DNA from: Maribacter sp. ACAM166
Lineage (GTDB): Bacteria > Bacteroidota > Bacteroidia > Flavobacteriales > Flavobacteriaceae
NCBI RefSeq assembly: GCF_005771495.1
Contig: NZ_VAUW01000003.1
Coordinates: 186,001 to 250,000, forward strand
Length of the DNA: 64,000 nucleotides
Reading direction: 5' to 3'
Position numbers and translations under genes: made by a program. Position 1 is the first letter of the stretch; each line of letters starts with the position of its first letter. Shown here piece by piece: positions 1-64,000 of the stretch. The notes below the pieces were generated by a model. That model made no database searches, was not told the origin of the DNA, and was given only the letters and a program-made list of their open reading frames with translations.

Positions 1-1620
1 TTCCTTGGTGGACGCATCCTTCAAGGTATCAAAATGTTTTAAGGCCATGGGATGGATCTGAATGGAATTGTTGATGACGAATTCCAACCGCATCAACCCG
101 ATGCCCTCCGTGGGATAGAACGATAGCTTGAATGCCTGATCGGGATCGGCCAAGATCAACATGGGTTGGGTCTTAGGTTTTCTAAGGGCTTGGGTATCGA
201 CTTCCTGTTCGTTCCATTTCAAACGCCCTTCATAGGCGATACCCGTATCGCCCTCGGCGCAAGAAATAGTGATTTCCTGTCCGTCTTTGATGGATTTTGT
301 GGCATCTATGGCCCCCACAATGGCCGCTGCTCCGACTTCACGGGCAACGATGGCGGCATGGCTGGTGCGCCCGCCCTGGTCGGTAATGATACCCGCCGCT
401 TTTTTGAGTATCGGATCCCAATCGGGATCGGTTCTTTCCGTAACCAGAATTTCGCCCTTTTGTAGTTTGTCCGATTCTTGGGGAGAATGCAGCACCCGTG
501 CCTTACCGGCGGCTATTTTATTCCCGAGGCCCATTCCCTTGGTCAGTATCTTGCCCTTTTCGAGGAGTGTAAAAGTGGTAATTTTGAGTTTGTTCGTGAT
601 GGCACTCTGTACCGTTTCTGGCCTAGCTTGTACGATAAACAGTTGGTCATTTTTTCCGTCCTTGGCCCATTCGATGTCCATTGGGCGTTGGTAATGTTCT
701 TCGATGATCATGGACCATTCGGCCAGTTTTAGCACTTCCCTGTCGGTTAGGACGTATTGTTCCTGTTTTTCCAATGAAGTGTCCAGATTCAAAGTGCCGT
801 TGCCCGATTCATCATAGACCATAGTCTTTTTCTTGCTTCCCAAATTTCGTGAAATTATGGGCTGGCGGATGCCTTTTTTTATACTCGGTTTGAACACATA
901 AAAATCATCGGGGTTAACGCTACCCTGTACGATGTTCTCTCCCAACCCCCAAACCCCCGATATCAAGACCACATCATCAAAACCGGTATCGGGATCGAGG
1001 GTAAAGTTTACCCCCGAACAGGCCAGATCGGCGCGGACCATCAATTGCACCCCGATGGAAAGTGCTACCTCCATCTGGTCAAAACCATTGTCCTCACGAT
1101 ATTTTATCGCACGATCGGTAAACAACGAGGCATAACACTTATGGCAGGCGGCGATGAGTTCGCTAAAACCCTTTACGTTGAGATAGGTTTCTTGTTGGCC
1201 CGCGAAACTGGCATTGGGCAAATCTTCGGCTGTGGCACTACTTCGCACGGCCATGGAAATTCCTTCTCCATATTCCTTGACCAGATTTTCATAGCCTTCT
1301 TTTACCGACTTCTTGATGGCCTCCGGAAACTCGGCATCGGCGATCGTCTGTCGAATGGACTTACCGACTTCCCTTAAATTGGAGAATTCCTTTTTGTCCA
1401 GTTTTTTTATTTCTTGGGCTAAGCTGTCCTTTATGCCAGCTTCCTCCAAAAAGAGCCAATAGGCTTCCGAGGTCGTTGCGAATCCGTCCGGTACTTGTAC
1501 GCCTTTGGATGTCAATTTTTGGAACATTTCCCCCAAAGAGGCATTTTTTCCACCTACGATGGGTACGTCATTGATGTCTATTTCGCTGAAGCGTTTGATG
1601 TAGTTTTTCATTTTTTTCAT
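1..1620 (-). CDS. ppsA: Phosphoenolpyruvate synthase, N-terminal part (gene runs off the window start)
   Basis: Phosphoenolpyruvate synthase converts pyruvate and ATP to PEP, AMP and phosphate, the entry to gluconeogenesis. My reverse-strand reading gives about 540 residues. The N-terminal ATP-grasp part has VGGKNASLGEM near residue 20 and AVRSSATAEDLPNASFAGQ near 110. The swivelling phosphohistidine domain has GGRTSHAAI near 417-425, with the phospho-accepting His about residue 421. The TIM-barrel domain has just begun (GIGLMRLEFV). Many PEP synthases have Cys before that His; here it is Ser, which is also common in this superfamily. Two in-frame ATGs (1620 and 1611) could start it. A Crp/Fnr-type promoter lies just upstream. 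The glycogen genes behind it suggest a link between reserve glucan and gluconeogenesis (inference). Confidence 0.95.
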   Translation of the reverse strand, partial: MKKMKNYIKRFSEIDINDVPIVGGKNASLGEMFQKLTSKGVQVPDGFATTSEAYWLFLEEAGIKDSLAQEIKKLDKKEFSNLREVGKSIRQTIADAEFPEAIKKSVKEGYENLVKEYGEGISMAVRSSATAEDLPNASFAGQQETYLNVKGFSELIAACHKCYASLFTDRAIKYREDNGFDQMEVALSIGVQLMVRADLACSGVNFTLDPDTGFDDVVLISGVWGLGENIVQGSVNPDDFYVFKPSIKKGIRQPIISRNLGSKKKTMVYDESGNGTLNLDTSLEKQEQYVLTDREVLKLAEWSMIIEEHYQRPMDIEWAKDGKNDQLFIVQARPETVQSAITNKLKITTFTLLEKGKILTKGMGLGNKIAAGKARVLHSPQESDKLQKGEILVTERTDPDWDPILKKAAGIITDQGGRTSHAAIVAREVGAAAIVGAIDATKSIKDGQEITISCAEGDTGIAYEGRLKWNEQEVDTQALRKPKTQPMLILADPDQAFKLSFYPTEGIGLMRLEFVINNSIQIHPMALKHFDTLKDASTKE

Positions 1621-1641
1621 TTTTTTTTGGAATCGGAAAAT

Positions 1642-1685
1642 CAAAATTCACATGGTTGGTCTTTTTATACAATGATTCAGATCAG
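1642..1685 (-). promoter_or_regulatory. Crp/Fnr-type promoter of ppsA (site A)
   Basis: On the minus strand the palindrome CTGATCTGAATCAT (1672-1685) fits TGAY-N4-RTCA and the FNR core TGAT-N4-ATCA. After 22 nt comes GAATTTTG (1642-1649), one mismatch from TAnnTTTG. The site centre is about 58 nt upstream of the start codon. It overlaps the stop codon of the preceding gene. Confidence 0.7.
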
Positions 1686-2359
1686 TTGCCCATATTTCTA
1701 CTAGTTTGAACCTCATCATCCTTCGTATTTTTGTCGAGTCTTTTATTTGGTAAACCCATTAACTCTCTTAATGCCCCATGAACAAATGCAATTGGTAATA
1801 TAAGAGCACCGGCTATCAACATCCCCAGTTCATAAAACAAGGAACTCCCTTTGAACGGTGTCCCCTTAAGCCTAGACTGAAATGCACTATAAGGAATGCC
1901 GTACATATTGCCCGAAATCATGAACTGCACGGCGGAAAGCATGATACCCGCTTCTTTTTCGTCATATTCCTTCACGATGGCATCATATGCGTATTTCTTG
2001 GGAAAACCCCTTGAATCGGCAAAATGCTTGGCGAACATAATCGCTTTTGCTTCTTCCGGCTTTATGTATTGGTCGCCACCACTTAAAAAACTGCTTATTT
2101 CCTCACCGCTCATGCCTTGCTGCAAGGCCATTTTGGTATGAAAATAAGAGCAGGCTGGGCATCCGCTCACTTCGGTCACGGCCAATTGCAAACGCTTCAA
2201 AAAATCGGGATCCACGAGCTTGCGTTTATGGTTCCCTATCATTCTTGTCATGGCGCTAGGGAGGGAGGTAAAAGAGCCGTACATCTCCCAAAAACTGAAC
2301 TTATTTTTAAATTCGTTTTGCGACCTTATGGCTTCGGGTATTACGGTGTCCGTTTTCAT
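1682..2359 (-). CDS. AhpD-like carboxymuconolactone decarboxylase family protein
   Basis: A 225-residue protein of the AhpD/CMD family of thiol peroxidase-like proteins. The signature C-x2-C-x3-H is present as CPACSYFH around residues 68-75, preceded by an acidic residue. In AhpD these residues form the redox-active pair and proton relay, so peroxide reduction or a related thiol redox reaction is likely; the partner is unknown. The C-terminal third (MLIAGALILPIAFVHG, about 180-195) is hydrophobic and may sit on a membrane, which is unusual for soluble AhpD. It is 41 nt downstream of the PNPOx-fold gene and probably in the same transcript. Confidence 0.85.
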   Translation of the reverse strand: MKTDTVIPEAIRSQNEFKNKFSFWEMYGSFTSLPSAMTRMIGNHKRKLVDPDFLKRLQLAVTEVSGCPACSYFHTKMALQQGMSGEEISSFLSGGDQYIKPEEAKAIMFAKHFADSRGFPKKYAYDAIVKEYDEKEAGIMLSAVQFMISGNMYGIPYSAFQSRLKGTPFKGSSLFYELGMLIAGALILPIAFVHGALRELMGLPNKRLDKNTKDDEVQTSRNMGN

Positions 2360-2400
2360 TCTTGCGCGGTTTTATGAGTCCTGATTTACAAAAAGAGATT

Positions 2401-2868
2401 TCAACCCTGCCGTTTTTTTCCCGTAATCTCACGTATCTTGATGCGATAGACCACCGGGATTCCTTCTCCTTTCAGCTTGGCCGAAAACTCGCCGATGAAT
2501 TGGGGGTGTTCGTGTTCCCTTTCCGTGATGACCTTCTTCACGCCCTCGGCAAACTGGTGCAACAGGTATTTGGCATCAATCTGCTCTAGTTCTTCGAACA
2601 GACCGTGTACCAGCACCGATCGCCAATGGTTTACCGAGGTAATCTCATCCACCTCCAAGGAAACGTTGCGATTTTTTCGCATAGCTTCTATTTTGTGGCC
2701 TTCCGCTGAATAGCTGATAATACTGTTATGGTCTTTATCGTAATAGTAATAGGTAACGGGAATGATATAAGGTTCTCCCTTTGCTATAAAACCCAAACGG
2801 CCTATGTAGTTTTTGGCGAGCATATCAATACATGTTTTAGTGCTTAAATCTTTTATCATAATTTTCAT
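2401..2868 (-). CDS. Pyridoxamine 5'-phosphate oxidase-fold flavoprotein (NimA/HugZ-like)
   Basis: A 155-residue protein with the split beta-barrel flavin-binding fold. The start (STKTCIDMLAKNYIGRLGF) and centre (GEPYIIPVTYYY, then SAEGHKIEAMRKNRNVSLEV) match the PNPOx-like family that includes NimA-type proteins. Such proteins bind FMN, F420 or haem; the substrate cannot be told from sequence. It is 94 nt downstream of the glycogen synthase-phosphorylase fusion. I found no good promoter of its own, so read-through from the glycogen operon is likely. Proteins of this fold recur in hypoxia and dormancy regulons of other bacteria. Confidence 0.85.
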   Translation of the reverse strand: MKIMIKDLSTKTCIDMLAKNYIGRLGFIAKGEPYIIPVTYYYYDKDHNSIISYSAEGHKIEAMRKNRNVSLEVDEITSVNHWRSVLVHGLFEELEQIDAKYLLHQFAEGVKKVITEREHEHPQFIGEFSAKLKGEGIPVVYRIKIREITGKKRQG

Positions 2869-2962
2869 TTTTACTTTATCGAATTTGTTGTTAGACCTGA
2901 CCGGTTTCCGTTTGTGTCCTATTTATTTCGGTAAAAACTGGTAGGTCAAACGCTATCCCATT

Positions 2963-5900
2963 CTATATCCATTCCACTAAAGGCAGATCTCGACGGTGGT
3001 TCAACCCTTTGTTCTTTGGGTAAAAGCGGATATCGTACTGAAAGGCTCCTGTCATTGATGCCGTAGCTTCGCCCTTGTACAGCGTTCGGTGCTTTTTATG
3101 GGAGACCTTTTTCAATTCTTCCGCTTGACGGACCCGATAGTTGCCGTCGTCGGCACGTTTGGCAATGACCAGTTCTACCCCAATATCATCAGGGGAGAGT
3201 CCGCTTAGGTCCAAGGTAACTTCGGCCTTGAATTTTTCGCCCAGTTCCAAGGGTTTGATACCATCGGAAACCTGAACGTCCACAACGGAGATCTTATCCC
3301 AATTTTCGTTGATATGCTTGCTCCATTCCACCAAGTATTTTAGCTGTTCATAATCGTTTTTTTGCAATTTCTGTATGCGTTCGTACATTTTGTCATAATA
3401 GTTGTGGGCATATTCGTGTAGCATTCGGGCCGTAGTAAAATGGGGAGCGATATGGGCAAAGGCGTTCTTGATCTTGTCCGCCCATTTTTCAGGAATTCCT
3501 TGGGCATTCCTTTCAAAATATTCGGGAATGATCTCGTGTTCCAGCATATTAAAGACCATCTCGGCATCGAGATCGTCTTGATCCTCATCATTGTCGTAGA
3601 TTTTTTCTTTGGGAAGGCACCATCCGGCATCTTCACGATAGCCCTCTGCCCACCAACCGTCCAACACGCTAAAGTTCAAGGTGCCGTTCAGTACCGCTTT
3701 CATACCGCTAGTGCCCGAGGCTTCATGCCCGCGTTCGGGCATGTTCAGCCAAACATCGCATCCTTGAACCAGCAATCGCGCCAAGGCCATGTCGTAATTT
3801 TGGATAAAGAATAGTTTGCCCATAAATTCAGGCCGTTGGGAAAGTTCTACGATATGCCTGATGATTCCTTGACCGGTTTCATCAGCGGGGTGCGCCTTCC
3901 CTGCAAAAATAATTTTAACGGGCCGATCCGTATGGTTCAGTATTTTCGAAAGTCTAACCAAGTCCTTGAAAAGAAGATCCGCACGCTTGTAGGTGGCAAA
4001 GCGTCGGGCAAAGCCGATAAGCAGATCGCCATCGTCTAAACTGTTCAGGGAACCGTATAGTTCCTTGGAGGCGGAATGAAGGGAGAGCATCCTTTTTTTT
4101 ACGGAATCTATCAAGACCGTCTTCATTTCTTTTTTGATTTCCATTATTTTTTTGGAAGGAATTTCCCTGGCCTTGGCCCAATATTTCGCGTTCGAAACAT
4201 CCTGTATAAAATCTTCGCCAAAAGTCTGCTTGAAGATCGATTTCCATTGGTAAGCCGTCCATGTACCAAAATGTACCCCATTGGTCACGTTTTTGATTTC
4301 GAGTTCTTCGGGCAGAAACCCTTTCCATATCGGTGCGAACAATTTTTGGGTCACTTCGGCATGTATTGCACTAACCGTATTGATTTCGCCCGCTGTTCTA
4401 GCGGCCAAATAGGTCATGGAGAAAGCTTCATCGGGATTGGATGGATTCAGTTTGCCCAGCCCCAGAAATTGTTCCCAAGGCATGTTCATGGTCTCGGCAA
4501 AGTGTGCTTGATAGCTGCGCAACAGCACCTCGCCAAAAAGATGCTGTCCGGCGGGCACGGGGGTGTGGGTAGTGAACAGTGTAGAGGCCCTTACGAACTG
4601 TCCGGCTTCCTCAAAACTCAGATTTTCCTGTACCACGAGCTTCACGATACGGATCAGTCCCGTAAATGCCGTGTGGCCTTCGTTGTAATGGAACAGATTT
4701 GGTTTCCACTCCAGTTTTTCAAGCAATTGCACCGTATTTATCGCCAGCAGCAATTCTTGCCGAAAACGGTTGTCGTTGTCCCCGCCATAAAGATTGTGGG
4801 TTATTTTTTTGTTCTCGTCGCTGTTCTCGGGGATGTCCGTATCGAAGAGGTACAGGGGAACACGGCCAACATCCATCCGCCAGACCTGTACGTTGATGAT
4901 CGGACCGCGAAGGGGAAGGGGCAAAATCAGGCGATTGCCATCGGCATCGGTTACCGGCGAAATGGGCAACATGGTAAAATGCTGTTTGACGTAATTGGCC
5001 GTTTGATCGCCATGCAGGGTAAGTCCTTGTTCGAAATAACCGTACCGATAGAGCAATCCGAAGGCGACCAAGTCGGTATTTTGGTCGCTGGCCTCCTTTA
5101 AATAATCCCCTGCCAAAATACCCAATCCGCCAGAATAAATAGGTACGGATTCGTGCAGGCCGTATTCCATACACAGATAGGCTACTTTGGGGCCTATTTT
5201 TTCAGAAGCCTCTTGCATATAGCCATCGAATTCTTCGGAAATGGTATTTAAACGGCCCATGAAATCGGTATCCCTTTCAAGTTGTAGGAAACGGTCATAA
5301 TCCAACGAACTCAATAGGGCAATGGGATTGTGACCGGATTCTTCCCATAATCCCGAATCAATGGAACGGAAGAGTGCGCCCGCTTCGCAATGCCACGTCC
5401 ACCAGAGATTTTTTGCCAGTTTTTCCAAGGCCTTCAGACTGTCGGGCACTTTGAATTTTACCATGGCCTTCTTCCAGATCGGTTCGTTGGATTTTGCTTG
5501 TGGTACGACTATTTTCGGTGTCATCTCGCGCAACCGTACCATCGTTTTGGTACGCAGGCCCTGTCTGTTCAAGGCCAAAGCATAGCACGTTTTGTAGTTT
5601 TGGATCAGATTCTCCCAAAGAAAGAAGCGTGAAATGTCAAAGGCCTTTTTGCGAGCGGACTTCATTTGCAACGCATCCTTTTGGCCGAAGCCAAAAATAT
5701 AATTGGCGATCTGTTCGGTAACGGTACGGTCGTTAAAATCGGAGCGTTCTATGACCAACATGCCCTCTTTATAATCCTTCAGATTCGATTTCACTTGTTT
5801 TCCGAAGCCGGTCAATGTGGTGGTTACGGTTGGTACTTGAAAAGCAAGACTTTCCAAAGGGGTGTACCCAAAAGGTTCGTAATATGATGGAAAAACGGTC

Positions 5901-7207
5901 AGGTCTAACCCGATAAGCACCTCGTAGTAGGATAGGTCGAAAATACCATCGGCACCGTCAAGATAGATCGGGGCATAGATGATTTTGACCTTGGAGTTTT
6001 CCGAATTGTCAAAACCGCTGTTTTGGATCTGTTTGAAAATGATATCATTATCGGGATCTTGCAGGTAATGGGTAAGTGCGTTCGGGGCATTGCCTTTTGT
6101 AAAACTACCTGTTTCAATACCAATTCGCACTTCGGGAATCGCAATGGTATGGTTCGCGGGCACGAATACAAAGGCGATGGTCTGAGGTTGTACATCGTCT
6201 TTTTGATGTAAATCGCCCAACGCATCGATAAAAATATCGATACCCTTGTTGTGGTATTCGTACCGGCCGCTGGTGGCTACAAGAAAAGCATCGTCCGGTA
6301 CTTTATGGCCTATTACCGCCGAAGCGACCTTTAATAATAGCTCGCGCGATGCCGACTGCTTCTTTTCGAACGTTTCGCTTTGTGGTAAGAACGAATCGTC
6401 AAATCCGTTGGTGGTTACCTTGTCAACGGCCTTGCCCAACAATTGTTGGCACTCTCTCGCCGTATTGTCGCTGACCGTGGTAAAGACATCGGCGGTAATG
6501 GCGGCGGTCTTTTCTAGGGAATGTTGTGCCGATACGTTGTTCTCCTTGGCGACCTGATCGCCGTTATATGTATCGAACCGACTATAAAAGGGTTGACCGC
6601 CGCCACACAATGTTCTGCCGGTAACGGTCGCATGGGTGGTAAATACCGTGGCGATCTCGGGTGCCGAATTTTCAAGGTAAAGCACCCCTGCGCCGGTCAT
6701 CCATTCGTGAAAATGCGCCAAGGTATGCTGATCGGGCCGAAGATAGAATCGATTGTAATTCTCGATGACCTTGCCAGAGGCCACCCCGAACAGGGCGGGT
6801 TCGATATAGTTCCATCCGCCCATGAGCGAATCGAGTTTGTTCTTGGCCCACAGTTCGCTGAGAATGGCATCCTTTTTTGTAAAGAGCGGAGAAAAATCCA
6901 CTAAAACAACCATCGGTTTGCTGGGAATATCCCATCTTCCGGCACGTATTTTCAGGCCGTCAACATTGAACTGGTTTTTCCAATCCTTGAACAGTTCGGG
7001 TTCTTCCAAGAATTCCCTATTGCCGGTTTCGCCTTTGTAGAGATCGGGACCGATCATGATAAAACCGTCCCCAAAAGTTTTCTGCATCAAGGAAGCCTTT
7101 GTCGATAGTACGGTGTGGATACCGCCGATCTTGTTACAGACTTCCCAACTGATTTCGAAAAGACGGTCTGGACTTTCAAGTGCTTTCAATTTTTTGTCTT
7201 CTTCCAT
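2963..7207 (-). CDS. Glycogen synthase (GT3-like) fused to alpha-glucan phosphorylase (GT35)
   Basis: A 1414-residue fusion. Residues 1 to about 560 resemble glycogen synthase of the GT3 type: FEISWEVCNKIGGIHTVLSTK at residues 17-37 matches the N-terminal motif of eukaryotic-type synthases, and SYYEPFGYTPLES is the C-terminal nucleotide-sugar motif. From about 586 begins an alpha-glucan phosphorylase of the short bacterial type with its N-terminal DUF3417 region (LAKNLWWTWH). EASGTSGMKAVLNG near 1160-1173 carries the PLP-binding Lys. The protein could both extend and phosphorolyse alpha-1,4-glucan. The start overlaps the GH57 gene by 32 nt, suggesting coupled translation. Similar fusions occur in other Bacteroidota, as I recall. 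No lesion was seen in either half. Confidence 0.92.
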   Translation of the reverse strand: MEEDKKLKALESPDRLFEISWEVCNKIGGIHTVLSTKASLMQKTFGDGFIMIGPDLYKGETGNREFLEEPELFKDWKNQFNVDGLKIRAGRWDIPSKPMVVLVDFSPLFTKKDAILSELWAKNKLDSLMGGWNYIEPALFGVASGKVIENYNRFYLRPDQHTLAHFHEWMTGAGVLYLENSAPEIATVFTTHATVTGRTLCGGGQPFYSRFDTYNGDQVAKENNVSAQHSLEKTAAITADVFTTVSDNTARECQQLLGKAVDKVTTNGFDDSFLPQSETFEKKQSASRELLLKVASAVIGHKVPDDAFLVATSGRYEYHNKGIDIFIDALGDLHQKDDVQPQTIAFVFVPANHTIAIPEVRIGIETGSFTKGNAPNALTHYLQDPDNDIIFKQIQNSGFDNSENSKVKIIYAPIYLDGADGIFDLSYYEVLIGLDLTVFPSYYEPFGYTPLESLAFQVPTVTTTLTGFGKQVKSNLKDYKEGMLVIERSDFNDRTVTEQIANYIFGFGQKDALQMKSARKKAFDISRFFLWENLIQNYKTCYALALNRQGLRTKTMVRLREMTPKIVVPQAKSNEPIWKKAMVKFKVPDSLKALEKLAKNLWWTWHCEAGALFRSIDSGLWEESGHNPIALLSSLDYDRFLQLERDTDFMGRLNTISEEFDGYMQEASEKIGPKVAYLCMEYGLHESVPIYSGGLGILAGDYLKEASDQNTDLVAFGLLYRYGYFEQGLTLHGDQTANYVKQHFTMLPISPVTDADGNRLILPLPLRGPIINVQVWRMDVGRVPLYLFDTDIPENSDENKKITHNLYGGDNDNRFRQELLLAINTVQLLEKLEWKPNLFHYNEGHTAFTGLIRIVKLVVQENLSFEEAGQFVRASTLFTTHTPVPAGQHLFGEVLLRSYQAHFAETMNMPWEQFLGLGKLNPSNPDEAFSMTYLAARTAGEINTVSAIHAEVTQKLFAPIWKGFLPEELEIKNVTNGVHFGTWTAYQWKSIFKQTFGEDFIQDVSNAKYWAKAREIPSKKIMEIKKEMKTVLIDSVKKRMLSLHSASKELYGSLNSLDDGDLLIGFARRFATYKRADLLFKDLVRLSKILNHTDRPVKIIFAGKAHPADETGQGIIRHIVELSQRPEFMGKLFFIQNYDMALARLLVQGCDVWLNMPERGHEASGTSGMKAVLNGTLNFSVLDGWWAEGYREDAGWCLPKEKIYDNDEDQDDLDAEMVFNMLEHEIIPEYFERNAQGIPEKWADKIKNAFAHIAPHFTTARMLHEYAHNYYDKMYERIQKLQKNDYEQLKYLVEWSKHINENWDKISVVDVQVSDGIKPLELGEKFKAEVTLDLSGLSPDDIGVELVIAKRADDGNYRVRQAEELKKVSHKKHRTLYKGEATASMTGAFQYDIRFYPKNKGLNHRRDLPLVEWI

Positions 7208-8411
7208 GTTTCTTTCTATGTTTTTTTTCTACGGTAGCTGATTTTGCTTTGACCTTATTTTTGACTTTGAGTTCAAGATCCGACAAAACGTTCATGTATT
7301 TGAGAAAAGCATCATAGGCGTTTTCATACGGATTGCCCCCGTTTTTTTCATCCATATATAAAAAATGATCGGCGGACTTTAGGTACTCCCAATTCCGTGA
7401 TAATTCTTTGTCATTGATCAATTTCAGGTCGTTTTTTAGCGCATAGACTCTTTCTATGGCTTCAATTTGAAGTTCATTGTTTTCCCAAGCGGATAGATTT
7501 TTTTGGATCCCAGACCATGAAATCGCATTGGGCACCTGAAGTTTTTCCTCCTTTTTACCCGTTTTCAATGCCGACTGTGGCGGGCACAATTTGAAATTGT
7601 TTTCTTGTACCAGATTTTCCAATAGATACTGTAGAAAATCAAAAATGCCCGTTTCCTTTTTGTGGTGTTCCCCAAAAGTGGCATAGTCCATTGCTAAGGT
7701 TACGGTTTGGTCGTCTGGGGAAAGCTGTTTTAGCCAACCGATATATTTTTCGGAGGTCAATGGCCATTCGCTCCAATCATGACGGGCAAATCGAAAAGCA
7801 ATATCATCGCTCAATGAAGTGTTCCTCAAAAGCAATTTTAGCGGTGGGGCAGTCGTGCTTTCATATATCCTATTAAGGTTGCGCCCTTCAAAAATTGGGG
7901 TTGCACCTTCAATGACGGCAGCTTTGAAACCTTGGTCGGCGATGAGTTTCCCGATCTTGTCCGAATAGACGAGACCCGTATTGAAGAAGGTTTTTGGCCT
8001 TTTTCGGAATAGGGTAAAAAGGCGTTTTTTATGGTCCGATACCTCATCAGCGAAAAGGGAAGCATCTTTTACCGAAGACAATGACCCGGAATAGGTCTGG
8101 CCCAAGAGTTCAACATTGCCGGTCGCAACCAATTGCTGAAAACTTTCCAAGACCTCTGGGAAATAAGCTTCCATTTGATCCAAGGCACAGCCCGAAATAG
8201 CAAGACCGATCTTGATTTTAGTACCGTATGACTTTATAAGATCTTGGAGCAAACGATTGGTGGGCAAATAACTGTTCTCCGCTACCTGTCGGATGATCTT
8301 TGCATTCTTTTCCTCATCAAAATAAGGATAGCGTCCGCCAATTTCAAAGAAGTGGAAGTTTCTTAGGCGAAAGGGTTGATGGACTTGAAAAATAAGGCAG
8401 ATCTGTATCAT
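7176..8411 (-). CDS. Glycoside hydrolase family 57 (alpha-amylase / glucanotransferase type)
   Basis: A 411-residue GH57 enzyme acting on alpha-glucan. The first conserved region HQPFRL is at residues 11-16. GFKAAVIEGA near 165-174 carries the expected catalytic Glu nucleophile, and AMDYATFGEH near 238-247 the expected acid/base Asp. The length fits the shorter GH57 amylases. There is no signal peptide, so it acts in the cytoplasm. It lies 13 nt after the GT4 gene and overlaps the next gene, so the three form one operon for making and remodelling glycogen. Amylase and 4-alpha-glucanotransferase cannot be separated by sequence alone. The C-terminus is Lys-rich. Confidence 0.9.
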   Translation of the reverse strand: MIQICLIFQVHQPFRLRNFHFFEIGGRYPYFDEEKNAKIIRQVAENSYLPTNRLLQDLIKSYGTKIKIGLAISGCALDQMEAYFPEVLESFQQLVATGNVELLGQTYSGSLSSVKDASLFADEVSDHKKRLFTLFRKRPKTFFNTGLVYSDKIGKLIADQGFKAAVIEGATPIFEGRNLNRIYESTTAPPLKLLLRNTSLSDDIAFRFARHDWSEWPLTSEKYIGWLKQLSPDDQTVTLAMDYATFGEHHKKETGIFDFLQYLLENLVQENNFKLCPPQSALKTGKKEEKLQVPNAISWSGIQKNLSAWENNELQIEAIERVYALKNDLKLINDKELSRNWEYLKSADHFLYMDEKNGGNPYENAYDAFLKYMNVLSDLELKVKNKVKAKSATVEKKHRKKHGRRQKIEST

Positions 8412-8424
8412 GTTTTCTTTTGGT

Positions 8425-9624
8425 TTAGGCTACGGATGCGTAAGTAGCCGCAACTTTTGCCGCTGTATGGTCCCAAGTAAGGTGTTCTAATGTCCTGCTT
8501 CCGAATTCCTTCACGGTCTTGGAGAGGGACGTATAATTGAGCAGTCCGTTGATGGCCTCGGCGAGCTGATCGGTGTCCCAATAATCGACGAGCAAGGCAT
8601 TGGGCAACACCTCGGCCACGCCCGATTGCCTTGAAATGATCACCGGTACATCGGATCGAATGGCCTCCAAGGGGGCGATACCGAAAGGTTCCGATACCGA
8701 CGGCATGACAAAAACATCACTTATGGAGAGCATTTGATCTACCTCCCTGTTTTTCAAATAGCCCGTAAAATGAAAGCGGTGCGACATCCTTTTGACCGCT
8801 ACTTTTTGGATCATTTCTTGCATCAGATCGCCCGAACCGGCCATAACGAAACGTACGTTCTTGTTTTTCTTGAGTACTTTTTCAGCTGCATCCACAAAAT
8901 ATTCAGGGCCTTTTTGGTAGGTGATCCTTCCTAAAAATGTTACGATTTTATGTTCCAAGGTTTTAGGGTATACATCGGGTTCGCTATTCTTTTGTAGTAC
9001 CCCGTTATAGGTCGTAACGACTTTTCCCGGGGCAATTTTATACTTATTGATGATGGTAGTGCGGGTAAGGTTGCTTACCGCCATCACTTTGTTCGCCGTC
9101 AGCATGCCCTGCCGTTCTATTTCATACACCTGCGGATTGATCCTTGCCGAACGATCGAACTCGGTGGCATGTATATGAACCACCAATGGTTTTCCGCTGA
9201 TTTCCTTGGCCACCATTCCCGCCAAATAGGTAAGCCAGTCATGTGCATGGATTACGTCGAACTCCAAATCCTTGGCCAGTTTTGCGGCCACCACGGCCAA
9301 CCAATGAACCTCTTCCAAAAGGTTGGGGCCGTAGGCGCCCGAAAATTGGTAGGTCTCTTTTTTTAGAAAATCCCGTTGGCCTACATGGGGTAGATGGCGG
9401 TTCAATAGTGCGGTCGTATTGCTATCGGGGCGGTCGGGGAGTACCACATTACTGGCACTTATCAAACGGAACCGATCCGTTGAGATTTCTTCTTCCGCTT
9501 TGGGGATTACGAAGGTAATGTCATGGCCCGCTTTACGTAGACCTTGTACGAGACCGTGGCAAGCGGTCGCCAATCCTCCCGTAATATTTGGCGGGTACTC
9601 CCACCCAAACATCAATATTTTCAT
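8425..9624 (-). CDS. GT4 family glycosyltransferase, probable alpha-glucan synthesis
   Basis: A 399-residue GT-B fold retaining glycosyltransferase. MKILMFGWEYPPNITGGLA at the N-terminus is the Gly-rich acceptor loop. VTFLGRITYQKGPEYFVDAA (about 229-248) opens the second Rossmann domain, and SEPFGIAPLEA near 310-320 holds the E-x7-E nucleotide-sugar motif. Family members include glycogen synthase GlgA-like and maltose-1-phosphate or sucrose-type enzymes. First position in the glycogen operon suggests a glucan synthase or primer-making role, which is inference. A Crp/Fnr-type promoter precedes it and probably drives the whole operon. Confidence 0.9.
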   Translation of the reverse strand: MKILMFGWEYPPNITGGLATACHGLVQGLRKAGHDITFVIPKAEEEISTDRFRLISASNVVLPDRPDSNTTALLNRHLPHVGQRDFLKKETYQFSGAYGPNLLEEVHWLAVVAAKLAKDLEFDVIHAHDWLTYLAGMVAKEISGKPLVVHIHATEFDRSARINPQVYEIERQGMLTANKVMAVSNLTRTTIINKYKIAPGKVVTTYNGVLQKNSEPDVYPKTLEHKIVTFLGRITYQKGPEYFVDAAEKVLKKNKNVRFVMAGSGDLMQEMIQKVAVKRMSHRFHFTGYLKNREVDQMLSISDVFVMPSVSEPFGIAPLEAIRSDVPVIISRQSGVAEVLPNALLVDYWDTDQLAEAINGLLNYTSLSKTVKEFGSRTLEHLTWDHTAAKVAATYASVA

Positions 9625-9655
9625 GTGTTTGTTTTTAGTATTTTTATCAAGGGTT

Positions 9656-9699
9656 TAAAAGTAAGATGTAGAGAGTCTATTAGAAATGATACAGGTCAG
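9656..9699 (-). promoter_or_regulatory. Crp/Fnr-type promoter of the glycogen operon (site B)
   Basis: On the minus strand CTGACCTGTATCAT (9686-9699) fits TGAY-N4-RTCA. After 22 nt comes TACTTTTA (9656-9663), one mismatch from TAnnTTTG. The same TACTTTTA at the same distance is found at the USP promoter at 14031-14074. Confidence 0.75.
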
Positions 9700-9775
9700 T
9701 TGGCCGAAATAATTTCGGGGAATTTTAATATTAGGTAGCCGGATACTTTAATTAACTATACCTTCCTTTTTGGGC

Positions 9776-9815
9776 TTTAACATTTTTTTAGGATTTTAAC
9801 ATTTTTTTTAGGATT
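9776..9815. repeat. Two direct copies of TTTAACATTTTTTTAGGAT
   Basis: Two near-identical AT-rich copies lie head to tail in the space between the divergent GT4 and response-regulator genes; the second has one extra T. They could be a duplicated regulatory site or slippage. The rest of 9700-9846 holds nothing else that I recognise. Confidence 0.5.
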
Positions 9816-9846
9816 TTTCCTGCAAAGAGTACTAAATTAATTTTTA

Positions 9847-9906
9847 TTAGGTGCTTAGGTGCTTAGGTGCTTAGGTGCTTAGGTGCTTAGGTGCTTAGGT
9901 GCTTAG
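9847..9906. repeat. Tandem 8-bp repeat, seven and a half copies of GTGCTTAG
   Basis: Seven perfect GTGCTTAG units run from 9851 to 9906, preceded by a half unit TTAG. The array ends 44 nt before the ATG of the response regulator, where its upstream promoter elements should be. The unit length is not a multiple of 3 and the copies are identical, so copy number could change by strand slippage. Each reading frame through it meets TAG every 24 nt, so it is unlikely to be coding. Confidence 0.95.
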
Positions 9907-9950
9907 GAAGTATTTTGTTTCTTGATTTTTGCCCCAAAACAAGTTTGCCT

Positions 9951-10328
9951 ATGGTATCTATTGTGCTTATTGAAGATTACGCCGACATACGGGAGAGTAC
10001 CGCCGAAATTTTGGAACTTGAGGGATATCAAGTAACGACCGCCAAGAACGGAAAAGAGGGACTTGACCATATTCTATCTTCTCCGCCAGACCTCATCATC
10101 TGCGATATGCGGATGCCCGAAATGGACGGACTTACTTTACTAGGTATCTTGGGCAACTCTGCGGACTTAAAACGCGTTCCCTTTATTTTCTTTAGTGCGA
10201 AGTCCGAAAAGGCAGATATTAATTTAGGTATTGAGGCCGGTGCCGACGAATATCTGACCAAACCCTTTGAACTTCAGGATCTTTTGGGAGCGGTACAACG
10301 TTGTTTATTCAAGGGGAAGGTTTCTTAG
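9951..10328 (+). CDS. Receiver-only response regulator (CheY-like)
   Basis: A 125-residue stand-alone receiver domain. The acidic pocket is E8-D9, the phospho-acceptor is D52 (LIICDMRMPEMDGL), the switch residue is the Ser in FFSAKS, and the conserved Lys is in EYLTKPFE. There is no output domain, so it must act by binding another protein, as in phosphorelays or stand-alone regulators. I chose the ATG at 9951 because the protein then starts MVSIVLIEDYADIRE as usual for the family; an upstream GTG inside the tandem repeat gives an implausible extension. No kinase gene is adjacent. The upstream repeat may tune its expression (inference). Confidence 0.93.
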   Translation: MVSIVLIEDYADIRESTAEILELEGYQVTTAKNGKEGLDHILSSPPDLIICDMRMPEMDGLTLLGILGNSADLKRVPFIFFSAKSEKADINLGIEAGADEYLTKPFELQDLLGAVQRCLFKGKVS

Positions 10329-10357
10329 GGTGTTTTCGCTTTTCTCTCTTTTTTCTT

Positions 10358-10437
10358 GTCGTTCTGACTCAAGAGGAATCCGTTGAACGGATCAATGGGC
10401 GTGTCTGTGCGTGGGATTTCTCGTGCCTCGGAATGAC
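10358..10437. repeat. Dispersed intergenic palindromic repeat, copy 1
   Basis: An imperfect inverted repeat: GTCGTTCTGACTCAAGAG on the left pairs with CTCGTGCCTCGGAATGAC on the right. The centre (GGAATCCGTTGAACGGA, then CGTGGGATT) is shared with the copy at 21789-21860. It follows the response regulator stop codon and could act as a terminator or a mobile palindrome. Confidence 0.75.
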
Positions 10438-10513
10438 AAAATCAACTTATATCTCCGCACTCATAACTCATAACTTTTGAGTCTTTTCTCTCTTTTCTTT
10501 TTTTCTTCCCAAA

Positions 10514-10557
10514 CTGACCCACGTCATTGTGATGCGCTCGCCACGCCCTTAATTTTG
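10514..10557 (+). promoter_or_regulatory. Crp/Fnr-type promoter of the dodecin gene (site E)
   Basis: CTGACCCACGTCAT (10514-10527) fits TGAY-N4-RTCA. After 22 nt comes TAATTTTG (10550-10557), a perfect TAnnTTTG. The start codon is 56 nt further on. Confidence 0.75.
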
Positions 10558-10613
10558 AGGCGATGAACGGATACGTCCATCTTAATAATATCTAATTTTA
10601 AAAACAGAAAGTT

Positions 10614-10820
10614 ATGTCAGTTTTAAAAGTAATAGAGATTTTAGGCAACTCGACCAAGAGTTTTGAAGACGCCGTACAAAACATTGTAAATGAGGCATCC
10701 AAGTCCGTAAAGAACATTAAATCCGTCTATATCAATGATATGCAGGTTTGCGTAAAGGACAATAAAATATCCGAATACCGTGTCAACGCCAAAGTTACCT
10801 TTGGTATTATGCAGGAATAG
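10614..10820 (+). CDS. Dodecin family flavin-binding protein
   Basis: A 68-residue dodecin. The family pattern is clear: MSVLKVIEILGNSTKSFEDA at the start, then KNIKSVYINDMQVCVKDNKI and EYRVNAKVTFGIM. Dodecins assemble into hollow dodecamers that store or buffer flavins, such as riboflavin, FMN or lumichrome. The gene is alone, preceded by a Crp/Fnr-type promoter and followed by a strong hairpin. Its place beside flavin-using proteins (PNPOx-fold, nitroreductase, flavodoxin-like) fits flavin storage under stress; this is inference. Confidence 0.93.
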   Translation: MSVLKVIEILGNSTKSFEDAVQNIVNEASKSVKNIKSVYINDMQVCVKDNKISEYRVNAKVTFGIMQE

Positions 10821-10846
10821 GGTGTTCACATAGTTTGGTTGGTTGT

Positions 10847-10893
10847 ACAAGACACCGGTTAAAAGTAGTTTTATGCTTTTGGCGGTGTCTTGT
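10847..10893 (+). terminator. Long hairpin downstream of dodecin
   Basis: Perfect 11-bp arms, ACAAGACACCG (10847-10857) and CGGTGTCTTGT (10883-10893), are separated by 25 nt. No U-run follows, so it may be an RNA 3'-end stabiliser rather than a classical intrinsic terminator. Confidence 0.5.
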
Positions 10894-10965
10894 CGCTTGT
10901 AAAGCGTGGTAAACAGGCATATCGTAAATCTAATGCCTAAGGTTTTGCAAAAAGTCTAGGGTAAA

Positions 10966-11009
10966 TTGATTTTCGTCATTGTGGTTTGCATATTTACTTG
11001 GCAACTTTA
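10966..11009 (+). promoter_or_regulatory. Crp/Fnr-type promoter of the methyltransferase gene (site F)
   Basis: TTGATTTTCGTCAT (10966-10979) fits TGAY-N4-RTCA. After 22 nt comes CAACTTTA (11002-11009), two mismatches from TAnnTTTG but at the same spacing as the other sites. The start codon is 17 nt further on. Confidence 0.65.
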
Positions 11010-11025
11010 GGAAAAATAAAACTAT

Positions 11026-11664
11026 ATGGAAACTACAAAAGCATTTGACGCACACGTCACGGAATACGAGAAGTGGTATGAAAACCACCCTGAGGCTTAT
11101 CAGTCTGAAATTTTGGCTTTACAGGAACAGTTTTTAAAGCTGCCCCAGAACCTTCATGGGATAGAGGTCGGAGTCGGTACCGGAAGGTTTTCCGAACCTT
11201 TGGGCATTAAAGAAGGTATAGAACCCTCTGCCGAAATGGCCAGACTGGCACAAAAAAGAGGAATCGAAATTATGGACGGGGTCGCCGAACGTTTGCCCTA
11301 TGCGGCTATGAAGTTCGATTTCGTGCTTTTCGTTACCGTTTGTTTTTTAAAGGATATCAAAAGTGCTTTTAAAGAAGCCCACAGGGTACTGAAACCAAAT
11401 GCCTCGATTATTATAGGTTTCTTGGATAGCGATCGCGAAATTGCCAAGCAATACCATGAAAAACGGCATCGCAGTAATTTTTATCAGAATGCCCGTTTTT
11501 ATACCGTTGATCGAATTAAAAATCTTCTTAAGGAGACTGGATTCAAAGATTTGGAATTCAACCAGACTCTGTTCGGAAAATTGGAGGATATTGAAGAGGT
11601 GCAAGTTCCAAAAACGGATTTTGGCAAAGGGTCTTTTGTTACGGTACGGGCGATAAAGAAGTGA
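11026..11664 (+). CDS. Class I SAM-dependent methyltransferase
   Basis: A 212-residue methyltransferase. Motif I is GIEVGVGTGRFSEPL (about 46-60), motif II/III is GVAERLPYAAMKFDFVLFV, and post-motif IV is EAHRVLKPNASIIIGFLD. This is the UbiE/Methyltransf_11 type. The substrate cannot be predicted. It is monocistronic with its own Crp/Fnr-type promoter and opposes the PRTase gene. No damage is seen. Confidence 0.9.
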   Translation: METTKAFDAHVTEYEKWYENHPEAYQSEILALQEQFLKLPQNLHGIEVGVGTGRFSEPLGIKEGIEPSAEMARLAQKRGIEIMDGVAERLPYAAMKFDFVLFVTVCFLKDIKSAFKEAHRVLKPNASIIIGFLDSDREIAKQYHEKRHRSNFYQNARFYTVDRIKNLLKETGFKDLEFNQTLFGKLEDIEEVQVPKTDFGKGSFVTVRAIKK

Positions 11665-11821
11665 GTGCGAGGTAAGGGCAAGTTGTTATTTCGAGGTGGT
11701 TGCAGAGCTTGCCGAAGTGTATGTGGAATCCCACAACCAGTTGCTCCCTTAAACAGATTACTACTTTCGTAGGAACGACAAAAAAGGAAATGTTTTCTGA
11801 ATAAAAAATAGCGCGAAAGCA

Positions 11822-12445
11822 TCAACCCCCAAATTCCTCCAAAATCGCGATTGCTTCTTGATCCGAAACCTGTTCGAATACCCGATAAAATTGTCCTACC
11901 GCCCGAAAATTTTGCGGAACGAGCAGACAAATTATTTCATTTACGTTGGTGTTGGTTTCAAATTTATGTATGCCCGAGTTCGGGGCAACGGGAATCGCTA
12001 CGATTATCTTTTTCGGTTTTTGTTTACTGACCAGTTCTACGGTTGCCAACAGCGTATTGCCGGTCGCGATGCCGTCATCAACGATAATCACGGTTTTGTC
12101 CGTTAGTTTTTGAGGCGTATTGTTCCTGTAATATTGGTCGTGGCGCTGCCTTAGTTTTTTTCGTATCCGGGCTACTTCTTCCTCGATATATCCTTGGGTA
12201 ATGCCCATAGCATCGGTCAATATAATATCTTCGAGGCTTGCGGCACCGATGGCAAACTCTTTATGGTAAGGGTGGCCTATCTTTTTGGTCAGGGCTACAT
12301 CTAAAGGGGCTTTCAGAGCCTTTGCCACTAGGGCGCCAATGGGCAATCCGCCTCGGGGAACGGCTATTACCACTACGTTTTCGTTTTTGAACTTTAGCAG
12401 TTTTTTCGCGAGTTGCGTTCCCGCATCGATTCTATCTTCAAACAT
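11822..12445 (-). CDS. Phosphoribosyltransferase family protein
   Basis: A 207-residue type I PRTase. The PRPP-binding loop is VIIVDDGIATGNT near residues 115-127, and the N-terminal region VVIAVPRGGLPIGALVAKAL holds the substrate-side loop. The base substrate is unknown. It overlaps the upstream hydrolase gene by 8 nt, so translation is likely coupled. In other bacteria the two activities are found fused in one protein; the M. tuberculosis DosR-regulon protein Rv0571c is such a case as I recall. A joint function is therefore likely. Confidence 0.9.
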   Translation of the reverse strand: MFEDRIDAGTQLAKKLLKFKNENVVVIAVPRGGLPIGALVAKALKAPLDVALTKKIGHPYHKEFAIGAASLEDIILTDAMGITQGYIEEEVARIRKKLRQRHDQYYRNNTPQKLTDKTVIIVDDGIATGNTLLATVELVSKQKPKKIIVAIPVAPNSGIHKFETNTNVNEIICLLVPQNFRAVGQFYRVFEQVSDQEAIAILEEFGG

Positions 12446-13109
12446 GGCTTTCCGATGTTTTGTTCAACAACTGTTTTACAAACCATTCCGCCGAAATTCG
12501 GGCGACTTCCTGCAATTTTCCGGGTTCCTCGAACAAGTGGGTGGCATGTGGAATGATCTCCAGTTTTTTGGTGCCTTGCAATTTTTCAAAGGCTTTTTCG
12601 TTAAGTTCGATGACCACATTGTCCCAGCCTCCAATTATCAAAAGTGTGGCAGCGGTTACTTTATGAAGATCCGGTAGGGCCATATCTGGTCTGCCTCCCC
12701 TTGAAACGACCGCCTTGATATCTTTACCGTAAAAAGCTGCTGCTCGCAATGCGGAAGCCGCGCCCGTGCTCGCCCCGAAATACCCGATAGGCAATTTTTT
12801 GAGTTCTTTTTGGTGTTGTACCCATTGGGTTACGTCGATCAGTCGCATCGTGAGCAAATCGATATTGAACCGGTTTTCATAAATGCGGTCTTCATCTTCC
12901 GTCAACAGGTCGAAGAGCAAAGTGGCGAGACCTTTTTTCTGTAATACCTCGGCGACATAATTGTTTCTGGGACTCAGGCGGCTACTTCCGCTACCATGGG
13001 AGAAGATGACCATACCGATGGCCTTTTCGGGTACGACCAGCGTTCCTTTTAAAACGGTGCCATCAAGTCTGATGGAAATGGTTTTGTGTATTTCTTCGGA
13101 TGTTATCAT
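12438..13109 (-). CDS. Alpha/beta hydrolase, dienelactone hydrolase type
   Basis: A 223-residue alpha/beta hydrolase. VIFSHGSGSS (about 34-43) is the oxyanion segment. GYFGASTGAASALRAA near 109-124 contains the nucleophile elbow G-A-S-T-G, and the C-terminal HATHLFEEPG supplies the catalytic His. Substrate unknown. It lies between the USP gene (6 nt upstream) and the PRTase gene (8-nt overlap), in an operon driven by the Crp/Fnr-type promoter upstream of the USP. Confidence 0.88.
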   Translation of the reverse strand: MITSEEIHKTISIRLDGTVLKGTLVVPEKAIGMVIFSHGSGSSRLSPRNNYVAEVLQKKGLATLLFDLLTEDEDRIYENRFNIDLLTMRLIDVTQWVQHQKELKKLPIGYFGASTGAASALRAAAFYGKDIKAVVSRGGRPDMALPDLHKVTAATLLIIGGWDNVVIELNEKAFEKLQGTKKLEIIPHATHLFEEPGKLQEVARISAEWFVKQLLNKTSESHV

Positions 13110-13115
13110 TGTGCT

Positions 13116-14009
13116 TTAGATTTTTTGTTCTCCAAATTCTTGACCTCTTCTTTGTTCACGCCCAATATTCTTTTTGTTGAAGCTCAATAGCGGAAAATGT
13201 CCTTCGCTCTTCATGCGTTTGACCAGATCGCGATGTCGCAAGTCTTTGATCAGGCCATGACCCTCGCGTTCCAACATGACGATCATATCAGGTTCGATTT
13301 CGTTGACATAATTTTGTAAGGCGGCAAAAATATCCTCCCCGTAACGCAGGTCAAAACGTGTCTTTTTATAAACGACCTTATGGCGCAGCATGTTCTTGAA
13401 CCAATGCAGTTGGTCTTCTGCGGTTTTTTTGTCCTTGTCCGTAATATGTACCAAACGAATCTCCGCATCAAAAGGTTCGGCAAGCCTGACGAGATCCTCG
13501 ATGGTAAAAATGTCGGAACCTTCAAAATCGGAGGCATAAACGATAAGCTGCAACTCGTTATACTTGGTGCCGAGTGGTATGGCCAGTACCGGGCAATAGG
13601 CCTTTTCGATGAGGGCGGCGGCGGTGCTGCCGAGAAAAAACTTGCGTAACGGGCTATCGCCTTTGGTGCCCACTACAATCAAATCGGTTTCGGTTTCGTC
13701 GGCCTTTTCGAGAATGCCTTCCCATATCGTTTCGTCCTCCACAATTTTTATCGAAATGTTGAGTTTATCGGGGTCGTTGCCCAAATGGCGGGCGCAGTAA
13801 GCTTGTAGTTTTTCCTTGTCCTTTGCGAATGCCTTCACCTCCCTGCGCGAATAGGTCAGCGATACTGCACTTGCCCAGTTGATCTGCATATCGAACACAT
13901 GAATAGCCACCAACTGCGCGTTCAGTTTTTTGCTCAGTCCGTAGGCATAATGCAGAGCGGCTACTGACTTTTCCGAATAATCGGTAGCGTATAAAATGGT
14001 ATTCATCAC
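13116..14009 (-). CDS. Universal stress protein, two USP domains
   Basis: A 297-residue tandem USP. Domain 1 begins MNTILYATDYSEKSVAALHYA and ends with the ATP-binding pattern GTKGDSPLRKFFLGST (about 119-134) followed by CPVLAIP. Domain 2 (about 150-285) starts LQLIVYASDFEGSD but lacks a clear G-x2-G-x9-G-S/T motif, so only the first domain is expected to bind ATP. It is first gene of an operon with the hydrolase and PRTase genes. Its promoter has the Crp/Fnr-type palindrome. It acts in the cytoplasm during growth arrest or oxygen limitation (family knowledge plus inference). Confidence 0.92.
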   Translation of the reverse strand: MMNTILYATDYSEKSVAALHYAYGLSKKLNAQLVAIHVFDMQINWASAVSLTYSRREVKAFAKDKEKLQAYCARHLGNDPDKLNISIKIVEDETIWEGILEKADETETDLIVVGTKGDSPLRKFFLGSTAAALIEKAYCPVLAIPLGTKYNELQLIVYASDFEGSDIFTIEDLVRLAEPFDAEIRLVHITDKDKKTAEDQLHWFKNMLRHKVVYKKTRFDLRYGEDIFAALQNYVNEIEPDMIVMLEREGHGLIKDLRHRDLVKRMKSEGHFPLLSFNKKNIGREQRRGQEFGEQKI

Positions 14010-14030
14010 ATCACTTTTTAAATTTCTATA

Positions 14031-14074
14031 TAAAAGTAACCGGATACCTGATTGGGTAAAATGACTCCCGTCAG
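14031..14074 (-). promoter_or_regulatory. Crp/Fnr-type promoter of the USP operon (site C1)
   Basis: On the minus strand CTGACGGGAGTCAT (14061-14074) fits TGAY-N4-RTCA. After 22 nt comes TACTTTTA (14031-14038), one mismatch from TAnnTTTG. It is back to back with site C2. Confidence 0.8.
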
Positions 14075-14093
14075 TCCGTCGCGATTACGTCAC

Positions 14094-14137
14094 ATGATTA
14101 TGGTCATTTTGGGAATAACGCTTCCATACTACATTTG
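14094..14137 (+). promoter_or_regulatory. Crp/Fnr-type promoter of the small-protein operon (site C2)
   Basis: ATGATTATGGTCAT (14094-14107) fits TGAY-N4-RTCA. After 22 nt comes TACATTTG (14130-14137), a perfect TAnnTTTG. Together with C1 it makes a divergent promoter pair controlled by the same type of site. Confidence 0.8.
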
Positions 14138-14165
14138 ATAGGCAATCGTAAAAACACTTACCATC

Positions 14166-14309
14166 ATGAGCATAAAAAACAATGGTCCCGAGCCCTATTT
14201 TTTAAAAATGTTTCGGCAAAACCGAAAAGAAATCTTTGCCCAGACCGAGTACGCCATCGATGGTGAAAAATTGGCCCATAGTGTTAAATCTTTAAATTGC
14301 TTAACATGA
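14166..14309 (+). CDS. Small protein, 47 residues, function unknown
   Basis: A short basic/polar protein starting MSIKNNGPEPYFLKMF and ending KSLNCLT. I do not recognise a family. Support for it being real: it is placed 28 nt after a perfect -7 box, and its TGA overlaps the ATG of the next gene (ATGA at 14306-14309), the usual sign of translational coupling. It would be missed by gene finders with a 60-residue cut-off. Confidence 0.6.
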   Translation: MSIKNNGPEPYFLKMFRQNRKEIFAQTEYAIDGEKLAHSVKSLNCLT

Positions 14310-14527
14310 AGAATTCAAAACAAATACTGGAAGAAATTACGACGTTGACCACCAAAATCGAAACCGATTACCCCGAGCTCTACCGCTATCTCGACGAGGA
14401 GCCTTTGACCTTACCCGAGAAACCCCATCCCAAAATGGACGAAGAGCAATTAAATGATTATCTCGAAAGCCTACAACAATTGTTAAAGCATCATTTGGAA
14501 ACGCATGAACTTGGAAAGGAAGGATAA
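14306..14527 (+). CDS. Small acidic protein, 73 residues, function unknown
   Basis: Starts MKNSKQILEEITTLTTKIE and is mostly helical by eye, with an acidic middle (RYLDEEPLTLPEKPHPKMDEEQ) and a second helix to the end. No catalytic motif is visible. It is coupled to the 47-residue gene by an ATGA overlap and lies 19 nt before the flavodoxin-like gene, so it belongs to the same operon. I recall similar short proteins next to stress genes in other flavobacteria, but assign no function. Confidence 0.65.
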   Translation: MKNSKQILEEITTLTTKIETDYPELYRYLDEEPLTLPEKPHPKMDEEQLNDYLESLQQLLKHHLETHELGKEG

Positions 14528-14546
14528 ATTACTAAAAATTAAAGGG

Positions 14547-15062
14547 ATGAAAAATTTTAGATTCGTGCTGTACGGTCTGTTGGCCGTTCTTGTTTTTTTA
14601 TTTGGTTTTGCACTATGGTATCGGTACACCTATTCAATGGAAACCGTGCAGGCCTACGAGGTCAATTCCCCAACCTTGGCTCGTAGCCTTTTGATCGCTG
14701 CCCAAGGAAGCGAATTTAAAAACTCCGTAGTCGAAGGAATAGTAGACCACTACAAATCCAATGCTATTTTTATAAAGGTCGTAGATATTTCGGCTTTGGA
14801 AAATATGGATGTTTCCGGTTTCGACGCGATACTTTTGATCCATACTTGGGAGTATCGCAAACCACCGGAAGCAGTCCAGTTGTTTATGGACAAAAATCCG
14901 GGACTGAAAAGTAAAATGGTCGTGCTGTCCACTTCTGGCGAAGGGAGCGGAAAAATGGAAGGGGTAGATGCGATAACGGGCGAGTCCATAATTAGTGATG
15001 TGTCGCTATACGTGGAAAAGGTCATTATCAAGCTCCACCAACTTTTGGAAACGGGAAACTGA
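14547..15062 (+). CDS. Membrane-anchored flavodoxin-like protein
   Basis: A 171-residue protein from the ATG at 14547 (an in-frame ATG at 14505 would overlap the previous gene). Residues 3-25 (FRFVLYGLLAVLVFLFGFAL) form one membrane anchor. The rest shows an alternating alpha/beta pattern like flavodoxin: SLLIAAQGSEFKNSVVEGIVD resembles the phosphate-binding strand-loop-helix, then DAILLIHTWEY and KMVVLSTSGEGSG. The typical T-x-T-G-x-T loop is not conserved, so FMN binding is uncertain. The globular part probably faces the periplasm, judged by few positive charges after the anchor. Same operon as the CDP-alcohol transferase, 1 nt downstream. Confidence 0.6.
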   Translation: MKNFRFVLYGLLAVLVFLFGFALWYRYTYSMETVQAYEVNSPTLARSLLIAAQGSEFKNSVVEGIVDHYKSNAIFIKVVDISALENMDVSGFDAILLIHTWEYRKPPEAVQLFMDKNPGLKSKMVVLSTSGEGSGKMEGVDAITGESIISDVSLYVEKVIIKLHQLLETGN

Positions 15063-15063
15063 T

Positions 15064-15654
15064 ATGCTGACATTCAAAAGCTTCAATATCGCCGATTGGT
15101 TTTCGTCCTACCGCATCGCAGCTGTTCCGGTATTGTTGGCCTTGATCTTGTTGGATGAGCGAGCGCTTTTCACTTGGTTTTTGCTCGTCAGTTACAGTAC
15201 CGATGCCATCGACGGCTATCTGGCCAGAAAACTGAAGATCAGTAGCAAAAGAGGTTCGCAACTCGATTCCATGGGCGATCAACTCACGTTTGCCATGGGA
15301 CTCATCGGACTTTGGACTTTTGAGAATTCCTTTATCCGTGAAAATCTCTTGCTGATAGCCATCGCCTTTTCTCCTCATCTTTTACAGATGGCGATCGCCT
15401 TCCATAAATATGGTAAGATCACCGCTTTTCATACGTATTTGGCAAAAACTTCCGCCGTGCTACAAGGCGTTTTTATTCTCTTGGCCCTGTTCTTTGGCCC
15501 TGTTTATGGGTTGTTCTATGCGATGATGATCATAGGTATTTTGGAGACCGTTGAAGAAATTACTTTGATATTTATGTATGACGATTGGGCGGAGGATGTC
15601 AAGGGAATTTATTGGGCTTTGAGGGATAGGCGGATGATCAAAAATACTGGTTAA
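15064..15654 (+). CDS. CDP-alcohol phosphatidyltransferase family protein
   Basis: A 196-residue integral membrane enzyme. The catalytic signature D-x2-D-G-x2-A-R-x8-G-x3-D-x3-D is complete within residues about 46-71 (DAIDGYLAR, then KRGSQLDSMGDQ). Several hydrophobic helices follow. It would transfer a phosphoalcohol from a CDP-alcohol to an acceptor such as glycerol phosphate or inositol phosphate; which one is unclear. It lies 1 nt after the flavodoxin-like gene and 11 nt before the nitroreductase gene. Confidence 0.88.
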   Translation: MLTFKSFNIADWFSSYRIAAVPVLLALILLDERALFTWFLLVSYSTDAIDGYLARKLKISSKRGSQLDSMGDQLTFAMGLIGLWTFENSFIRENLLLIAIAFSPHLLQMAIAFHKYGKITAFHTYLAKTSAVLQGVFILLALFFGPVYGLFYAMMIIGILETVEEITLIFMYDDWAEDVKGIYWALRDRRMIKNTG

Positions 15655-15665
15655 ATCTATTATAA

Positions 15666-16631
15666 ATGAAAAATTTAAAAGAACTCATCCGCTACGCAAC
15701 CAAAGCCCCATCAGGCCATAACAGCCAACCTTGGAAATTTAAGATTGACGAAACTAGTATCGAGATCCATCCCGATTTTGATTTTGCTTTGCCTATTGTT
15801 GACCCAACACATCGTGAACTTTACGTGGGCTTGGGCTGTGCGACGGAGAACTTGTGCCAAGCAGCATCGTCATTTGGATACAGTACAAATTTAGAGATTC
15901 AAAAATCTCCGAAAGGAATATATTTTATCAATATAACTCTTAAGGAATCCAGTATTGATTCTGATAAGTCCGTGCTGCAAACCATTGAAAAAAGACAGTC
16001 CAACAAAGCAATTTACAATGGATGGATTGTTTCCGAAAACCTCTTGGACCAATTAAAATCTATATCTCAGGAAGAAAATATCAATGCCCATTATTTTATA
16101 AAGGGTAGTAATCATTTTTCCATTATTAAAAACTATATCAAAAAGGGCAATACCGTCCAAATGAACGATGATGGGTTTAAAAACGAACTGCTTTCTTGGA
16201 TGCGCTTTAATAAAAGTCACGTAAAAAACACCAATAACGGATTGACCTATAAAGTGATGGGCTCACCATCCACTCCAAAATTTATGGGGCGGGCCATTGT
16301 AAAATCATTCTTGACGCCAGAAAAACAGAACAAATCCGATGTAAAAAAGATTGATTCATCCTCGCACTTTGTTATTTTAACTACAAAAACGGACAGCCAC
16401 GAAGAATGGGTGAAGCTGGGCATGTACCTTGAATGAATTTTGCTCAAATTGACCGAATTGGGTATTGCCAACTCCTATTTGAACCCGCCTTGCGAAATCG
16501 AATCATTGGCGAGTGGATTACAAAAGGAACTCTCGATAAACGATGAATTTCCGACAATCATCATGCGAATAGGCTATGCTGAAGTTCAGCCTTTTGCGCC
16601 GAGGAAAGCAGTTGAAGAAGTGATTTTCTAA
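15666..16631 (+). pseudogene. Acg-type nitroreductase, interrupted by an in-frame TGA
   Basis: The reading frame starts MKNLKELIRYATKAPSGHNS, with the nitroreductase-fold flavin-binding start and ...HRELYVGLGCATENL as in the Acg family. It stops at TGA (16434-16436, codon 257) after WVKLGMYLE. The same frame continues with ILLKLTELGIANSYLNPPCE and PFAPRK, the expected family C-terminus, to 16631. One C-to-T change in CGA would explain the stop. Full length would be 321 codons counting the TGA. Either it is a pseudogene, a truncated but partly functional protein, or a rare read-through. Acg-type proteins are a hallmark of the mycobacterial DosR regulon. Confidence 0.85.
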
Positions 16632-16679
16632 AAGATAAGAAATGGAAAAGCTTATAAAAGCATCCCGAAAAAGCAAAAA

Positions 16680-17062
16680 TTAAACTAAACAAGCCTTATA
16701 AAGCTCCATTAAAAGCAAAGTGGCATGATCTATCTTAAAATTCATTACTTTTGGAAGGGTCACCTCAACATCTAAACAAACAACTTTACCCCAGTTACTG
16801 CATTGAAAATTCGGGTGCGTATCCTTGTGAACGCCCTGCGGGCATCCGTTACATTTTGCATACCATCTTAGCCCGTCCTTACCCAAAAAAGAATGGATAA
16901 GCCCTTCTCTTTCCAACCTATCAAGAATTCTCTAAACGGTGGTCTTGTTCATTTTTTATTAAGCCTTGCTACCAAATCTACTACTGCTGCTGTTGCCTTT
17001 CTTTTTTGCTCGAATAGGCATAACACAGCGTTTACCGATTTCGTTTTTCTTACTATTCCCAT
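16680..17062 (-). pseudogene. Fur-family regulator, frameshifted and with a nonsense codon
   Basis: The minus strand starts MGIVRKTKSVNAVLCLFEQ and reads to ARLNKK followed by TGA. A one-nt shift in the T6 run at 16952-16957 (A6 on the coding strand) restores MNKTTV, then a TAG (16932-16934) replaces the Tyr of TTVYRIL, the recognition-helix region. After it RILDRLEREGLIHSFL continues to CNGCPQGVHKDTHPNFQC, the metal-binding part of Fur/Zur proteins, and CLDVEVTLPKV. Two independent lesions in the DNA-binding domain make it a pseudogene. It faces the damaged nitroreductase gene. Confidence 0.85.
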
Positions 17063-17098
17063 AGCATAAAAGTAATGCAACTTAAATGAAAACCTAAC

Positions 17099-18403
17099 TT
17101 GAAAAATAACACCCTCCATAAAGTAAGTACCCTTACCGCGGTCGCTTTGGTCGTTGCCAATATGATCGGCACAGGGGTCTTTACGAGCCTGGGGTTTCAG
17201 CTGAAGGATATTAACGATCCTATGGCGGTGCTATTGTTATGGGTACTAGGCGGCCTTTTGGCTTTGTCTGGGGCATTTAGTTATGCAGAAATTGGTACGG
17301 TATTCAAAAAATCGGGCGGCGAGTACCACTACTTGTCCAAATTATATTCACCCTTTATCGGCTATCTGGCAGGGTGGGTATCGCTTACGGTGGGCTTTGC
17401 GGCACCGGTAGCCCTGTCGGCCATTGCGGTTATGGCGTATTTTCCCTATGCGGAACTAAATCCTGTATGGAGCAGTATTGCGCTTGTGGCCCTGATTACG
17501 GCATTGCACACTTTTGACCTCCGTACAAGCGCCAGATTTCAAAACGGAAGTACCCTTTTAAAGGTGTTGCTCATTGTGGTGTTGATCGCCATTGGACTAT
17601 GGGTGCCCGGATTTGAAGGCAATACCTATTTGGAACCTCCCAAGGTTTCGTCACTTATTTCTTCCTCCTTTGCAATAGCACTGATCTATGTGAGCTATGC
17701 CTACTCTGGTTGGAACGCGGCCGTTTACATTACCGAAGAGCTAAAAAATCCTAAAAAGTCCTTGACCTATGCCCTTATCGGCGGTACATTATTTGTTACG
17801 GTCATTTACACGCTGCTGCAATTTGTTTTCTTAAAGCACGTACCCGTACCGGAATTGGTGGGGCAAGTGGATATAGGAACTATAGCCGCCACAAAAATAA
17901 TGGGCAGGGATATGGGCGACCTCTTTGGTCTTGGCATCTCGCTGCTGTTGATATCCGGTATTAGTGCCATGATCTGGGTAGGGCCACGGGTCACCGCGGC
18001 AATGGCCCAAGACATACGTTTTTGGCGGGGTATTAAAAATAAGCCTAATGAAATTCCCAAAAAAGCACTATGGCTTCAATTTGCTATCACAAGCCTACTG
18101 CTGTTAACAGGCACTTTTGAACAAATTTTAATCTACTGTGGCTTTCTGATTACCCTTTCTTCCATGCTCACGGTATGGGGTGTTTTTCAACTGCGCCGTA
18201 AAAAGAAAGAAACTTATAACAATAGTGATACCTTTAAGAGTCCGCTTTTCCCCTTATTCCAAATCATTTATATCTTTTTTGCCCTGGGTATCCTTTTTTT
18301 CACCTTTATGGAAAGACCCATGGAAGCAATGCTGGGTACAGGAAACTTGGTACTTGGAGCACTTACATGGTACATCGGCAAAAAAATAAGCTTTAAATCT
18401 TAA
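17099..18403 (+). CDS. APC superfamily amino acid permease
   Basis: A 434-residue permease with about 12 hydrophobic segments. The first helix motif VVANMIGTGVFTSLGF (about 19-34) is the substrate-binding unwound region of APC transporters. GGEYHYLSKLYSP and VSYAYSGWNAAVYITEELKNP are further family signatures. The start is TTG at 17099: an in-frame TGA lies 12 nt upstream and the next ATG would remove part of helix 1. It would import or exchange an amino acid or amine. I see no Crp/Fnr-type promoter. It is intact although neighbours on both sides are broken. Confidence 0.9.
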   Translation: MKNNTLHKVSTLTAVALVVANMIGTGVFTSLGFQLKDINDPMAVLLLWVLGGLLALSGAFSYAEIGTVFKKSGGEYHYLSKLYSPFIGYLAGWVSLTVGFAAPVALSAIAVMAYFPYAELNPVWSSIALVALITALHTFDLRTSARFQNGSTLLKVLLIVVLIAIGLWVPGFEGNTYLEPPKVSSLISSSFAIALIYVSYAYSGWNAAVYITEELKNPKKSLTYALIGGTLFVTVIYTLLQFVFLKHVPVPELVGQVDIGTIAATKIMGRDMGDLFGLGISLLLISGISAMIWVGPRVTAAMAQDIRFWRGIKNKPNEIPKKALWLQFAITSLLLLTGTFEQILIYCGFLITLSSMLTVWGVFQLRRKKKETYNNSDTFKSPLFPLFQIIYIFFALGILFFTFMERPMEAMLGTGNLVLGALTWYIGKKISFKS

Positions 18404-18418
18404 TAACATGAAGCCGAC

Positions 18419-18462
18419 ATGATTAGAATCATTTTTAAACATACGGTTAATGATTATTTTGG
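18419..18462 (+). promoter_or_regulatory. Crp/Fnr-type promoter of the lipoprotein pair (site H)
   Basis: ATGATTAGAATCAT (18419-18432) fits TGAY-N4-RTCA and the FNR core. After 22 nt comes TATTTTGG (18455-18462), close to TAnnTTTG; the start codon is 47 nt further on. The -7 match is the least certain of the set. Confidence 0.6.
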
Positions 18463-18509
18463 TCATCAAAAATTAGCTATGATTTTTAAAATTAATTAAA
18501 GAAAGACAC

Positions 18510-19235
18510 ATGAAAAAAACCATTTTTATGATTTCTCTCGGAACTATGTTAGCCTGCCAAGGGCAGGAACATAAAAAGGAGCAATCCCAAACAAAAGCTG
18601 CGGGCCCTAGCAGCACCGAACGTACTGGACACGACAATAAAGAAGACCATGCACCGGGATCGGCAAATGAGTACATGCACCAATCTAAGGTGGAAGATCT
18701 TGTAGAGCGTTTTGAATCGCCCGAACGGGATGCCTACCAAAAACCAGAAAAAGTATTGGAATTTCTTGGCGATATCTCGGACAAAACAATTATGGATATT
18801 GGTGCAGGCTCCGGATATTTTTCGGTGAAGTTGGCAAAAAATGGTGCAAATGTCATCGCTGCGGACGTAAATGAAGAGTTTCAGGCCTTATTGAACGAAC
18901 GGATCAAAAAAGAGAACATACAACAACTGACCACAAGAAAGATTCCGTACGATTCGCCCGGTCTGGAAGAAAAGGAAGTAGATATGGTGCTTATCGTAAA
19001 CACCTATCACCACATAGAAAACCGCCCAGATTATTTTGCCAAGGTCAAAAAAGGACTAAAAGCTAATGGCGAACTGGTCATCATCGATTTTTTTGATGCG
19101 GATATTCCAGTTGGCCCCAAGCACCATAAAATTTCCATAGATACCGTAATCAGCGAATTAAAGCAGGCCGGGTACACCCATTTTGAGGTGGAAGCAGATT
19201 TATTACCTTATCAATATATCATAACATCTAAATAA
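18510..19235 (+). CDS. Lipoprotein with a class I SAM methyltransferase domain
   Basis: A 241-residue protein. MKKTIFMISLGTMLAC is a lipoprotein signal with lipobox Cys16. A low-complexity linker (about 17-65) follows, then a methyltransferase domain: motif I MDIGAGSGYFSVKLA (about 91-105), acidic AADVNEEF, and VDMVLIVNTYHHIENRPDY. The family is widespread in Bacteroidota. An exported SAM-dependent enzyme is odd, because SAM is not expected outside the cytoplasm; the domain may have another role. It forms an operon with the next lipoprotein (8-nt gap). Confidence 0.85.
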   Translation: MKKTIFMISLGTMLACQGQEHKKEQSQTKAAGPSSTERTGHDNKEDHAPGSANEYMHQSKVEDLVERFESPERDAYQKPEKVLEFLGDISDKTIMDIGAGSGYFSVKLAKNGANVIAADVNEEFQALLNERIKKENIQQLTTRKIPYDSPGLEEKEVDMVLIVNTYHHIENRPDYFAKVKKGLKANGELVIIDFFDADIPVGPKHHKISIDTVISELKQAGYTHFEVEADLLPYQYIITSK

Positions 19236-19243
19236 TACTAATT

Positions 19244-19981
19244 ATGAAACGTACAAAACAATTCCTATCCATCTTTATGCTAGTGGCATTTACATCCCTG
19301 TATTTGTCCTGTAAAAACACCGACAAAAAAGACGCCGTAAGTGAAGAACCTTCAGAAGAGATTGCCACGAAAACGGTGAGTCCGGTCGTACTATTTGAAA
19401 ATGACTATGCCAAAGTAGTCAAAGTAACCCTAAACGAAGGCGAAGCATTGGCAGCGCATCCGGGCGAGGAACGCGTAATTTATTCCCTTACGGATTACAC
19501 CATAGCCTGGCAAGAGCAAGATGAGGAGATGGGTTCCAAATCTTGGAAAAAAGGCGATGCACATGCGCATACCGCCGGGCAACATGCCGCAAAAAACAAC
19601 AGTACTGATACCGCCGAATGGTTAACATTTTCTAAAAAAGATACAAAATTGCCGGCTTGCGCAGAAAACACCTTGGAAAAAGATGTGAACTCCGTCGCCC
19701 CTGATGTTTCCAAACTACTTTTGGACAATGATGATTTTAGGATCACCATGGTAACCTTGCCCGAAGGAGAAAAAATACCGATACATTCGGGAAGCAACCG
19801 AATTATTTACGCCCTTTCCGATTATGAACTGGAGTACACATCCGATACCCAAGATGACCTTGACAAACAATTTAAGTCAGGTGACATACATTGGCATGAG
19901 ACCTGTGAGCATTCTATTGAGAATATCGGTAAAACTGAGGCCAGTTTTCTTGTCGTAAGCTATAAGCAAAAAGACGAATAG
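19244..19981 (+). CDS. Lipoprotein with two cupin-like domains
   Basis: A 245-residue lipoprotein: the signal ends LYLSCKN, with the lipobox Cys at about 24. Two similar halves follow. The first has VVKVTLNEGEALAAHPGEERVIY (about 62-84) and DAHAHTAGQHAAKN, and the second has ITMVTLPEGEKIPIHSGSNRIIY and GDIHWHETCEHSIEN. The pattern of paired His/Glu residues on beta strands is that of cupins and suggests a metal site. Periplasmic or outer-membrane location. Function unknown. Confidence 0.75.
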   Translation: MKRTKQFLSIFMLVAFTSLYLSCKNTDKKDAVSEEPSEEIATKTVSPVVLFENDYAKVVKVTLNEGEALAAHPGEERVIYSLTDYTIAWQEQDEEMGSKSWKKGDAHAHTAGQHAAKNNSTDTAEWLTFSKKDTKLPACAENTLEKDVNSVAPDVSKLLLDNDDFRITMVTLPEGEKIPIHSGSNRIIYALSDYELEYTSDTQDDLDKQFKSGDIHWHETCEHSIENIGKTEASFLVVSYKQKDE

Positions 19982-20080
19982 CCAGATTGGCCAAGGCAAG
20001 CCTTCCGTAGGGCGGGCAGGAGTAACATAGCAAAACAAGAAAACATAGGAGTTTTAAGTTGACGGTTTAGTGGTCAGAAA

Positions 20081-20108
20081 AAAGCTTCGCGAACGATTGC
20101 GGAGCTTT
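20081..20108 (+). terminator. Probable transcription terminator after the lipoprotein operon
   Basis: AAAGCTTCGC (20081-20090) pairs with GCGGAGCTTT (20099-20108) with one mismatch, followed by GTTATTGT. The tail is only partly T-rich. Confidence 0.4.
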
Positions 20109-20364
20109 GTTATTGTGGCAAACCCAATGTTGCAAAGTGAAAATTGAGCCGGTCACTCCTCTAAAATCAAGCCTTCCTATTATAACATAAGGATGTTTTG
20201 CACAGCCCCTTTTCACTACTCTCGGAGTCCTATAAAAACTCACCCATCTTGAATTTCACAAAAAAAACAGCACCCTGATGTAGGTAAGTATAATCATCTT
20301 CAAACCAAAATATCTTTGGGTTATTATTAACTAAACTACCATCTGCTAAAGACCGATGGGTTTG

Positions 20365-20540
20365 AGTTCCGCCTAAAGGCGGCTAAAGCTAATCGACTAT
20401 GGTAATTTCTCCATCCTCCTTTTCATTGTTGTCTTGATTTTTGATATATTCCATTATCATTTCGTCCGTGATGTTTCCGGAGGTAGCGACAAAATATCCC
20501 AAAATGGATGATTGGTTGTTGATAAAGGATATGGAAACCA
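20365..20540 (-). mobile_element. Remnant of an IS200/IS605-family element (TnpA C-terminus and end hairpin)
   Basis: On the minus strand the last about 45 residues of a TnpA-like transposase can be read (FINNQSSILGYFVATSGNI, then DEMIMEYIKNQDNN) with a stop at 20389-20391. Just outside lies the perfect palindrome CCGCCTAAAGGCGG (20369-20382), as expected for the subterminal hairpin that TnpA recognises. The catalytic HUH and Tyr parts are missing, so the element is dead. Apart from the terminator at 20081-20108, the rest of 19982-20683 holds nothing I recognise. Confidence 0.75.
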
Positions 20541-20683
20541 TACGGACTGAATCCAGAATACCTGAAAGTAATTTATTAAAGCCCTAACAGATTTGCCTCC
20601 AATGATTCCTGTTCGAGAGCTGTTAAAATGTATTGAGTTTTGTAGAATAAAAGAAAAACCTGTTAGGTCTGAATTAAAAACCG

Positions 20684-21768
20684 ATGAAAATAGCTTTTAC
20701 GATACTTGTCTTAATCCATAGCCTCATCCATATTATGGGCTTTGCCAAAGCTTATGATTTGGGAGAAATGGCACAGTTTACCAAATAAATTTCAAAACCC
20801 TTGGGCAGTTCTTGGTTGCTAACCGGATTACTTTTTATGGTGGCAACCATTTTGTTGCTTTTGAAAAAAGAAGATTGGTCAATCGTTGCTTTGATAGGGG
20901 TGACCTTATCACAGTTTTTGATTTTAAGCGCATGGAGCAATGCTAAATATAACACTATCACCAATATCATTATTCTTATAACAACCATTATTAATTTTAC
21001 ATCCCACAATTTTAAAAACAACTATAAAAAAAACATTACCTCAACAATACAAAAAACCAGAACACAAACCGAGATCCTGACCGAAAAGGACCTCGATCAA
21101 TCTACCTACTATAGTCCAGAATTTTTTTAGATATGCTGGTGTAGTTGGAAAGCCCAAGGTGTATAATGTAAAAATCGTTTTTGATGGCGAAATGCGTGAC
21201 AGGGACAAGGATTGGTTCAAATTCACTTCCGAACAGTACAGTTTTTTCCATGACCCAGCCCGACTTTTTTTTATGAAGGCCAAGATAAAGGGTCTGTCGA
21301 CCCACGGGTATCATTGCTATAAAAATCAAGCAGCCAGCATGCGCATCAAGGTGCTTTCCCTAATTCCCGTTGTAGAATTGGATGAACCTGAACTGTTCCC
21401 TACCGAAACGGTTACTTTTTTTAACGACCTCTGCATGTTTGCACCGGCAGCTCTAATCGATGAACGGATTATCTGGAAAACCATCGATGATTACTCTGTA
21501 AAGGCGGTTTTCACTAACAAGGGCACTAGAATTTCAGCCGTTCTATATTTTAATGAAAAAGGACAGTTGGTCAATTTTATTTCCGAGGACCGGATTGCCC
21601 TGGATGAAAGGAAGACCTATCCATTCTCTACTCCGGAGAGCAAATATCAAAAATGTAAATGGCTACAACCTACCAACATATGGCAAGGCCGTTTGGCACT
21701 ATCCCGATGGGGAGTTTGTGTACTGGAAGTTTAATTTAAAAAGTGTTTATTATAATATATCATTTTAG
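20684..21768 (+). pseudogene. Membrane protein with a DUF6544-like domain, three lesions
   Basis: The reading starts MKIAFTILVLIHSLIHIMGF, an N-terminal membrane region. It stops at TAA (20786-20788, probably CAA before), then continues in frame through ISKPLGSSWLLTGLLFMVAT to STYYSPEFF. There a T7 run (21122-21128; six T would fit) breaks the frame. The next frame reads RYAGVVGKPKVYNVKIVF through ALYFNEKGQLVNFISEDR. A further shift near 21648 is needed to reach NGYNLPTYGKAVWHYPDGEF and the true end at 21768. The family name is from memory. The gene is clearly dead. Confidence 0.8.
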
Positions 21769-21788
21769 TTTGTCATTTTCTAAATTTA

Positions 21789-21860
21789 TGTCATTCCGAC
21801 GAGGGAGGAATCCGTTTGACGGAGCGAATTTACGTGGGATTCCTCCTGCGTCAGAATGAC
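21789..21860. repeat. Dispersed intergenic palindromic repeat, copy 2
   Basis: GTCATTCCGACGAGGGAGGA on the left pairs with TCCTCCTGCGTCAGAATGAC on the right, with few mismatches. The centre GGAATCCGTTTGACGGA and CGTGGGATTCC matches copy 1 at 10358-10437. It sits just after a pseudogene and before a small gene. Confidence 0.8.
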
Positions 21861-21885
21861 AAAACGCCCAATATGAAGTAGCACT

Positions 21886-22044
21886 ATGAAAACAAACAAA
21901 GCATGGGATCAAGCCCATAAAATGCCAAAAAATGCCACTACCGACCAACGTATCGCATGGCATTTGGAACATAAAAAGAACTGCGATTGTAGGGATATCA
22001 CCGACAAGTTAAAAGTCGAAATAAAGAAAAGAGGACTGATCTGA
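21886..22044 (+). CDS. Small protein, 52 residues, function unknown
   Basis: Starts MKTNKAWDQAHKMPKNATTD and contains RIAWHLEHKKNCDCRDI, where two Cys and two His could bind a metal. Ends KKRGLI. It is too short for many gene finders. It is intact although genes on both sides are broken. The start codon follows the palindromic repeat by 25 nt, and the next (damaged) gene starts 7 nt after its stop. I assign no function. Confidence 0.6.
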   Translation: MKTNKAWDQAHKMPKNATTDQRIAWHLEHKKNCDCRDITDKLKVEIKKRGLI

Positions 22045-22051
22045 TGTTACG

Positions 22052-22383
22052 ATGAAAAGGGAACTGCTCATCATCAAGAGTGTCCACACCGTAATCTGGT
22101 TGTTCTTCAATGGGGTCTCTTTTACTTGCTTTATGCGGTAATCATCAACAAAATAGACCAATGGGTCTGGCAATGTGTTGGCCTCGTCATAGCAGAAGGC
22201 TCGGTGTTGCTTGCGTTCAAATGGTTCTGTCCGCTTACGGTAGTTGCCCGAAAATATTCGGATAGCACGAAAGAGAACTTTGATGTTTTTTTGCCGAACT
22301 GGTTGGCCAAACATAACGAATTGATTTACACGAGCATATTCGGGGCCGCTATCATGATTTTGATATATCGGATACTCTTTTAG
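22052..22383 (+). pseudogene. Small integral membrane protein, frameshifted
   Basis: Starts MKRELLIIKSVHTVIWLFFN and ends early at a TAA after FTCFMR. Adding one T to the T4 run at 22120-22123 restores FYLLYAVIINKIDQWVW and the rest, ending SIFGAAIMILIYRILF at 22383. About 110 residues with three or four membrane helices in the intact form. Function unknown. Confidence 0.75.
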
Positions 22384-22450
22384 TAAAAAAGATCAAACCT
22401 TAAAAGTTGGAATCCTAGAAAATCTTTGAGGTTCCAAATTCTTTTCCGAA

Positions 22451-22494
22451 CTGATAACGGTCATTTCCAAAACCTTCCGGATAAAGTAATTTTC
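22451..22494 (+). promoter_or_regulatory. Crp/Fnr-type promoter of the 135-aa/TerB operon (site G)
   Basis: CTGATAACGGTCAT (22451-22464) fits TGAY-N4-RTCA. After 22 nt comes TAATTTTC (22487-22494), one mismatch from TAnnTTTG. The start codon is 29 nt further on. Confidence 0.75.
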
Positions 22495-22522
22495 CGTCTA
22501 ATCCAATAAAGAAATCCCTAAG

Positions 22523-22930
22523 ATGCTAGGAGAAAGAAACACCCCTGAAGAATTGCTGACTGCGTTCCATCATGATGCCGAATGGTGGAAATCGACTGTT
22601 GGCTATATCGAAAATGAGATTGAATTCGTCAATAGGCTGTTGAATGCCCATGTGTTCAAAGAGAACACGCCCAATCTTTTTGAGCATTTGCAACAGTTCA
22701 AACATGTTATGGGGACGAAAACCAGGGAGACATCTAACCTAAAGAAAGAAATCCTCGAATACGAAGATAAACTACGGGGCATTTTAGAATGTCAAGATGT
22801 AGCTTGCGACACCTATTATCTGGAAAATCACAAAGCATTAAAGGAACGTTTTGAGGATTTCTATATCGGATTTAACGATTATAAAACAAAAGTTTTCGAT
22901 TATCTTGGAGCTATCCTGCTTACGAAATAA
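22523..22930 (+). CDS. Helical protein, 135 residues, function unknown
   Basis: Starts MLGERNTPEELLTAFHHDAE and appears all-helical with long amphipathic stretches (KTRETSNLKKEILEYEDKL), perhaps a helical bundle or coiled coil. It has two Cys within CQDVAC. No known family was recognised. It has a Crp/Fnr-type promoter and is followed after 41 nt by the TerB-like gene. A role in the same stress response is inferred from regulation only. Confidence 0.7.
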   Translation: MLGERNTPEELLTAFHHDAEWWKSTVGYIENEIEFVNRLLNAHVFKENTPNLFEHLQQFKHVMGTKTRETSNLKKEILEYEDKLRGILECQDVACDTYYLENHKALKERFEDFYIGFNDYKTKVFDYLGAILLTK

Positions 22931-22971
22931 GAAAGTATCGAATGCACAGTAATTTAAACCATAAATAGAAA

Positions 22972-23373
22972 ATGTCAATCTTAGAAGCATACGAATCAGG
23001 TGCCCATGAAAGCAATGTAGCACACTTTGCCGCAATCGTTAAATTGGCGACTGTAGATGGGACTATAAATCTGGAGGAGAAGATTGTTTTAGCCCGATTG
23101 GCCTTTAAGCTCGATGTTTCCGACGAAGAGGTCAAGCCGATATTGAAACATCCGGAGAAGTATCCGTTGCTACCACCCTATACTTTGGAAGAACGTATTG
23201 AGCGGCTTCATGACTTGTTTAGTGTCATTTACGCCGATAGTGAAATCGATGCCGAAGAACAAAAACTGATTTACAAATATGCCATTGGTCTGGGTTTTTC
23301 AAGTGAAAGGGCAACCCAGGAAATCGAGAAATGTATCCGAGTCTTCGGTGGAGAGGCCGAGTTTGAGGATTGA
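22972..23373 (+). CDS. TerB-like protein
   Basis: A 133-residue all-helical protein of the TerB/DjlA-N fold. Two acidic repeats are visible: LATVDGTINLEEKIVLARL (about 24-42) and VIYADSEIDAEEQKLIYKYA (about 84-103), matching the D-G-x-I-x-x-E-E pattern of TerB. TerB-like domains bind metal ions and sit in stress complexes linked to tellurite resistance, but this single gene is not part of a ter operon. Probably cotranscribed with the 135-residue gene. Confidence 0.8.
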   Translation: MSILEAYESGAHESNVAHFAAIVKLATVDGTINLEEKIVLARLAFKLDVSDEEVKPILKHPEKYPLLPPYTLEERIERLHDLFSVIYADSEIDAEEQKLIYKYAIGLGFSSERATQEIEKCIRVFGGEAEFED

Positions 23374-23435
23374 CGGTCTACTCTAAGTCCCTGTTTTTTT
23401 TGTTCTAGAGTTAAAAATCTATTCCCTATTTTGGT

Positions 23436-24263
23436 ATGAATGCCACAATGAGTGCCCAACGCCCCTTTTCGCTTAAACTTTTTCTGTTCATCGTTATTCT
23501 GCTTTCTTGGCCCTTTCAAATCGCTTATTTTTTTCTAGGGGAGGAATACAAGCCACTGCTTTTGCTATCTATGGTTATGGTCGGGGTCGCCACCTTCGTT
23601 TCAGGAAAATGGGTATTCAAAAATGAGTTTAATGGAGCGGGATAGCATTGGGGCAGGCCTCGACATTACCTGTATGTGTTTGTTTTGGTATTGTGGTTAT
23701 GGCTTTTTCCGAGTATGATGGAAATGGTATTGGGTTTTTATGAGCCAAGCGGCAACTATAATGTTAGTGGTATTTTGTTTGCATTTGGGTCAAGTACATT
23801 GCTTACTATCGTTCCAGCATTTGGCGAAGAATTTGGCTGGCGTGGCTATTTGTTGCCCCAGTTGCTCAAAAAGTATTCGTATCGAAAAGCATTGCTCTTA
23901 CACGGATTGGTTACGTGGATTTGGTATCTTCCTGTGCTAATTTTCATGGGAACGCAGACAGGAAACAACCTATTGTTCTTTATTCCCGTTGTTTTAGTGG
24001 CCAGTTTTATCCCCACGATCATGCACGCCGTTGTGTTTGCCTATATTTGGAACCGCACTGCCAGCTTGGCGGTTGTATCCGCCTATCACGTCTTTTTTGA
24101 CGAAATACGGGATACTTTGGAAAACTCTGTGGGACTAGGGTTTTTAGGGCAGAACTGGCAAATGCTCGTACTGACCGTTTTGGGGATGTTGGTTTTGTGG
24201 AAGACCAAATGGAAATTGGTCCAAGAAACCAAGGTACGGCCAACTGACCAAGGTCATGGTTAA
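23436..24263 (+). pseudogene. CPBP family intramembrane metalloprotease, split by an in-frame TAG
   Basis: Starts MNATMSAQRPFSLKLFLF and stops at TAG (23643-23645, codon 70) after EFNGAG. The same frame goes on HWGRPRHYLYVFVLVLWLW to 24263. A single change of TGG to TAG would explain it. The protease motifs are intact beyond the stop: EEFGWRGYLLPQL (motif 1, the E-E-x3-R type) and, later, the His motifs around LLHGLVTW and MHAVVFAYIW. Whether a shorter product from an internal start is made is unknown. Confidence 0.85.
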
Positions 24264-24287
24264 ACTATCGGTTGCCCCTTATATTTG
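24244..24287 (+). promoter_or_regulatory. Crp/Fnr-type promoter of the AI-2E permease gene (site K)
   Basis: CTGACCAAGGTCAT (24244-24257) fits TGAY-N4-RTCA. After 22 nt comes TATATTTG (24280-24287), a perfect TAnnTTTG. The palindrome overlaps the last codons of the CPBP pseudogene. The start codon is 40 nt further on. Confidence 0.75.
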
Positions 24288-24326
24288 TTTCAAATCAAAA
24301 CGGATAACCTTTAGGTTGCTGAACAT

Positions 24327-25462
24327 ATGCAAAAATACACCCTTAATCTGGCCAATATTTTTTATCTGCTTTTTATCGTCATCGCGATGATATGGATTCT
24401 TATTGTCGGAAAGGTGGTTATCGTTCCCTTGGTATTCAGTTTTTTTTTGCTCTGATGTTGAAGCCCATCGTAGGTTTTTTTGAGAGGAAGTTGCGCAATC
24501 GCATTTTGGCCATATTCCTCTCCTACGTTTTGGCTTTGATTCCCCTCTTCGCCCTACTGTTGTTCTTTATCAACCAATCGCGCATTCTGTTCAGCGACCT
24601 ACCGTCGGTGCGAGGCCGGTTGAACGAGGTCATGACTTCGGCCTTCGAATGGTTGGACGATAAATTCCGTTTGGATGCTGATTCGACTTCACAATGGATT
24701 TCCGATAACATTCTGGTCGCCTCAGATATTCCCATCAACTTGATCCAAGAAAGTGTTCAATCTACAGGTTATGTCATAGCAAATATGGTTTTTATCGTGG
24801 TCATCACATATTTTATGCTGTTGTACAGAACGGCTTTCAAAAACTTCTTTCTGGCCCAAATAAAACCTGAAAGTAGGGAAAGGGTAGTAGAAGTATTGCA
24901 TAAAATACAGACCTTGACGAAACGCTATATGATGGGCCAGGGGGCGGTTATCGTGATACTTGGCCTGTTGATAGGATCGGGACTTTGGTTGATAGGGGTG
25001 CCTTACCCATTTTTTTGGGGGTTTTTGGCGGGCTTTTTGGAAATCATTCCCTACGTCGGTACCTCCATCGGTGGTATTTTGCCCGTCTTTTACATGTTGA
25101 TGGTGTCCGATACCCTGTGGCAACCGGTGGCGGTGGTCGTTCTCTATATCATCGTACAACAAATCGAGGGAAATATTATTTCGCCCAACATTATGGGGCC
25201 GAGCATCAAGATCAATCCCATGTTCATTATCCTTGGACTTTTTATCGGTGGAATTCTGTGGGGAATCTCGGGAATGATCCTCGCCCTACCCATCTTGGCG
25301 GTATCGAAGGAAATATTTAGAAGTTTCGATGCCACAGAACCCTTGAGCTATCTCATGGAAAACGGACTTTCGAGAAAGAGCGCTATTTTCTTGGAACGGT
25401 TCGACCATGATAAGAATCGTTTGTTCCGCTTGTTTTTTGAAGAGCTCGCAACGAAACCGTAA
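24327..25462 (+). pseudogene. AI-2E family transporter, frameshifted in a T9 run
   Basis: The N-terminus MQKYTLNLANIFYLLFIVIA is read from 24327. After PLVFSFFLL it hits a TGA. The T9 run at 24440-24448 is one T short: with ten T the frame reads FSFFFALMLKPIVGFFERKL and continues uninterrupted to 25462. The rest is a normal AI-2E (UPF0118) permease: GVPYPFFWGFLAGFLEIIPY and QQIEGNIISPNIMGPSIKI are family motifs. It could be a slippage-prone on/off gene or a pseudogene. Its promoter is intact. Confidence 0.82.
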
Positions 25463-25471
25463 AGCTCGGTA

Positions 25472-26320
25472 CTAACTTCTATCGGGAAGCACCAAAAACG
25501 GAACATCGGAATACATACTGACATCCTTGATGACAGGTTCATGGGTCAACCGTTCAAAAAGATTATGCCTACGTTGTACCATGGCGAACAGATCTACCTT
25601 TAATTTATCCAAAAAAGCATCGATGACCTTGGCCTTATCGCTAAAATCGTACATCTGGTGGAACGAATGTTCGGTATCCCTTAGACATTCCTCCAAACCT
25701 CTCCGGTTGGTTTCTTGAGCGGGACTCAACAATTGTTCTTCGTTGATGTGCATGACCCGTATGGCTGCGTTTGAAAGTTTGGCCAAGAACAAAAGGGGCG
25801 CAATGGTTTCCGGATGGCAGCCCGTTTTATAGTCGGTCACAAAGGCGATTTCTTTAGGCGGTGTAAAATCCATTTCTCCCGGGATGGCCAGCACGGGACA
25901 TTCTTTAAGATGGTTCACCACTTTTATGGTATTGTTTCCGAAGAACATATCCGCAGTATCCGTAAGACCTTTGTTGCCCATTACTACAAGGTCTATATTT
26001 TCCTTTGCTATAATTTTGACAACGGTTTTTACCAAATCGCCATTTTGGGAAATGGTCTTGAATGTGTGCTTATCGTTACCATTGTCCAAAACAATTTTAT
26101 GAAACGTCTCGGTCAATTTTTCCTCGGATTCCGTTTTTAACTCCCGCATCAATTTTTTACTTCCAAAGAGAGGGGCAACTTTGCCATGTAAGGGAGTAAG
26201 TTCATTGTAGGTGTTCAACAGGATAAAGTTACACGGCTTCGATTTTAAAAGCTGTGTTGCATAGAACAAGGCACAATAGGCGTTGTTCGAAAAATCGGTG
26301 GCTACTAGGATGTTTTTCAT
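25472..26320 (-). CDS. Universal stress protein, two USP domains
   Basis: A 282-residue tandem USP. Domain 1 starts MKNILVATDFSNNAYCALFYA and has the nucleotide motif GNKGLTDTADMFFGNNT near 115-131, with N in place of the usual S/T after the last G, followed by CPVLAIP. Domain 2 (about 150-280) is degenerate. It follows the next USP gene by 10 nt in one operon. Convergent with the damaged AI-2E permease gene (9 nt between the ends). Confidence 0.9.
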   Translation of the reverse strand: MKNILVATDFSNNAYCALFYATQLLKSKPCNFILLNTYNELTPLHGKVAPLFGSKKLMRELKTESEEKLTETFHKIVLDNGNDKHTFKTISQNGDLVKTVVKIIAKENIDLVVMGNKGLTDTADMFFGNNTIKVVNHLKECPVLAIPGEMDFTPPKEIAFVTDYKTGCHPETIAPLLFLAKLSNAAIRVMHINEEQLLSPAQETNRRGLEECLRDTEHSFHQMYDFSDKAKVIDAFLDKLKVDLFAMVQRRHNLFERLTHEPVIKDVSMYSDVPFLVLPDRS

Positions 26321-26330
26321 GATAATCGAT

Positions 26331-27167
26331 TCATAATTGTGGCAGCACCATAAATGGGATCTGTATATGAAAACCTATTTTCTTGATGACAGGTTCGATA
26401 AAAAGCCGTTCAAAAAAAGTATGCTTGTTCTGAACCATGACCAAAAGATGTATTTTTTCTTTCGTTTGACAGTTATTGACCGCAGCAATTATGGCATTAT
26501 CGGGTACATCGTGCAAAAGGCAATTTTTGCCGAATATTTTTTTAACCTGCTTCTTGTTCTTTTCCTGTTCTTCGGTAAGGTCAAACCCTGTGGATACATG
26601 CATAATGTGTACCCTTGAACCTTGCACTTTGGTTATATCGAGCAACTGCTTGAATTTTTCTTCTTCATATTCGATTTCGAAGTCCGTAGGGAAAAGAATC
26701 TCTTTGGGTGCGATATATTCGAAATTTGGCGGTACGACGATTACAGGACATTTTGATTTTTTTATCACATGCACCGCATTGGTACCGAACAAAATTTCTT
26801 TGGCACCGGTCGCACCTTTGGTCCCCATAACGACCAAATCGATTTTTTCTGCCTCAATGGTTTCCAAAACTTCGTTTAGAATGGAATTCATGGCGGTATG
26901 GACCATGAATTTGTGATTTGGGTTATGGTATTGGTTTTCCAAACGTTTTTGTAATTTTTCCAATTGTCTCAATGAGCTTTCTTGGAATATATCGCCCAAA
27001 CCTATCTGTCCGGGGCTACCCAGCACATATTCCGGCTCATACACCGGCGGGTTGTAGGTATGCAATAAATAGAATGTACATGTAACATCTTTTAGAACGA
27101 GCAAGGCGTACCTGATGGCTTCAAATGAGTTATCGGAAAAGTCCGTTGGTAATAAAATTCGTTTCAT
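26331..27167 (-). CDS. Universal stress protein, two USP domains
   Basis: A 278-residue tandem USP. Domain 1 starts MKRILLPTDFSDNSFEAIRY and carries GTKGATGAKEILFGTNA near 116-132, then CPVIVVPP. Domain 2 begins KEILFPTDFEIEYEEE and ends VMVQNKHTFFERLF, as in the neighbouring USP, so the two are paralogues. Promoter proximal in the two-gene operon; the Crp/Fnr-type site D lies upstream. Confidence 0.9.
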   Translation of the reverse strand: MKRILLPTDFSDNSFEAIRYALLVLKDVTCTFYLLHTYNPPVYEPEYVLGSPGQIGLGDIFQESSLRQLEKLQKRLENQYHNPNHKFMVHTAMNSILNEVLETIEAEKIDLVVMGTKGATGAKEILFGTNAVHVIKKSKCPVIVVPPNFEYIAPKEILFPTDFEIEYEEEKFKQLLDITKVQGSRVHIMHVSTGFDLTEEQEKNKKQVKKIFGKNCLLHDVPDNAIIAAVNNCQTKEKIHLLVMVQNKHTFFERLFIEPVIKKIGFHIQIPFMVLPQL

Positions 27168-27192
27168 CCTTCATTTATTTAAGTTCAAAGAA

Positions 27193-27236
27193 CAAAATTA
27201 TAGGGCACGGATGACAAGCACCATGATTTTGGTCAG
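27193..27236 (-). promoter_or_regulatory. Crp/Fnr-type promoter of the double USP operon (site D)
   Basis: On the minus strand CTGACCAAAATCAT (27223-27236) fits TGAY-N4-RTCA. After 22 nt comes TAATTTTG (27193-27200), a perfect TAnnTTTG. The site centre is about 62 nt upstream of the start codon. Confidence 0.8.
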
Positions 27237-27352
27237 GCTGGGCCATTGATTTTATGGTTTCGATTTTTTAGGAACAGGGCTGTGTAGAAGGGTATTGTTT
27301 TTTGCCAAAAGCATTGCCGAAAGAGAAGAAACTTCCCAAGTTTTTGAGTTGA

Positions 27353-27396
27353 ATGATTTACATCATTTTAAAATGTGTTGAAGCTGCCTAATTTCG
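27353..27396 (+). promoter_or_regulatory. Crp/Fnr-type promoter of the L,D-transpeptidase/SOD operon (site Q)
   Basis: ATGATTTACATCAT (27353-27366) fits TGAY-N4-RTCA. After 22 nt comes TAATTTCG (27389-27396), one mismatch from TAnnTTTG. The start codon of the first gene is 20 nt further on. Confidence 0.75.
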
Positions 27397-27415
27397 CAAG
27401 GCAAACGAAAAAGTT

Positions 27416-27655
27416 ATGAAAACCACATTTGAACTTGGAACCAAAATTTCGGGCAAAGGCAAAAAATCGATTTTCGAAAACCTGAACATGCTTGAGAACA
27501 TTTGGAATGTTGAGGTAGATAATGATCTGGCAAGGGTTTCTTTCGACTACATGGCCTCGGCCGATCTGCATCTGGTAAGACGTGAACTTCACGAGTTGGG
27601 CTATCATATCATCAACGATACCCATCGGTTCGATGCTCCCGAAAAACCTTTATAA
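27416..27655 (+). CDS. Small protein, 79 residues, possibly HMA-like fold without metal Cys
   Basis: Starts MKTTFELGTKISGKGKKSIF. The pattern of strand-helix-strand-strand-helix-strand (ENIWNVEVDNDLARVSFDYM, then LHLVRRELHELGYHI) resembles the ferredoxin-like fold of heavy-metal-associated domains, but no C-x2-C is present. It is 3 nt before the L,D-transpeptidase gene and is the first gene of that operon. Function unknown. Confidence 0.65.
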   Translation: MKTTFELGTKISGKGKKSIFENLNMLENIWNVEVDNDLARVSFDYMASADLHLVRRELHELGYHIINDTHRFDAPEKPL

Positions 27656-27658
27656 ACA

Positions 27659-28639
27659 ATGAACAGCAGATTGAAAATCATACTTATTGTAGTCCTGTTG
27701 CTCTTGGCCTTACTGTTGATAGGCTATATGAGGGAATCGCCCCAAAAGGAAGCAACACGGTTTTCGGAGGCGGTTCAAAATACCACAAGTGAACCTGATT
27801 TTCCCAAATGGATTTCCATTCACGATACCGTTCGGGTACGCGATTATTTCAATACTATCGATTCGCTCGTGGTCGCCTATGATTCATTGACGGATTATCC
27901 CCTTTCGGAGCATCTTTTGGTCCACGCCAACCCGTGGGTCATCGATACCTTGGCCAATACGGATTATTATCGGATGATGGAAAAGGATTCGTTTGTTTAC
28001 GACCAGAAGCAACTCATTGTTCTAAGGCCTACGGATTCACTTTTGATTCCCGATTCGCTGGCCGCCGTTCATCTTTTGGATAAGATAGAACGTACCCTGA
28101 TCGATATAAACATTCCCGAATTCAAATTGCGTATTTATGAGGATTCGACGCTAGTGTATACTTTTCCCGTGCGGGTAGGGCAAAATCGAAAGCGTTATTT
28201 AAAAATGGGCGACCGGATCACGGATTTAAGAACAAAAACGGGAAAGGGCGAAGTCGTGGATTATCGTCGGGATCTTGTTTTCTACAATCCCGTGGACGGA
28301 GAACGGTTTTATGTGACCAAAAGGGATGATGAAAGAACCACCTTGATGCCACAGATTCCTTGGATAGAAACGGAAATCAACGGAATAAGAAACGGTCAAT
28401 TGATACACCCGACTACCAATCCCAAATCATTGCAAAAACCTTATTCCAACGGATGTATCGGCACTTCGGAAGCAGCTGCATGGGTCATTTATTACCATGC
28501 GCCCATTGGTACGAAAGTGAACATTCGGTATGATTTGAAGGTTCAGGATTCATTGGAGAACGAAATGATTTTGGAAGATATATATAAAAATACCCGCCTG
28601 AAAATCGATAAAATAAATGAACAAAAAATAAATAGATGA
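27659..28639 (+). CDS. L,D-transpeptidase (YkuD domain), membrane-anchored
   Basis: A 326-residue protein. Residues 5-24 (LKIILIVVLLLLALLLIGYM) form a signal anchor. The YkuD domain is in the C-terminal half: the start ERTLIDINIPEFKLRIYED, a conserved His in NGQLIHPTTNPKS, and the catalytic Cys near 265 in SNGCIGTSEA. The usual H-G-C-x-R is N-G-C-I-G here, which occurs in some subgroups. It cross-links peptidoglycan or anchors outer-membrane proteins in the periplasm. The TGA overlaps the ATG of the SOD gene. Confidence 0.85.
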   Translation: MNSRLKIILIVVLLLLALLLIGYMRESPQKEATRFSEAVQNTTSEPDFPKWISIHDTVRVRDYFNTIDSLVVAYDSLTDYPLSEHLLVHANPWVIDTLANTDYYRMMEKDSFVYDQKQLIVLRPTDSLLIPDSLAAVHLLDKIERTLIDINIPEFKLRIYEDSTLVYTFPVRVGQNRKRYLKMGDRITDLRTKTGKGEVVDYRRDLVFYNPVDGERFYVTKRDDERTTLMPQIPWIETEINGIRNGQLIHPTTNPKSLQKPYSNGCIGTSEAAAWVIYYHAPIGTKVNIRYDLKVQDSLENEMILEDIYKNTRLKIDKINEQKINR

Positions 28640-29364
28640 TGAACAAACGTAAATTTTTAAAACAGTCCGTATTGGTATCGGCAGGGGCCTCGATTGCCCC
28701 TTCGATATTGTTATCGGCTTGTAAAACGGAACCTAAAAAAGAAGAAATAATGAAAACAGACACCATTGCTACCAGTACGTTTAAATTGCCGGAGATTCCC
28801 TATGGCTATAACGCCTTTCCCGATGTCATTGATGCCATGACCATGGAAATACATCATACCAAGCACCATCAAGGTTACACCGATAAATTGAACGCGGCCT
28901 TGAAGGAGGCGAATATTTCAGGGAAAACCATTGAAGAGATTTTAAGTATGGATAATCTACCCACGGCAATACGCAATAATGGGGGCGGGTATTATAACCA
29001 TAGTCTCTATTGGGATATTTTGACACCGGGCGGCGCGATGAGCGATAGTTTCAAGAACAAGATTACAGAAGACTTTGGTTCAGAGGAAACTTTTATGAAC
29101 GAATTGTCGGATGCTGCGGCAAACCGTTTTGGTTCGGGCTGGGCATGGGTAGTTCAGGACGGCAACAAAAAACTGCAAATTTTTTCGACCCCGAACCAAG
29201 ACAACCCTTTGATGAATGTAGCGGAGATGCAGGGTACCCCTGTTTTGGGCATTGATGTTTGGGAGCATGCCTATTACCTTAAATATCAGAACAAAAGAGG
29301 CGATTACCTGAAAAATATAATGGACATTATTAATTGGGGAAAGGTGGAGGATAGGATGGTGTAG
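28636..29364 (+). CDS. Fe/Mn superoxide dismutase, exported lipoprotein form
   Basis: A 242-residue protein. The N-terminus MNKRKFLKQSVLVSAGAS ends in the lipobox LLSAC (Cys about 30) and has a Tat-like start. The SOD domain follows: YGYNAFPDVIDAMTMEIHHT with the first His ligand, NNGGGYYNHSLYWDI with the second, and GIDVWEHAYYLKYQNKR with the Asp and His ligands. It would remove superoxide outside the cytoplasm. Translationally coupled to the L,D-transpeptidase gene by an ATGA overlap, so cell-wall work and oxidant defence are made together. Regulated through site Q. Confidence 0.92.
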   Translation: MMNKRKFLKQSVLVSAGASIAPSILLSACKTEPKKEEIMKTDTIATSTFKLPEIPYGYNAFPDVIDAMTMEIHHTKHHQGYTDKLNAALKEANISGKTIEEILSMDNLPTAIRNNGGGYYNHSLYWDILTPGGAMSDSFKNKITEDFGSEETFMNELSDAAANRFGSGWAWVVQDGNKKLQIFSTPNQDNPLMNVAEMQGTPVLGIDVWEHAYYLKYQNKRGDYLKNIMDIINWGKVEDRMV

Positions 29365-29407
29365 TTTTTTAAGGAGTAAAAATGAGTATGTAATAAAGCC
29401 TAGGGAA

Positions 29408-29455
29408 TTTGGGCTATAAAACATTTATTTATAGCCCAAAATATGATTATATTTG
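29408..29455 (+). promoter_or_regulatory. Palindromic operator and promoter of the Fic gene
   Basis: Perfect 13-bp arms TTTGGGCTATAAA (29408-29420) and TTTATAGCCCAAA (29428-29440) are separated by 7 nt. A perfect -7 box TATATTTG (29448-29455) follows, and a further half site GCTATAAA begins right after it (29456-29463). The arrangement suggests repression of the Fic gene by a dimeric regulator. The hairpin could also end the SOD transcript. Confidence 0.65.
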
Positions 29456-29481
29456 AGCTATAAAAGAAACGGTTATCGCTC

Positions 29482-30609
29482 ATGGCATATCGAAAATGGA
29501 ACTGGCAAAAAGAAGAATGGCCTAATTTTTCCTATAATCCAGAAGCTTTAAAAAGCCTTGAATATCAATTTATGAAGGCCAACGGTATCGCTTTGGGTGC
29601 TTTCAAGCATGTTCAAAATGATGAAAAGGATGAACTGCTTATTGAAATTCTTGTCAATGAAGCCTTGAAAACCTCGGAAATCGAAGGCGAGTATCTTGAC
29701 CGAGATAGTGTTCAAGAATCCATCAAGAAAAATCTTGGACTGGAATCCACAAAAAGAAAGCTGCCCGCTGCGGAATTCGGAATCTCTGAAATGATGGTCG
29801 ATCTCTATCAGAGCTTTAACAAACCATTGACCAATAATCGGTTATTCCAATGGCATACGATGTTGACCAATGGTCGGCGAGATCTAATGGATATTGGTAG
29901 ATATCGTACCCATAAAGATCCTATGCAAGTCGTTTCAGGAAGATTGGACAAGCAAACCGTCCATTATGAAGCTCCGCCGTCTGAAACGATGAAAAAAGAA
30001 ATGGAGGCCTTTGTTTTATGGTACAACCGAGTGCATGAGCAAAATGACGAAACTATGCTTCCCTTAGCGAGAGCTGGGATAACACATTTTTACTTTTTGG
30101 CCATACACCCTTTTGAAGATGGCAACGGACGTATAGCAAGGGGTCTTTCGGAAAAATCAATTTCTTTGAGTATCCAACGTCCGGCCTTGATTTCCCTATC
30201 GCAAATGATCGAAGCAAAAAAGAAGGATTATTATGCCTTTTTGGAAGCGCACAACACGACATTGGATCTAACAAAATGGTTACTATACTATGGACAAACC
30301 ATTTTAGATGCCCAAGACAATACATTGAAGATTATTGAATTCTTGATCGAAAAAGCCAAATTTTTTGACCGTTTTTCTAATCAACTCAATGAGCGCCAGA
30401 CCAAGGCGATAAAACGCATCTTCAATGCCGGTCACGAAGGATTCAAGGGCGGATTGAGCGCAGAAAATTATATGCGTATCGTCAAAACATCGGCATCGAC
30501 CGCAACAAGGGATTTAAAAGATCTGGTCGATAAGGGAATATTGCTCAAAACAGGAGAGCTAAAGAGTTCGCGATATTGGCTTGCATTGGATAAAAAATAT
30601 AAAACCTAG
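29482..30609 (+). CDS. Fic family protein (probable AMP-transferase)
   Basis: A 375-residue class II-type Fic protein. The inhibitory helix motif TSEIEG (about 64-69) lies N-terminal to the catalytic motif HPFEDGNGRIAR (about 209-220), which has all key residues. The N-terminal part (KWNWQKEEWPNFSYNPEAL) is a DUF4172-like region, and the C-terminus looks like a winged helix (SAENYMRIVKTSASTATRDL). Fic enzymes mostly transfer AMP to Ser/Thr/Tyr hydroxyls of target proteins. Alone in its transcript, behind a palindromic operator. No antitoxin gene is seen. Confidence 0.93.
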   Translation: MAYRKWNWQKEEWPNFSYNPEALKSLEYQFMKANGIALGAFKHVQNDEKDELLIEILVNEALKTSEIEGEYLDRDSVQESIKKNLGLESTKRKLPAAEFGISEMMVDLYQSFNKPLTNNRLFQWHTMLTNGRRDLMDIGRYRTHKDPMQVVSGRLDKQTVHYEAPPSETMKKEMEAFVLWYNRVHEQNDETMLPLARAGITHFYFLAIHPFEDGNGRIARGLSEKSISLSIQRPALISLSQMIEAKKKDYYAFLEAHNTTLDLTKWLLYYGQTILDAQDNTLKIIEFLIEKAKFFDRFSNQLNERQTKAIKRIFNAGHEGFKGGLSAENYMRIVKTSASTATRDLKDLVDKGILLKTGELKSSRYWLALDKKYKT

Positions 30610-30616
30610 GGTCGCT

Positions 30617-30800
30617 TCCGTAAGACCAGTAGAGATCCATTTTGTATTTCCGTGTTCCTGCGGAAGTTGAAAAACCTTCGCCTCCAATCCTCCCGAGCGG
30701 CCGACCTTCGCCCTGCCGCTTTCGGTCGTCTTTCCGGCTCCGGTTTTTCAACCCCCTCGGAACCGCGTATAAACCCAAACGGACGAAGAAAAATCGTCCG
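30617..30800. other. GC-rich non-coding segment with nested inverted repeats
   Basis: Between the Fic gene and a lipoprotein gene the base composition jumps to GC-rich. GTTGAAAAACC (30666-30676) pairs with GGTTTTTCAAC (30742-30752). Inside, CGACC pairs with GGTCG. CGGACGA (30780-30786) pairs with TCGTCCG (30794-30800), and CTTCCG near 30617 could pair with CGGAAG at 30661. Open frames here have no protein-like composition. It may be a structured RNA, a hairpin-type mobile remnant, or a 3' end region. Confidence 0.45.
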
Positions 30801-30870
30801 CTTGTATTTATCTTCCTGCCGCTTTTTTTGGATTTATTTATCTTTAGAGGACAAAACCTTATCTACCGCT

Positions 30871-31356
30871 ATGAAAAAAATACTATTTGGTCTGCTATTG
30901 GCAATTGCGATGGTTATTATTTCGTGCAATAAAAATGATGACGATATTTCCGTTGATGACAGAAACGAAGCTTTATTCGGTCAATGGGAATACGAGGCAA
31001 TTATGTCCAACACTGCCGTGGATATCAACGGCGACGGAACGGTCAATATCGATTTATACAATACCAATGAAATCCGTCAGTGCCTAAAAGATAACCTTAC
31101 CTTTTTCGCTTCTAGAGGCGGCGAGGAGAAAAATGCTTTCAGTATAAATGAGAACGGATTGAGTTGTGGTGAGGTCAATGCCTTCGAAACCGTGGAATCA
31201 GACAACTACGAACTAGTAAACGATGAAATTCTGCGTTTTGATAGTCGTAACGACATGCGCATCATCGAGTTCGAAAATAATAAATTAGTTCTGGAGCAAG
31301 ATGATTTTTTGGACGACCAAGAGGTAATAATAACCTATACCTACAAGCGAAGTTAG
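30871..31356 (+). CDS. Lipocalin-like lipoprotein with a calcium-loop motif
   Basis: A 161-residue lipoprotein: signal MKKILFGLLLAIAMVIISCN with lipobox Cys at about 19. The mature part starts with a lipocalin-like LFGQWEYEAIMSN and has DINGDGTVNIDLYN near 51-64, the D-x-N-x-D-G-x4-D pattern of an EF-hand/dockerin calcium loop. Two Cys may form a disulphide. The start at 30871 is chosen for the signal peptide; longer frames reach into the GC-rich non-coding segment. Function unknown; it lies at the edge of the conjugative region. Confidence 0.75.
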   Translation: MKKILFGLLLAIAMVIISCNKNDDDISVDDRNEALFGQWEYEAIMSNTAVDINGDGTVNIDLYNTNEIRQCLKDNLTFFASRGGEEKNAFSINENGLSCGEVNAFETVESDNYELVNDEILRFDSRNDMRIIEFENNKLVLEQDDFLDDQEVIITYTYKRS

Positions 31357-31395
31357 CATGTTAGGAGTCAGGTATATGATTGTCCATGCTCCTTT

Positions 31396-34300
31396 TTACA
31401 CCCTCACGATGGTTCCTGACGTCCATTCGCTCCATTGCCCATTACTATCGCGTACCCTCATCTCGTAATCTTGATCCAAATATTTCAACTTTCCTTCGCT
31501 AGGCTCCTTTTCTAAAAGAAAATAGCGATCTACACCCGTACCAGCTGCATTGTTGTAGTTTAGTAGCTTAGTATCCCATCTCCTAGCTTGTCTATTGTAA
31601 ATTCTAACTTCAACTTGCTGAATATTCGCCCCGTTATAAGCTTCTGAACAGTTGGCCTCAAAACAGGTGTATATGCCCACTTCGTAATCACATCCATTCA
31701 GCCCCCCGCAACTCACATTTCGCTTTTCACCTTTTGAAACTGCTAGCGGTCTTTTGAACATTTCAACACTTTCGCTCGCCGTCTGAGATTGTCCTGTCGA
31801 GTTCTCTACTAAAAAGTTAATAGTAAAGTTCTCGTCGGTCACCGGCATGAACTGTATAGGCGCGCTACCATAATCCAAAGGAATGATTTCGCCCTCTCCA
31901 TAAATGATGTTTTTATAGCGCAACGAACCTGCATTTGCACCGTTAAACGTAAATGTCATGGAATACATCACATTCGGGGCGTGCCCAGAAGTGGCATTCG
32001 TTATTGCAGTTATATCGAACGGAATGTCGATATATTTGTCTTGCGAGGATTGACTCAAATTCAACGTAAATGGTTCTTCATAGACCGAATAGTTTATATT
32101 GACACTTGTCTTTTTTTCTACATCGGAAGAAGAACGCACCGTGAACGTTATGTTATGGCTTCCTTCGGAGAAACCTAAGTACTTTCCTGAAAACGCTCCA
32201 ACTGGTACTGTAAAACTTTCCCCTGCGGAATATTCGGTTCCACCGTATTCAAAAGTACCGTTGTTACCACCTGCCGAAAAATACATTTCGTATGTATCCC
32301 CGCCGATGCCGATTTCAGAGATATTAAAGTTCATATCGACCAGCTCTTCGGTATAAGCCTGTTGCAGGGTGCCGGACGCGTTGAATGTATAATCTTTGGC
32401 TGTAATGTTTACCGTAATATCCACAGTTTTTTCTAGCCCCGTATCATTTTGGACAACAAACACAATTTTTACGGTACTTTCATCGGTGCCTTCCAGCGTC
32501 CAGTTGAAGTTGCCCGTATTCACATCATAGCTGTTTCCAGGACTTATCTCGATACCATTGCTGTCGGTAAGCTTTGCGTTACCGTTCATCGTAAAGAGCA
32601 TGGTATATTCGGAGGACCCCACACTTTCCGAAATATTGAAATTAAGGCTTGTAGTCTCGCCGACCGATATATCCGATTTTTGGGTGCCCCCCGTAAAGAT
32701 AAAATCAACTTGATCAAAAGTAATGGTAGTATTCGCCGTCCGGGTCACATCGGAACCCGATTCGGCGCTAAGAACGATGTTATGCTGACCTGGTTCCAAG
32801 CCCGTATAGGATATGTTGTTGACCCCGGCACCTAGCGGAAACTGTTCGCCCGGACCATAGAAAATACCATTGACCGACATCGTACCGTTTTGGCTCGAAG
32901 AGTAAAAAACGGTATAACTGTCGTTCGCTCCTTCGGGAACTTCATCAATATCTACAATCATACTTACTGGGAAATTAGAGAACTCCGTCGCCTTTGATGG
33001 AGTCATATTGACCGTAAAATCGTTGTTCCCAACTACCAAAATCACTTTTTCTTCCAAAATCTGGCCGTTGCTATCACGAAGAAGAAAAGTAATTTCATAG
33101 GTTCCGGCTTGCTCTGCGATAAAATCGTAGGCGAAACTTCCCGGATTTACGGTAAAGTACTGACTTTGCGTAATCTCGGAGTTGCTATTGTATAATGCCG
33201 CACTGCCACCTGAAATAAAATAGTTGAGTTCATACGATACCCCATCGTACTCCCCTTTTTCGATAAGGCTCAATGCCACGATACCCCGTTGGCCGACCAA
33301 TATCTCATTGCTGTTGGCAGAGGCATTGAACTCCAGTTCCAGTTCTTCGGTGTCCAAATCGATTTCAACAGGACCGACCTCTTGCCCGTAATTATCCGTT
33401 ACCAAAAAGCTTATTCGATGCGTACCCAATGTTTCGGGCGTGTAGAAAAGAGAGAAATTACCCAAGTTTACTTGATAATCGGTATTATTCGTAATCGCAT
33501 TTCCATTGACACCAGTTACCCGGCCATTTCCCTCTTCCAAGTTGAAAGTCAGAGAGTAATCGATGTTATCAGTGTTGCCGCTTGACTTGATATTAAAATT
33601 AAGTTGGGTACGTTGGTTCATAAAAACTTGGTTGCTTTCCGCGTTTCCGCTAAACGTGAACGGAATGTTAGCCACTTCGATTTCGACGCTGTCCCTTTTC
33701 ATTTGGCCATTGCTATCCCGGATATCAAAATAAATTTTTCGTTGCCCTAGTTCATCGTCCTCGAATGTAAAATTGTAGTTTCCAGGTCCAATAGTTCGAA
33801 AAGTTCCGGCATCCATGACCCCACCATTTTGGTCGCGCACGATTCCAGCCCCTTGGCTTTCGGCAGAAAAAGAGTGGCTTATATCGTAAGTAACTTCAGT
33901 TTCCTCGTCCTGCGTGCGCAAATCGATATTCACGGCCAAATTGGAGTCGAGTTCAACTTGTGAGGAAGCTGCTGTGGCCCTAAACGTGAAATTGACATTA
34001 CTGACATTAAAAATAAGTTCGTTTGAAATGGTCGCCCCATCGGGAGCCTTAGCCGTCATGGTTAGTTTATACTCCCCAAGCGTTTCGGGAAGATATCCAA
34101 ATTCCGTAACCCCCTTGGGCAATTTGAAAGATTCTCCCGCATCATAGGCAACATCGTCCAAATAAAGTTTTCCCGAGCCGTTCTCCAATTGGTAGGTTAT
34201 CTCGAAATCTTGATTTCTGGTGCCATTGATCGGTCCCGTGTCTTTATCCCTAAGCAAGGTAACCGTGACGGGGTTTTGGCTATTTATAATGAAATTATCG

Positions 34301-34752
34301 GTACCCTTGCCCAAAAGAAAACTAAAACTAGCATACTTTACGTTATAAATCAATTCCAGCTCTTTCTCCATTTTGTTAGAGTCCCAAGCTAAGACCTTTA
34401 CTCTATGCAGTCCCGTATCGATGGGCATATAACGATACGACAGATTAAAGTTCTTAACCGATATGGTATCGTTCGCACGAACCGTATCGTTTTCAATACC
34501 AATGTAGTAACCCTTTCCATCAAGATTATGGTATTTCATAAAATAGGAAACATTGGAAACCATTCGTTCGGGTTCCAAAATGAAATCCGTTTTCGTCGCT
34601 TCGAATACGAATCCGTTCTCCTCGTTGGAGCCTTCAAAAGTAAAGTCGAAGGAATCTTGAACGATATCCTCGAAATCCTTACTACAGGCCAGTATTAAAA
34701 CTAAGCATGATATAATCAGCGAGAATATTCGTTGTGGAGCATTTAGTTTCAT
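31396..34752 (-). CDS. Giant TraQ-like lipoprotein with nine tandem Ig-like repeats
   Basis: An 1118-residue lipoprotein: signal with lipobox LILACSKD. Nine repeats of about 105 residues follow (about 40-980). Each has a start such as FTFSGNAESNQVFMNQRTQL, a core Y-x-L-x-F with a short Gly-rich loop, and an end such as HRISFLVTDNYGQE or YEITFLLRDSNGQI. This is the pattern of the single-domain TraQ (DUF3872) protein of CTnDOT-type elements. The C-terminus (about 990-1118) is a different domain with four or more Cys (VSCGGLNGCDYEV). It is last in the tra operon. It may be a surface mating-pair or exclusion factor; that is inference. Confidence 0.8.
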   Translation of the reverse strand: MKLNAPQRIFSLIISCLVLILACSKDFEDIVQDSFDFTFEGSNEENGFVFEATKTDFILEPERMVSNVSYFMKYHNLDGKGYYIGIENDTVRANDTISVKNFNLSYRYMPIDTGLHRVKVLAWDSNKMEKELELIYNVKYASFSFLLGKGTDNFIINSQNPVTVTLLRDKDTGPINGTRNQDFEITYQLENGSGKLYLDDVAYDAGESFKLPKGVTEFGYLPETLGEYKLTMTAKAPDGATISNELIFNVSNVNFTFRATAASSQVELDSNLAVNIDLRTQDEETEVTYDISHSFSAESQGAGIVRDQNGGVMDAGTFRTIGPGNYNFTFEDDELGQRKIYFDIRDSNGQMKRDSVEIEVANIPFTFSGNAESNQVFMNQRTQLNFNIKSSGNTDNIDYSLTFNLEEGNGRVTGVNGNAITNNTDYQVNLGNFSLFYTPETLGTHRISFLVTDNYGQEVGPVEIDLDTEELELEFNASANSNEILVGQRGIVALSLIEKGEYDGVSYELNYFISGGSAALYNSNSEITQSQYFTVNPGSFAYDFIAEQAGTYEITFLLRDSNGQILEEKVILVVGNNDFTVNMTPSKATEFSNFPVSMIVDIDEVPEGANDSYTVFYSSSQNGTMSVNGIFYGPGEQFPLGAGVNNISYTGLEPGQHNIVLSAESGSDVTRTANTTITFDQVDFIFTGGTQKSDISVGETTSLNFNISESVGSSEYTMLFTMNGNAKLTDSNGIEISPGNSYDVNTGNFNWTLEGTDESTVKIVFVVQNDTGLEKTVDITVNITAKDYTFNASGTLQQAYTEELVDMNFNISEIGIGGDTYEMYFSAGGNNGTFEYGGTEYSAGESFTVPVGAFSGKYLGFSEGSHNITFTVRSSSDVEKKTSVNINYSVYEEPFTLNLSQSSQDKYIDIPFDITAITNATSGHAPNVMYSMTFTFNGANAGSLRYKNIIYGEGEIIPLDYGSAPIQFMPVTDENFTINFLVENSTGQSQTASESVEMFKRPLAVSKGEKRNVSCGGLNGCDYEVGIYTCFEANCSEAYNGANIQQVEVRIYNRQARRWDTKLLNYNNAAGTGVDRYFLLEKEPSEGKLKYLDQDYEMRVRDSNGQWSEWTSGTIVRV

Positions 34753-34761
34753 AAGGTCTTT

Positions 34762-35313
34762 TTAGAACAAAAAATAGCGCAGGCCGACTCCGGCATACGG
34801 ATAAAAATTTCCCACATCGGAATTGATGTGGTAGTACTCGTTCACTTTTATGAGCAGGGAAAAATCATTACTGATACCTACTTCGGCTTCCGCCCCTATA
34901 TAGAGACCATAGACAAACTGGCTTTTCGCATTGATCAAGGCTCCGCTCGGAAGCTCATTGCTACCGTTGTTGATGACCTCATATCCGAAGAGTCCGCCCC
35001 CACCCAAGAAAAGACTGAAATTTCTTTTTCGTGGTGCTACAAAGACCCGGTAGTAAAGCCCGGGCTGAATAGTGAAAATATTATAAGGAATATTCTGTGT
35101 GCCCTTGTCCTCAGCAATGGCAGCCAATACGCTAATTTGAAAATAGCGGTACCGGTCTGGATGAAAGTTGAACGTACCCATTATGCCATAACCATCTTCA
35201 ACGTACCCGCCGCTCAAACCGACCGAAGAGGCCAAGTTGCCCCGTAGTTGGCCAAAACTTGAGTAAACAGCTAATAGCATTGCTGCCAATATGCAAAAAC
35301 TAATTTTCCTCAT
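34762..35313 (-). CDS. traO: Conjugal transfer protein TraO, outer-membrane beta-barrel
   Basis: A 183-residue protein with a cleavable signal (MRKISFCILAAMLLAVYSSF). The mature part alternates hydrophobic and polar residues as in an eight-stranded barrel (YFQISVLAAIAED, LFLGGGGLFGYEV, YGLYIGAEAEVGI) and ends with the aromatic GVGLRYFLF. This fits TraO of Bacteroidota conjugative elements. Between the giant TraQ-like gene (9 nt) and traN (4-nt overlap). Confidence 0.8.
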   Translation of the reverse strand: MRKISFCILAAMLLAVYSSFGQLRGNLASSVGLSGGYVEDGYGIMGTFNFHPDRYRYFQISVLAAIAEDKGTQNIPYNIFTIQPGLYYRVFVAPRKRNFSLFLGGGGLFGYEVINNGSNELPSGALINAKSQFVYGLYIGAEAEVGISNDFSLLIKVNEYYHINSDVGNFYPYAGVGLRYFLF

Positions 35314-36293
35314 AATTTAAAAGCTGAAGGGTTATTGATCACAATGTGGTCTATTTCCAAGGATAGGTTTCGATTGCCTTTGTCCTCATCTAGGTTAATC
35401 TTAAGTACTTTTTTTCGGTCTAAAGTGAACTTATCGAAGACCACCATAAAGTAGTTCTCGGAATTCCCTTCGACCCTTTTAGGAAATTTATACCGGAATA
35501 AAGGCTCGTGTTTTTTATTGATGTTGTTGGGACTGTTCTTGTAATTGGACGCGATACTGAACTTTAGAAAATTCACATCGTAGGCCATATGCGCTTTGTT
35601 TTCCAAACGAAACTGTAGGTATATCTCGTTATTTTCATAAAAGATATTTTCAAGCCATAAAAAAACGTCGTCATATTTGGCGAAATAACGAATGATCTTG
35701 CCCTTGTTGAACTGGTTATAATAACATCGTCTACGAACGTATTCAATACGATCAAGCACATAAAGTTCTCGAGTAAGCGACAAAGGTTCGCCCGTCGCTT
35801 CTTCATTTGGCAAGACCACTAATCTTTCTTCAGTTGTGGCGTTAGCACTATCCGAATATTCAATTTGAGGTTTTGGTGTAGCATCGGAAGTTGAAACATC
35901 GGGTCTAACATCCAGCACGGATAACGCTTGTGGGTTTTCAGCCATCGATTTGGAAATTGACCACCTTTTCCTCTCGGGTACATTTACCAGTCTTAAGATA
36001 AAATCATAGGTAAGCCCGTCTCCAGTATACACGGTATAGTTGGTATGGTCTTCGCTATCAGGTGCCACATCATTGTAACTGAGCAGGACAATACGCTTTG
36101 AATTTTTAGACGCATTTTTGGCTGGAAAGGATTCGATAAAATTCAGTTCCTTACCGTTAATGGAGAAATCGAAGATTTCAGGCAGAACAAGTATGGTCTT
36201 ATAATCCCTGGAAACCGGAATGGTGTCCGTTTGCGCATTTCCGGAAAGCGAGCCGAATAATAAGATCAACAGTATGAAGGTCTTTATTCTCAT
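35310..36293 (-). CDS. traN: Conjugative transposon protein TraN (VirB9-like)
   Basis: A 327-residue exported protein (signal MRIKTFILLILLFGSLSGNA). KTILVLPEIFDFSINGKEL follows the signal as in TraN/DUF4138 proteins. The C-terminal half (IYLQFRLENKAHMAYDVNFL, then EGNSENYFMVVFDKFTLDRK) is the typical beta-rich domain. It should form the outer-membrane core of the T4SS with TraM. Overlaps traM and traO by 4 nt each. Confidence 0.85.
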   Translation of the reverse strand: MRIKTFILLILLFGSLSGNAQTDTIPVSRDYKTILVLPEIFDFSINGKELNFIESFPAKNASKNSKRIVLLSYNDVAPDSEDHTNYTVYTGDGLTYDFILRLVNVPERKRWSISKSMAENPQALSVLDVRPDVSTSDATPKPQIEYSDSANATTEERLVVLPNEEATGEPLSLTRELYVLDRIEYVRRRCYYNQFNKGKIIRYFAKYDDVFLWLENIFYENNEIYLQFRLENKAHMAYDVNFLKFSIASNYKNSPNNINKKHEPLFRYKFPKRVEGNSENYFMVVFDKFTLDRKKVLKINLDEDKGNRNLSLEIDHIVINNPSAFKL

Positions 36294-37324
36294 TGCGTTA
36301 CCAATAAAAGTTCGTAATCATCTATCAAAAGAATCTTTTCTTTCTCCCGTAATTTTTTCTTTCTAAAAAAGGACCCCAACCCTCGTGCTATATCCGTAAC
36401 CAAATCGGGAGAACCGCTGGTCAGTTCCTCGGTCGCACCCGTCAGTAAATTGCTGCTTGCATTCGCTTTATATTCCCGCCATAGTTCTCCGGCCCTCGTG
36501 CTATATATGCCTTCCCGACCATCGTTGAAATCTTTGACCGATAGATTCACGGGGTGGTGTTCGACATTGTCGATGTCCAAATAGACCCGGTTCTCTTTTA
36601 TTGTTGCCATAGCGTAGATAAAGGTGTTTTTTGCAAAGCTTTTGTTAGCGTAGACCATATCTTCCATGAGCAGCAAGCGTACATTCTCATTGGGAAGGAT
36701 AAATTGGTCTCCATATACCGTAGCTCGATATGAGATTGATTTTTTAATATCCATTACCGCCTCAGGGGGCGAATACCTTTGGTTGTTTTGGGAATCGCCT
36801 ATCATTTTCTCTTTCCCCTCTAAAAGCTTCTCGCGGTAGGCCAACCGATTCTCCACGAATTGTTGTTTTTTCTCATCTGCCGTCATTTCAGGCCGCTTTT
36901 CCCTATCCATGCTCATGCTTCTTTTGTTTTCCGGGATTTCGGCCTTGACAACTTTTTTAGTATCAGGCTTCATGGACAGACCTTCCAGCTGCTTCAAAAT
37001 CCGCTGAAGTGAATCGTTTTCGGAATTTTTCAAATCCCCAAGATCAATTCCCACCTTTGTATTTTCGGCTTCCTCCTTTTCCAAAGAATCCTTGATTTTC
37101 CATGTTCCTTTTACTATATCGGAATTCAAGGTCGGTGTTTCGCCCGGTAGTTCGGAATTAAACCCATTTTGGTTTGCCGCTTTATCACCACCTATCCGAA
37201 AGTCTTTTAGATTTTCAATGACGAAAAAACTGGTCAATATCAGAATTGGTGGTAAGGCCATCGCTACTTTTCGGTTTCTGACCACCCATCTCTTTATGAC
37301 TTGTATGTGTTCCTTTATCTTCAT
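36290..37324 (-). CDS. traM: Conjugative transposon protein TraM (VirB10-like)
   Basis: A 344-residue protein from the ATG at 37324, which follows the traK stop by 1 nt; a longer frame to 37369 would overlap traK. One membrane helix (AMALPPILILTSFFVIEN) lies near the N-terminus. A long charged, low-complexity linker follows. The C-terminal TraM domain has YRATVYGDQFILPNENVRL and FIYAMATIKENRVYLDIDNV. VirB10-like proteins span the envelope and connect the inner and outer complexes. Confidence 0.85.
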   Translation of the reverse strand: MKIKEHIQVIKRWVVRNRKVAMALPPILILTSFFVIENLKDFRIGGDKAANQNGFNSELPGETPTLNSDIVKGTWKIKDSLEKEEAENTKVGIDLGDLKNSENDSLQRILKQLEGLSMKPDTKKVVKAEIPENKRSMSMDREKRPEMTADEKKQQFVENRLAYREKLLEGKEKMIGDSQNNQRYSPPEAVMDIKKSISYRATVYGDQFILPNENVRLLLMEDMVYANKSFAKNTFIYAMATIKENRVYLDIDNVEHHPVNLSVKDFNDGREGIYSTRAGELWREYKANASSNLLTGATEELTSGSPDLVTDIARGLGSFFRKKKLREKEKILLIDDYELLLVTQ

Positions 37325-37325
37325 A

Positions 37326-37952
37326 TTACATGCGTTCCAAGTCGGAATTGTCGACCACCTGAAAGTCAATAATCTTAATGCCGTTCAAATTACTCGGGGT
37401 AACCCCCGCTTTTTTTAATTGTCCCTTTGTAATCAGGTTTCTGTACGTTGTTGATTTGCCTTTTTCTATGGCCTGTTTGCCATAAAATGTGAACGGAAAT
37501 GGGTAGGTGGCATAGTCGATGTGCATCGAATCTAGTTCCACAAAGTAGCGATAGTCACGCATTGCTACATCATGGAAGTACTTTTTTTCGACCAAACGAG
37601 CGTATAAGCGGTTGCCTGACCAGTCGACCATATGTAATGCCTTTCCTTCAATGTTTCTTTTAATTAGCTTCAAATTAGGTTCTAAGGAAAAAAAGAGCTC
37701 ATGAAAATTGTAAAGATGGCCCTCACAAAGAATTTCCAAATTTTCCTTGACATCCCGTATGGGAGCCATGGGCAATCTTTGTCCTCCATGAAGCACATAT
37801 GCGTTGTTCTTGGCGCGTTCATCCGCCTTCATCACATAGTATGTGGCCATTGCGAAAACTAGCGCAACCAACAGTAAGCAACTATATACCAGCCTATTGT
37901 TATGTCTTCTATTTTGGGCAATGTCATTGAAAACTTGATATTTTCCTTTCAT
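37326..37952 (-). CDS. traK: Conjugative transposon protein TraK (VirB8-like)
   Basis: A 208-residue protein with one N-terminal membrane helix (RLVYSCLLLVALVFAMATYYV, about 20-40) and a periplasmic domain. NLEILCEGHLYNFHELFFSL (about 70-89) and YPFPFTFYGKQAIEKG are family-typical. It would belong to the inner-membrane T4SS complex. Between traM and traJ (7-nt gap). Confidence 0.85.
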   Translation of the reverse strand: MKGKYQVFNDIAQNRRHNNRLVYSCLLLVALVFAMATYYVMKADERAKNNAYVLHGGQRLPMAPIRDVKENLEILCEGHLYNFHELFFSLEPNLKLIKRNIEGKALHMVDWSGNRLYARLVEKKYFHDVAMRDYRYFVELDSMHIDYATYPFPFTFYGKQAIEKGKSTTYRNLITKGQLKKAGVTPSNLNGIKIIDFQVVDNSDLERM

Positions 37953-37959
37953 AAGCTGA

Positions 37960-38874
37960 TTATTGGGTTAATGTTCGGACCGCTTTGGTGGCCCCACCGC
38001 TTTTCACGTCCATGGCCGTTTGGATTGCTTTTTTACCATAGTGTTTTGGTTTAGCGACGATTCCACCGCCCGAAATATTAAGGCCTTGGACTACAAAATT
38101 TGCTAAGGTCGGTGCTTTGATATAAAAAAATGAGGTCATCAGTATCAGCATAGAGGAACTTAGAATAAGTCCCAGATCGTAGGAACTGTTTCGAAGCAAA
38201 TGATCGACCAACTGGTCTACGAGGTTGACCATAAACATATCCACCACATAGAGCATAGGCAGCCAAAGACAGATACTCATGAATTTTTGTAACCATGCTT
38301 TCCAAAGACCTGAAATAGCAGGGATGAAGGAAAGGCCGATATTGATGGGGCCAAAAATGATAAGAATAAAAAGATATATGGTGGCCAGAGCTTTTATGCC
38401 TATAAATATCAAGGTGGAAATGATATGGGCGAATGCTGTTATCGAACCAGCCAGTCCGGTAAGTGCAAATGACTGTAGCCCATCGATGTCCATGCTTAAC
38501 AGATTCCATTCCACAAGATTGTTCGCTGCTACATCGATTTGCGCCAAGGCTATTTTCTGCCCAATGGTATCCCAGCTTTTTTGTGTACTGACAAAAGATG
38601 AACCGAGATTATTGTAAAATTCAAATATGGCGTGTGCAAACTCTGAATAATTGAATAGAATAAACATTAAGGGAAACCATTTTAGCGCCTTGAAAACATC
38701 CGCGCGGTCATTGCCCATAAAATGCGTGATGGCGAAAATACCCAAGCCTATTTTGGCCATTGCGAATCCGATGCTCAACGTAGGCCCCAAACTGGCAAAA
38801 GCATCGGCGATGTATTGGTCAAAAATAGTATTGACCGTTACCCTAAAGCCCGAACTGGATTGTAAGGCATACAT
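37960..38874 (-). CDS. traJ: Conjugative transposon protein TraJ (VirB6-like)
   Basis: A 304-residue polytopic membrane protein with about six to seven hydrophobic segments (for example IGFAMAKIGLGIFAITHFMG, IKALATIYLFILIIFGPINI, GLILSSSMLILMTSFFYIKA). The segment GLWKAWLQKFMSICLWLPML is typical of TraJ. The C-terminus GGATKAVRTLTQ is short and basic. It would form the membrane channel part of the T4SS. Start overlaps the traI stop codon by 1 nt. Confidence 0.85.
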   Translation of the reverse strand: MYALQSSSGFRVTVNTIFDQYIADAFASLGPTLSIGFAMAKIGLGIFAITHFMGNDRADVFKALKWFPLMFILFNYSEFAHAIFEFYNNLGSSFVSTQKSWDTIGQKIALAQIDVAANNLVEWNLLSMDIDGLQSFALTGLAGSITAFAHIISTLIFIGIKALATIYLFILIIFGPINIGLSFIPAISGLWKAWLQKFMSICLWLPMLYVVDMFMVNLVDQLVDHLLRNSSYDLGLILSSSMLILMTSFFYIKAPTLANFVVQGLNISGGGIVAKPKHYGKKAIQTAMDVKSGGATKAVRTLTQ

Positions 38875-39503
38875 TAATTCGTTTTTATGAGTGAATAGAC
38901 CGCCTTGCGGTGTTCGTTTTTCTGTAGAAGTGATGTATTTATTTGATTCACCTTGTCCAAAAGTCCGTTCATCTTCTCCAAAATTGACTTTAGCGATGAT
39001 AACCTATCCGCCGATTCGATGATTTCACCGGTAGAAGCAATATGTGAACCCTGAGAAACAAGGGAGGAAACCTGTAGGATGGCGTCGGCCAAAACTTCTG
39101 TGGCCCTGTTCTTCTCCACTTTTTCCAGATTGCTAAACGTTCGCAGGTTCTTTTTTGTGCCTTTATAAGCCGCTATGATTTTATCCTTTAATTCAAATAG
39201 CTCCGTCATCTCAGGGCTTCCCAATACGAAACTGGCCGGAGTTCTTTTTGAGGTCAGATCTTGGCTTATCATTTTGCTGGTACCGGTAGTAGCGGTAACA
39301 TTCCGCTCCATCTGGGTCAATAATTTACCCATGGTCGAGTTCAAAGTGGCCAATTGCGAGTTGAGCGTGGCCACATTTTGATTCAATAAGATCATTTGCG
39401 CATTCGCTGCCACATCGGTCACCGGAATCTGGGCGGTTGTCAAGTAGGGCAGCAGTCCTAAGGACAGCATTGACATTACTTTTTTTAGTCTTCGATTTTT
39501 CAT
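38874..39503 (-). CDS. traI: Conjugal transfer protein TraI (DUF4141-like, VirB5 position)
   Basis: A 209-residue exported protein: signal to about TTAQ, then mostly coiled-coil (QMILLNQNVATLNSQLATL). This corresponds to TraI of CTnDOT-like elements, at the place of VirB5. It is not related to the F-plasmid relaxase of the same name. 5 nt after traG and overlapping traJ by 1 nt. Confidence 0.75.
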   Translation of the reverse strand: MKNRRLKKVMSMLSLGLLPYLTTAQIPVTDVAANAQMILLNQNVATLNSQLATLNSTMGKLLTQMERNVTATTGTSKMISQDLTSKRTPASFVLGSPEMTELFELKDKIIAAYKGTKKNLRTFSNLEKVEKNRATEVLADAILQVSSLVSQGSHIASTGEIIESADRLSSLKSILEKMNGLLDKVNQINTSLLQKNEHRKAVYSLIKTN

Positions 39504-39508
39504 TGTTT

Positions 39509-42106
39509 CTAGTTTAAAGTGTTCATACTATTTCCATCCAGGTTTTTCAAATCCGTATTGGTTCGTTTCATCTCCAATTGTTTGTATGCAATAGCGGTTC
39601 GTTCCCAATCATGACCGTAATTTTCGTGTAGACGGTTGATTTTCGCTTTTTCGTTGGGGTTTGTTTCGAACAGACATTTGGTAGGCAACGAAGTTTCCAA
39701 TCCAAAAACTTTGACCTTGTCCTTCCAACAAATAGCCATTTCCCTGAGTTTGCGACCCTTTGGCAAATCTTTGTTAACCGATAGGTTGAGTTGCTTTTGT
39801 TTTGCGTTCAGACCTAATATGTTTTGGATTTCATCAAAGGAGTTGGCGAATTCACCAAGGTCGAGCAACACCTTGATATGACTGTTCACCACTATGGTTT
39901 TGCCGATAAATTTTGATTTCACGAAATCATCGACCTTTTGAGATATGAAAATGGGTTGCCCTCCATATTTCCGTGCCATTCTTGATTTGGCATCAAAATG
40001 ATTGGCCATAATGGGATTATCAAATAAATTCCACGCCTCATCTACCGCCAATATTTTATTCAGGGAAAGTTTCTTTGGGTCTTTTAATTTTTTATCGAAT
40101 ACATCGATCATTAAAAATGCGACGATGGGAAAGAGTTCTTCGTTATTCACCAAATTTTCCAGTTTGAAATAGACCAGTCTTTCCTGACTCAATTGGGCTA
40201 TTCTCTTATCCTTGCTATTTAAGAGATATCCCCTCGGTCCATCATGTGCATATTTGCTGAGCAACAATAAGAACAAATTGGGATCGAAGACTTCATTTCG
40301 AATGCCCTTTGATTGCATTAAGGGTTTTAGGTTTTGTTGCGTGTAGTCATAAAATGTATTAAAAGAATTATCGGTGCTCTCCTTTGAAAATTGATCCTCA
40401 TAATACCCCTGAACAAGAAACTCGATAATTGTCCGGACCACCACGCTGCCATGGGTGTCTCCCACTTCATTGTCTTTTCGTCCGTAGAGCAGGTACACCA
40501 AAGCGATAAGCTGGGTCAGTTTATGTTCGGTTAGCGTTTTTTCGCCATCTTTCAGGACAACATCGATAGTATCGAGTATAAAAGGGTTGAACGTAAATGG
40601 GTTTTGGTCGTCATTGGCTATAATGACCCCGTTCAGATGGTCCAACAGCTTATCGTATGAATTTCCGTTCTCAAGAATCAAAATTTCTGCGCCTTCGCGA
40701 TATTCGGAAAAAAGGTAGGCATTGGTGTAAAATGTCTTTCCACCGCCGGAGCCCGATGCGATAAGCATCCCTCTATTAAATATCCAATCTTTTTCCTCTG
40801 GCTCGCGATAGAGGCTTACCAATAGGGGTTGCCCCGTGGCCCTATCTACCATGCGCAGACCGTGCAGGCCATGAAGCCTATTTTTATAACCTCCTTCGAA
40901 ATACCATAGACTGGAAGCCATTTCGGAGGAGAATGGACTGTAAAGCTCCATACTCGTACCGATGCCGTTTCCGAGAATGCCCCCGAAAAATAGATTCTTG
41001 CGATCCACGGAATTTTCCTTGGCATGGATGCCCAGTTTTCCAAAAGCGGATTTTACCGTGTTGCACATCGACCGAAAAGATTTTTTGGAATCGGCCAGCC
41101 CCAATACGTTCAAATGATAATACACCAGTTCTTTATGGTCGTTCAGAATCGCTTGTTGGAACTCATAGATCTGGTCACGGTAGGTGCTGTTTTTATCCCC
41201 TTTTCGATTGGTAGCGTATTTGTTCAATCGTTTGGCTTTCGATTTCAGCTTGCCCATCGCCTTTTCCTTCTCAGGAATATAGATGTACTGGTTGATGATA
41301 TGTTCCTGTGGAATCTTAAAACCCAAGGAGAACAAGTTCCCGATTGGAAAAAGGTTTTCACCGGTAGTGTATTTTCCGAAATATTCGTGAAAGGCCATAT
41401 CCTCTTTTGTGAACTGATCTAAATTCTCCAAAGTAAAATATTGTCCCTGTTTGTCGCCGATGCGTAAGGTGTTGTCCGAGAAATCAACATCTTTGCCAAC
41501 ACCTTCTTGGTAGCTTGCTTCCAAGTAATTGTCGTAATAGCCGGCCGGCGCAAATAAGTCTTCATAGCCCAGGATTTTGGAACTCATTAAACCCGAATCG
41601 TTGATCAAGTCGTTTACGGCTCCAACTCTCGCTTCAAAATCGGCCATGACCTCAGTATCAAGATATTCTTCGGGGAGGGCGTTTTGACCATAGAAATGGC
41701 GTTCTTTTTTCAAAAAGGAGTTTACACCTAAAGGTGTTCTGCCAATATAGCTTTTGGGTACCTTATGTATCGCCAAAAAAGAGCGATGCTTTAAAAAAGG
41801 CCTGTTTTTAAAAAAGAGTTCATCCTGCGTTTCAAAAAAATCACGTTTCATACGCAAAGGATCTACTACATAGTTTTCCCCGAAGAACAGATCTTGTTTG
41901 TGCAACAGGCAATTTTCACCCATAATCTCTAGAATAGCGGCCACCATTCGATTCAAGTTCAGATAGTCCTTCCCATCCATCGTATAGATTTCTGGAAGCT
42001 CCAATTCCAATGGAATACTTATACAACCCTTTTCTTTTGATATCAAAATAGGGGTCTCATATCCGTAGATTGGGAAAGCATCCAGTAGATTTACCGTTTT
42101 TTCCAT
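39509..42106 (-). CDS. traG: Conjugation ATPase TraG (VirB4 family)
   Basis: An 865-residue ATPase. Walker A is GMLIASGSGGGKTFY (about 447-461) and Walker B ILAVDEAWNLFD (about 684-695). The N-terminal 430 residues form the VirB4/TraG N-domain (VNLLDAFPIYGYETPILIS). It powers pilus assembly and substrate transfer at the inner membrane. Overlaps traF by 16 nt. All motifs look functional. Confidence 0.92.
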   Translation of the reverse strand: MEKTVNLLDAFPIYGYETPILISKEKGCISIPLELELPEIYTMDGKDYLNLNRMVAAILEIMGENCLLHKQDLFFGENYVVDPLRMKRDFFETQDELFFKNRPFLKHRSFLAIHKVPKSYIGRTPLGVNSFLKKERHFYGQNALPEEYLDTEVMADFEARVGAVNDLINDSGLMSSKILGYEDLFAPAGYYDNYLEASYQEGVGKDVDFSDNTLRIGDKQGQYFTLENLDQFTKEDMAFHEYFGKYTTGENLFPIGNLFSLGFKIPQEHIINQYIYIPEKEKAMGKLKSKAKRLNKYATNRKGDKNSTYRDQIYEFQQAILNDHKELVYYHLNVLGLADSKKSFRSMCNTVKSAFGKLGIHAKENSVDRKNLFFGGILGNGIGTSMELYSPFSSEMASSLWYFEGGYKNRLHGLHGLRMVDRATGQPLLVSLYREPEEKDWIFNRGMLIASGSGGGKTFYTNAYLFSEYREGAEILILENGNSYDKLLDHLNGVIIANDDQNPFTFNPFILDTIDVVLKDGEKTLTEHKLTQLIALVYLLYGRKDNEVGDTHGSVVVRTIIEFLVQGYYEDQFSKESTDNSFNTFYDYTQQNLKPLMQSKGIRNEVFDPNLFLLLLSKYAHDGPRGYLLNSKDKRIAQLSQERLVYFKLENLVNNEELFPIVAFLMIDVFDKKLKDPKKLSLNKILAVDEAWNLFDNPIMANHFDAKSRMARKYGGQPIFISQKVDDFVKSKFIGKTIVVNSHIKVLLDLGEFANSFDEIQNILGLNAKQKQLNLSVNKDLPKGRKLREMAICWKDKVKVFGLETSLPTKCLFETNPNEKAKINRLHENYGHDWERTAIAYKQLEMKRTNTDLKNLDGNSMNTLN

Positions 42107-42414
42107 AGCACCAAAAGTTTTTTGTTCACGTGGCCTTTAAGCGCATCCGGGCCTTTCCTGTCCGCTCGGGACTTTATAAAACCGTTTTCACCATAAGCTT
42201 TGGAATAAAAGAGCATTAGCCCGATATAGAGTGCCGCGGTACAAAAGGAAAGTATAAGGCTGAGGAAGGTGGGTATGACCGTACTCAAAAACAGCCCTAA
42301 CATCAAGGATAGGAAGGAGCCCTTGAAAGCTTGATCTACGTATTTAGCGCGTAGCCCGAAGAAGAAGACATCCTTCTGAAGGGCCTTTGGGATTCTCACC
42401 AGCTTGTTTTCCAT
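42091..42414 (-). CDS. traF: Conjugative transfer protein TraF (DUF4133, VirB3-like)
   Basis: A 107-residue protein with two membrane helices close together (FLSLMLGLFLSTVIPTFLSL and FCTAALYIGLMLFYSKAYGE). The basic start (VRIPKALQKDVFFFGLRAKY) is typical of the DUF4133 TraF family. 2 nt after traE. Confidence 0.8.
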   Translation of the reverse strand: MENKLVRIPKALQKDVFFFGLRAKYVDQAFKGSFLSLMLGLFLSTVIPTFLSLILSFCTAALYIGLMLFYSKAYGENGFIKSRADRKGPDALKGHVNKKLLVLWKKR

Positions 42415-42416
42415 CT

Positions 42417-42773
42417 TTAACTGGCCAAGTTTTCCCCTATCTCGATAAGGCCGTAGAAAATGACCAAGCCCAAAATGGCGTTCCCTACTTTTCGGGCCAT
42501 GTCCTGATTCTGTTCCCTTACAATAAGAAAGGCTATGGCTGCAATGGCCAATAAGACTCCGGCAGCAACTTTGATGATCCGGAAAATACTATTGCCGATC
42601 TGGACCGTACCCTGTTCCGCCTCGTTGACCTGATCGACAAGTTCGTCGATTTGGGCAAAGCCAAAATGGTGGGAACCAAGAATAAAAATAAATGTCAAGA
42701 AATAACTACATGGAGTCGTCCACCTCCGGATTCGGCGGCGGCTCTGAATTTTTGATAATCTTAAATTTTTCAT
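42417..42773 (-). CDS. traE: Conjugative transfer protein TraE (DUF4134, VirB2-like pilin)
   Basis: A 118-residue protein. A long signal region (SYFLTFIFILGSHHFGFAQ) is followed by two membrane helices (IIKVAAGVLLAIAAIAFLIV and AILGLVIFYGLIEIG), as in small VirB2-type pilins. The N-terminus before the signal is unusually long and Arg-rich, and the gene overlaps the upstream gene by 68 nt, so the true start may be later (no ATG, but TTG is possible). Confidence 0.75.
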   Translation of the reverse strand: MKNLRLSKIQSRRRIRRWTTPCSYFLTFIFILGSHHFGFAQIDELVDQVNEAEQGTVQIGNSIFRIIKVAAGVLLAIAAIAFLIVREQNQDMARKVGNAILGLVIFYGLIEIGENLAS

Positions 42774-43062
42774 GTTCTGGAATTAAGGATTCATTCTGAA
42801 CATCTTTATCGGAAGCATTGAAAATATCTAACAACTCGGAGCTGGTTTCGTTCTCATCGACACGGTTGAGTAATTGGTCCATATCTTTTTCCTTTAATGA
42901 TGTATTTTTTACAAATATAGAAGATTTTTGCACAAATGAATCATTTCCCTGAACTTTCTTTTCTTTTTTATTTCGTTTGAGTATGACAAAGACCACCATG
43001 TACCATAGCAAGCCTAAGGTACAGATGACCACATAGACGATATGTTCCCATTGCCAATTCAA
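42706..43062 (-). CDS. Small membrane protein of the tra operon, function unknown
   Basis: A 118-residue protein with one N-terminal membrane helix (IVYVVICTLGLLWYMVVFVI) followed by a charged cytoplasmic tail rich in Lys, Asp and Glu, ending SEPPPNPEVDDSM. Its place between the RHH gene (4-nt overlap) and traE is where TraC/TraD lie in CTnDOT, but I see no clear similarity. The 68-nt overlap with traE is unusual. Confidence 0.65.
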   Translation of the reverse strand: MNWQWEHIVYVVICTLGLLWYMVVFVILKRNKKEKKVQGNDSFVQKSSIFVKNTSLKEKDMDQLLNRVDENETSSELLDIFNASDKDVQNESLIPEHEKFKIIKNSEPPPNPEVDDSM

Positions 43063-43499
43063 ATCTTATCGATAATATCCTTTAATTCCATAACGCTTTT
43101 TTCGTGAAACAGCTCCAAGGCCTTTCGCATAATGTCGTTGCGGGACACTTTTTTGTTCAACTTATAGTTATAGGCACTTGCCAATTTTTCGTAATCCTCG
43201 AAACAGGTCTTGCTCAATCTAAAAATAAATTGTTCTTTCTTATCGGTATACCGATCTTGCTCAAGGAACATTTCAAAATCCGTTACTTTTTTTCGTTCAT
43301 TCATATTCAAGTTTGAGGTTGGAAAACTATCTACGGTCGACTCCTTTGATTCAATATTTCCCAAACTTTTACCCTTCAAATCATTCTGCTTGATGTTCAG
43401 CTCTCGCTCATCCCTGAGACCTTTAACTTCTTTTTGTGTGTCCATATTGTCCAAAATCGCTGAATCGAGCAAATCTTTGACGTTTAATTTCTTTCCCAT
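43059..43499 (-). CDS. RHH DNA-binding protein (DUF3408/TraB-like), likely partner of ParA
   Basis: A 146-residue protein. The N-terminal 85 residues are charged and probably disordered. The C-terminus has a ribbon-helix-helix pattern: strand KEQFIFRLSK, helix FEDYEKLASAYNYKL, helix SRNDIMRKALELFHE. It lies 2 nt after the ParA gene, the arrangement of type Ib partition (ParA plus small RHH protein) and of TraA-TraB in CTnDOT elements. A probable binding array lies upstream of parA. Confidence 0.75.
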   Translation of the reverse strand: MGKKLNVKDLLDSAILDNMDTQKEVKGLRDERELNIKQNDLKGKSLGNIESKESTVDSFPTSNLNMNERKKVTDFEMFLEQDRYTDKKEQFIFRLSKTCFEDYEKLASAYNYKLNKKVSRNDIMRKALELFHEKSVMELKDIIDKI

Positions 43500-43501
43500 A
43501 A

Positions 43502-44176
43502 TCAGTTTTTTGATATTTCAAGTACTTCTTCCATGAATCGCTTAAGCCCCCGTTCTCCGTTTTCTTTGGATGACGGAATGGGAACAAGCGTATTTCGATA
43601 TTTCTCCCTATAAATGGTTCGCTCCATGACCACCTGTCGCATCATGGGCATTCCCGCGCTAGCTAGGGTTCTACGAACGGCATTGAACTTGTTGACCTTG
43701 ACGAGCTCGTAACGGTTAAAAAAAAGATTGACCGAACGTAGCACCCTATCATCATTGCCCAGAAAATTCTTCCGCAAGGTCTTATAGAATACGGCGGTAC
43801 TGTCGATTTCCAATTCGTCAAGAAAAAAGGGAATGAAGATGTGTTCGACATACAAAAGACCCCGCACCATCTCCTCATTCAAGTTTCCAGGAAAATCGAT
43901 GATGATGAAATCCATGGTGCCATAATACTTTTTGATCAACGGTTCCAAGGTATGGATGGTGGCTCGTTCTACGGGAAAGAATTTTGTCTCGGTCGCACCG
44001 ATTTGTGTCAAATCCCGTTTCCGTTTTTTGTAGACCGAATACTGCGGATTGTCCATATCGATCAATACCACCTTTTTACCGTACAAATGAAAAAGGTTGG
44101 TGGCCAGGATAATGTTCAGGGTCGTTTTGCCACAACCACCCTTTTCGCCCGTACAGGAGATAATTTTAGTTTCCAT
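43502..44176 (-). CDS. ParA/MinD-like ATPase (TraA of conjugative elements)
   Basis: A 224-residue ATPase. The deviant Walker A is CTGEKGGCGKTTLNIILA (about 8-25), and DMDNPQ plus MDFIIIDFPGNL supply the A' and B motifs. It has no N-terminal HTH, so it is of the short ParA type that partners RHH proteins. It could segregate the element while it is circular, or position the transfer machinery. Its promoter region contains the 8-bp repeat array. Confidence 0.88.
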   Translation of the reverse strand: METKIISCTGEKGGCGKTTLNIILATNLFHLYGKKVVLIDMDNPQYSVYKKRKRDLTQIGATETKFFPVERATIHTLEPLIKKYYGTMDFIIIDFPGNLNEEMVRGLLYVEHIFIPFFLDELEIDSTAVFYKTLRKNFLGNDDRVLRSVNLFFNRYELVKVNKFNAVRRTLASAGMPMMRQVVMERTIYREKYRNTLVPIPSSKENGERGLKRFMEEVLEISKN

Positions 44177-44191
44177 AGGTATACTTTTAAA

Positions 44192-44343
44192 TTTATATGG
44201 TCATATGATTATAGCGTCATATGGCCATTTGGTACTATGAGCATTCCATGCAATAGCGCTATGATGCTATACAGCTATATAGCATTGTTGCAATACAGCT
44301 ATAGTGCATTGAACCTATATCGCTATATAACAATGACCATTGC
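44192..44343. repeat. Array of 19 degenerate 8-bp units, probable centromere/operator
   Basis: Reading from 44192 in steps of 8 gives TTTATATG, GTCATATG, ATTATAGC, GTCATATG, GCCATTTG, GTACTATG, AGCATTCC, ATGCAATA, GCGCTATG, ATGCTATA, CAGCTATA, TAGCATTG, TTGCAATA, CAGCTATA, GTGCATTG, AACCTATA, TCGCTATA, TAACAATG, ACCATTGC. The approximate consensus is NNGCTATR. The array starts 16 nt upstream of the parA start codon. RHH proteins such as ParG and omega bind short boxes repeated every 7-8 bp, so this is a good candidate site for the RHH protein. Confidence 0.75.
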
Positions 44344-44422
44344 TTTAGTAGGTATTCGAAAGAGGGGATTATGCTGTTACAAGTAATTAAAAGCGAGTCG
44401 ACTTGGGGGCTGCGAAGAGATG

Positions 44423-44821
44423 CTACAATTCGGACTTAAAATCCTTTATGGCATCCGATATGCGTTCTTCAAGTTCAAGGAATTTTTCTTGAAGCCCTTC
44501 CTGATAGACCATATTCTCCCCAAGCTTTCTCTTTTGTATAAATTCGTTGTCAGGCAAAAGAACCCATATAGGATTGTATCCTAGGCTATAGAAATAGAGA
44601 ATGATCTTTATCGAATTGACCATGGAAGAGCCGCGCTCGACATTGGCCAAAGTCGCACGGTCGATGTTCAGTCGTTCGCTCAGTTTCGTTAATGAAAACT
44701 CACTAAATCGTTTGTCCTCGATATCGTCGAGTTCGACGAGTTCAAGTCGTATTTCCTTTAAGCGTTCCCCGATATATCCGAGGTCTTTGGAGTCTAGTGC
44801 AATAATTGATTCAATATCCAT
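44423..44821 (-). CDS. XRE-type helix-turn-helix regulator
   Basis: A 132-residue protein. The HTH is in FSLTKLSERLNIDRATLANV ERGSSM (about 46-71). The C-terminal part (LYFYSLGYNPIWVLLPDNEF) has the short tail often seen in such regulators. Its start overlaps the stop of the coupling-protein gene by 1 nt. It may control the tra operon or the parA region downstream (inference). Confidence 0.8.
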   Translation of the reverse strand: MDIESIIALDSKDLGYIGERLKEIRLELVELDDIEDKRFSEFSLTKLSERLNIDRATLANVERGSSMVNSIKIILYFYSLGYNPIWVLLPDNEFIQKRKLGENMVYQEGLQEKFLELEERISDAIKDFKSEL

Positions 44822-47286
44822 TATTCAAAATTTTCTATGGGATAAGAGGAAAACTTCTCCTCAAAAATATGTTCCGATTCTTCTTGAAGGTCGGCCAAAC
44901 TATTCATTTCCGAATCTTCAAGTTCTTTTTCAAAGTTATCCATGAATTCCGTTACCGCCGCTCCAGAATTGTCGATTGACTTTGCAATTTCACCATTTAT
45001 TTTCTTTTCGTCAAATATGGCACTCTTTAGTTCCTTTCCGGTACTGCGCTTATACTCTTCCTTGACCAATTCGTCGACTTCGCTGATGATCTGATCGAAT
45101 TTCGCCTGAGTTACCCTGTCTATTTCCGTCTGCACCAAAAACTCTTCCACGATGTGTCCGAACAGATTTTCCCATTCAGCGGAACCTGCACCTTCTTTTA
45201 AAAGTTCTAAAATAGAACTTTTGTATTCGAAAAGGCGAAGTTCTTTGACCACGCTTTTAAAGATTCTGCATTTGGTGCCGTTGGAAAAGCTACTCTTCGC
45301 TACTTTATCGAGATGCGGGCCGTAGAACTCGATATAACCCATGTCATTTTCCAATAACGACCTTGATTTTTTTGCAAGTTCAAGTTCCCGGACAAGTTTT
45401 ATTTGCGTTTGAAATTGTTTTTCGTAATCTGCCGGTCTGAAATCATTGACGATGGGCAGCTCATGTCTCATGGCCCGCTCTTTACCTGCAATATCCGGCA
45501 GTAGTTGACCATAACACTTTTTCTCCGGTATTTGGTGCTCGAAAGTATCCGCCAAAAGGCCGGCAAAATGACCCGTCGACATCGAAGCGATCTTACTTTT
45601 GGGCAATAGTTCCATCATCTGGGTACTCCAATTGGTGCTCACATCGGAACTGCTCGTGTTTTTTGAAATTCGTTCTTGATGTATTTTTCCAAAAAGCTCG
45701 CTCAATCGCCTAGCGGTCTCCCCCTTGGCCGCACCGCAAATAACATTGGCGCAGTTGGCATAAATTACATCGGCCAATTCCCTGCCATAGTCCAAGATGA
45801 GTTGCCCTACGCTTTGTAGGCCCAAGATGGTGGCGATTTTGTTTTCCCTGCCGGTATCGATAATAGTCCGTAACAACATGATGAACAGCGTTGGCACCTC
45901 GTCGATGATAAGGGCCATCGGGCGCTTCCCAGGTTTATTGACCTGTTTTAGAATGGTGTTCATATACAGGCCCAAGGGAGCGGAGTACACTTCCTTACGC
46001 TCGGGATTGTTCTGAAGGGATACGATTTTAGGATATCTTGGGTCATTGACATCAAGACTAAAGTCATTGCCCGACATCACATAAAAAATTTCCTTGGTCG
46101 CCATGCTGGAAAGGCTTATCTGAACAGTACTGGTCTGACCTGATAATTGTTCCATGGCTTCTTTTTCAAGTGCATCACGAAAGGGCACCAGTATTTGGCG
46201 TACCTCGACATCCTTGGTCATGATTTCCATTAAAATGTCGATTTTGACCGTGGTCAATATAGCCAAATGCCCTGGGGTACAGATATAGTTTCCAGTCTCC
46301 TCGGATTTCTTTTTAAGGTACCAGATGCAGCCTCCCGTATAACTGATGGCACTTCGCGAAAAGTAGTCCTGCCTCTTGATCCATTCTGGGTTCAGGTTCT
46401 TCATAAGCGTCGCGGCAGTATCGATGGCATCGGATTGATTAGTAAGTCTATAGGGATCCATGGGATTGTTCTTGTGGGTCATTCTCAGGTCATCGAAACA
46501 GATCCGATATAATTTTGGAAAAGGCGTTTCGGAATTATCGCCATGCTTTTTCTTGGCTTCTTGCAGGTAGCCATAGGCCTTTCGGGTCAAGGTATCGAAC
46601 TTGAAATCGTAGATGACCATAGCGAATTTCTTGTTGATAAACTGCGCCATGATTTCCTCGATAACAGAGAACGATTTACCGCTGCCCGGCGTACCTATAA
46701 CGAGCAACGAGCGAAACAGGTTCACAAAATTAATCCACCCTTTCCGTTCTTTTCCCTTATGGGTATAGGCATATGGAATGTTTACGGAGTGCGGCGTATC
46801 GATGCGCTCTTCAGTCTGTTCAAAAGTTTCGTTCGCATCATTGAACGGGTCTTTGTCGGCAAGGTTCATGAAATTGAGAAATTGAAACAAGCGCATGCCA
46901 AAGGTCATCAAGCCTAGATAAGCACAAGACAATAATGTCAAAGAAACCCACATGCCGCTTAAGGAAGCTCCATAAATAAGGGCGGAAACAAAAAGGATGC
47001 CTATAGAAATCACAAAACCTAGAATACTTTTTTTGCGATTGATGTCTTCCTTTTTGGTTGGTCGGTACATCATGATACCACCCATCAAAAGACCGAATAA
47101 TAGAATGCGGGCAGTTGTCCCCTCAGAAGGTAATCCCGATTGTACCAAATACGTGTAAGCTTTGTTTAAAAATGCATTTTGACCATAATGATAAACATAC
47201 AGCGCATAATATTCCCGAAAGGCAATAATAGTGAAGTAGAAGGCGGACAGGTACATGCCCATATACCCTTTGTTCTTATCTTGCAT
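44821..47286 (-). CDS. Type IV coupling protein (VirD4/TraG-like, MobC position)
   Basis: An 821-residue membrane ATPase. Four hydrophobic helices lie in the first 125 residues. Walker A is LVIGTPGSGKSFSVIEE (about 194-210) and Walker B RPMALIIDEVPTLFIM (about 455-470). QSVGQLILDYG and CANVICGAAKGETARRLSEL are typical of coupling proteins. It delivers the relaxase-DNA complex to the T4SS. The C-terminus (700-821) is acidic and helical. No relaxase gene is seen beside it. Confidence 0.9.
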   Translation of the reverse strand: MQDKNKGYMGMYLSAFYFTIIAFREYYALYVYHYGQNAFLNKAYTYLVQSGLPSEGTTARILLFGLLMGGIMMYRPTKKEDINRKKSILGFVISIGILFVSALIYGASLSGMWVSLTLLSCAYLGLMTFGMRLFQFLNFMNLADKDPFNDANETFEQTEERIDTPHSVNIPYAYTHKGKERKGWINFVNLFRSLLVIGTPGSGKSFSVIEEIMAQFINKKFAMVIYDFKFDTLTRKAYGYLQEAKKKHGDNSETPFPKLYRICFDDLRMTHKNNPMDPYRLTNQSDAIDTAATLMKNLNPEWIKRQDYFSRSAISYTGGCIWYLKKKSEETGNYICTPGHLAILTTVKIDILMEIMTKDVEVRQILVPFRDALEKEAMEQLSGQTSTVQISLSSMATKEIFYVMSGNDFSLDVNDPRYPKIVSLQNNPERKEVYSAPLGLYMNTILKQVNKPGKRPMALIIDEVPTLFIMLLRTIIDTGRENKIATILGLQSVGQLILDYGRELADVIYANCANVICGAAKGETARRLSELFGKIHQERISKNTSSSDVSTNWSTQMMELLPKSKIASMSTGHFAGLLADTFEHQIPEKKCYGQLLPDIAGKERAMRHELPIVNDFRPADYEKQFQTQIKLVRELELAKKSRSLLENDMGYIEFYGPHLDKVAKSSFSNGTKCRIFKSVVKELRLFEYKSSILELLKEGAGSAEWENLFGHIVEEFLVQTEIDRVTQAKFDQIISEVDELVKEEYKRSTGKELKSAIFDEKKINGEIAKSIDNSGAAVTEFMDNFEKELEDSEMNSLADLQEESEHIFEEKFSSYPIENFE

Positions 47287-47331
47287 AACCTCTTCGTTTG
47301 CGTTTCTTTCCTTTCTCTGCCATCTTATGTT

Positions 47332-48624
47332 TCACCAAGGTTGGACTAGCCGACAATCGGACTTTTTTTTTACAGAAATCAGTTCGTCGTTCCAATCTTT
47401 ATGGGTGGGGGATTTGTCTATTTTTAACACGTCCTTCAAAAAACATTGCGATAGTATGTCCATCCCCCTTTGCCAGAATGTTCTTGATGCTTCTTGCAAC
47501 TGGTGGATTTGTTCTAGGTTGAGCTCCCAAATCACCTTATCCTTAAAGCAAATCACCTTGTCAAAGACCTGTGTCATCCCCTCGGGGCCGCTACCGATTT
47601 GCCTATTGATAAAGTCTGCATCCCGCTCCATTGCAATAAGGGATTTGGACTGATAGTTCAGCTTGAGCTGCATAATAGGGCGCTTCCAATCAAGTTCCAT
47701 AAAAACGCTATCTGACCGTCGATTAACATAGCTGCTCAGTACCATAAGGTCGTAGCGCATCCCTTCGATATCATGGTCAAGGGCCAAATGAATCGGCAAA
47801 GGAGTAGGCCCACTAACCACTTTGTTCCATTGGAAAAACTGCTCCAATTTTCGTGAATCGATATGGCCCGACATGGAAATATAAAATGCATTCGGATGTC
47901 CATGTAGCTCATGATAGGCCATAGCGTCAAATCCGCTTTCCACGCACACCACTTTTTCAGCCTCGACCTCTGGATTTGAAACGAAAAGATATTCGTAGCG
48001 TTCATTTAGAAACAATCTAAATTTCTTCATTTTGCCATCTTTTCGGTCCCGATACGGTCTATTGTACAAGGTGTAATTTTTGATACCGCCATCAGTTGCG
48101 TATTTCGGAAGCGCGATATTGGCAATACGACCTTGGTTATCGTTAACATGGAAGGCATTAAAAATTCTATCCTTAAAGGCTTCGGATTGAAGCGTTAGCT
48201 GACTAACATGGCGTTCCTCTGTTAGATAAACGGATTTGGTCAGAGGTTGAATGTTATAGCGTTCTTCTAAGCTGATGAAATTCTTAGTGCTCTTTTGTGG
48301 TGTAGGAGTATTTACGGTGGGATAAGTTCGTTCGATTGCATCTAATCCTGATTTTATGGCTTCATAGAAATTCAAGGAGCGAGTATGTATGAATTTGAAA
48401 AAACGCCCCTTATCCGAGCTGTTATTGCGATTGAAATAGGTAACGGGTTGTCTCTTGACCTGCAGCACGATTCGTTTATCGTCCTTTCTAAATTCTTGGG
48501 AACCGGTACTTTTCTTTGATAGCTGATAACCTTGGGATATCAGATACCCTGAAAAGTTGACCTCCTCATTGATTTGGGCTATCAATTGTTTGTAGTGTAA
48601 AGGGTCTTCGGAATAATTTTTCAT
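47332..48624 (-). CDS. Toprim domain protein (DUF3991/Toprim-like primase relative)
   Basis: A 430-residue protein from the ATG at 48624 (a TTG at 48666 is less likely). The N-terminal part has an insert typical of DUF3991 (RIVLQVKRQPVTYFNRNNSS). The Toprim domain has KVVCVESGFDAMAYHELHG with the catalytic Glu (about 245-263) and LALDHDIEGMRYD with the D-x-D (about 292-304). Such proteins sit on conjugative elements and may prime or process transferred DNA. 46 nt upstream of the coupling-protein gene. Confidence 0.8.
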   Translation of the reverse strand: MKNYSEDPLHYKQLIAQINEEVNFSGYLISQGYQLSKKSTGSQEFRKDDKRIVLQVKRQPVTYFNRNNSSDKGRFFKFIHTRSLNFYEAIKSGLDAIERTYPTVNTPTPQKSTKNFISLEERYNIQPLTKSVYLTEERHVSQLTLQSEAFKDRIFNAFHVNDNQGRIANIALPKYATDGGIKNYTLYNRPYRDRKDGKMKKFRLFLNERYEYLFVSNPEVEAEKVVCVESGFDAMAYHELHGHPNAFYISMSGHIDSRKLEQFFQWNKVVSGPTPLPIHLALDHDIEGMRYDLMVLSSYVNRRSDSVFMELDWKRPIMQLKLNYQSKSLIAMERDADFINRQIGSGPEGMTQVFDKVICFKDKVIWELNLEQIHQLQEASRTFWQRGMDILSQCFLKDVLKIDKSPTHKDWNDELISVKKKSDCRLVQPW

Positions 48625-48698
48625 AATGAATGTATAAAAGATTTCACTTTGTTGGAACTTCAACAAAATGAATCTTTTAGTATATAAAAAGTGATGTT

Positions 48699-48726
48699 AA
48701 AAAAGGCCGTCCAGAATGGACGGCCT
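48699..48726 (-). terminator. Intrinsic terminator
   Basis: On the minus strand AGGCCGTCC pairs with GGACGGCCT (arms 48718-48726 and 48704-48712), a 5-nt loop, then a T6 run. It ends the transcript of the 270-residue gene at 48750-49562. Confidence 0.85.
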
Positions 48727-48749
48727 ATAGTTGGTATAAAGTCAATCCA

Positions 48750-49562
48750 TCAGACTTTCATGCCTCGGCTGCGAGGCTTTTTTTTTTCGTCCTGATGCAC
48801 CTCGATGTTCTTGGCTTTCGCCAAGTCGACATTTTTGGTAATATAGGATTCCCTTCGTGGAGAATAGGATACCAAGTAGGGCTTGACGCCATGTTTCTTA
48901 CTCTTGATGACCATTTCTATTTCCTGGCCCTTGTTAAGCGAATCGGCTTGTTTTGTCGTCAATTTCTCTCCATAGAAATAAGTGTTGGTAGAGAGTGCGG
49001 ATTTGGTCCTAATGTCCTGTATCCTCGGTTCGAAATAGGCCAGTTTTTGAAAGACCTCGCCGTCGTTCGTACTTCCTTGAAATACAACGAAGTCTTTTTT
49101 GTCCACCATACGTTCGAATTCGTCAGCACTAAAAGTATGGTTGTAGGCCCGAGCTTTATCTAAGGTAACCGGCTCGTTTCTTCTGTACTGAACGTCCAAA
49201 CGGGAGCCCAGGTTACGGTCGTATACCATCTGTACCATCTTCGCGCCCTCTTTTAGCTCGCCCTCTGAAATATAGGTCGACTCATGAAAATACTCTTTCC
49301 CCTCGACCAAATTATCGCGCACACTTTCAGGAAGCTTTGCATAACTAATGTATTGGCCTTCTAGTTGTTCCTTTACATCGCCGTAAGCGAATTTTTGCTC
49401 TTTGGATGCGATAGGTTCCAAGAATTTGCTGTTTTTAGGCAGGTTGAACGCCTGCCCGTCATTGGTCATAACCGACACCTTGTCGTCCTGTTCTCCGGTT
49501 TTCGTGGCACGTTGCCACTTTTGGTTTACTTTGACGTAAACCTTTTCTGCTTGATTTTCCAT
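48750..49562 (-). CDS. Conserved conjugative-element protein, function unknown (DUF3945-like)
   Basis: A 270-residue soluble protein starting MENQAEKVYVKVNQKWQRAT. It appears to contain repeated beta-rich modules: KLTTKQADSLNKGQEIEMVI resembles the DUF3945 pattern often found on Bacteroidota mobile elements. The C-terminus is basic (EKKKPRSRGMKV). It has its own terminator and a leader region that is duplicated upstream. No function assigned. Confidence 0.6.
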   Translation of the reverse strand: MENQAEKVYVKVNQKWQRATKTGEQDDKVSVMTNDGQAFNLPKNSKFLEPIASKEQKFAYGDVKEQLEGQYISYAKLPESVRDNLVEGKEYFHESTYISEGELKEGAKMVQMVYDRNLGSRLDVQYRRNEPVTLDKARAYNHTFSADEFERMVDKKDFVVFQGSTNDGEVFQKLAYFEPRIQDIRTKSALSTNTYFYGEKLTTKQADSLNKGQEIEMVIKSKKHGVKPYLVSYSPRRESYITKNVDLAKAKNIEVHQDEKKKPRSRGMKV

Positions 49563-49654
49563 TTTTCAAGTTTTAAATTAAGGATTAATAAACATTTGTT
49601 AACTTCGTAATTCTTAACATGAGATTTCCATTTTTCATGTTTGGAATTAAGGAT
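49556..49654. repeat. Duplicated 30-bp leader of the DUF3945-like gene
   Basis: The segments 49556-49585 and 49625-49654 are 27/30 identical (start TTTCCATTTTTCA, end ATTAAGGAT on the plus strand). The first covers the start codon and leader of the gene at 49562; the second lies 69 nt upstream and contains a small ATG-to-stop frame. It may be a partial duplication of a translation start region or a repeated regulatory site. Confidence 0.75.
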
Positions 49655-49683
49655 AAAAGGGGACGGGAGCGTCCCCTTTTTTT
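49655..49683 (-). terminator. Intrinsic terminator, possibly bidirectional
   Basis: GGGGACG (49659-49665) pairs with CGTCCCC (49670-49676) around a 4-nt loop; a run of A lies left and a run of T right. It directly follows the stop codon of the gene at 49682-50884. Confidence 0.8.
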
Positions 49684-50884
49684 ATACGGCCATTTTAAAG
49701 GCCTTTAATTTCTCGGTTCCTTTGTAGGCACCATTTTCTTCATACTCCAAGGTCCAATTGGCATTTTTCGGTTTTACTATTTCTATGATTTTGTGCATAT
49801 AGTTGCGATAATAGCTCCAGAGAAAGTACCGTAGCGCATTTACCTCGTATGGAATACGGCACGCGACCCACTCCTTTTCTTGGTTCAATACAATACTTTT
49901 TCTATCGAGCAGGGACTGGTCGGTAATTTTATTGAACTTTAAATATTCCTTCATTAAACCGCCATTGTATTTCAAGATCTCATTATGCAATTTCACCAAT
50001 GGTTTCTGTCCCTCGGGGTTGAATTTGACGGATAGATGGTCCTTGTCTACCCTGACCAAAAAGCGAGAGTCGTTGATAAAGGATATCAACATTAAATCCT
50101 GAATGTAGCCTTCGATTTTTGAAGAACCCGTAAAACTGAGCACCATTTTTTTCAGTTTGGTGCGCTTTAAAATTTGTATCAGGATTTTTGAGCTACTATA
50201 ATTGATATCTGACAAGGCTAGAAAAATGACATCCTCCAATTGAAATCTCTTTTGAAATGCCAAGGCCTCCATTGGGGTTCGTAGTACGACCAGATTTTTA
50301 ATGGTCTTTGGTACCTCGCTGAACCAGACGGACTCGGATATTGCGCTTTCGGCGAGCAGGGATAGTTTCCCTTCATTTTCCGTGACATAGCCTGTAAGGT
50401 TGTTGGCAAGGTTTCGGTATGGAAAATATAACTGGCCTTTGGAGTTTTCGAAAACCCTGTTCTCGAACATCTGCAAACCTACCGACTGAATAGGATGTTT
50501 GGTCAATGAAAACTCCGTTTCGAAATCATTGAAATGATTATAATCAAGCGCAACAGTCTCCAATGTATTTTTGGATGTATCGCTCAAAAAAAAGTCTGGC
50601 TTTTTTTCTATATAGGTATAGAAGTCATCTAGCCTTGACCAAAGCCCTGATGTATTATTTGTCTCGTTTCGTGAAATACGTTCCAATATAAAATCAAAAG
50701 GAGTGAGTTTTTTTTCGGGTGCACTTGTTCTATAATATCGATGCCCTAAATCGGTACCGATTACTATATAACCGTTACTATAAGTTCTATAGGTATTGGT
50801 CTTACGCTGTTCCTCCATTCCGAAATGTTCCATAAGGAATATCAAGTTCAGGGTTTCATCAAATTTTCGCCACTTATTTTTCAT
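49682..50884 (-). CDS. Toprim-like protein with degenerate active site
   Basis: A 400-residue protein from the ATG at 50884. NLVVLRTPMEALAFQKRF aligns by eye with VVCVESGFDAMAYHEL of the neighbouring Toprim protein, and KMVLSFTGSSKIEG with HLALDHDIEGMRYD. The catalytic Glu and the D-x-D are therefore replaced. The N-terminal part (TYSNGYIVIGTDLGHRYYRT) resembles the DUF3991 region. A regulatory or structural role is more likely than catalysis (inference). It has its own promoter and terminator. Confidence 0.65.
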   Translation of the reverse strand: MKNKWRKFDETLNLIFLMEHFGMEEQRKTNTYRTYSNGYIVIGTDLGHRYYRTSAPEKKLTPFDFILERISRNETNNTSGLWSRLDDFYTYIEKKPDFFLSDTSKNTLETVALDYNHFNDFETEFSLTKHPIQSVGLQMFENRVFENSKGQLYFPYRNLANNLTGYVTENEGKLSLLAESAISESVWFSEVPKTIKNLVVLRTPMEALAFQKRFQLEDVIFLALSDINYSSSKILIQILKRTKLKKMVLSFTGSSKIEGYIQDLMLISFINDSRFLVRVDKDHLSVKFNPEGQKPLVKLHNEILKYNGGLMKEYLKFNKITDQSLLDRKSIVLNQEKEWVACRIPYEVNALRYFLWSYYRNYMHKIIEIVKPKNANWTLEYEENGAYKGTEKLKAFKMAV

Positions 50885-50900
50885 GTGTGTAAAAATTACA

Positions 50901-50937
50901 TATATTTGCAAATATTACAGCAAATATACTAAATTTG
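50901..50937. promoter_or_regulatory. Overlapping, face-to-face promoters
   Basis: TATATTTG on the plus strand (50901-50908) and TATATTTG on the minus strand (50921-50928) are both perfect TAnnTTTG boxes that point at each other, 12 nt apart. The first would serve the M23 peptidase operon, the second the degenerate Toprim gene. A second plus-strand box TAAATTTG lies at 50930-50937. Confidence 0.6.
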
Positions 50938-50982
50938 TTGAATTACCAAAACATTTGGTTTAAAATTTAAAAATGGAACACA

Positions 50983-51777
50983 ATGGCCTTATGGAATAAT
51001 CTTAAGAAAACTACGCTGGGATGGATCAAAGGATATGCTTCAAAGATAGGCGGTGTAACCAATTCCAAGGATGAGAATCATTTTACACCTCAAAATGCGG
51101 CCTATTGGATATTCGTTGGATTGTTCTTTCTATGTTTTGCGGTCAACCGCTTTTTTTATGGGAATGTTCAAAGAACGGAGCATTCAGACAGCCTAACACA
51201 ACACTTCCAAATTTCTGAAAGTACATCAATCCGGAATAACGTGGTGTATTTGAAACTCGGCCAATTGTTCGGGCAATTGGAAAATTTCCAACAAATGGAA
51301 CGTCTAGAATCTTTCCTTGCTTTACATCCCGAGATTTTGGATAGTGTTCCTTCTGCTGTTCCCTTGTTTCGAGAACATTATGTTCTTTCGAGTCCCTATG
51401 GCAAACGCTACCATCCCATACATAAGATTTCCAAAAAACATTTTGGTGTCGATTTAGCCGCCGCAAAGGACACCCCCATATATGCCACCGCTGCCGGAAG
51501 GGTCACTAGTATTGAAAACAACCCTAAAGGTCATGGCCTACATGTCATTATTTCCCATGCCCATGGTTTTCAAACGCTTTATGGCCATATGGAATCGGTT
51601 GCAGTTTCTGAAGGAGAGAACATTGGTGCCCATGATTTTATTGGAGCCGTAGGCAGTACCGGTATTTCAACGGGTCCTCATCTTCACTACGAAATCATTA
51701 AAAACGGTAAGCGGATCGACCCAACAGGCTCGTTCAATCTGAAATATGAAGTGTACCTGAAATTGAAGAACCTATAA
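50983..51777 (+). CDS. M23 family metallopeptidase, membrane-anchored
   Basis: A 264-residue protein with one membrane helix (AAYWIFVGLFFLCFAVNRFF, about 38-57). The C-terminal LytM domain has HFGVDLAAAKDTPIYATAAG (zinc ligands His and Asp, about 153-172), HGLHVIISHAHG, and GPHLHYEI (about 230-237). It would cut peptidoglycan to let the transfer apparatus pass, as lytic enzymes do in other T4SS. First gene of a plus-strand operon that runs to 58761. Confidence 0.9.
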   Translation: MALWNNLKKTTLGWIKGYASKIGGVTNSKDENHFTPQNAAYWIFVGLFFLCFAVNRFFYGNVQRTEHSDSLTQHFQISESTSIRNNVVYLKLGQLFGQLENFQQMERLESFLALHPEILDSVPSAVPLFREHYVLSSPYGKRYHPIHKISKKHFGVDLAAAKDTPIYATAAGRVTSIENNPKGHGLHVIISHAHGFQTLYGHMESVAVSEGENIGAHDFIGAVGSTGISTGPHLHYEIIKNGKRIDPTGSFNLKYEVYLKLKNL

Positions 51778-51790
51778 TTCATCGAAAGCC

Positions 51791-53050
51791 ATGAAAATAA
51801 AACTGGACCGACGCAATGCAATCAAACTTTTTTACAAAGTAAGGAATCTGTTGTCTCGCATTCTCGACCCTAATTTCAATACATTCCAAAAATTTGAGTA
51901 CAAGGTTAACGCGACCGATGAGTTGAACGATTTAAAAAAGTTACGTTACGTTAAAAATCTTGAGCTTGCGGAATCTGGTTTTATCAATACGGTATTGAAA
52001 GACCAATTAACCCGTCTAAAGAACAAAGACCTTTTATTTCAAAAAGACCTGACTATTACCCCGATCGGGCGTATCACCGTATCGGAAAGTGGTACTACTG
52101 TGATGTCCTTATTATTGGGATATTGCGAATCGGAAAACAGAAATTACTTATCCGATAACAAAGTGAACAATTGCCCGGTTTGGCGCACCTTCGATGATTC
52201 ACAATACGAGAAACTCGTAAAACATATCTATCCTTCGCTTTCCGATAATCTCTTTATGAAACATCGTTATTTTGATAAGGACGTATCATATTTGGATATA
52301 GCCAACCAGAATAAATCGCTTCAATTTTTTAATGCCGCTTTAAAAGCTATGTATTCGCACAATAAGTTCCTTCAAAATGGCATTCAAAATATAGAACCGC
52401 CCACCGATATCGCCGAGCAACTATCCCATGGGTTGCCTATTCGCATTAAAAATGGCGAAAACGGACTTTTTGTGCCCACCACTCTCCGAAAGGATTATGT
52501 GATATTGGTACCCTACCTTGCCGTGAGCAATGACCAGAACCGTGTTCATTTCTCAGCAGAAGAGTTCCGTTCCCTACTTGGGGGAAAATCGATTTCCCCT
52601 TTTGCCGAAACTAAATTAGGTTTTTCCCTCGGCACCTTTAAAGACATACTTTATCTAAAAGCGAATACGAAAGGTGGTTATGATGGCACCCTCAAACAAT
52701 GGATTTCGTTAGATGATTTTTTGGAATCAAAAAGCGTTTCCAAACTTTTGAAGTATACGATTGTAAACGATATTATCAAGAAGAAGGACTTTTTTGTCGA
52801 GACAGACGAAATTCAAATTTCTGGCACCCAAACTAGAATAGCGCTTAAAAAGCACTACGGTTCCGGAAAGACCTTTTTCGCTTTGACCCAAAACGGACAA
52901 GTACCGGAACTTAAAGAATACAGGCCAATTGAATCTTTAAAAACCCATTACCCCGAATATTACGCACGTTACAGGGCATCTTGCGAATGTATAACTGCAT
53001 CGGAAACTATCCAGCCCAACGAACAAAAAACTTTTAAAACCTCAATTTGA
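51791..53050 (+). CDS. Conjugative-element protein, 419 residues, function unknown
   Basis: Starts MKIKLDRRNAIKLFYKVRNL. No signal or membrane segment and no motif I recognise. It is rich in Lys, Asn and aromatic residues, mixed alpha/beta. It is 13 nt after the M23 gene and 4 nt before the next gene, so it is part of the operon ending with the methylase-helicase. Confidence 0.6.
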   Translation: MKIKLDRRNAIKLFYKVRNLLSRILDPNFNTFQKFEYKVNATDELNDLKKLRYVKNLELAESGFINTVLKDQLTRLKNKDLLFQKDLTITPIGRITVSESGTTVMSLLLGYCESENRNYLSDNKVNNCPVWRTFDDSQYEKLVKHIYPSLSDNLFMKHRYFDKDVSYLDIANQNKSLQFFNAALKAMYSHNKFLQNGIQNIEPPTDIAEQLSHGLPIRIKNGENGLFVPTTLRKDYVILVPYLAVSNDQNRVHFSAEEFRSLLGGKSISPFAETKLGFSLGTFKDILYLKANTKGGYDGTLKQWISLDDFLESKSVSKLLKYTIVNDIIKKKDFFVETDEIQISGTQTRIALKKHYGSGKTFFALTQNGQVPELKEYRPIESLKTHYPEYYARYRASCECITASETIQPNEQKTFKTSI

Positions 53051-53054
53051 ACCT

Positions 53055-53372
53055 ATGCTATTTGAAATCAAAATTACCGACCCGATGGGACACATTATTC
53101 TGAACGATATCTTTTTCATGGATAGTATTACGGATTTAATGGACATATCTACCGATATGGTAATCCATGACCCCGAAAACACGGATGAAAAGACGTTTAG
53201 GCTCATCATCTTAACCGAAAAAGAGTGTCACATCGATTACTGCTTCGCTGAGTTGCGCACGGTAATGGTTTTCAAGAATATGCTTTACGACCGTCTTATC
53301 GAACTGAACAGTCCGCTAGCTAGTCGAGAAACTGATTTGAAATTAGCTTATAAATTAAAGGAATCTTTATAA
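53055..53372 (+). CDS. Small protein, 105 residues, function unknown
   Basis: Starts MLFEIKITDPMGHIILNDIF. Alternating strands then helices; acidic. It has two Cys (TEKECHIDYCFAEL). It is contiguous with neighbours (4 nt before, 10 nt after). No family recognised. Confidence 0.55.
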   Translation: MLFEIKITDPMGHIILNDIFFMDSITDLMDISTDMVIHDPENTDEKTFRLIILTEKECHIDYCFAELRTVMVFKNMLYDRLIELNSPLASRETDLKLAYKLKESL

Positions 53373-53382
53373 AATTAATACG

Positions 53383-53748
53383 ATGAAACAAGAAGAACTT
53401 TTACTTACCGATAGCACTATCGCTTTCAGAACCGAGCATCCCGAAACCATCAAGAACTGGGAACGTCAGCTCATCGGGGACGAGTGTACCGCAGACCTTC
53501 ATTTTTGCTATCACGCCTTGGAGGAATACCCCAACCTCATTGCGAATCTTGATGCTGTCGAATACCGGATGGATTTCGCCATCAACGCCCACATCCTTCA
53601 TGCCAAATTACAGGAACAATTTCTTGATGATGGACTTACCGGACCGATTGCCCTTGAACATGCCAATAGCGAGCTGTTGAATATTTATGGGGCCTTAAAT
53701 GAAAAAGAGCCCGTAGGACGGGCGGCCATTTTAAAATCCCTTCAATAG
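53383..53748 (+). CDS. Small protein, 121 residues, possibly DUF1896-like
   Basis: Starts MKQEELLLTDSTIAFRTEHP and is mainly helical (YRMDFAINAHILHAKLQEQF). The pattern of a short acidic helical protein directly before the big methylase-helicase is common on Bacteroidota conjugative elements; the DUF name is from memory. 6 nt before the next gene. Confidence 0.55.
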   Translation: MKQEELLLTDSTIAFRTEHPETIKNWERQLIGDECTADLHFCYHALEEYPNLIANLDAVEYRMDFAINAHILHAKLQEQFLDDGLTGPIALEHANSELLNIYGALNEKEPVGRAAILKSLQ

Positions 53749-53754
53749 TCCGCG

Positions 53755-56700
53755 ATGAAACACGAGATATTGGCGCAGATTTTTGAAGTGATTAAAGCTG
53801 CCAACCCTAAAAACTTTTATATCAATAATGGTGGTTTGGCAAAATTGGGGCAGTCATTGTTTTATCCTCCAAAAGGAAAAGAAAGCGAATCCATACAATT
53901 ATTGCAAACTATCGAGCGAGCCTTTCCAGAAACTTCCAAAGAAATTCTCGCTTCACTAAAACGGTACCATCTTACAAGCTACTATACCCCAAAAGCGTTA
54001 ATCGAGTATAAAATCAATCTGCTAAAAAAAAATGGTTTCGAACCAAAGACCATATTGGAACCTTCGGCAGGAAACGGGGCTTATGTTCAAGAATTAAAAA
54101 AAGCCTTTCCTAATGCCCGGATAACTGCTTTGGAGCCGGATATCCTGTCCTTTGAAATATTGAAGGCCAATAATGTCAAAAGCGATAATGTAACGGTACT
54201 CAATATCCCTTTCGAAGACTATTACTTAAATCATGCAAAACAAGGGATATTTGATTTGGTCATGACCAATATTCCCTTTGGGGACATTCCGATTACCAAA
54301 GCGTACCAACACGAATATCTGACCGAACGTACGCTTAAGAACGTTGGCAATTATTTCAATGTATACGCGCCTAAAATGGTTCGACAAGGTGGTATTACGG
54401 CCTTGATTACCTCCTCGGCCTTTGCCGAACGTAGTGGTTATAATGATTTCAGGAAACGAATTTTAATGGAAAACGACTTGCTTTTGGCCAATCGATTCAA
54501 TACAGACCTGTTCTTCGAAGAAGGGACAAAGGTAATATCCGATTTATTGGTCTATCGTAAGACGTCGAACAAAAGCGTTCTTTCTGAAACCGAAATGCAA
54601 TTTGTCCAAACCGATAGCATTGAAATAGATGGCCATAGTTTTGTTACCAACCAGTTCTTCAAAAAGAATAATGAACAGGTCAACGGCAGTCCAAAACTGG
54701 GCTTTTTCCATAACCGACCAAGTGTGGTCATTGAACCCGACGACATATCCCTTTCCGATTTTTTGGAACGGCAGTCCAATAGCTTTGACTTTGAACAAAT
54801 TGCTGCACCCCGAATTATCGAAAAAGTTCAGGAAACCGTGCTCAAAACAACAACACCCGAAACGGAAGAAGCTACAGCAGCCCCATCCTCTGAATTAGAG
54901 GTTGCTTCCATACCTGTACAATTACACGACGAAGATGCCAAACGATACACACGTTTATTTTTTGGCACCTACAATTTTGACAAAAAAGGAGCCGTGTTCT
55001 TTTTTATGGATCCTCATAGCACTAGAAAAGTGCCAACTAAAATTGCCGAATTGGTAACGGACTACGCCCATATGCGGAACGACCTTGTGCTTTTGAACCT
55101 GAATATCGAAAAAAGCGCACTCTTGGAAGAAGACATCGAACAACGTTTTCGAGATATCGATTACCAGTTGGATACTTTCCACTTTAAATGGGGCTCTTTA
55201 AAGCAACACCTTATTTTTCTCAAAGAGGACCATTATTTTGAACAAGTACGTCAACAGTTCGAGAAAAAGTTAGAAGGTAAAGGCTACGGTAAAAACCCAG
55301 AATTTAGGCTACAGCGATTTCAGAAATCGAAAGCTGTTCCGAATATCTCAAAGCGATTGCCAGTAACCGAGAAGCTACAACCTACGACGGTTACTGAAAA
55401 TCGATTTGAAAATCCCGAACAAATGGCGCAATACCAATTTGACCAAAATGGAAAAATCGATATCGGTACCATAGCACAAACATTTAAAATTCTCGAAAAA
55501 GAACTGTTGCTTGAAGGACTGGAAAAGAAATCCTTCTTCCTTGAACCCGATTCGAATTCTGAATCGGGCTACGTTGTTGTTCCCTATTTTGTCTTTTCTA
55601 GTGGATACATCGAAGACAAATTAGCTTATGTAAAAAACAATCCTTTGCCTTTCGGAATCGAGACGGATATAATGCAACGTGCTTTGGAAGGACATCTTCC
55701 AGCCAAATTGAATTTAAACGATATCGAGTTCAATTTTGAAAGTCACTTTATTCCCATTGCTGCGAAAGAGTCGTTTTTGAATGAACTTATCAATGAAAAA
55801 GTAAAAATCAACGTGGCCCAGTTCAGCGCCACCCTGACCCTTTTGTTTCCGAGGGAATATAACCAAGAAGCGCATGAACGTTTTAGTGTTGTGCTTCGCC
55901 ATGAGGTCAAAGCAGGCTATAAACGGATATTACAACACTTTGCGGAAAATAGATATCCCGTTATTTTTACTTCTTACAAGGACAGCTCGGGAACAACAAT
56001 TCGAAAGTTGGACAAGGACGCCACTTTAATGGCGCAGAATTTATATGAAGAACTACAACTACATTTCAAATCGTTTATTGATAGTAGAAGGGAGTTGAAA
56101 ACGATTATCGAAGATAATTATTATCAAGCGTTTTTAGCGGATGTCAACATTTCGGTGCCTAAAGGGTGGCTTACCTTTCCGGAAACCTTGGTGTATCCGC
56201 CATATCAACACCAAATCGATTCCACGCTTTTCGGCCTTGCCAATGGGAGTGCTTTGAACGACCACCAGGTGGGCAAGGGCAAGACCCTTTCCATGGCAAT
56301 GTTATCCTATAAATTGAAGCAGCATAAAAAAAGCACACGGACAATCCTGCTGACCTTAAAAAGCGTTGCCCCTCAAATCGAAGCTGAAATCAGGAATAAC
56401 TTTCCCGAATTGAACGTACTTCGATTAAGTTCCAAGAATATGGCGAAAAGCAAACGCCCTAACACCCTACGCACAATAAAGAACAACAAGGCTATTGACT
56501 TGATTATAGCGGAGCATGGCCATTTAAAACAAATACCCAAAGAACGAAATTTTGTATTGTCGACCCTTGAGGAAAAAATCGAAATGATCGAACAGGATCT
56601 GGAAACTGCAAAAGAATATGGAAATGACAAGGAATCCAAAAAGCTGATCAAGGGCATGATAAAGCGTAAGGAACATTTGGAGGACAAGTTGCAGGACATC

Positions 56701-58761
56701 TTGAAAAAAATGGACGAGCATAAAGAAGAAACAAGCACAACCTTTACGGAAATGGGTATCGAAGCTATACTAATAGACGAGGCCCACTATTTTAAGAACA
56801 TCGGTTTTACGACCCGCCACCAAAATGTATCGGGACTTAATAATCATTCGGATAGCCAAAGGAATCTTGACCTGGAAATCAGTATCAAATCCATACACGC
56901 TCGGATGGGCAACGATCAAAATATCTTTTTTTACAGCGGTACTCCCTTGAAAAATTCGGTCACGGAACTCTATGCCTACCAACGCTATCTGACCCCAGCC
57001 GCATTGAAGCGGAAGAACATTTTTAATTTTGATGCATGGGCCTCCATCTTTCTAAAACAAAGTGTCAGTATCGAGCCCAATATTTTTGGCGACCCCAGAA
57101 TGCACGCCCGGTTCAGGTACTACACCAATCTTCCTGAATTGAGCAAAATGTACAACTCTTTCACACATATCTGTAGGGATAAACATTTCAAGACCCATAA
57201 TTTGACTGCGGATAGGGAGTTTGTCATTCTAGAATCAACAGCTGCATACGAGAAACTGAAGCAGGCCTCTCTTGAATTTACCAAGAACCAAAACCAAAAT
57301 GCACTTTTCAAAGTACCTGTTTATGATCAGCAGCAAATGAAGTCCGCCCATATAACGGCCCTGAACATCAATAGGTCGCTCTTGATCGATCCTCTTGCCA
57401 AAGATAATATGGCCATAGAATTTACAGAACTCGACCAGTTCAAATTACAACGCCTTTGTCGCGATGTAGGGAATTTACATAAAAAAACATCGGAACATAA
57501 AGGCGTTTGTTTAGTATTCTCCGACTTGAACGTTTGGAAACCTGGCCAATACAATTCCTATAACACGGTTCGTGAAATCCTTTTAGAAGATTATGGTATC
57601 CCTGCCCACGAAATTGCCTTGGCTCAAGAAGAAAAAGCAAAGAACAAAACGGACCAAATGCAAGAAAAAATCCGAAACGGTTCCATACGTGTGGCATTGG
57701 GAAGCACTCAGGTTTTAGGTACGGGTACCAATATTCAAAAACGAATCGTGGGAATTTTTCATATGGATATTCCGTATTCTCCCGACGCTTTTGACCAACG
57801 TGCCGGAAGAGGTCTGCGTAAAGGAAACGAAGTGGCGCAGCTTTATGATAATACCGTTGTAGAACGATTTTACGGTATTAAGGACTCCACGGATATTTTT
57901 TCATATTCCCTTAACACACATAAAGAAAAATTTAGAGAGCAGATCAGGGAAGCCGACCCGAACAAACGAGTTTACGACGATCTGGTACCCGATGATAAAA
58001 GCCTCTCCTACGAACAGATGCAAGCGGCCCTGATAGGGGATATGGACCAGTTTCAATTGGTTAAACTCTCCGACGACCTTAAATTTCTTCAGTCCCAAAA
58101 AAGACTGCATGAACTCAACAAGGCCAATTCTTTCAAAGCATTGGAACGAATTGAAAAAGAGAATAAACATATCATTTCACAAGTTGTGGAACTGGAAAAA
58201 GCAGAAACTTTCATCAAAAAATTGAACCTGACTTTAGAGGAAATTGAGGCCGAAACTATGCCAATATTAAAAACCGGTTTGAGCCGTCTAATCGCAAACT
58301 CCCGTCTTGAGACGAACGAACTTGAGTCAATGGAGGCAAAAGAGTTTTTAAAATATCTCGGTCTTAGTATCGTTGAACGATCGAAACTGAACCTAAATTA
58401 TCAAAAGCATAAAAACATCGCCCACTTACCGACGCTTAATGCGAATCTGGTCTTTCAAGCGGAATTCGTGCCAGCAAATGAAAATTACCTCTACTCTTTT
58501 GAATTGGAGTTTAAGAAAATTCAAATTGTTGGTAGAAAACAGCAACGTTTCGACCCCGAAAAGGTAATCTTTCAACTCTTAAAATTATGTCAAAAGATAC
58601 CCCGGGAAATAAAGTCGAAAAAATTTGACTTGAACTATAACTTGCGTTCATTGGAAACCCACCGTAAGAAAACGGCCATTGGTTTTCCGAAAGAAAAAAT
58701 TGCCAAGATGCAGGTTTTGAAACAAGATATTAAAACGCTTAAAAGAAAAAGAGCGATTTGA
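53755..58761 (+). CDS. Giant N6-adenine methylase - SNF2-type helicase
   Basis: A 1668-residue protein. An N-terminal N6-adenine methyltransferase has motif I ILEPSAGNGAYVQEL (about 99-113) and the catalytic NIPFGD (an N-P-P-F variant, about 171-176). The helicase part has HQVGKGKTLSMAML (Walker A, about 835-848), ILIDEAHYFKN (about 1004-1014), FYSGTPLKNSVTEL and motif VI QRAGRGLRKGN (about 1347-1357). Similar proteins are on Bacteroidota conjugative elements and resemble phage P1 DarB-type antirestriction proteins. It may protect incoming DNA from restriction (inference). The C-terminus (1440-1668) is coiled-coil and Lys-rich. Confidence 0.88.
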   Translation: MKHEILAQIFEVIKAANPKNFYINNGGLAKLGQSLFYPPKGKESESIQLLQTIERAFPETSKEILASLKRYHLTSYYTPKALIEYKINLLKKNGFEPKTILEPSAGNGAYVQELKKAFPNARITALEPDILSFEILKANNVKSDNVTVLNIPFEDYYLNHAKQGIFDLVMTNIPFGDIPITKAYQHEYLTERTLKNVGNYFNVYAPKMVRQGGITALITSSAFAERSGYNDFRKRILMENDLLLANRFNTDLFFEEGTKVISDLLVYRKTSNKSVLSETEMQFVQTDSIEIDGHSFVTNQFFKKNNEQVNGSPKLGFFHNRPSVVIEPDDISLSDFLERQSNSFDFEQIAAPRIIEKVQETVLKTTTPETEEATAAPSSELEVASIPVQLHDEDAKRYTRLFFGTYNFDKKGAVFFFMDPHSTRKVPTKIAELVTDYAHMRNDLVLLNLNIEKSALLEEDIEQRFRDIDYQLDTFHFKWGSLKQHLIFLKEDHYFEQVRQQFEKKLEGKGYGKNPEFRLQRFQKSKAVPNISKRLPVTEKLQPTTVTENRFENPEQMAQYQFDQNGKIDIGTIAQTFKILEKELLLEGLEKKSFFLEPDSNSESGYVVVPYFVFSSGYIEDKLAYVKNNPLPFGIETDIMQRALEGHLPAKLNLNDIEFNFESHFIPIAAKESFLNELINEKVKINVAQFSATLTLLFPREYNQEAHERFSVVLRHEVKAGYKRILQHFAENRYPVIFTSYKDSSGTTIRKLDKDATLMAQNLYEELQLHFKSFIDSRRELKTIIEDNYYQAFLADVNISVPKGWLTFPETLVYPPYQHQIDSTLFGLANGSALNDHQVGKGKTLSMAMLSYKLKQHKKSTRTILLTLKSVAPQIEAEIRNNFPELNVLRLSSKNMAKSKRPNTLRTIKNNKAIDLIIAEHGHLKQIPKERNFVLSTLEEKIEMIEQDLETAKEYGNDKESKKLIKGMIKRKEHLEDKLQDILKKMDEHKEETSTTFTEMGIEAILIDEAHYFKNIGFTTRHQNVSGLNNHSDSQRNLDLEISIKSIHARMGNDQNIFFYSGTPLKNSVTELYAYQRYLTPAALKRKNIFNFDAWASIFLKQSVSIEPNIFGDPRMHARFRYYTNLPELSKMYNSFTHICRDKHFKTHNLTADREFVILESTAAYEKLKQASLEFTKNQNQNALFKVPVYDQQQMKSAHITALNINRSLLIDPLAKDNMAIEFTELDQFKLQRLCRDVGNLHKKTSEHKGVCLVFSDLNVWKPGQYNSYNTVREILLEDYGIPAHEIALAQEEKAKNKTDQMQEKIRNGSIRVALGSTQVLGTGTNIQKRIVGIFHMDIPYSPDAFDQRAGRGLRKGNEVAQLYDNTVVERFYGIKDSTDIFSYSLNTHKEKFREQIREADPNKRVYDDLVPDDKSLSYEQMQAALIGDMDQFQLVKLSDDLKFLQSQKRLHELNKANSFKALERIEKENKHIISQVVELEKAETFIKKLNLTLEEIEAETMPILKTGLSRLIANSRLETNELESMEAKEFLKYLGLSIVERSKLNLNYQKHKNIAHLPTLNANLVFQAEFVPANENYLYSFELEFKKIQIVGRKQQRFDPEKVIFQLLKLCQKIPREIKSKKFDLNYNLRSLETHRKKTAIGFPKEKIAKMQVLKQDIKTLKRKRAI

Positions 58762-58943
58762 TAAACATTGTATTATCGCATCAAAATTTCTAAAAAAATA
58801 AAAGAATTTGTCGTAATATTGAAATAACGTCAAGTTATGTAATAGAAATAGTGTTAAATTTTTAACAAAATAGTTCTCTATTACTACAATTTTGAGGGCT
58901 TTTCATAGTTGTACCTAAGTATTAATCTTAAAAACAGTACATT

Positions 58944-59096
58944 ATGAAAGCACAAAGAATTATTTTGGCAGTTGTATTTTTATTTGCATTAGCAATGACA
59001 TCTTGCACTAAAAGTAGTGTAGATGAAGATGGTTTGTATGAAACAGAAGCAGTTGACCTTACAAAAGTTCATAGACCAGGTTCAGGCGGGCAGTAA
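58944..59096 (+). CDS. Small lipoprotein, 50 residues
   Basis: MKAQRIILAVVFLFALAMTSC is a lipoprotein signal with lipobox Cys21. The mature peptide is short and acidic and ends VHRPGSGGQ. I recall similar short lipoproteins being frequent in Bacteroidota. It is below the size limit of many gene finders. The upstream 58762-58943 holds only AT-rich sequence with a palindrome GTTAAATTTTTAAC. Confidence 0.65.
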   Translation: MKAQRIILAVVFLFALAMTSCTKSSVDEDGLYETEAVDLTKVHRPGSGGQ

Positions 59097-59124
59097 TAAC
59101 TCGCTTAATGAACGGGTGTCAACA

Positions 59125-59550
59125 ATGGCATCCTTAATCATAGCCTTATCAGGATTAATTTTGTATTCTGATAAGGCTTTAGCATTTTTTGATATTGCCA
59201 TTATAATGCCAGATAAGTTTGCTGAAAAAGGAGTGAGTACTGAGATTTTTGTTTGGCTTGTAGCACAAACCTTATCACCATTACTTATAATAATAGGCTC
59301 AATACTTCGCCCTTACTTTTATGCCTACACTATTCCGATTTATTGTTATGTCTTACAGTTTTACTTCGTGTTAATTGATTACAGTCTGGTTGATGACGGG
59401 TATAGCTACGCCTATTCATTGGGAATAACCGCATTATTGGTATTGATAATGTATTTCGCGCGAACTGCTTCACAACGCAGCACTAAAATGATGATCGAAC
59501 AGTCGAAGGAAAAAATCAGAAAATCCAAAGTTGAACATGCGGCAGACTAA
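59125..59550 (+). CDS. Small integral membrane protein, function unknown
   Basis: A 141-residue protein with about four membrane helices (LIIALSGLILYSDKALAFF, SPLLIIIGSILRPYFYAY, YCYVLQFYFVLIDYSLV, YSLGITALLVLIMYFAR) and a basic tail. The frame stays open up to an ATG at 59023, but that would overlap the lipoprotein gene by 74 nt, so I prefer 59125; the start is uncertain. The next gene overlaps its end by 14 nt. Confidence 0.6.
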   Translation: MASLIIALSGLILYSDKALAFFDIAIIMPDKFAEKGVSTEIFVWLVAQTLSPLLIIIGSILRPYFYAYTIPIYCYVLQFYFVLIDYSLVDDGYSYAYSLGITALLVLIMYFARTASQRSTKMMIEQSKEKIRKSKVEHAAD

Positions 59551-59734
59551 GTTTACTAAAATAAGGCTGCTTTTGCAGGGCGCAAATGAACTTTTCGACG
59601 AAGGTAAAATCACTTCGGATGAATTTGCGGAATTGGTGTCTGGCGTAGAAAACGATTATAACAAAATTGTTAGAGAAATGGACATCGTGGACACTTCGGA
59701 AATTCTCTTAAACTACATCAACCAATCTAAATAG
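59537..59734 (+). CDS. Small protein, 65 residues, function unknown
   Basis: Starts MRQTKFTKIRLLLQGANELF and is helical, with LFDEGKITSDEFAELVSGVE resembling a short helix-hairpin (SHOCT-like, weak). It overlaps the membrane-protein gene by 14 nt, which suggests coupled translation and joint action. Confidence 0.55.
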   Translation: MRQTKFTKIRLLLQGANELFDEGKITSDEFAELVSGVENDYNKIVREMDIVDTSEILLNYINQSK

Positions 59735-59741
59735 GATGATG

Positions 59742-60149
59742 CTACTTCTTTGTAACTTTCGCAACCTTCTTTTTTGCAATTTCGATTGCTTCTTTTGTTT
59801 TTAGCTTATCAAGATTGTTTACCAAATCCGCTTGATAACCTTTAATGTCCGATATCTCTTTTTCAAACTGTCCTTTTACTTTACCGATAAGCAATTGAGC
59901 TAAATCCTCAATATGTGAATTTATAGGCTCCACCCCAAAAAAAACAAAATTCAAATCAAACCCTTTTGCATTACAAAAATCTATTATCAACCTATAGTCG
60001 ATAGAATCGCGTTTTTTCCATGTTGAAAGCGTAGTTGGCCGAACTTCAAGCAATTGTGCTAACTGTAAATCTCGCTTGATATTCGCTAAATCTTTCAAAC
60101 GGCTTATAATTAAAGTTGCATTTTGAGTATTTTTATTAGGAAAATTCAC
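59742..60149 (-). CDS. Phage CI-type repressor-like HTH protein
   Basis: A 135-residue protein. The HTH LQLAQLLEVRPTTLSTWKKR (about 33-52) and the following DYRLIIDFCNAKGFDLNFVF match the N-terminal domain of phage CI-like repressors. No peptidase domain is present. The C-terminal half is a coiled-coil. The operator is probably the palindrome around TATAAATTTATA just upstream (60164-60175), between it and the divergent gene. Confidence 0.8.
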   Translation of the reverse strand: MNFPNKNTQNATLIISRLKDLANIKRDLQLAQLLEVRPTTLSTWKKRDSIDYRLIIDFCNAKGFDLNFVFFGVEPINSHIEDLAQLLIGKVKGQFEKEISDIKGYQADLVNNLDKLKTKEAIEIAKKKVAKVTKK

Positions 60150-60196
60150 AATTTGAGTATAAATTTATATTCTAAAGATACTAATAATTGCTTAAA

Positions 60197-60514
60197 ATGA
60201 CGGAATTTATTGATAACAGCAAAAAAGTCTTGAAAGAGTTGAATACGTTTTCCTTTCAAGAAATACCAACCTTCGTTTTATATGGTTCCTATGCTGCAAT
60301 GGAACTATTTGCTGAATCACCTGAAATTTTAATGAAGTCAGATAACTTTGATTATCATATCATGAAACTGGCACTTCATGAGTTTGGAAAAGATTTCTTG
60401 GAAGAAATCGTTCCTATTCAAACTTACGTCGTTATTGATGAGAATATGTTTCGAAAATTACATTTGAATCTTTGTTCTAAAGCAGGGAAAATTATTCGTA
60501 TCCCAGTAAAATAA
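60197..60514 (+). CDS. Small protein divergent from the repressor, function unknown
   Basis: A 105-residue protein from the ATG at 60197, starting MTEFIDNSKKVLKELNTFSF. Mixed alpha/beta; no motif recognised. It is divergent from the CI-like repressor with 47 nt between start codons, so it is a probable repressor target. The following 60515-60732 is AT-rich without recognisable features. Confidence 0.55.
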   Translation: MTEFIDNSKKVLKELNTFSFQEIPTFVLYGSYAAMELFAESPEILMKSDNFDYHIMKLALHEFGKDFLEEIVPIQTYVVIDENMFRKLHLNLCSKAGKIIRIPVK

Positions 60515-60732
60515 TCTAAAAGTTATATTCAATTAAGAAAAACTTGATTCGCGTAAATTACTTGAATTTTATCTACTTTTAAAAATTCAAACTATATTCT
60601 CTTTCCAAATTTAACTGCAGAAGTGTTGAAATAAATCTATTTTTAAATTTAATGCCAACTCAAGTTAAATATCGATAACGTCGATGAAAAAAAGATTTTA
60701 GTTGCAATCTATAATTCTAGTAATTAATTAGG

Positions 60733-61512
60733 CTATTTGCCTGCTTCTCTAAATCTGTGCCGATATTCATTGAAGAAAAGTTTTATTTTATTTTGTGTTT
60801 CTTCTAATCTCCTTGGATTAAAATATCCACATGTATAGGGAGAATTTAATGACATGTCAAAAGCTAGACTAAATGAATTCTTTTCAGTAACGTTCACGCC
60901 TACAGTACATATTCCAACATATTTGGGTAAATCCGTTGCGAGTAATCTCTTCATTTGCTTAATTGAAGACCACCTGGAAAAATCATCCATTAGATGTTCT
61001 GGAGCCTCATGTATTAGTATATCATTTTCAGCTTCTTCCCCTCCGATTCCTCCAATATACTTGATTCTCTTTTTTTCATTTTCTTTTAATGGTTCCGTCA
61101 TACAAACATGCAAGAGTCCAACGAACGGAAACCCATCGTGAATTAAACCTAAAGTTTGTGATACTCCCAGCGAATTTGCATTTTTTGAGGGTTTCATTCT
61201 AGTAGGTCTAACAATTTTTACCTCAATTGCACAAGTTTTATTAAAGTGAATGACCTTTTTTGAGAAAGGAATTATTACAATGTCAAAATCCCCAGGTTTG
61301 CTACGGTTATCGAACCCTAATTCAGTTCTAAGAATATTTTCGGCCACAAAAAAGCCCTCATATTCCATATACGATTTCTTCAAATAAGGAGTGTCTAATA
61401 AGTTTTTAAACAAATTGTAATTTAATTTCCCCTCATTGTCAATTGATATCAATTTTGTCAGTTCTTTTTCGTCCAAATATTCATTAATAAAAGTGGGTAC
61501 AATATTTTTCAT
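60733..61512 (-). CDS. Predicted PD-(D/E)XK nuclease-fold protein
   Basis: A 259-residue protein. SKPGDFDIVIIPF (about 72-84) followed by KTCAIEVKIVRP (about 92-103) matches the PD-(D/E)XK active-site pattern (Asp, then E-x-K). The rest does not match a restriction enzyme family known to me. It is alone on the minus strand between the CI-like repressor region and the PRTRC operon. It may be a DNA-degrading defence protein or a cargo nuclease (inference). No methyltransferase partner is adjacent. Confidence 0.6.
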   Translation of the reverse strand: MKNIVPTFINEYLDEKELTKLISIDNEGKLNYNLFKNLLDTPYLKKSYMEYEGFFVAENILRTELGFDNRSKPGDFDIVIIPFSKKVIHFNKTCAIEVKIVRPTRMKPSKNANSLGVSQTLGLIHDGFPFVGLLHVCMTEPLKENEKKRIKYIGGIGGEEAENDILIHEAPEHLMDDFSRWSSIKQMKRLLATDLPKYVGICTVGVNVTEKNSFSLAFDMSLNSPYTCGYFNPRRLEETQNKIKLFFNEYRHRFREAGK

Positions 61513-61689
61513 TTAGAGCAATTTAAATGATGAATTGGCAACTCAAATTTACACTTCCATATTTAATGACTTCTCTCTAATAAAATATTTTAAATAATTT
61601 CATTTACAAAAGCCGTGTTTGTCATACTTACTAGTGTTTTCAACTGAATTATATGGCCTTTTAATGTCAACATATGGATAGCTGTTCCA

Positions 61690-61706
61690 ACGCCCCTTCG
61701 GGGCGT
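61690..61706. other. Short strong hairpin
   Basis: ACGCCCC pairs with GGGGCGT around TTC, followed by ATTTTG. It may isolate the PRTRC operon from upstream transcription. The rest of 61513-61813 holds only the palindrome at 61753-61773. Confidence 0.5.
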
Positions 61707-61752
61707 ATTTTGTGGTTAGGGAAGAAGAAGTCGATTCCTTTTTAAAACATTG

Positions 61753-61773
61753 ATATACTGTTTCTTAGTATAT
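61753..61773 (+). promoter_or_regulatory. Palindrome in the leader of the PRTRC operon
   Basis: ATATACT (61753-61759) pairs with AGTATAT (61767-61773), 41 nt before the first start codon. A possible operator. Confidence 0.4.
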
Positions 61774-61813
61774 GATATGGGTATCTTGTAGTGGTAATAC
61801 AAAAGCTATCACT

Positions 61814-62299
61814 ATGACAACATTCTTCAAATCTCTAGGCGATATGGGTGTCGCTCAATTTTCAATATCGGTATCCTTTTATGGCTCCGACTGCGCTGTG
61901 TCTCTGCTACCGAAAGTGGTAGAAGGTGACAATGCCCTAAACACGATACGTCCATTCACTTTAAAGGGCAGTATCGATGAAATCGATGCCGTTTTCTTCG
62001 AACGATTAGGGCGACCTATGGAAGAAACAAAAGTGCTTTTCAATAATGCTAGCCAGTATTTGGACAATCTTAAAAAAGTTGAGGAAAAAACCAAAATGGC
62101 GAGCGACCAAAAAGAGAAAAAGAAGAAAGCCCTGTCAGACCTAAAAGAAGTGGTTAAGGGTAAAACTTTCAATCCGCTGACAGAGCATGAAAAAGCCGTC
62201 GAGCTTGCTAATAAAGTACTGGAACTCGATGAAAGCGACCCCTTGGCTAAAAAGACCATCGAAGACATGAAAGCATATCAGCAACCCACCTTTTTTTAA
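61814..62299 (+). CDS. PRTRC system protein E
   Basis: A 161-residue protein from the ATG at 61814 (an ATG at 61772 lies inside the palindrome). Starts MTTFFKSLGDMGVAQFSISV and contains LPKVVEGDNALNTIRPFTLK; the C-terminal half is charged and helical. This fits PRTRC protein E in first position of the cassette. PRTRC (ParB-related, ThiF-related cassette) operons are found on plasmids and integrative elements; their biochemical role is not known to me. Confidence 0.75.
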   Translation: MTTFFKSLGDMGVAQFSISVSFYGSDCAVSLLPKVVEGDNALNTIRPFTLKGSIDEIDAVFFERLGRPMEETKVLFNNASQYLDNLKKVEEKTKMASDQKEKKKKALSDLKEVVKGKTFNPLTEHEKAVELANKVLELDESDPLAKKTIEDMKAYQQPTFF

Positions 62300-62311
62300 G
62301 CAACAAGCACT

Positions 62312-62527
62312 ATGGAGATATTAGGACTAAAACGAAAATTTAAGTTGAAAAACGTGTCGGGAGATTTCCTCTTGGACGACATCGACCCGAACTGGCAACC
62401 GAATCAAATCAAGGATCATTACGCATCTGTCTATCCTGAACTCACCAACGCAAAAACGGTGGATAATGGAATTGTCAACGGTTTCCATGAAATCATATTT
62501 AAGACGATAGCAGGAACTAAAGGATAA
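62312..62527 (+). CDS. PRTRC system protein C
   Basis: A 71-residue protein: MEILGLKRKFKLKNVSGDFL and DPNWQPNQIKDHYASVYPEL, the ubiquitin-like fold pattern of PRTRC protein C. 12 nt after protein E and 2 nt before the next gene. In cassettes that also encode a ThiF-like enzyme this may be its partner; that is inference. Confidence 0.8.
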   Translation: MEILGLKRKFKLKNVSGDFLLDDIDPNWQPNQIKDHYASVYPELTNAKTVDNGIVNGFHEIIFKTIAGTKG

Positions 62528-62529
62528 GC

Positions 62530-63573
62530 ATGAATGAAAGAGGAACACATACCATCGAAAAAAGACCTATCCACATTTCACAAGGGGTTGTTCTGTATCT
62601 TGAATACGGAAAACAAGCCTTTTTCAGGAACCCAAAGACCCAAACACATTCAACAAGGGGAACGTTTTTATCTGACCTGACCATTCCCGTTCTACCACGA
62701 CTGGAAGTTTTCGAAGCCGAAGAAAAAGCGCATTGGAGATTATTGAGCGATACGACCAAAAAGGCATTGGATAAACTTTGCAACACAACTACAGAACAAC
62801 CGAAAGCAAAACCTGAACTGCAATTTTTTGGGCAATTGCAACGGTTGCACAAAGAAATTCCCCATGCGCTTGTCAAGGAAATTCATACCCATGATGAAAG
62901 GGACGGCATTTGTATTATGAAACCCCTTTGCGTAGCACATCATATATGGGCAATACCTATGAAACCTATTTTTTTGCTTCGGGAAAGAAATCCAAAACTA
63001 TATCGCTCGCTATTGTCCTTTGTCCATTCCCTACCCTTTGATAATGTTTTCAAACGCATGGGCTACTTATTGGAATGCTTGCTCGAATGGACGTTCGATA
63101 TAGCGAAATCTGAATCTGAACCCGAAGTCGATTGTTGTGCCAACGGTGAATGCATACGATGTTTTATCACAACCTACACTCTTGAGTATGTCAAGTTTGA
63201 GGATTTCGATTGGTTGCGATGTATGACGAGTTATCGACCCAAAAATCCGTTGTTCAAACAAATACGGAATTTATTGTTGGAAGCGTCTGCCCTTAATTTT
63301 GAAGCCTATGGAAACCTCCGTTTTTTGGAAGATGATTTGGATCTGCAAGTGGACGACCTTATCGTATTCATCGATAGGCAGGACTCCGAATTGGAAAACG
63401 GGTATATCAATTTTGTAAACGAAATAGCCCAAAACGGGTATTCGCACACCATCTATGATTCTTCTATAACCATTGGAGAAAGCACCACGGACTTTTATAT
63501 GCATGATGCGCAAGAGGTCAAAGCTATTTTCGATTTTATGAACCGTTTAAATGAACTTTTAAGAAAACTCTGA
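62530..63573 (+). CDS. PRTRC cassette protein, possibly protein F equivalent
   Basis: A 347-residue protein starting MNERGTHTIEKRPIHISQGV. It has a Cys cluster CCANGECIRCF (about 198-208) that could bind zinc. No known enzyme motif. Position between PRTRC C and B suggests the F-type component, but I could not confirm by motif. Stop and next start overlap by 1 nt. Confidence 0.6.
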   Translation: MNERGTHTIEKRPIHISQGVVLYLEYGKQAFFRNPKTQTHSTRGTFLSDLTIPVLPRLEVFEAEEKAHWRLLSDTTKKALDKLCNTTTEQPKAKPELQFFGQLQRLHKEIPHALVKEIHTHDERDGICIMKPLCVAHHIWAIPMKPIFLLRERNPKLYRSLLSFVHSLPFDNVFKRMGYLLECLLEWTFDIAKSESEPEVDCCANGECIRCFITTYTLEYVKFEDFDWLRCMTSYRPKNPLFKQIRNLLLEASALNFEAYGNLRFLEDDLDLQVDDLIVFIDRQDSELENGYINFVNEIAQNGYSHTIYDSSITIGESTTDFYMHDAQEVKAIFDFMNRLNELLRKL

Positions 63574-64000
63574 TGCGAAAAGAAACCCTACACGACCCAA
63601 GACAACATTATGAACCAAAAGTTGCCTTAATAGGCTATGAAGCGGTCAATGGATATAACGGACAGGACAAATGCTACTTTTCAAAGCATCCCATTCGTAA
63701 GGGTAAATTAGGTGCGGGAGCACCGCTTACCAAAGATGCGGTGCGTGACATGCTCAAATTAGTCGATGTGGACAAGAACCAGTTTTCATTCAAAGGACTG
63801 TTGCCTAGGAAACTGCTCTATTTCAAAGAAAAGGGCACGCTACAACTGGTATGGTGCTGTAATAGAAAAACGGAAAGGCTATTGTTTAAGGATGGATTGG
63901 AGATTTCGACAGGAGATTATCCCATACCGAAGTTATTATTTTCCCTTTTTGGGGAATCCCTATCGGTCTATGGGCTTTTACGAAAGAAACCGATACATGA
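63573..64000 (+). CDS. PRTRC system protein B, N-terminal part (gene runs off the window end)
   Basis: About 142 residues are inside the window, starting MRKETLHDPRQHYEPKVALI. GKLGAGAPLTKDAVRDML (about 48-65) is the family motif, followed by LVWCCNRKTERLLFKDG. Continues beyond 64000. The ThiF-like and ParB-like members are expected downstream, outside the window. Confidence 0.75.
   Translation, partial: MRKETLHDPRQHYEPKVALIGYEAVNGYNGQDKCYFSKHPIRKGKLGAGAPLTKDAVRDMLKLVDVDKNQFSFKGLLPRKLLYFKEKGTLQLVWCCNRKTERLLFKDGLEISTGDYPIPKLLFSLFGESLSVYGLLRKKPIH

Follow-up and report, generated by a model that had tools for sequence, protein, structure and literature searches.

The 64,000-nucleotide stretch of Maribacter sp. 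ACAM166 DNA analysed here (the window) contains 11 elements of one phased architecture, in which a TGAY-N4-RTCA palindrome is followed after exactly 23 nt (N23) by a box resembling TAnnTTTG. We propose, with a probability of roughly 0.7, that these are class II promoters with a receiver-Crp hybrid protein (REC-CRP) as their main activator, and that FNR serves the respiratory branch. The initial annotation had read the elements as a Crp/Fnr-type, class II-like regulon, and this reading is supported by the exact N23 spacing in the genome itself, in 149 genomes of the family and at named loci. It also fits the FNR-type recognition helices, the phased low-oxygen genes and a geometry centred at -41.5 that follows from the box mapped in a flavobacterium. 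Beyond that annotation, the main factor is probably a two-component regulator of the hybrid type that acts alongside an FNR. The regulon extends further, with 83 phased placements in 561 kb, and is family-wide, and the window belongs to a conjugative-type island.

Phased promoters in the window

All 11 elements claimed earlier were found in the sequence (Table 1), but their coordinates needed correction: plus-strand numbers were one base low (10514 becomes 10515, etc.), and the minus-strand numbers 1642, 9656, 14031 and 27193 mark the lower edge of the box, whereas their palindromes lie at 1673, 9687, 14062 and 27224. The tally of four perfect boxes, six with one mismatch and one with two (at 11002) was exact, and the expectation of about four palindromes per 64 kb agrees with the 4.1 obtained by shuffling. 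A start codon follows on the correct strand in 11/11 elements, 16-56 nt from box end to ATG, the nearest ATG at 14095 and 24245 opening frames of just 47 and 42 codons, respectively.

In 200 dinucleotide shuffles the window is expected to hold 4.1 palindromes (sd 2.0, maximum 9) and 0.07 phased N23 elements with a box of at least 5/6 (maximum 1); 14 and 10 were observed, and no more than two elements occur at any other spacing between 5 and 59. Three of the 14 palindromes (3579, 46245 and 50535) are off pattern. The RTCA half-site is flanked by TT in nine of the 11 elements. Pfam domains confirm the targets named before, namely PPDK, glycogen-type enzymes, dodecin, USPs, methyltransferases, TerB, YkuD and Fe/Mn SOD; TerB, YkuD and SOD are encoded by later genes of possible operons, not by the first genes after the promoter.

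Table 1. Phased promoters and regulatory or conjugation genes discussed in the text (window coordinates unless a contig is given)
Feature	Position (strand)	Elements or similarity	Context
Phased promoter, 5/6 box	1642..1684 (-)	palindrome 1673-1684; box GAATTTTG 1642-1649	upstream of PPDK gene (start 1620, continues beyond window)
Phased promoter, 5/6 box	9656..9698 (-)	palindrome 9687-9698; box TACTTTTA 9656-9663	upstream of glycogen-synthase-like GT 8425-9624
Phased promoter, 6/6 box	10515..10557 (+)	palindrome 10515-10526; box TAATTTTG 10550-10557	upstream of dodecin 10614-10820
Phased promoter, weakest, 4/6 box	10967..11009 (+)	palindrome 10967-10978; box CAACTTTA 11002-11009	upstream of methyltransferase 11026-11664
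Phased promoter, 5/6 box	14031..14073 (-)	palindrome 14062-14073; box TACTTTTA 14031-14038	upstream of USP 13116-14009
Phased promoter, 6/6 box	14095..14137 (+)	palindrome 14095-14106; box TACATTTG 14130-14137	small unknown ORFs 3' (47 aa; 73 aa at 14306)
Phased promoter, 5/6 box	18420..18462 (+)	palindrome 18420-18431; box TATTTTGG 18455-18462	upstream of methyltransferase 18510-19235
Phased promoter, 5/6 box	22452..22494 (+)	palindrome 22452-22463; box TAATTTTC 22487-22494	upstream of unknown ORF 22523-22930, next TerB-like 22972-23373
Phased promoter, 6/6 box	24245..24287 (+)	palindrome 24245-24256; box TATATTTG 24280-24287	upstream of AI-2E-type membrane protein 24392-25462
Phased promoter, 6/6 box	27193..27235 (-)	palindrome 27224-27235; box TAATTTTG 27193-27200	upstream of USP 26331-27167, next USP 25472-26320
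Phased promoter, 5/6 box	27354..27396 (+)	palindrome 27354-27365; box TAATTTCG 27389-27396	upstream of unknown 27416-27655, next YkuD 27728-28639, Fe/Mn SOD 28636-29364
Lone receiver-domain protein (Response_reg)	9951..10328 (+)	48% identity over 115 aa to C51 REC-CRP	flanked by two divergent phased promoters
Bacteroidetes-type conjugation genes of island	31396..47286 (-)	TraQ, DUF4138, TraG P-loop, T4SS coupling protein	
Island REC-CRP	C61:127630-128700		~57 kb left of window edge, beside multi-PAS histidine kinase
Multi-PAS histidine kinase	C61:123837-127499	first PAS similar to that of the FixL and DosP heme oxygen sensors	adjoins island REC-CRP
PREVVSR-type Crp/Fnr regulator	C61:180163-180831		inside island, gene downstream of perfect phased site
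FNR orthologue	C114:131845-132534		chromosomal

Phasing across the host genome

The initial annotation had tied its case to an enrichment of N23 genome-wide, and there the enrichment is clear and the claim stands: 35 of the 51 pairs of a palindrome and a perfect TAnnTTTG box at spacings 8-38 are separated by exactly 23 nt, each of the other 30 spacings has at most two pairs, and the reversed pattern gives 14 pairs summed over the whole range. Imperfect boxes were counted in fetched stretches that cover 561 kb of the 4.92 Mb genome and were partly picked for their sites. In these, 76 of 125 palindromes have a box of at least 5/6 at N23 on one or both sides, and seven of the 76 are boxed on both, which yields the 83 placements, compared with 0-9 for any other spacing between 5 and 79. 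Phased sites elsewhere in the genome stand at low-oxygen genes, namely those for cbb3-type CcoNO and a HemN-like protein, and operons with NosZ-like and NirK-like genes.

In Flavobacterium psychrophilum the promoter box has been mapped at -12 to -5 (PMC9723704). Transferred from that flavobacterium to Maribacter and combined with the N23 spacing, this mapping predicts a palindrome centre at -41.5, the class II position. A TTG near -33 is as frequent in 45 unphased boxes (0.178) as in 17 phased ones (0.176) and therefore lends no support to the palindrome replacing a -33 element, nor does it speak for dependence on an activator.

A receiver-Crp hybrid and its kinase

By its Pfam domain make-up, REC-CRP unites a receiver, a cNMP-like domain and a Crp HTH in one protein. 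The copies on contigs C61, C51 and C79 score over the cut-off for PF00027 and PF13545, which places them in the Crp/Fnr family; the PF00072 receiver, with D9, D52 and K104 invariant across these three copies, together with a kinase partner, likewise makes REC-CRP a two-component regulator. The site clusters on C61, C51, C38 and C79 contain REC-CRP or a fragment of it. Its Crp part is without R180 of CRP and retains E181 and R185, and alignments reveal recognition helices of FNR type. The residues contacting cAMP in CRP are not conserved: E72, R82, S83, T127 and S128 align, as we read it, to Q, Y, L, V and Q in the C61 protein.

In 80 named REC-CRP loci (the best 80 of 549, picked by protein; records L134, L135 and L161 are labelled as other phyla), boxes of at least 5/6 have 136 placements at N23, and every other spacing between 10 and 40 has 1-16. 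A kinase gene lies within 4 kb in 78 of the 80, immediately upstream in 74. FixL and DosP are among the PDB matches of the PAS domains of the C61 and C79 kinases, and the His that presumably ligates heme is aligned in both; the best match of the C61 domain is another kinase PAS, 10jx. The distal Arg of FixL, as we read the alignment, is present in the C79 kinase and absent from the C61 kinase. Among the 78 nearest kinases the heme motif was found in 17 by a strict pattern and in 33 by a looser one, the remaining 45 being unmatched by pattern. The aligned His suggests that the kinase may sense oxygen.

These features can be combined into a single model. The Bacteroidota housekeeping sigma factor would read the 11 promoters, and a Crp/Fnr-type dimer on TGAY-N4-RTCA at -41.5 would help RNA polymerase to initiate from the TAnnTTTG box, which spans -12 to -5. 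At the window sites this dimer would mainly be the island-encoded REC-CRP. The multi-PAS kinase would be switched by low oxygen or by a related signal of redox or energy state, resulting in phosphorylation of the receiver at Asp52 and induction of a survival programme of USPs, BON proteins, HSP20, dodecin, glycogen and PEP enzymes, SOD and L,D-transpeptidase. The chromosomal FNR orthologue would read the same site class and run the cbb3, HemN and NirK/NosZ branch. Among the papers listed by word searches of an open-licence library, none was seen on a receiver-Crp regulon in Bacteroidota.

Distribution in Flavobacteriaceae and the choice of regulator

The 149 Flavobacteriaceae genomes contain 1235 N23 matches (24 for the reversed pattern), and at least one phased site occurs in 139 of them; the ten longer spacings N24-N33 sum to 556 (reversed pattern, 322). 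The phasing is not absolute, N24 accounting for 16 of the 60 family matches listed for N24-N33 and every other spacing for 3-8. REC-CRP was scored as present on a full-length match with E below 1e-90 and FNR on a best E of 1e-50 or better, both cut-offs being chosen after viewing the tables; 13 candidates per genome were scored for REC-CRP (10 in a second survey) and unlisted genomes counted as being without the gene, so that some REC-CRP genes may be missed because so few candidates were scored. On this basis the sites per Mb amount to 0.33 with neither regulator (22 genomes), 1.83 with FNR only (53), 2.59 with REC-CRP only (31) and 3.55 with both (43). The effect of REC-CRP has p=5e-10 without FNR and 3e-8 with FNR, values that are too small because the genomes share ancestry. 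The RTCA-TT flank is commoner with REC-CRP (93/272 sites in REC-CRP-only vs 36/352 in FNR-only genomes), an idea prompted by some of the N23 matches, that is, by part of the same genomes later used.

Upstream phased sites are also commoner among relatives of target genes (53 of 203) than among relatives of other genes (32 of 394), a comparison used for its direction alone because single queries weigh on it, the FNR protein giving 58 target misses (taken as matches to REC-CRP genes themselves) and the C79 kinase 12 control hits.

The FNR orthologue could in principle drive all phased sites alone, with the REC-CRP genes as bystanders of stress islands. It has palindromes upstream of its own gene in 5/5 copies examined (the Maribacter one included), with a phased box in four, classical low-oxygen genes bear phased sites, and FNR-only genomes have the site density given above. 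Nevertheless, we consider this unlikely, since the 31 REC-CRP genomes without an FNR orthologue are denser in sites, the TT-flanked sites track REC-CRP, and sites are concentrated at REC-CRP genes. Of the four Cys that ligate the Fe-S cluster of FNR, the CxxC pair and the central one align in the C114 protein, and Asn stands opposite the third N-terminal Cys; the five copies examined agree in this. Genomes with FNR only are also site-rich, which makes any assignment of particular sites to one factor or the other tentative.

Another alternative concerns the mode of action. The -41.5 position overlaps the -35 region, and the sequence alone fits an activator or a repressor, so the palindromes might be operators at which a dimer blocks the polymerase until a signal releases it. 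One exact spacing is hardly needed for repression, however, and a fixed -41.5 spacing is a hallmark of class II activation. Outside Flavobacteriaceae, moreover, REC-CRP loci mostly have tandem palindromes exactly 22 bp apart (from a survey of sites more than 40 bases from locus ends; 53 tandem sites are listed on REC-CRP contigs), and such -63.5/-41.5 pairs in other Bacteroidota suit co-activation. Repression thus appears improbable. In the REC-CRP tree, which leaves out four short loci, the three Maribacter proteins were labelled single by hand.

Still less probable as local activator is the PREVVSR-type regulator, although its gene lies downstream of a perfect phased site and has the palindrome in common with a divergent gene. 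Its recognition helix is unlike the FNR type, and a search revealed one other such gene (on C114), which leaves the clusters on C38, C51, C63, C66 and C79 without any; it is more likely a target. Chance or base composition as the origin of the phasing can be practically dismissed, as shuffles, the reversed pattern and shifted spacings all fail to reproduce it.

Comparison with known systems

REC-CRP activation with a parallel FNR, the reading preferred here, has partial counterparts elsewhere. According to PMC5582078 and PMC7888657, the rhizobial FixL-FixJ-FixK2 and hFixL-FxkR-FixK systems join an oxygen-type kinase, a response regulator and a Crp/Fnr-type output, the axis of a TTGA/TCAA-like palindrome lies 40.5 bp from the nosR start site, and FnrN works alongside. 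The putative Maribacter system shares the oxygen-type kinase, the response regulator, the Crp/Fnr-type output and the parallel FNR-type protein, but its targets are mainly stress-survival genes and its promoters use the Bacteroidota TAnnTTTG box. The Maribacter cascade would be one step shorter than the rhizobial one, because receiver and Crp-type output form a single protein.

E. coli FNR class II promoters have a TTGAT-N4-ATCAA-type core centred at -41.5 and a -10-type box from -12. The Maribacter promoters resemble them in core type, predicted centre and box start, and differ in the sigma box and in the proposed second regulator, of the phosphorylation type, for this class of sites. The mycobacterial DosS/DosT-DosR system, in which a heme-type kinase and a response regulator govern numerous universal stress proteins when oxygen is low, is similar in this arrangement; unlike REC-CRP, DosR is of LuxR rather than Crp type and is not on a conjugative island.

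More tentatively, and at somewhat under even odds, REC-CRP under a FixL-like kinase may be the Bacteroidota counterpart of RpoS, SigB and DosR. It would then act throughout the phylum as a switch for survival when oxygen or energy is low, and conjugative islands and plasmids could carry it together with its own phased promoters. Its operator would differ by lineage: most of the Bacteroidota loci seen would bind two dimers in tandem, 22 bp apart (-63.5/-41.5), and those of Flavobacteriaceae one class II dimer at -41.5. Bacteroidota are an ecologically dominant phylum with their own sigma box, and to our knowledge little is known about their general survival response. The proposal offers a hypothesis with a named regulator and with a cis code, palindrome-N23-TAnnTTTG or the 22-bp tandem, that can be read off the sequence; it predicts targets in considerably more than 100 genomes. 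It would also present a natural experiment on how promoters evolve, with two operator layouts, split mostly by lineage, within one regulator family.

The conjugative-type island

The window lies inside a GC-rich island of ~159 kb (GC 41-45% vs 34-36%), which encodes its own REC-CRP and kinase. The island has T4SS genes, a coupling protein, a relaxase and a tyrosine recombinase, the last representing the integrase expected of an integrative-conjugative element. A search for att repeats gave only one chance-like 17-base repeat, away from the island ends, and the five pieces covering the surroundings of these ends and the window contain no tRNA genes. Judging from its gene content, the island may be able to move between bacteria, and because it has integrative-conjugative element genes, regulator and promoters may travel together. 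If true, a conjugative-type element would carry a stress regulon, cis sites and regulator, in a host with its own version. The transmissible locus of stress tolerance of Proteobacteria is a comparable case, a mobile island with HSP20 and FtsH- and DegP-like stress genes. No regulator common to dozens of phased promoters is known to us there; it differs from the Maribacter island in phylum and gene set.

Phased Sites in the Window, the Genome, and the Family

The initial annotation described eleven promoters in which a TGAY-N4-RTCA palindrome is followed, after exactly 23 nt (N23), by a box close to TAnnTTTG. All of them (11/11) are present in the window sequence with the box quality then given: four perfect, six with one mismatch, and one with two. 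The sites had been rightly located, but the plus-strand numbers were one base low, and the minus-strand numbers marked the box, not the palindrome. The window holds 14 palindromes, versus 4.1 (sd 2.0) in 200 dinucleotide-preserving shuffles, in agreement with the four or so previously expected by chance. Ten window sites carry an N23 box matching at least 5/6 letters (0.07 in shuffles, maximum 1); every other spacing from 5 to 59 yields at most two sites.

Enrichment at this spacing, on which the earlier proposal depended, was recovered genome-wide (4.92 Mb, 114 contigs): 35 of 51 matches with perfect boxes at spacings 8–38 fall exactly at 23, and no other spacing has more than two. The reversed pattern gave 14 matches summed over all 31 spacings and none at N23. 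In 561 kb of fetched stretches, picked partly for holding sites, 76 of 125 palindromes have an N23 box of at least 5/6, seven of them on both sides, and other spacings in the range 5–79 have 0–9 placements each.

Among 149 Flavobacteriaceae genomes (148 genera), we found 1235 perfect N23 sites versus 24 reversed controls, with at least one site in 139 genomes. The highest count, 35, belongs to the window's own genome, a 114-contig assembly with an estimated contamination of 4.58%; some low-GC contigs could be of foreign origin. Spacings N24–N33 together gave 556 matches and 322 reversed controls, about 56 matches per spacing. N24 accounts for 16 of the 60 listed matches with spacing counted, a slight surplus that suggests a minor class one base longer; the palindrome style of N24 sites is often that of N23 sites.

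In a Flavobacterium psychrophilum start-site map (PMC9723704), the TAnnTTTG box lies at -12 to -5. Combined with N23, this places the palindrome at -47 to -36, with its center at -41.5. The flanks of the 35 perfect sites are lopsided, T following RTCA in 31 and C or A preceding TGAY in 33. A center at -41.5 is the class II position, and from this geometry we infer activator action. No evidence was found that the palindrome stands in for a -33 TTG.

Candidate Regulators

The HTH_Crp_2 domain occurs nine times in the genome. Three full-length REC-CRP genes encode hybrid response regulators (receiver, cNMP-like domain, and Crp HTH); these and one fragment are each found within or next to a cluster of sites. 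On C51 and C79, REC-CRP has a PAS histidine kinase gene directly upstream, and on C61 the kinase gene is adjacent and convergent. Among 80 named loci, nearly all from Bacteroidota and retrieved with the REC-CRP protein alone, a kinase lies within 4 kb in 78, directly upstream on the same strand in 74. Two REC-CRP genes stand 23–25 kb apart in three relatives (G010:C16, G034:C314, and G050:C1), which suggests a recurring paralog pair. Between divergent phased promoters of the window lies a lone receiver-domain gene (9951–10328) resembling the REC-CRP receiver; its product could be a phosphate competitor.

Regulators and mobility genes of the Maribacter genome
Feature	Contig	Position	Remark
Full-length REC-CRP	C61	127630-128700	
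Full-length REC-CRP	C51	29115-30185	
Full-length REC-CRP	C79	3373-4425	
REC-CRP fragment	C38 (stretch L029)	67977-68408	Lacks receiver and part of cNMP domain; within site cluster
FNR-like protein	C114	131845-132534	Separate from REC-CRP
Relaxase	C61	253787-254809	
Tyrosine recombinase	C61	260741-261931	Adjoins chromosomal-type gene, presumably YebC

Of the FNR cysteines, the FNR-like protein retains the CxxC pair and the central one; the third of the N-terminal ones is not kept. A palindrome precedes the FNR ortholog gene in all five copies examined, including our own, and has a phased box in four; the Maribacter gene has a perfect phased site (C114:132592–132603, stretch L039). At C61:180070–180081 (L022:70–81), two divergent promoters share a single palindrome and have a perfect N23 box each; their genes encode a DUF302 protein and a further Crp/Fnr regulator.

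In the 149 genomes used for the N23 counts, the density of perfect sites is 0.33 per Mb where both regulators are absent (22 genomes), 1.83 where only FNR is present (53), 2.59 where only REC-CRP is (31), and 3.55 where the two occur together (43). For REC-CRP, the effect on density has p = 3e-8 with FNR and p = 5e-10 without it, values that are too small given shared ancestry; a linear fit assigns about five sites to each REC-CRP gene and four to FNR. TT follows the palindrome at 93/272 sites in REC-CRP-only genomes, 36/352 in FNR-only genomes, 170/593 with both, 1/18 with neither, and 9/11 in the window. From these densities and flank counts, REC-CRP and FNR appear to recognize one shared class of phased site, the share of each being statistical and not site-by-site. 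The TT flank appears to be favored in REC-CRP genomes, and the window sites look mainly like REC-CRP sites.

For the first PAS domain of the C61 kinase, the best match is another kinase PAS (10jx, E 4e-19), with FixL (9e-11) and DosP next; its C79 counterpart matches DosP (7e-16) and FixL. Both domains have an aligned heme His, and C79 alone shows the distal Arg. The residues by which CRP contacts cAMP are missing from REC-CRP, as is R180, but equivalents of E181 and R185 are kept; this fits a switch by phosphorylation (predicted at D52) and not by nucleotide. Such a system would resemble FixL-FixJ-FixK in operation, its last two steps being merged into one, a likeness that does not imply membership.

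Tandem Palindromes outside the Family

Spacings in the 80 named loci peak a second time at N45 (81 placements with a box of at least 5/6, versus 8 at N44 and 17 at N46; four in our genome), a result of palindromes paired at a distance of exactly 22 bp. In loci other than the 17 named Flavobacteriaceae ones, a second palindrome (at least 6/8 letters) lies at +22 for 67/78 N45 sites, and a partner at -22 for 44/61 N23 sites (mean of other offsets, 1.15). The -22 partner is found at 0/83 N23 sites in our genome and 0/74 in the 17 loci, where one of two N45 sites has a partner palindrome. Flavobacteriaceae loci have single palindromes in nearly all cases; L099 (UBA3356) looks tandem in part. Tandem palindromes (-63.5/-41.5) are seen near REC-CRP genes in loci L098–L162, for example L138:9082, L116:9070, and L143:5385.

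A scan of 197 genomes from the class gave 163 matches to the tandem pattern, in 75 genomes, and no reversed matches. REC-CRP is present in 56/75 genomes with tandem sites versus 41/122 without (p = 2e-8), leaving 19 with tandem sites yet no REC-CRP by the cut-off used; one family member, G242, has a tandem site. Of 53 listed tandem sites on REC-CRP contigs, 12 are within 120 nt of the REC-CRP gene and 33 within 10 kb. When 79 REC-CRP proteins are placed on a tree, the single and tandem labels cluster (8 changes versus ~20 in shuffles); L083–L097 are all single, but single loci (C79, some Hymenobacteraceae, and others) also occur among tandem relatives.

Predicted Target Genes and the Island

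Window genes at phased sites encode PPDK, glycogen-type glycosyltransferases and phosphorylase, dodecin, USPs, methyltransferases, TerB-like and AI-2E-type proteins, YkuD, and SOD. In the rest of the island, sites of varied box quality have HSP20, BON, YtxH, baeRF-type, DUF302, DUF2267, E1-type dehydrogenase, HlyD, and molybdopterin oxidoreductase genes nearby. Three similar minus-strand sites ~290–300 bp apart (C61:182323, 182613, and 182911) look as if a small transcription unit had been repeated. Targets on other contigs include CcoNO, a P-type ATPase, HemN-like and NirK-like proteins, a USP, NosZ-like (third gene of its cluster), and an ATP-synthase alpha/beta-type subunit; the respiratory genes among them are those classically assigned to FNR. 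The ATP-synthase-type gene opens a gene cluster and has a phased site with a 5/6 box upstream (C63:3437–3479, stretch L035).

The GC content of C61 rises from 34–36% to 41–45% between ~110 and 240 kb, and Bacteroidetes-type conjugation genes occupy 31–48 kb of the window, with the relaxase and tyrosine recombinase genes of the table beyond them. Taken from about 103 to 262 kb, the island spans ~159 kb, its left end being guessed from GC and gene content; no flanking repeat was found. It lies on one contig with flanks at the genome's usual GC. Since 32 of 139 island genes have relatives at least 50% identical elsewhere in the genome (stretches of C38, C51, C66, C63, C79, C114, and C68), the host seems to have its own, native form of the program; identities are 69% for REC-CRP, 82% for PPDK, and 86% for a pump that we take to be RND-type. 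Six plasmid records, from Hymenobacter, Spirosoma, and Runella, carry REC-CRP relatives as well. The conjugative part of the island encodes a 1668-aa protein with SNF2/helicase C-terminal matches (window 53755–58761).
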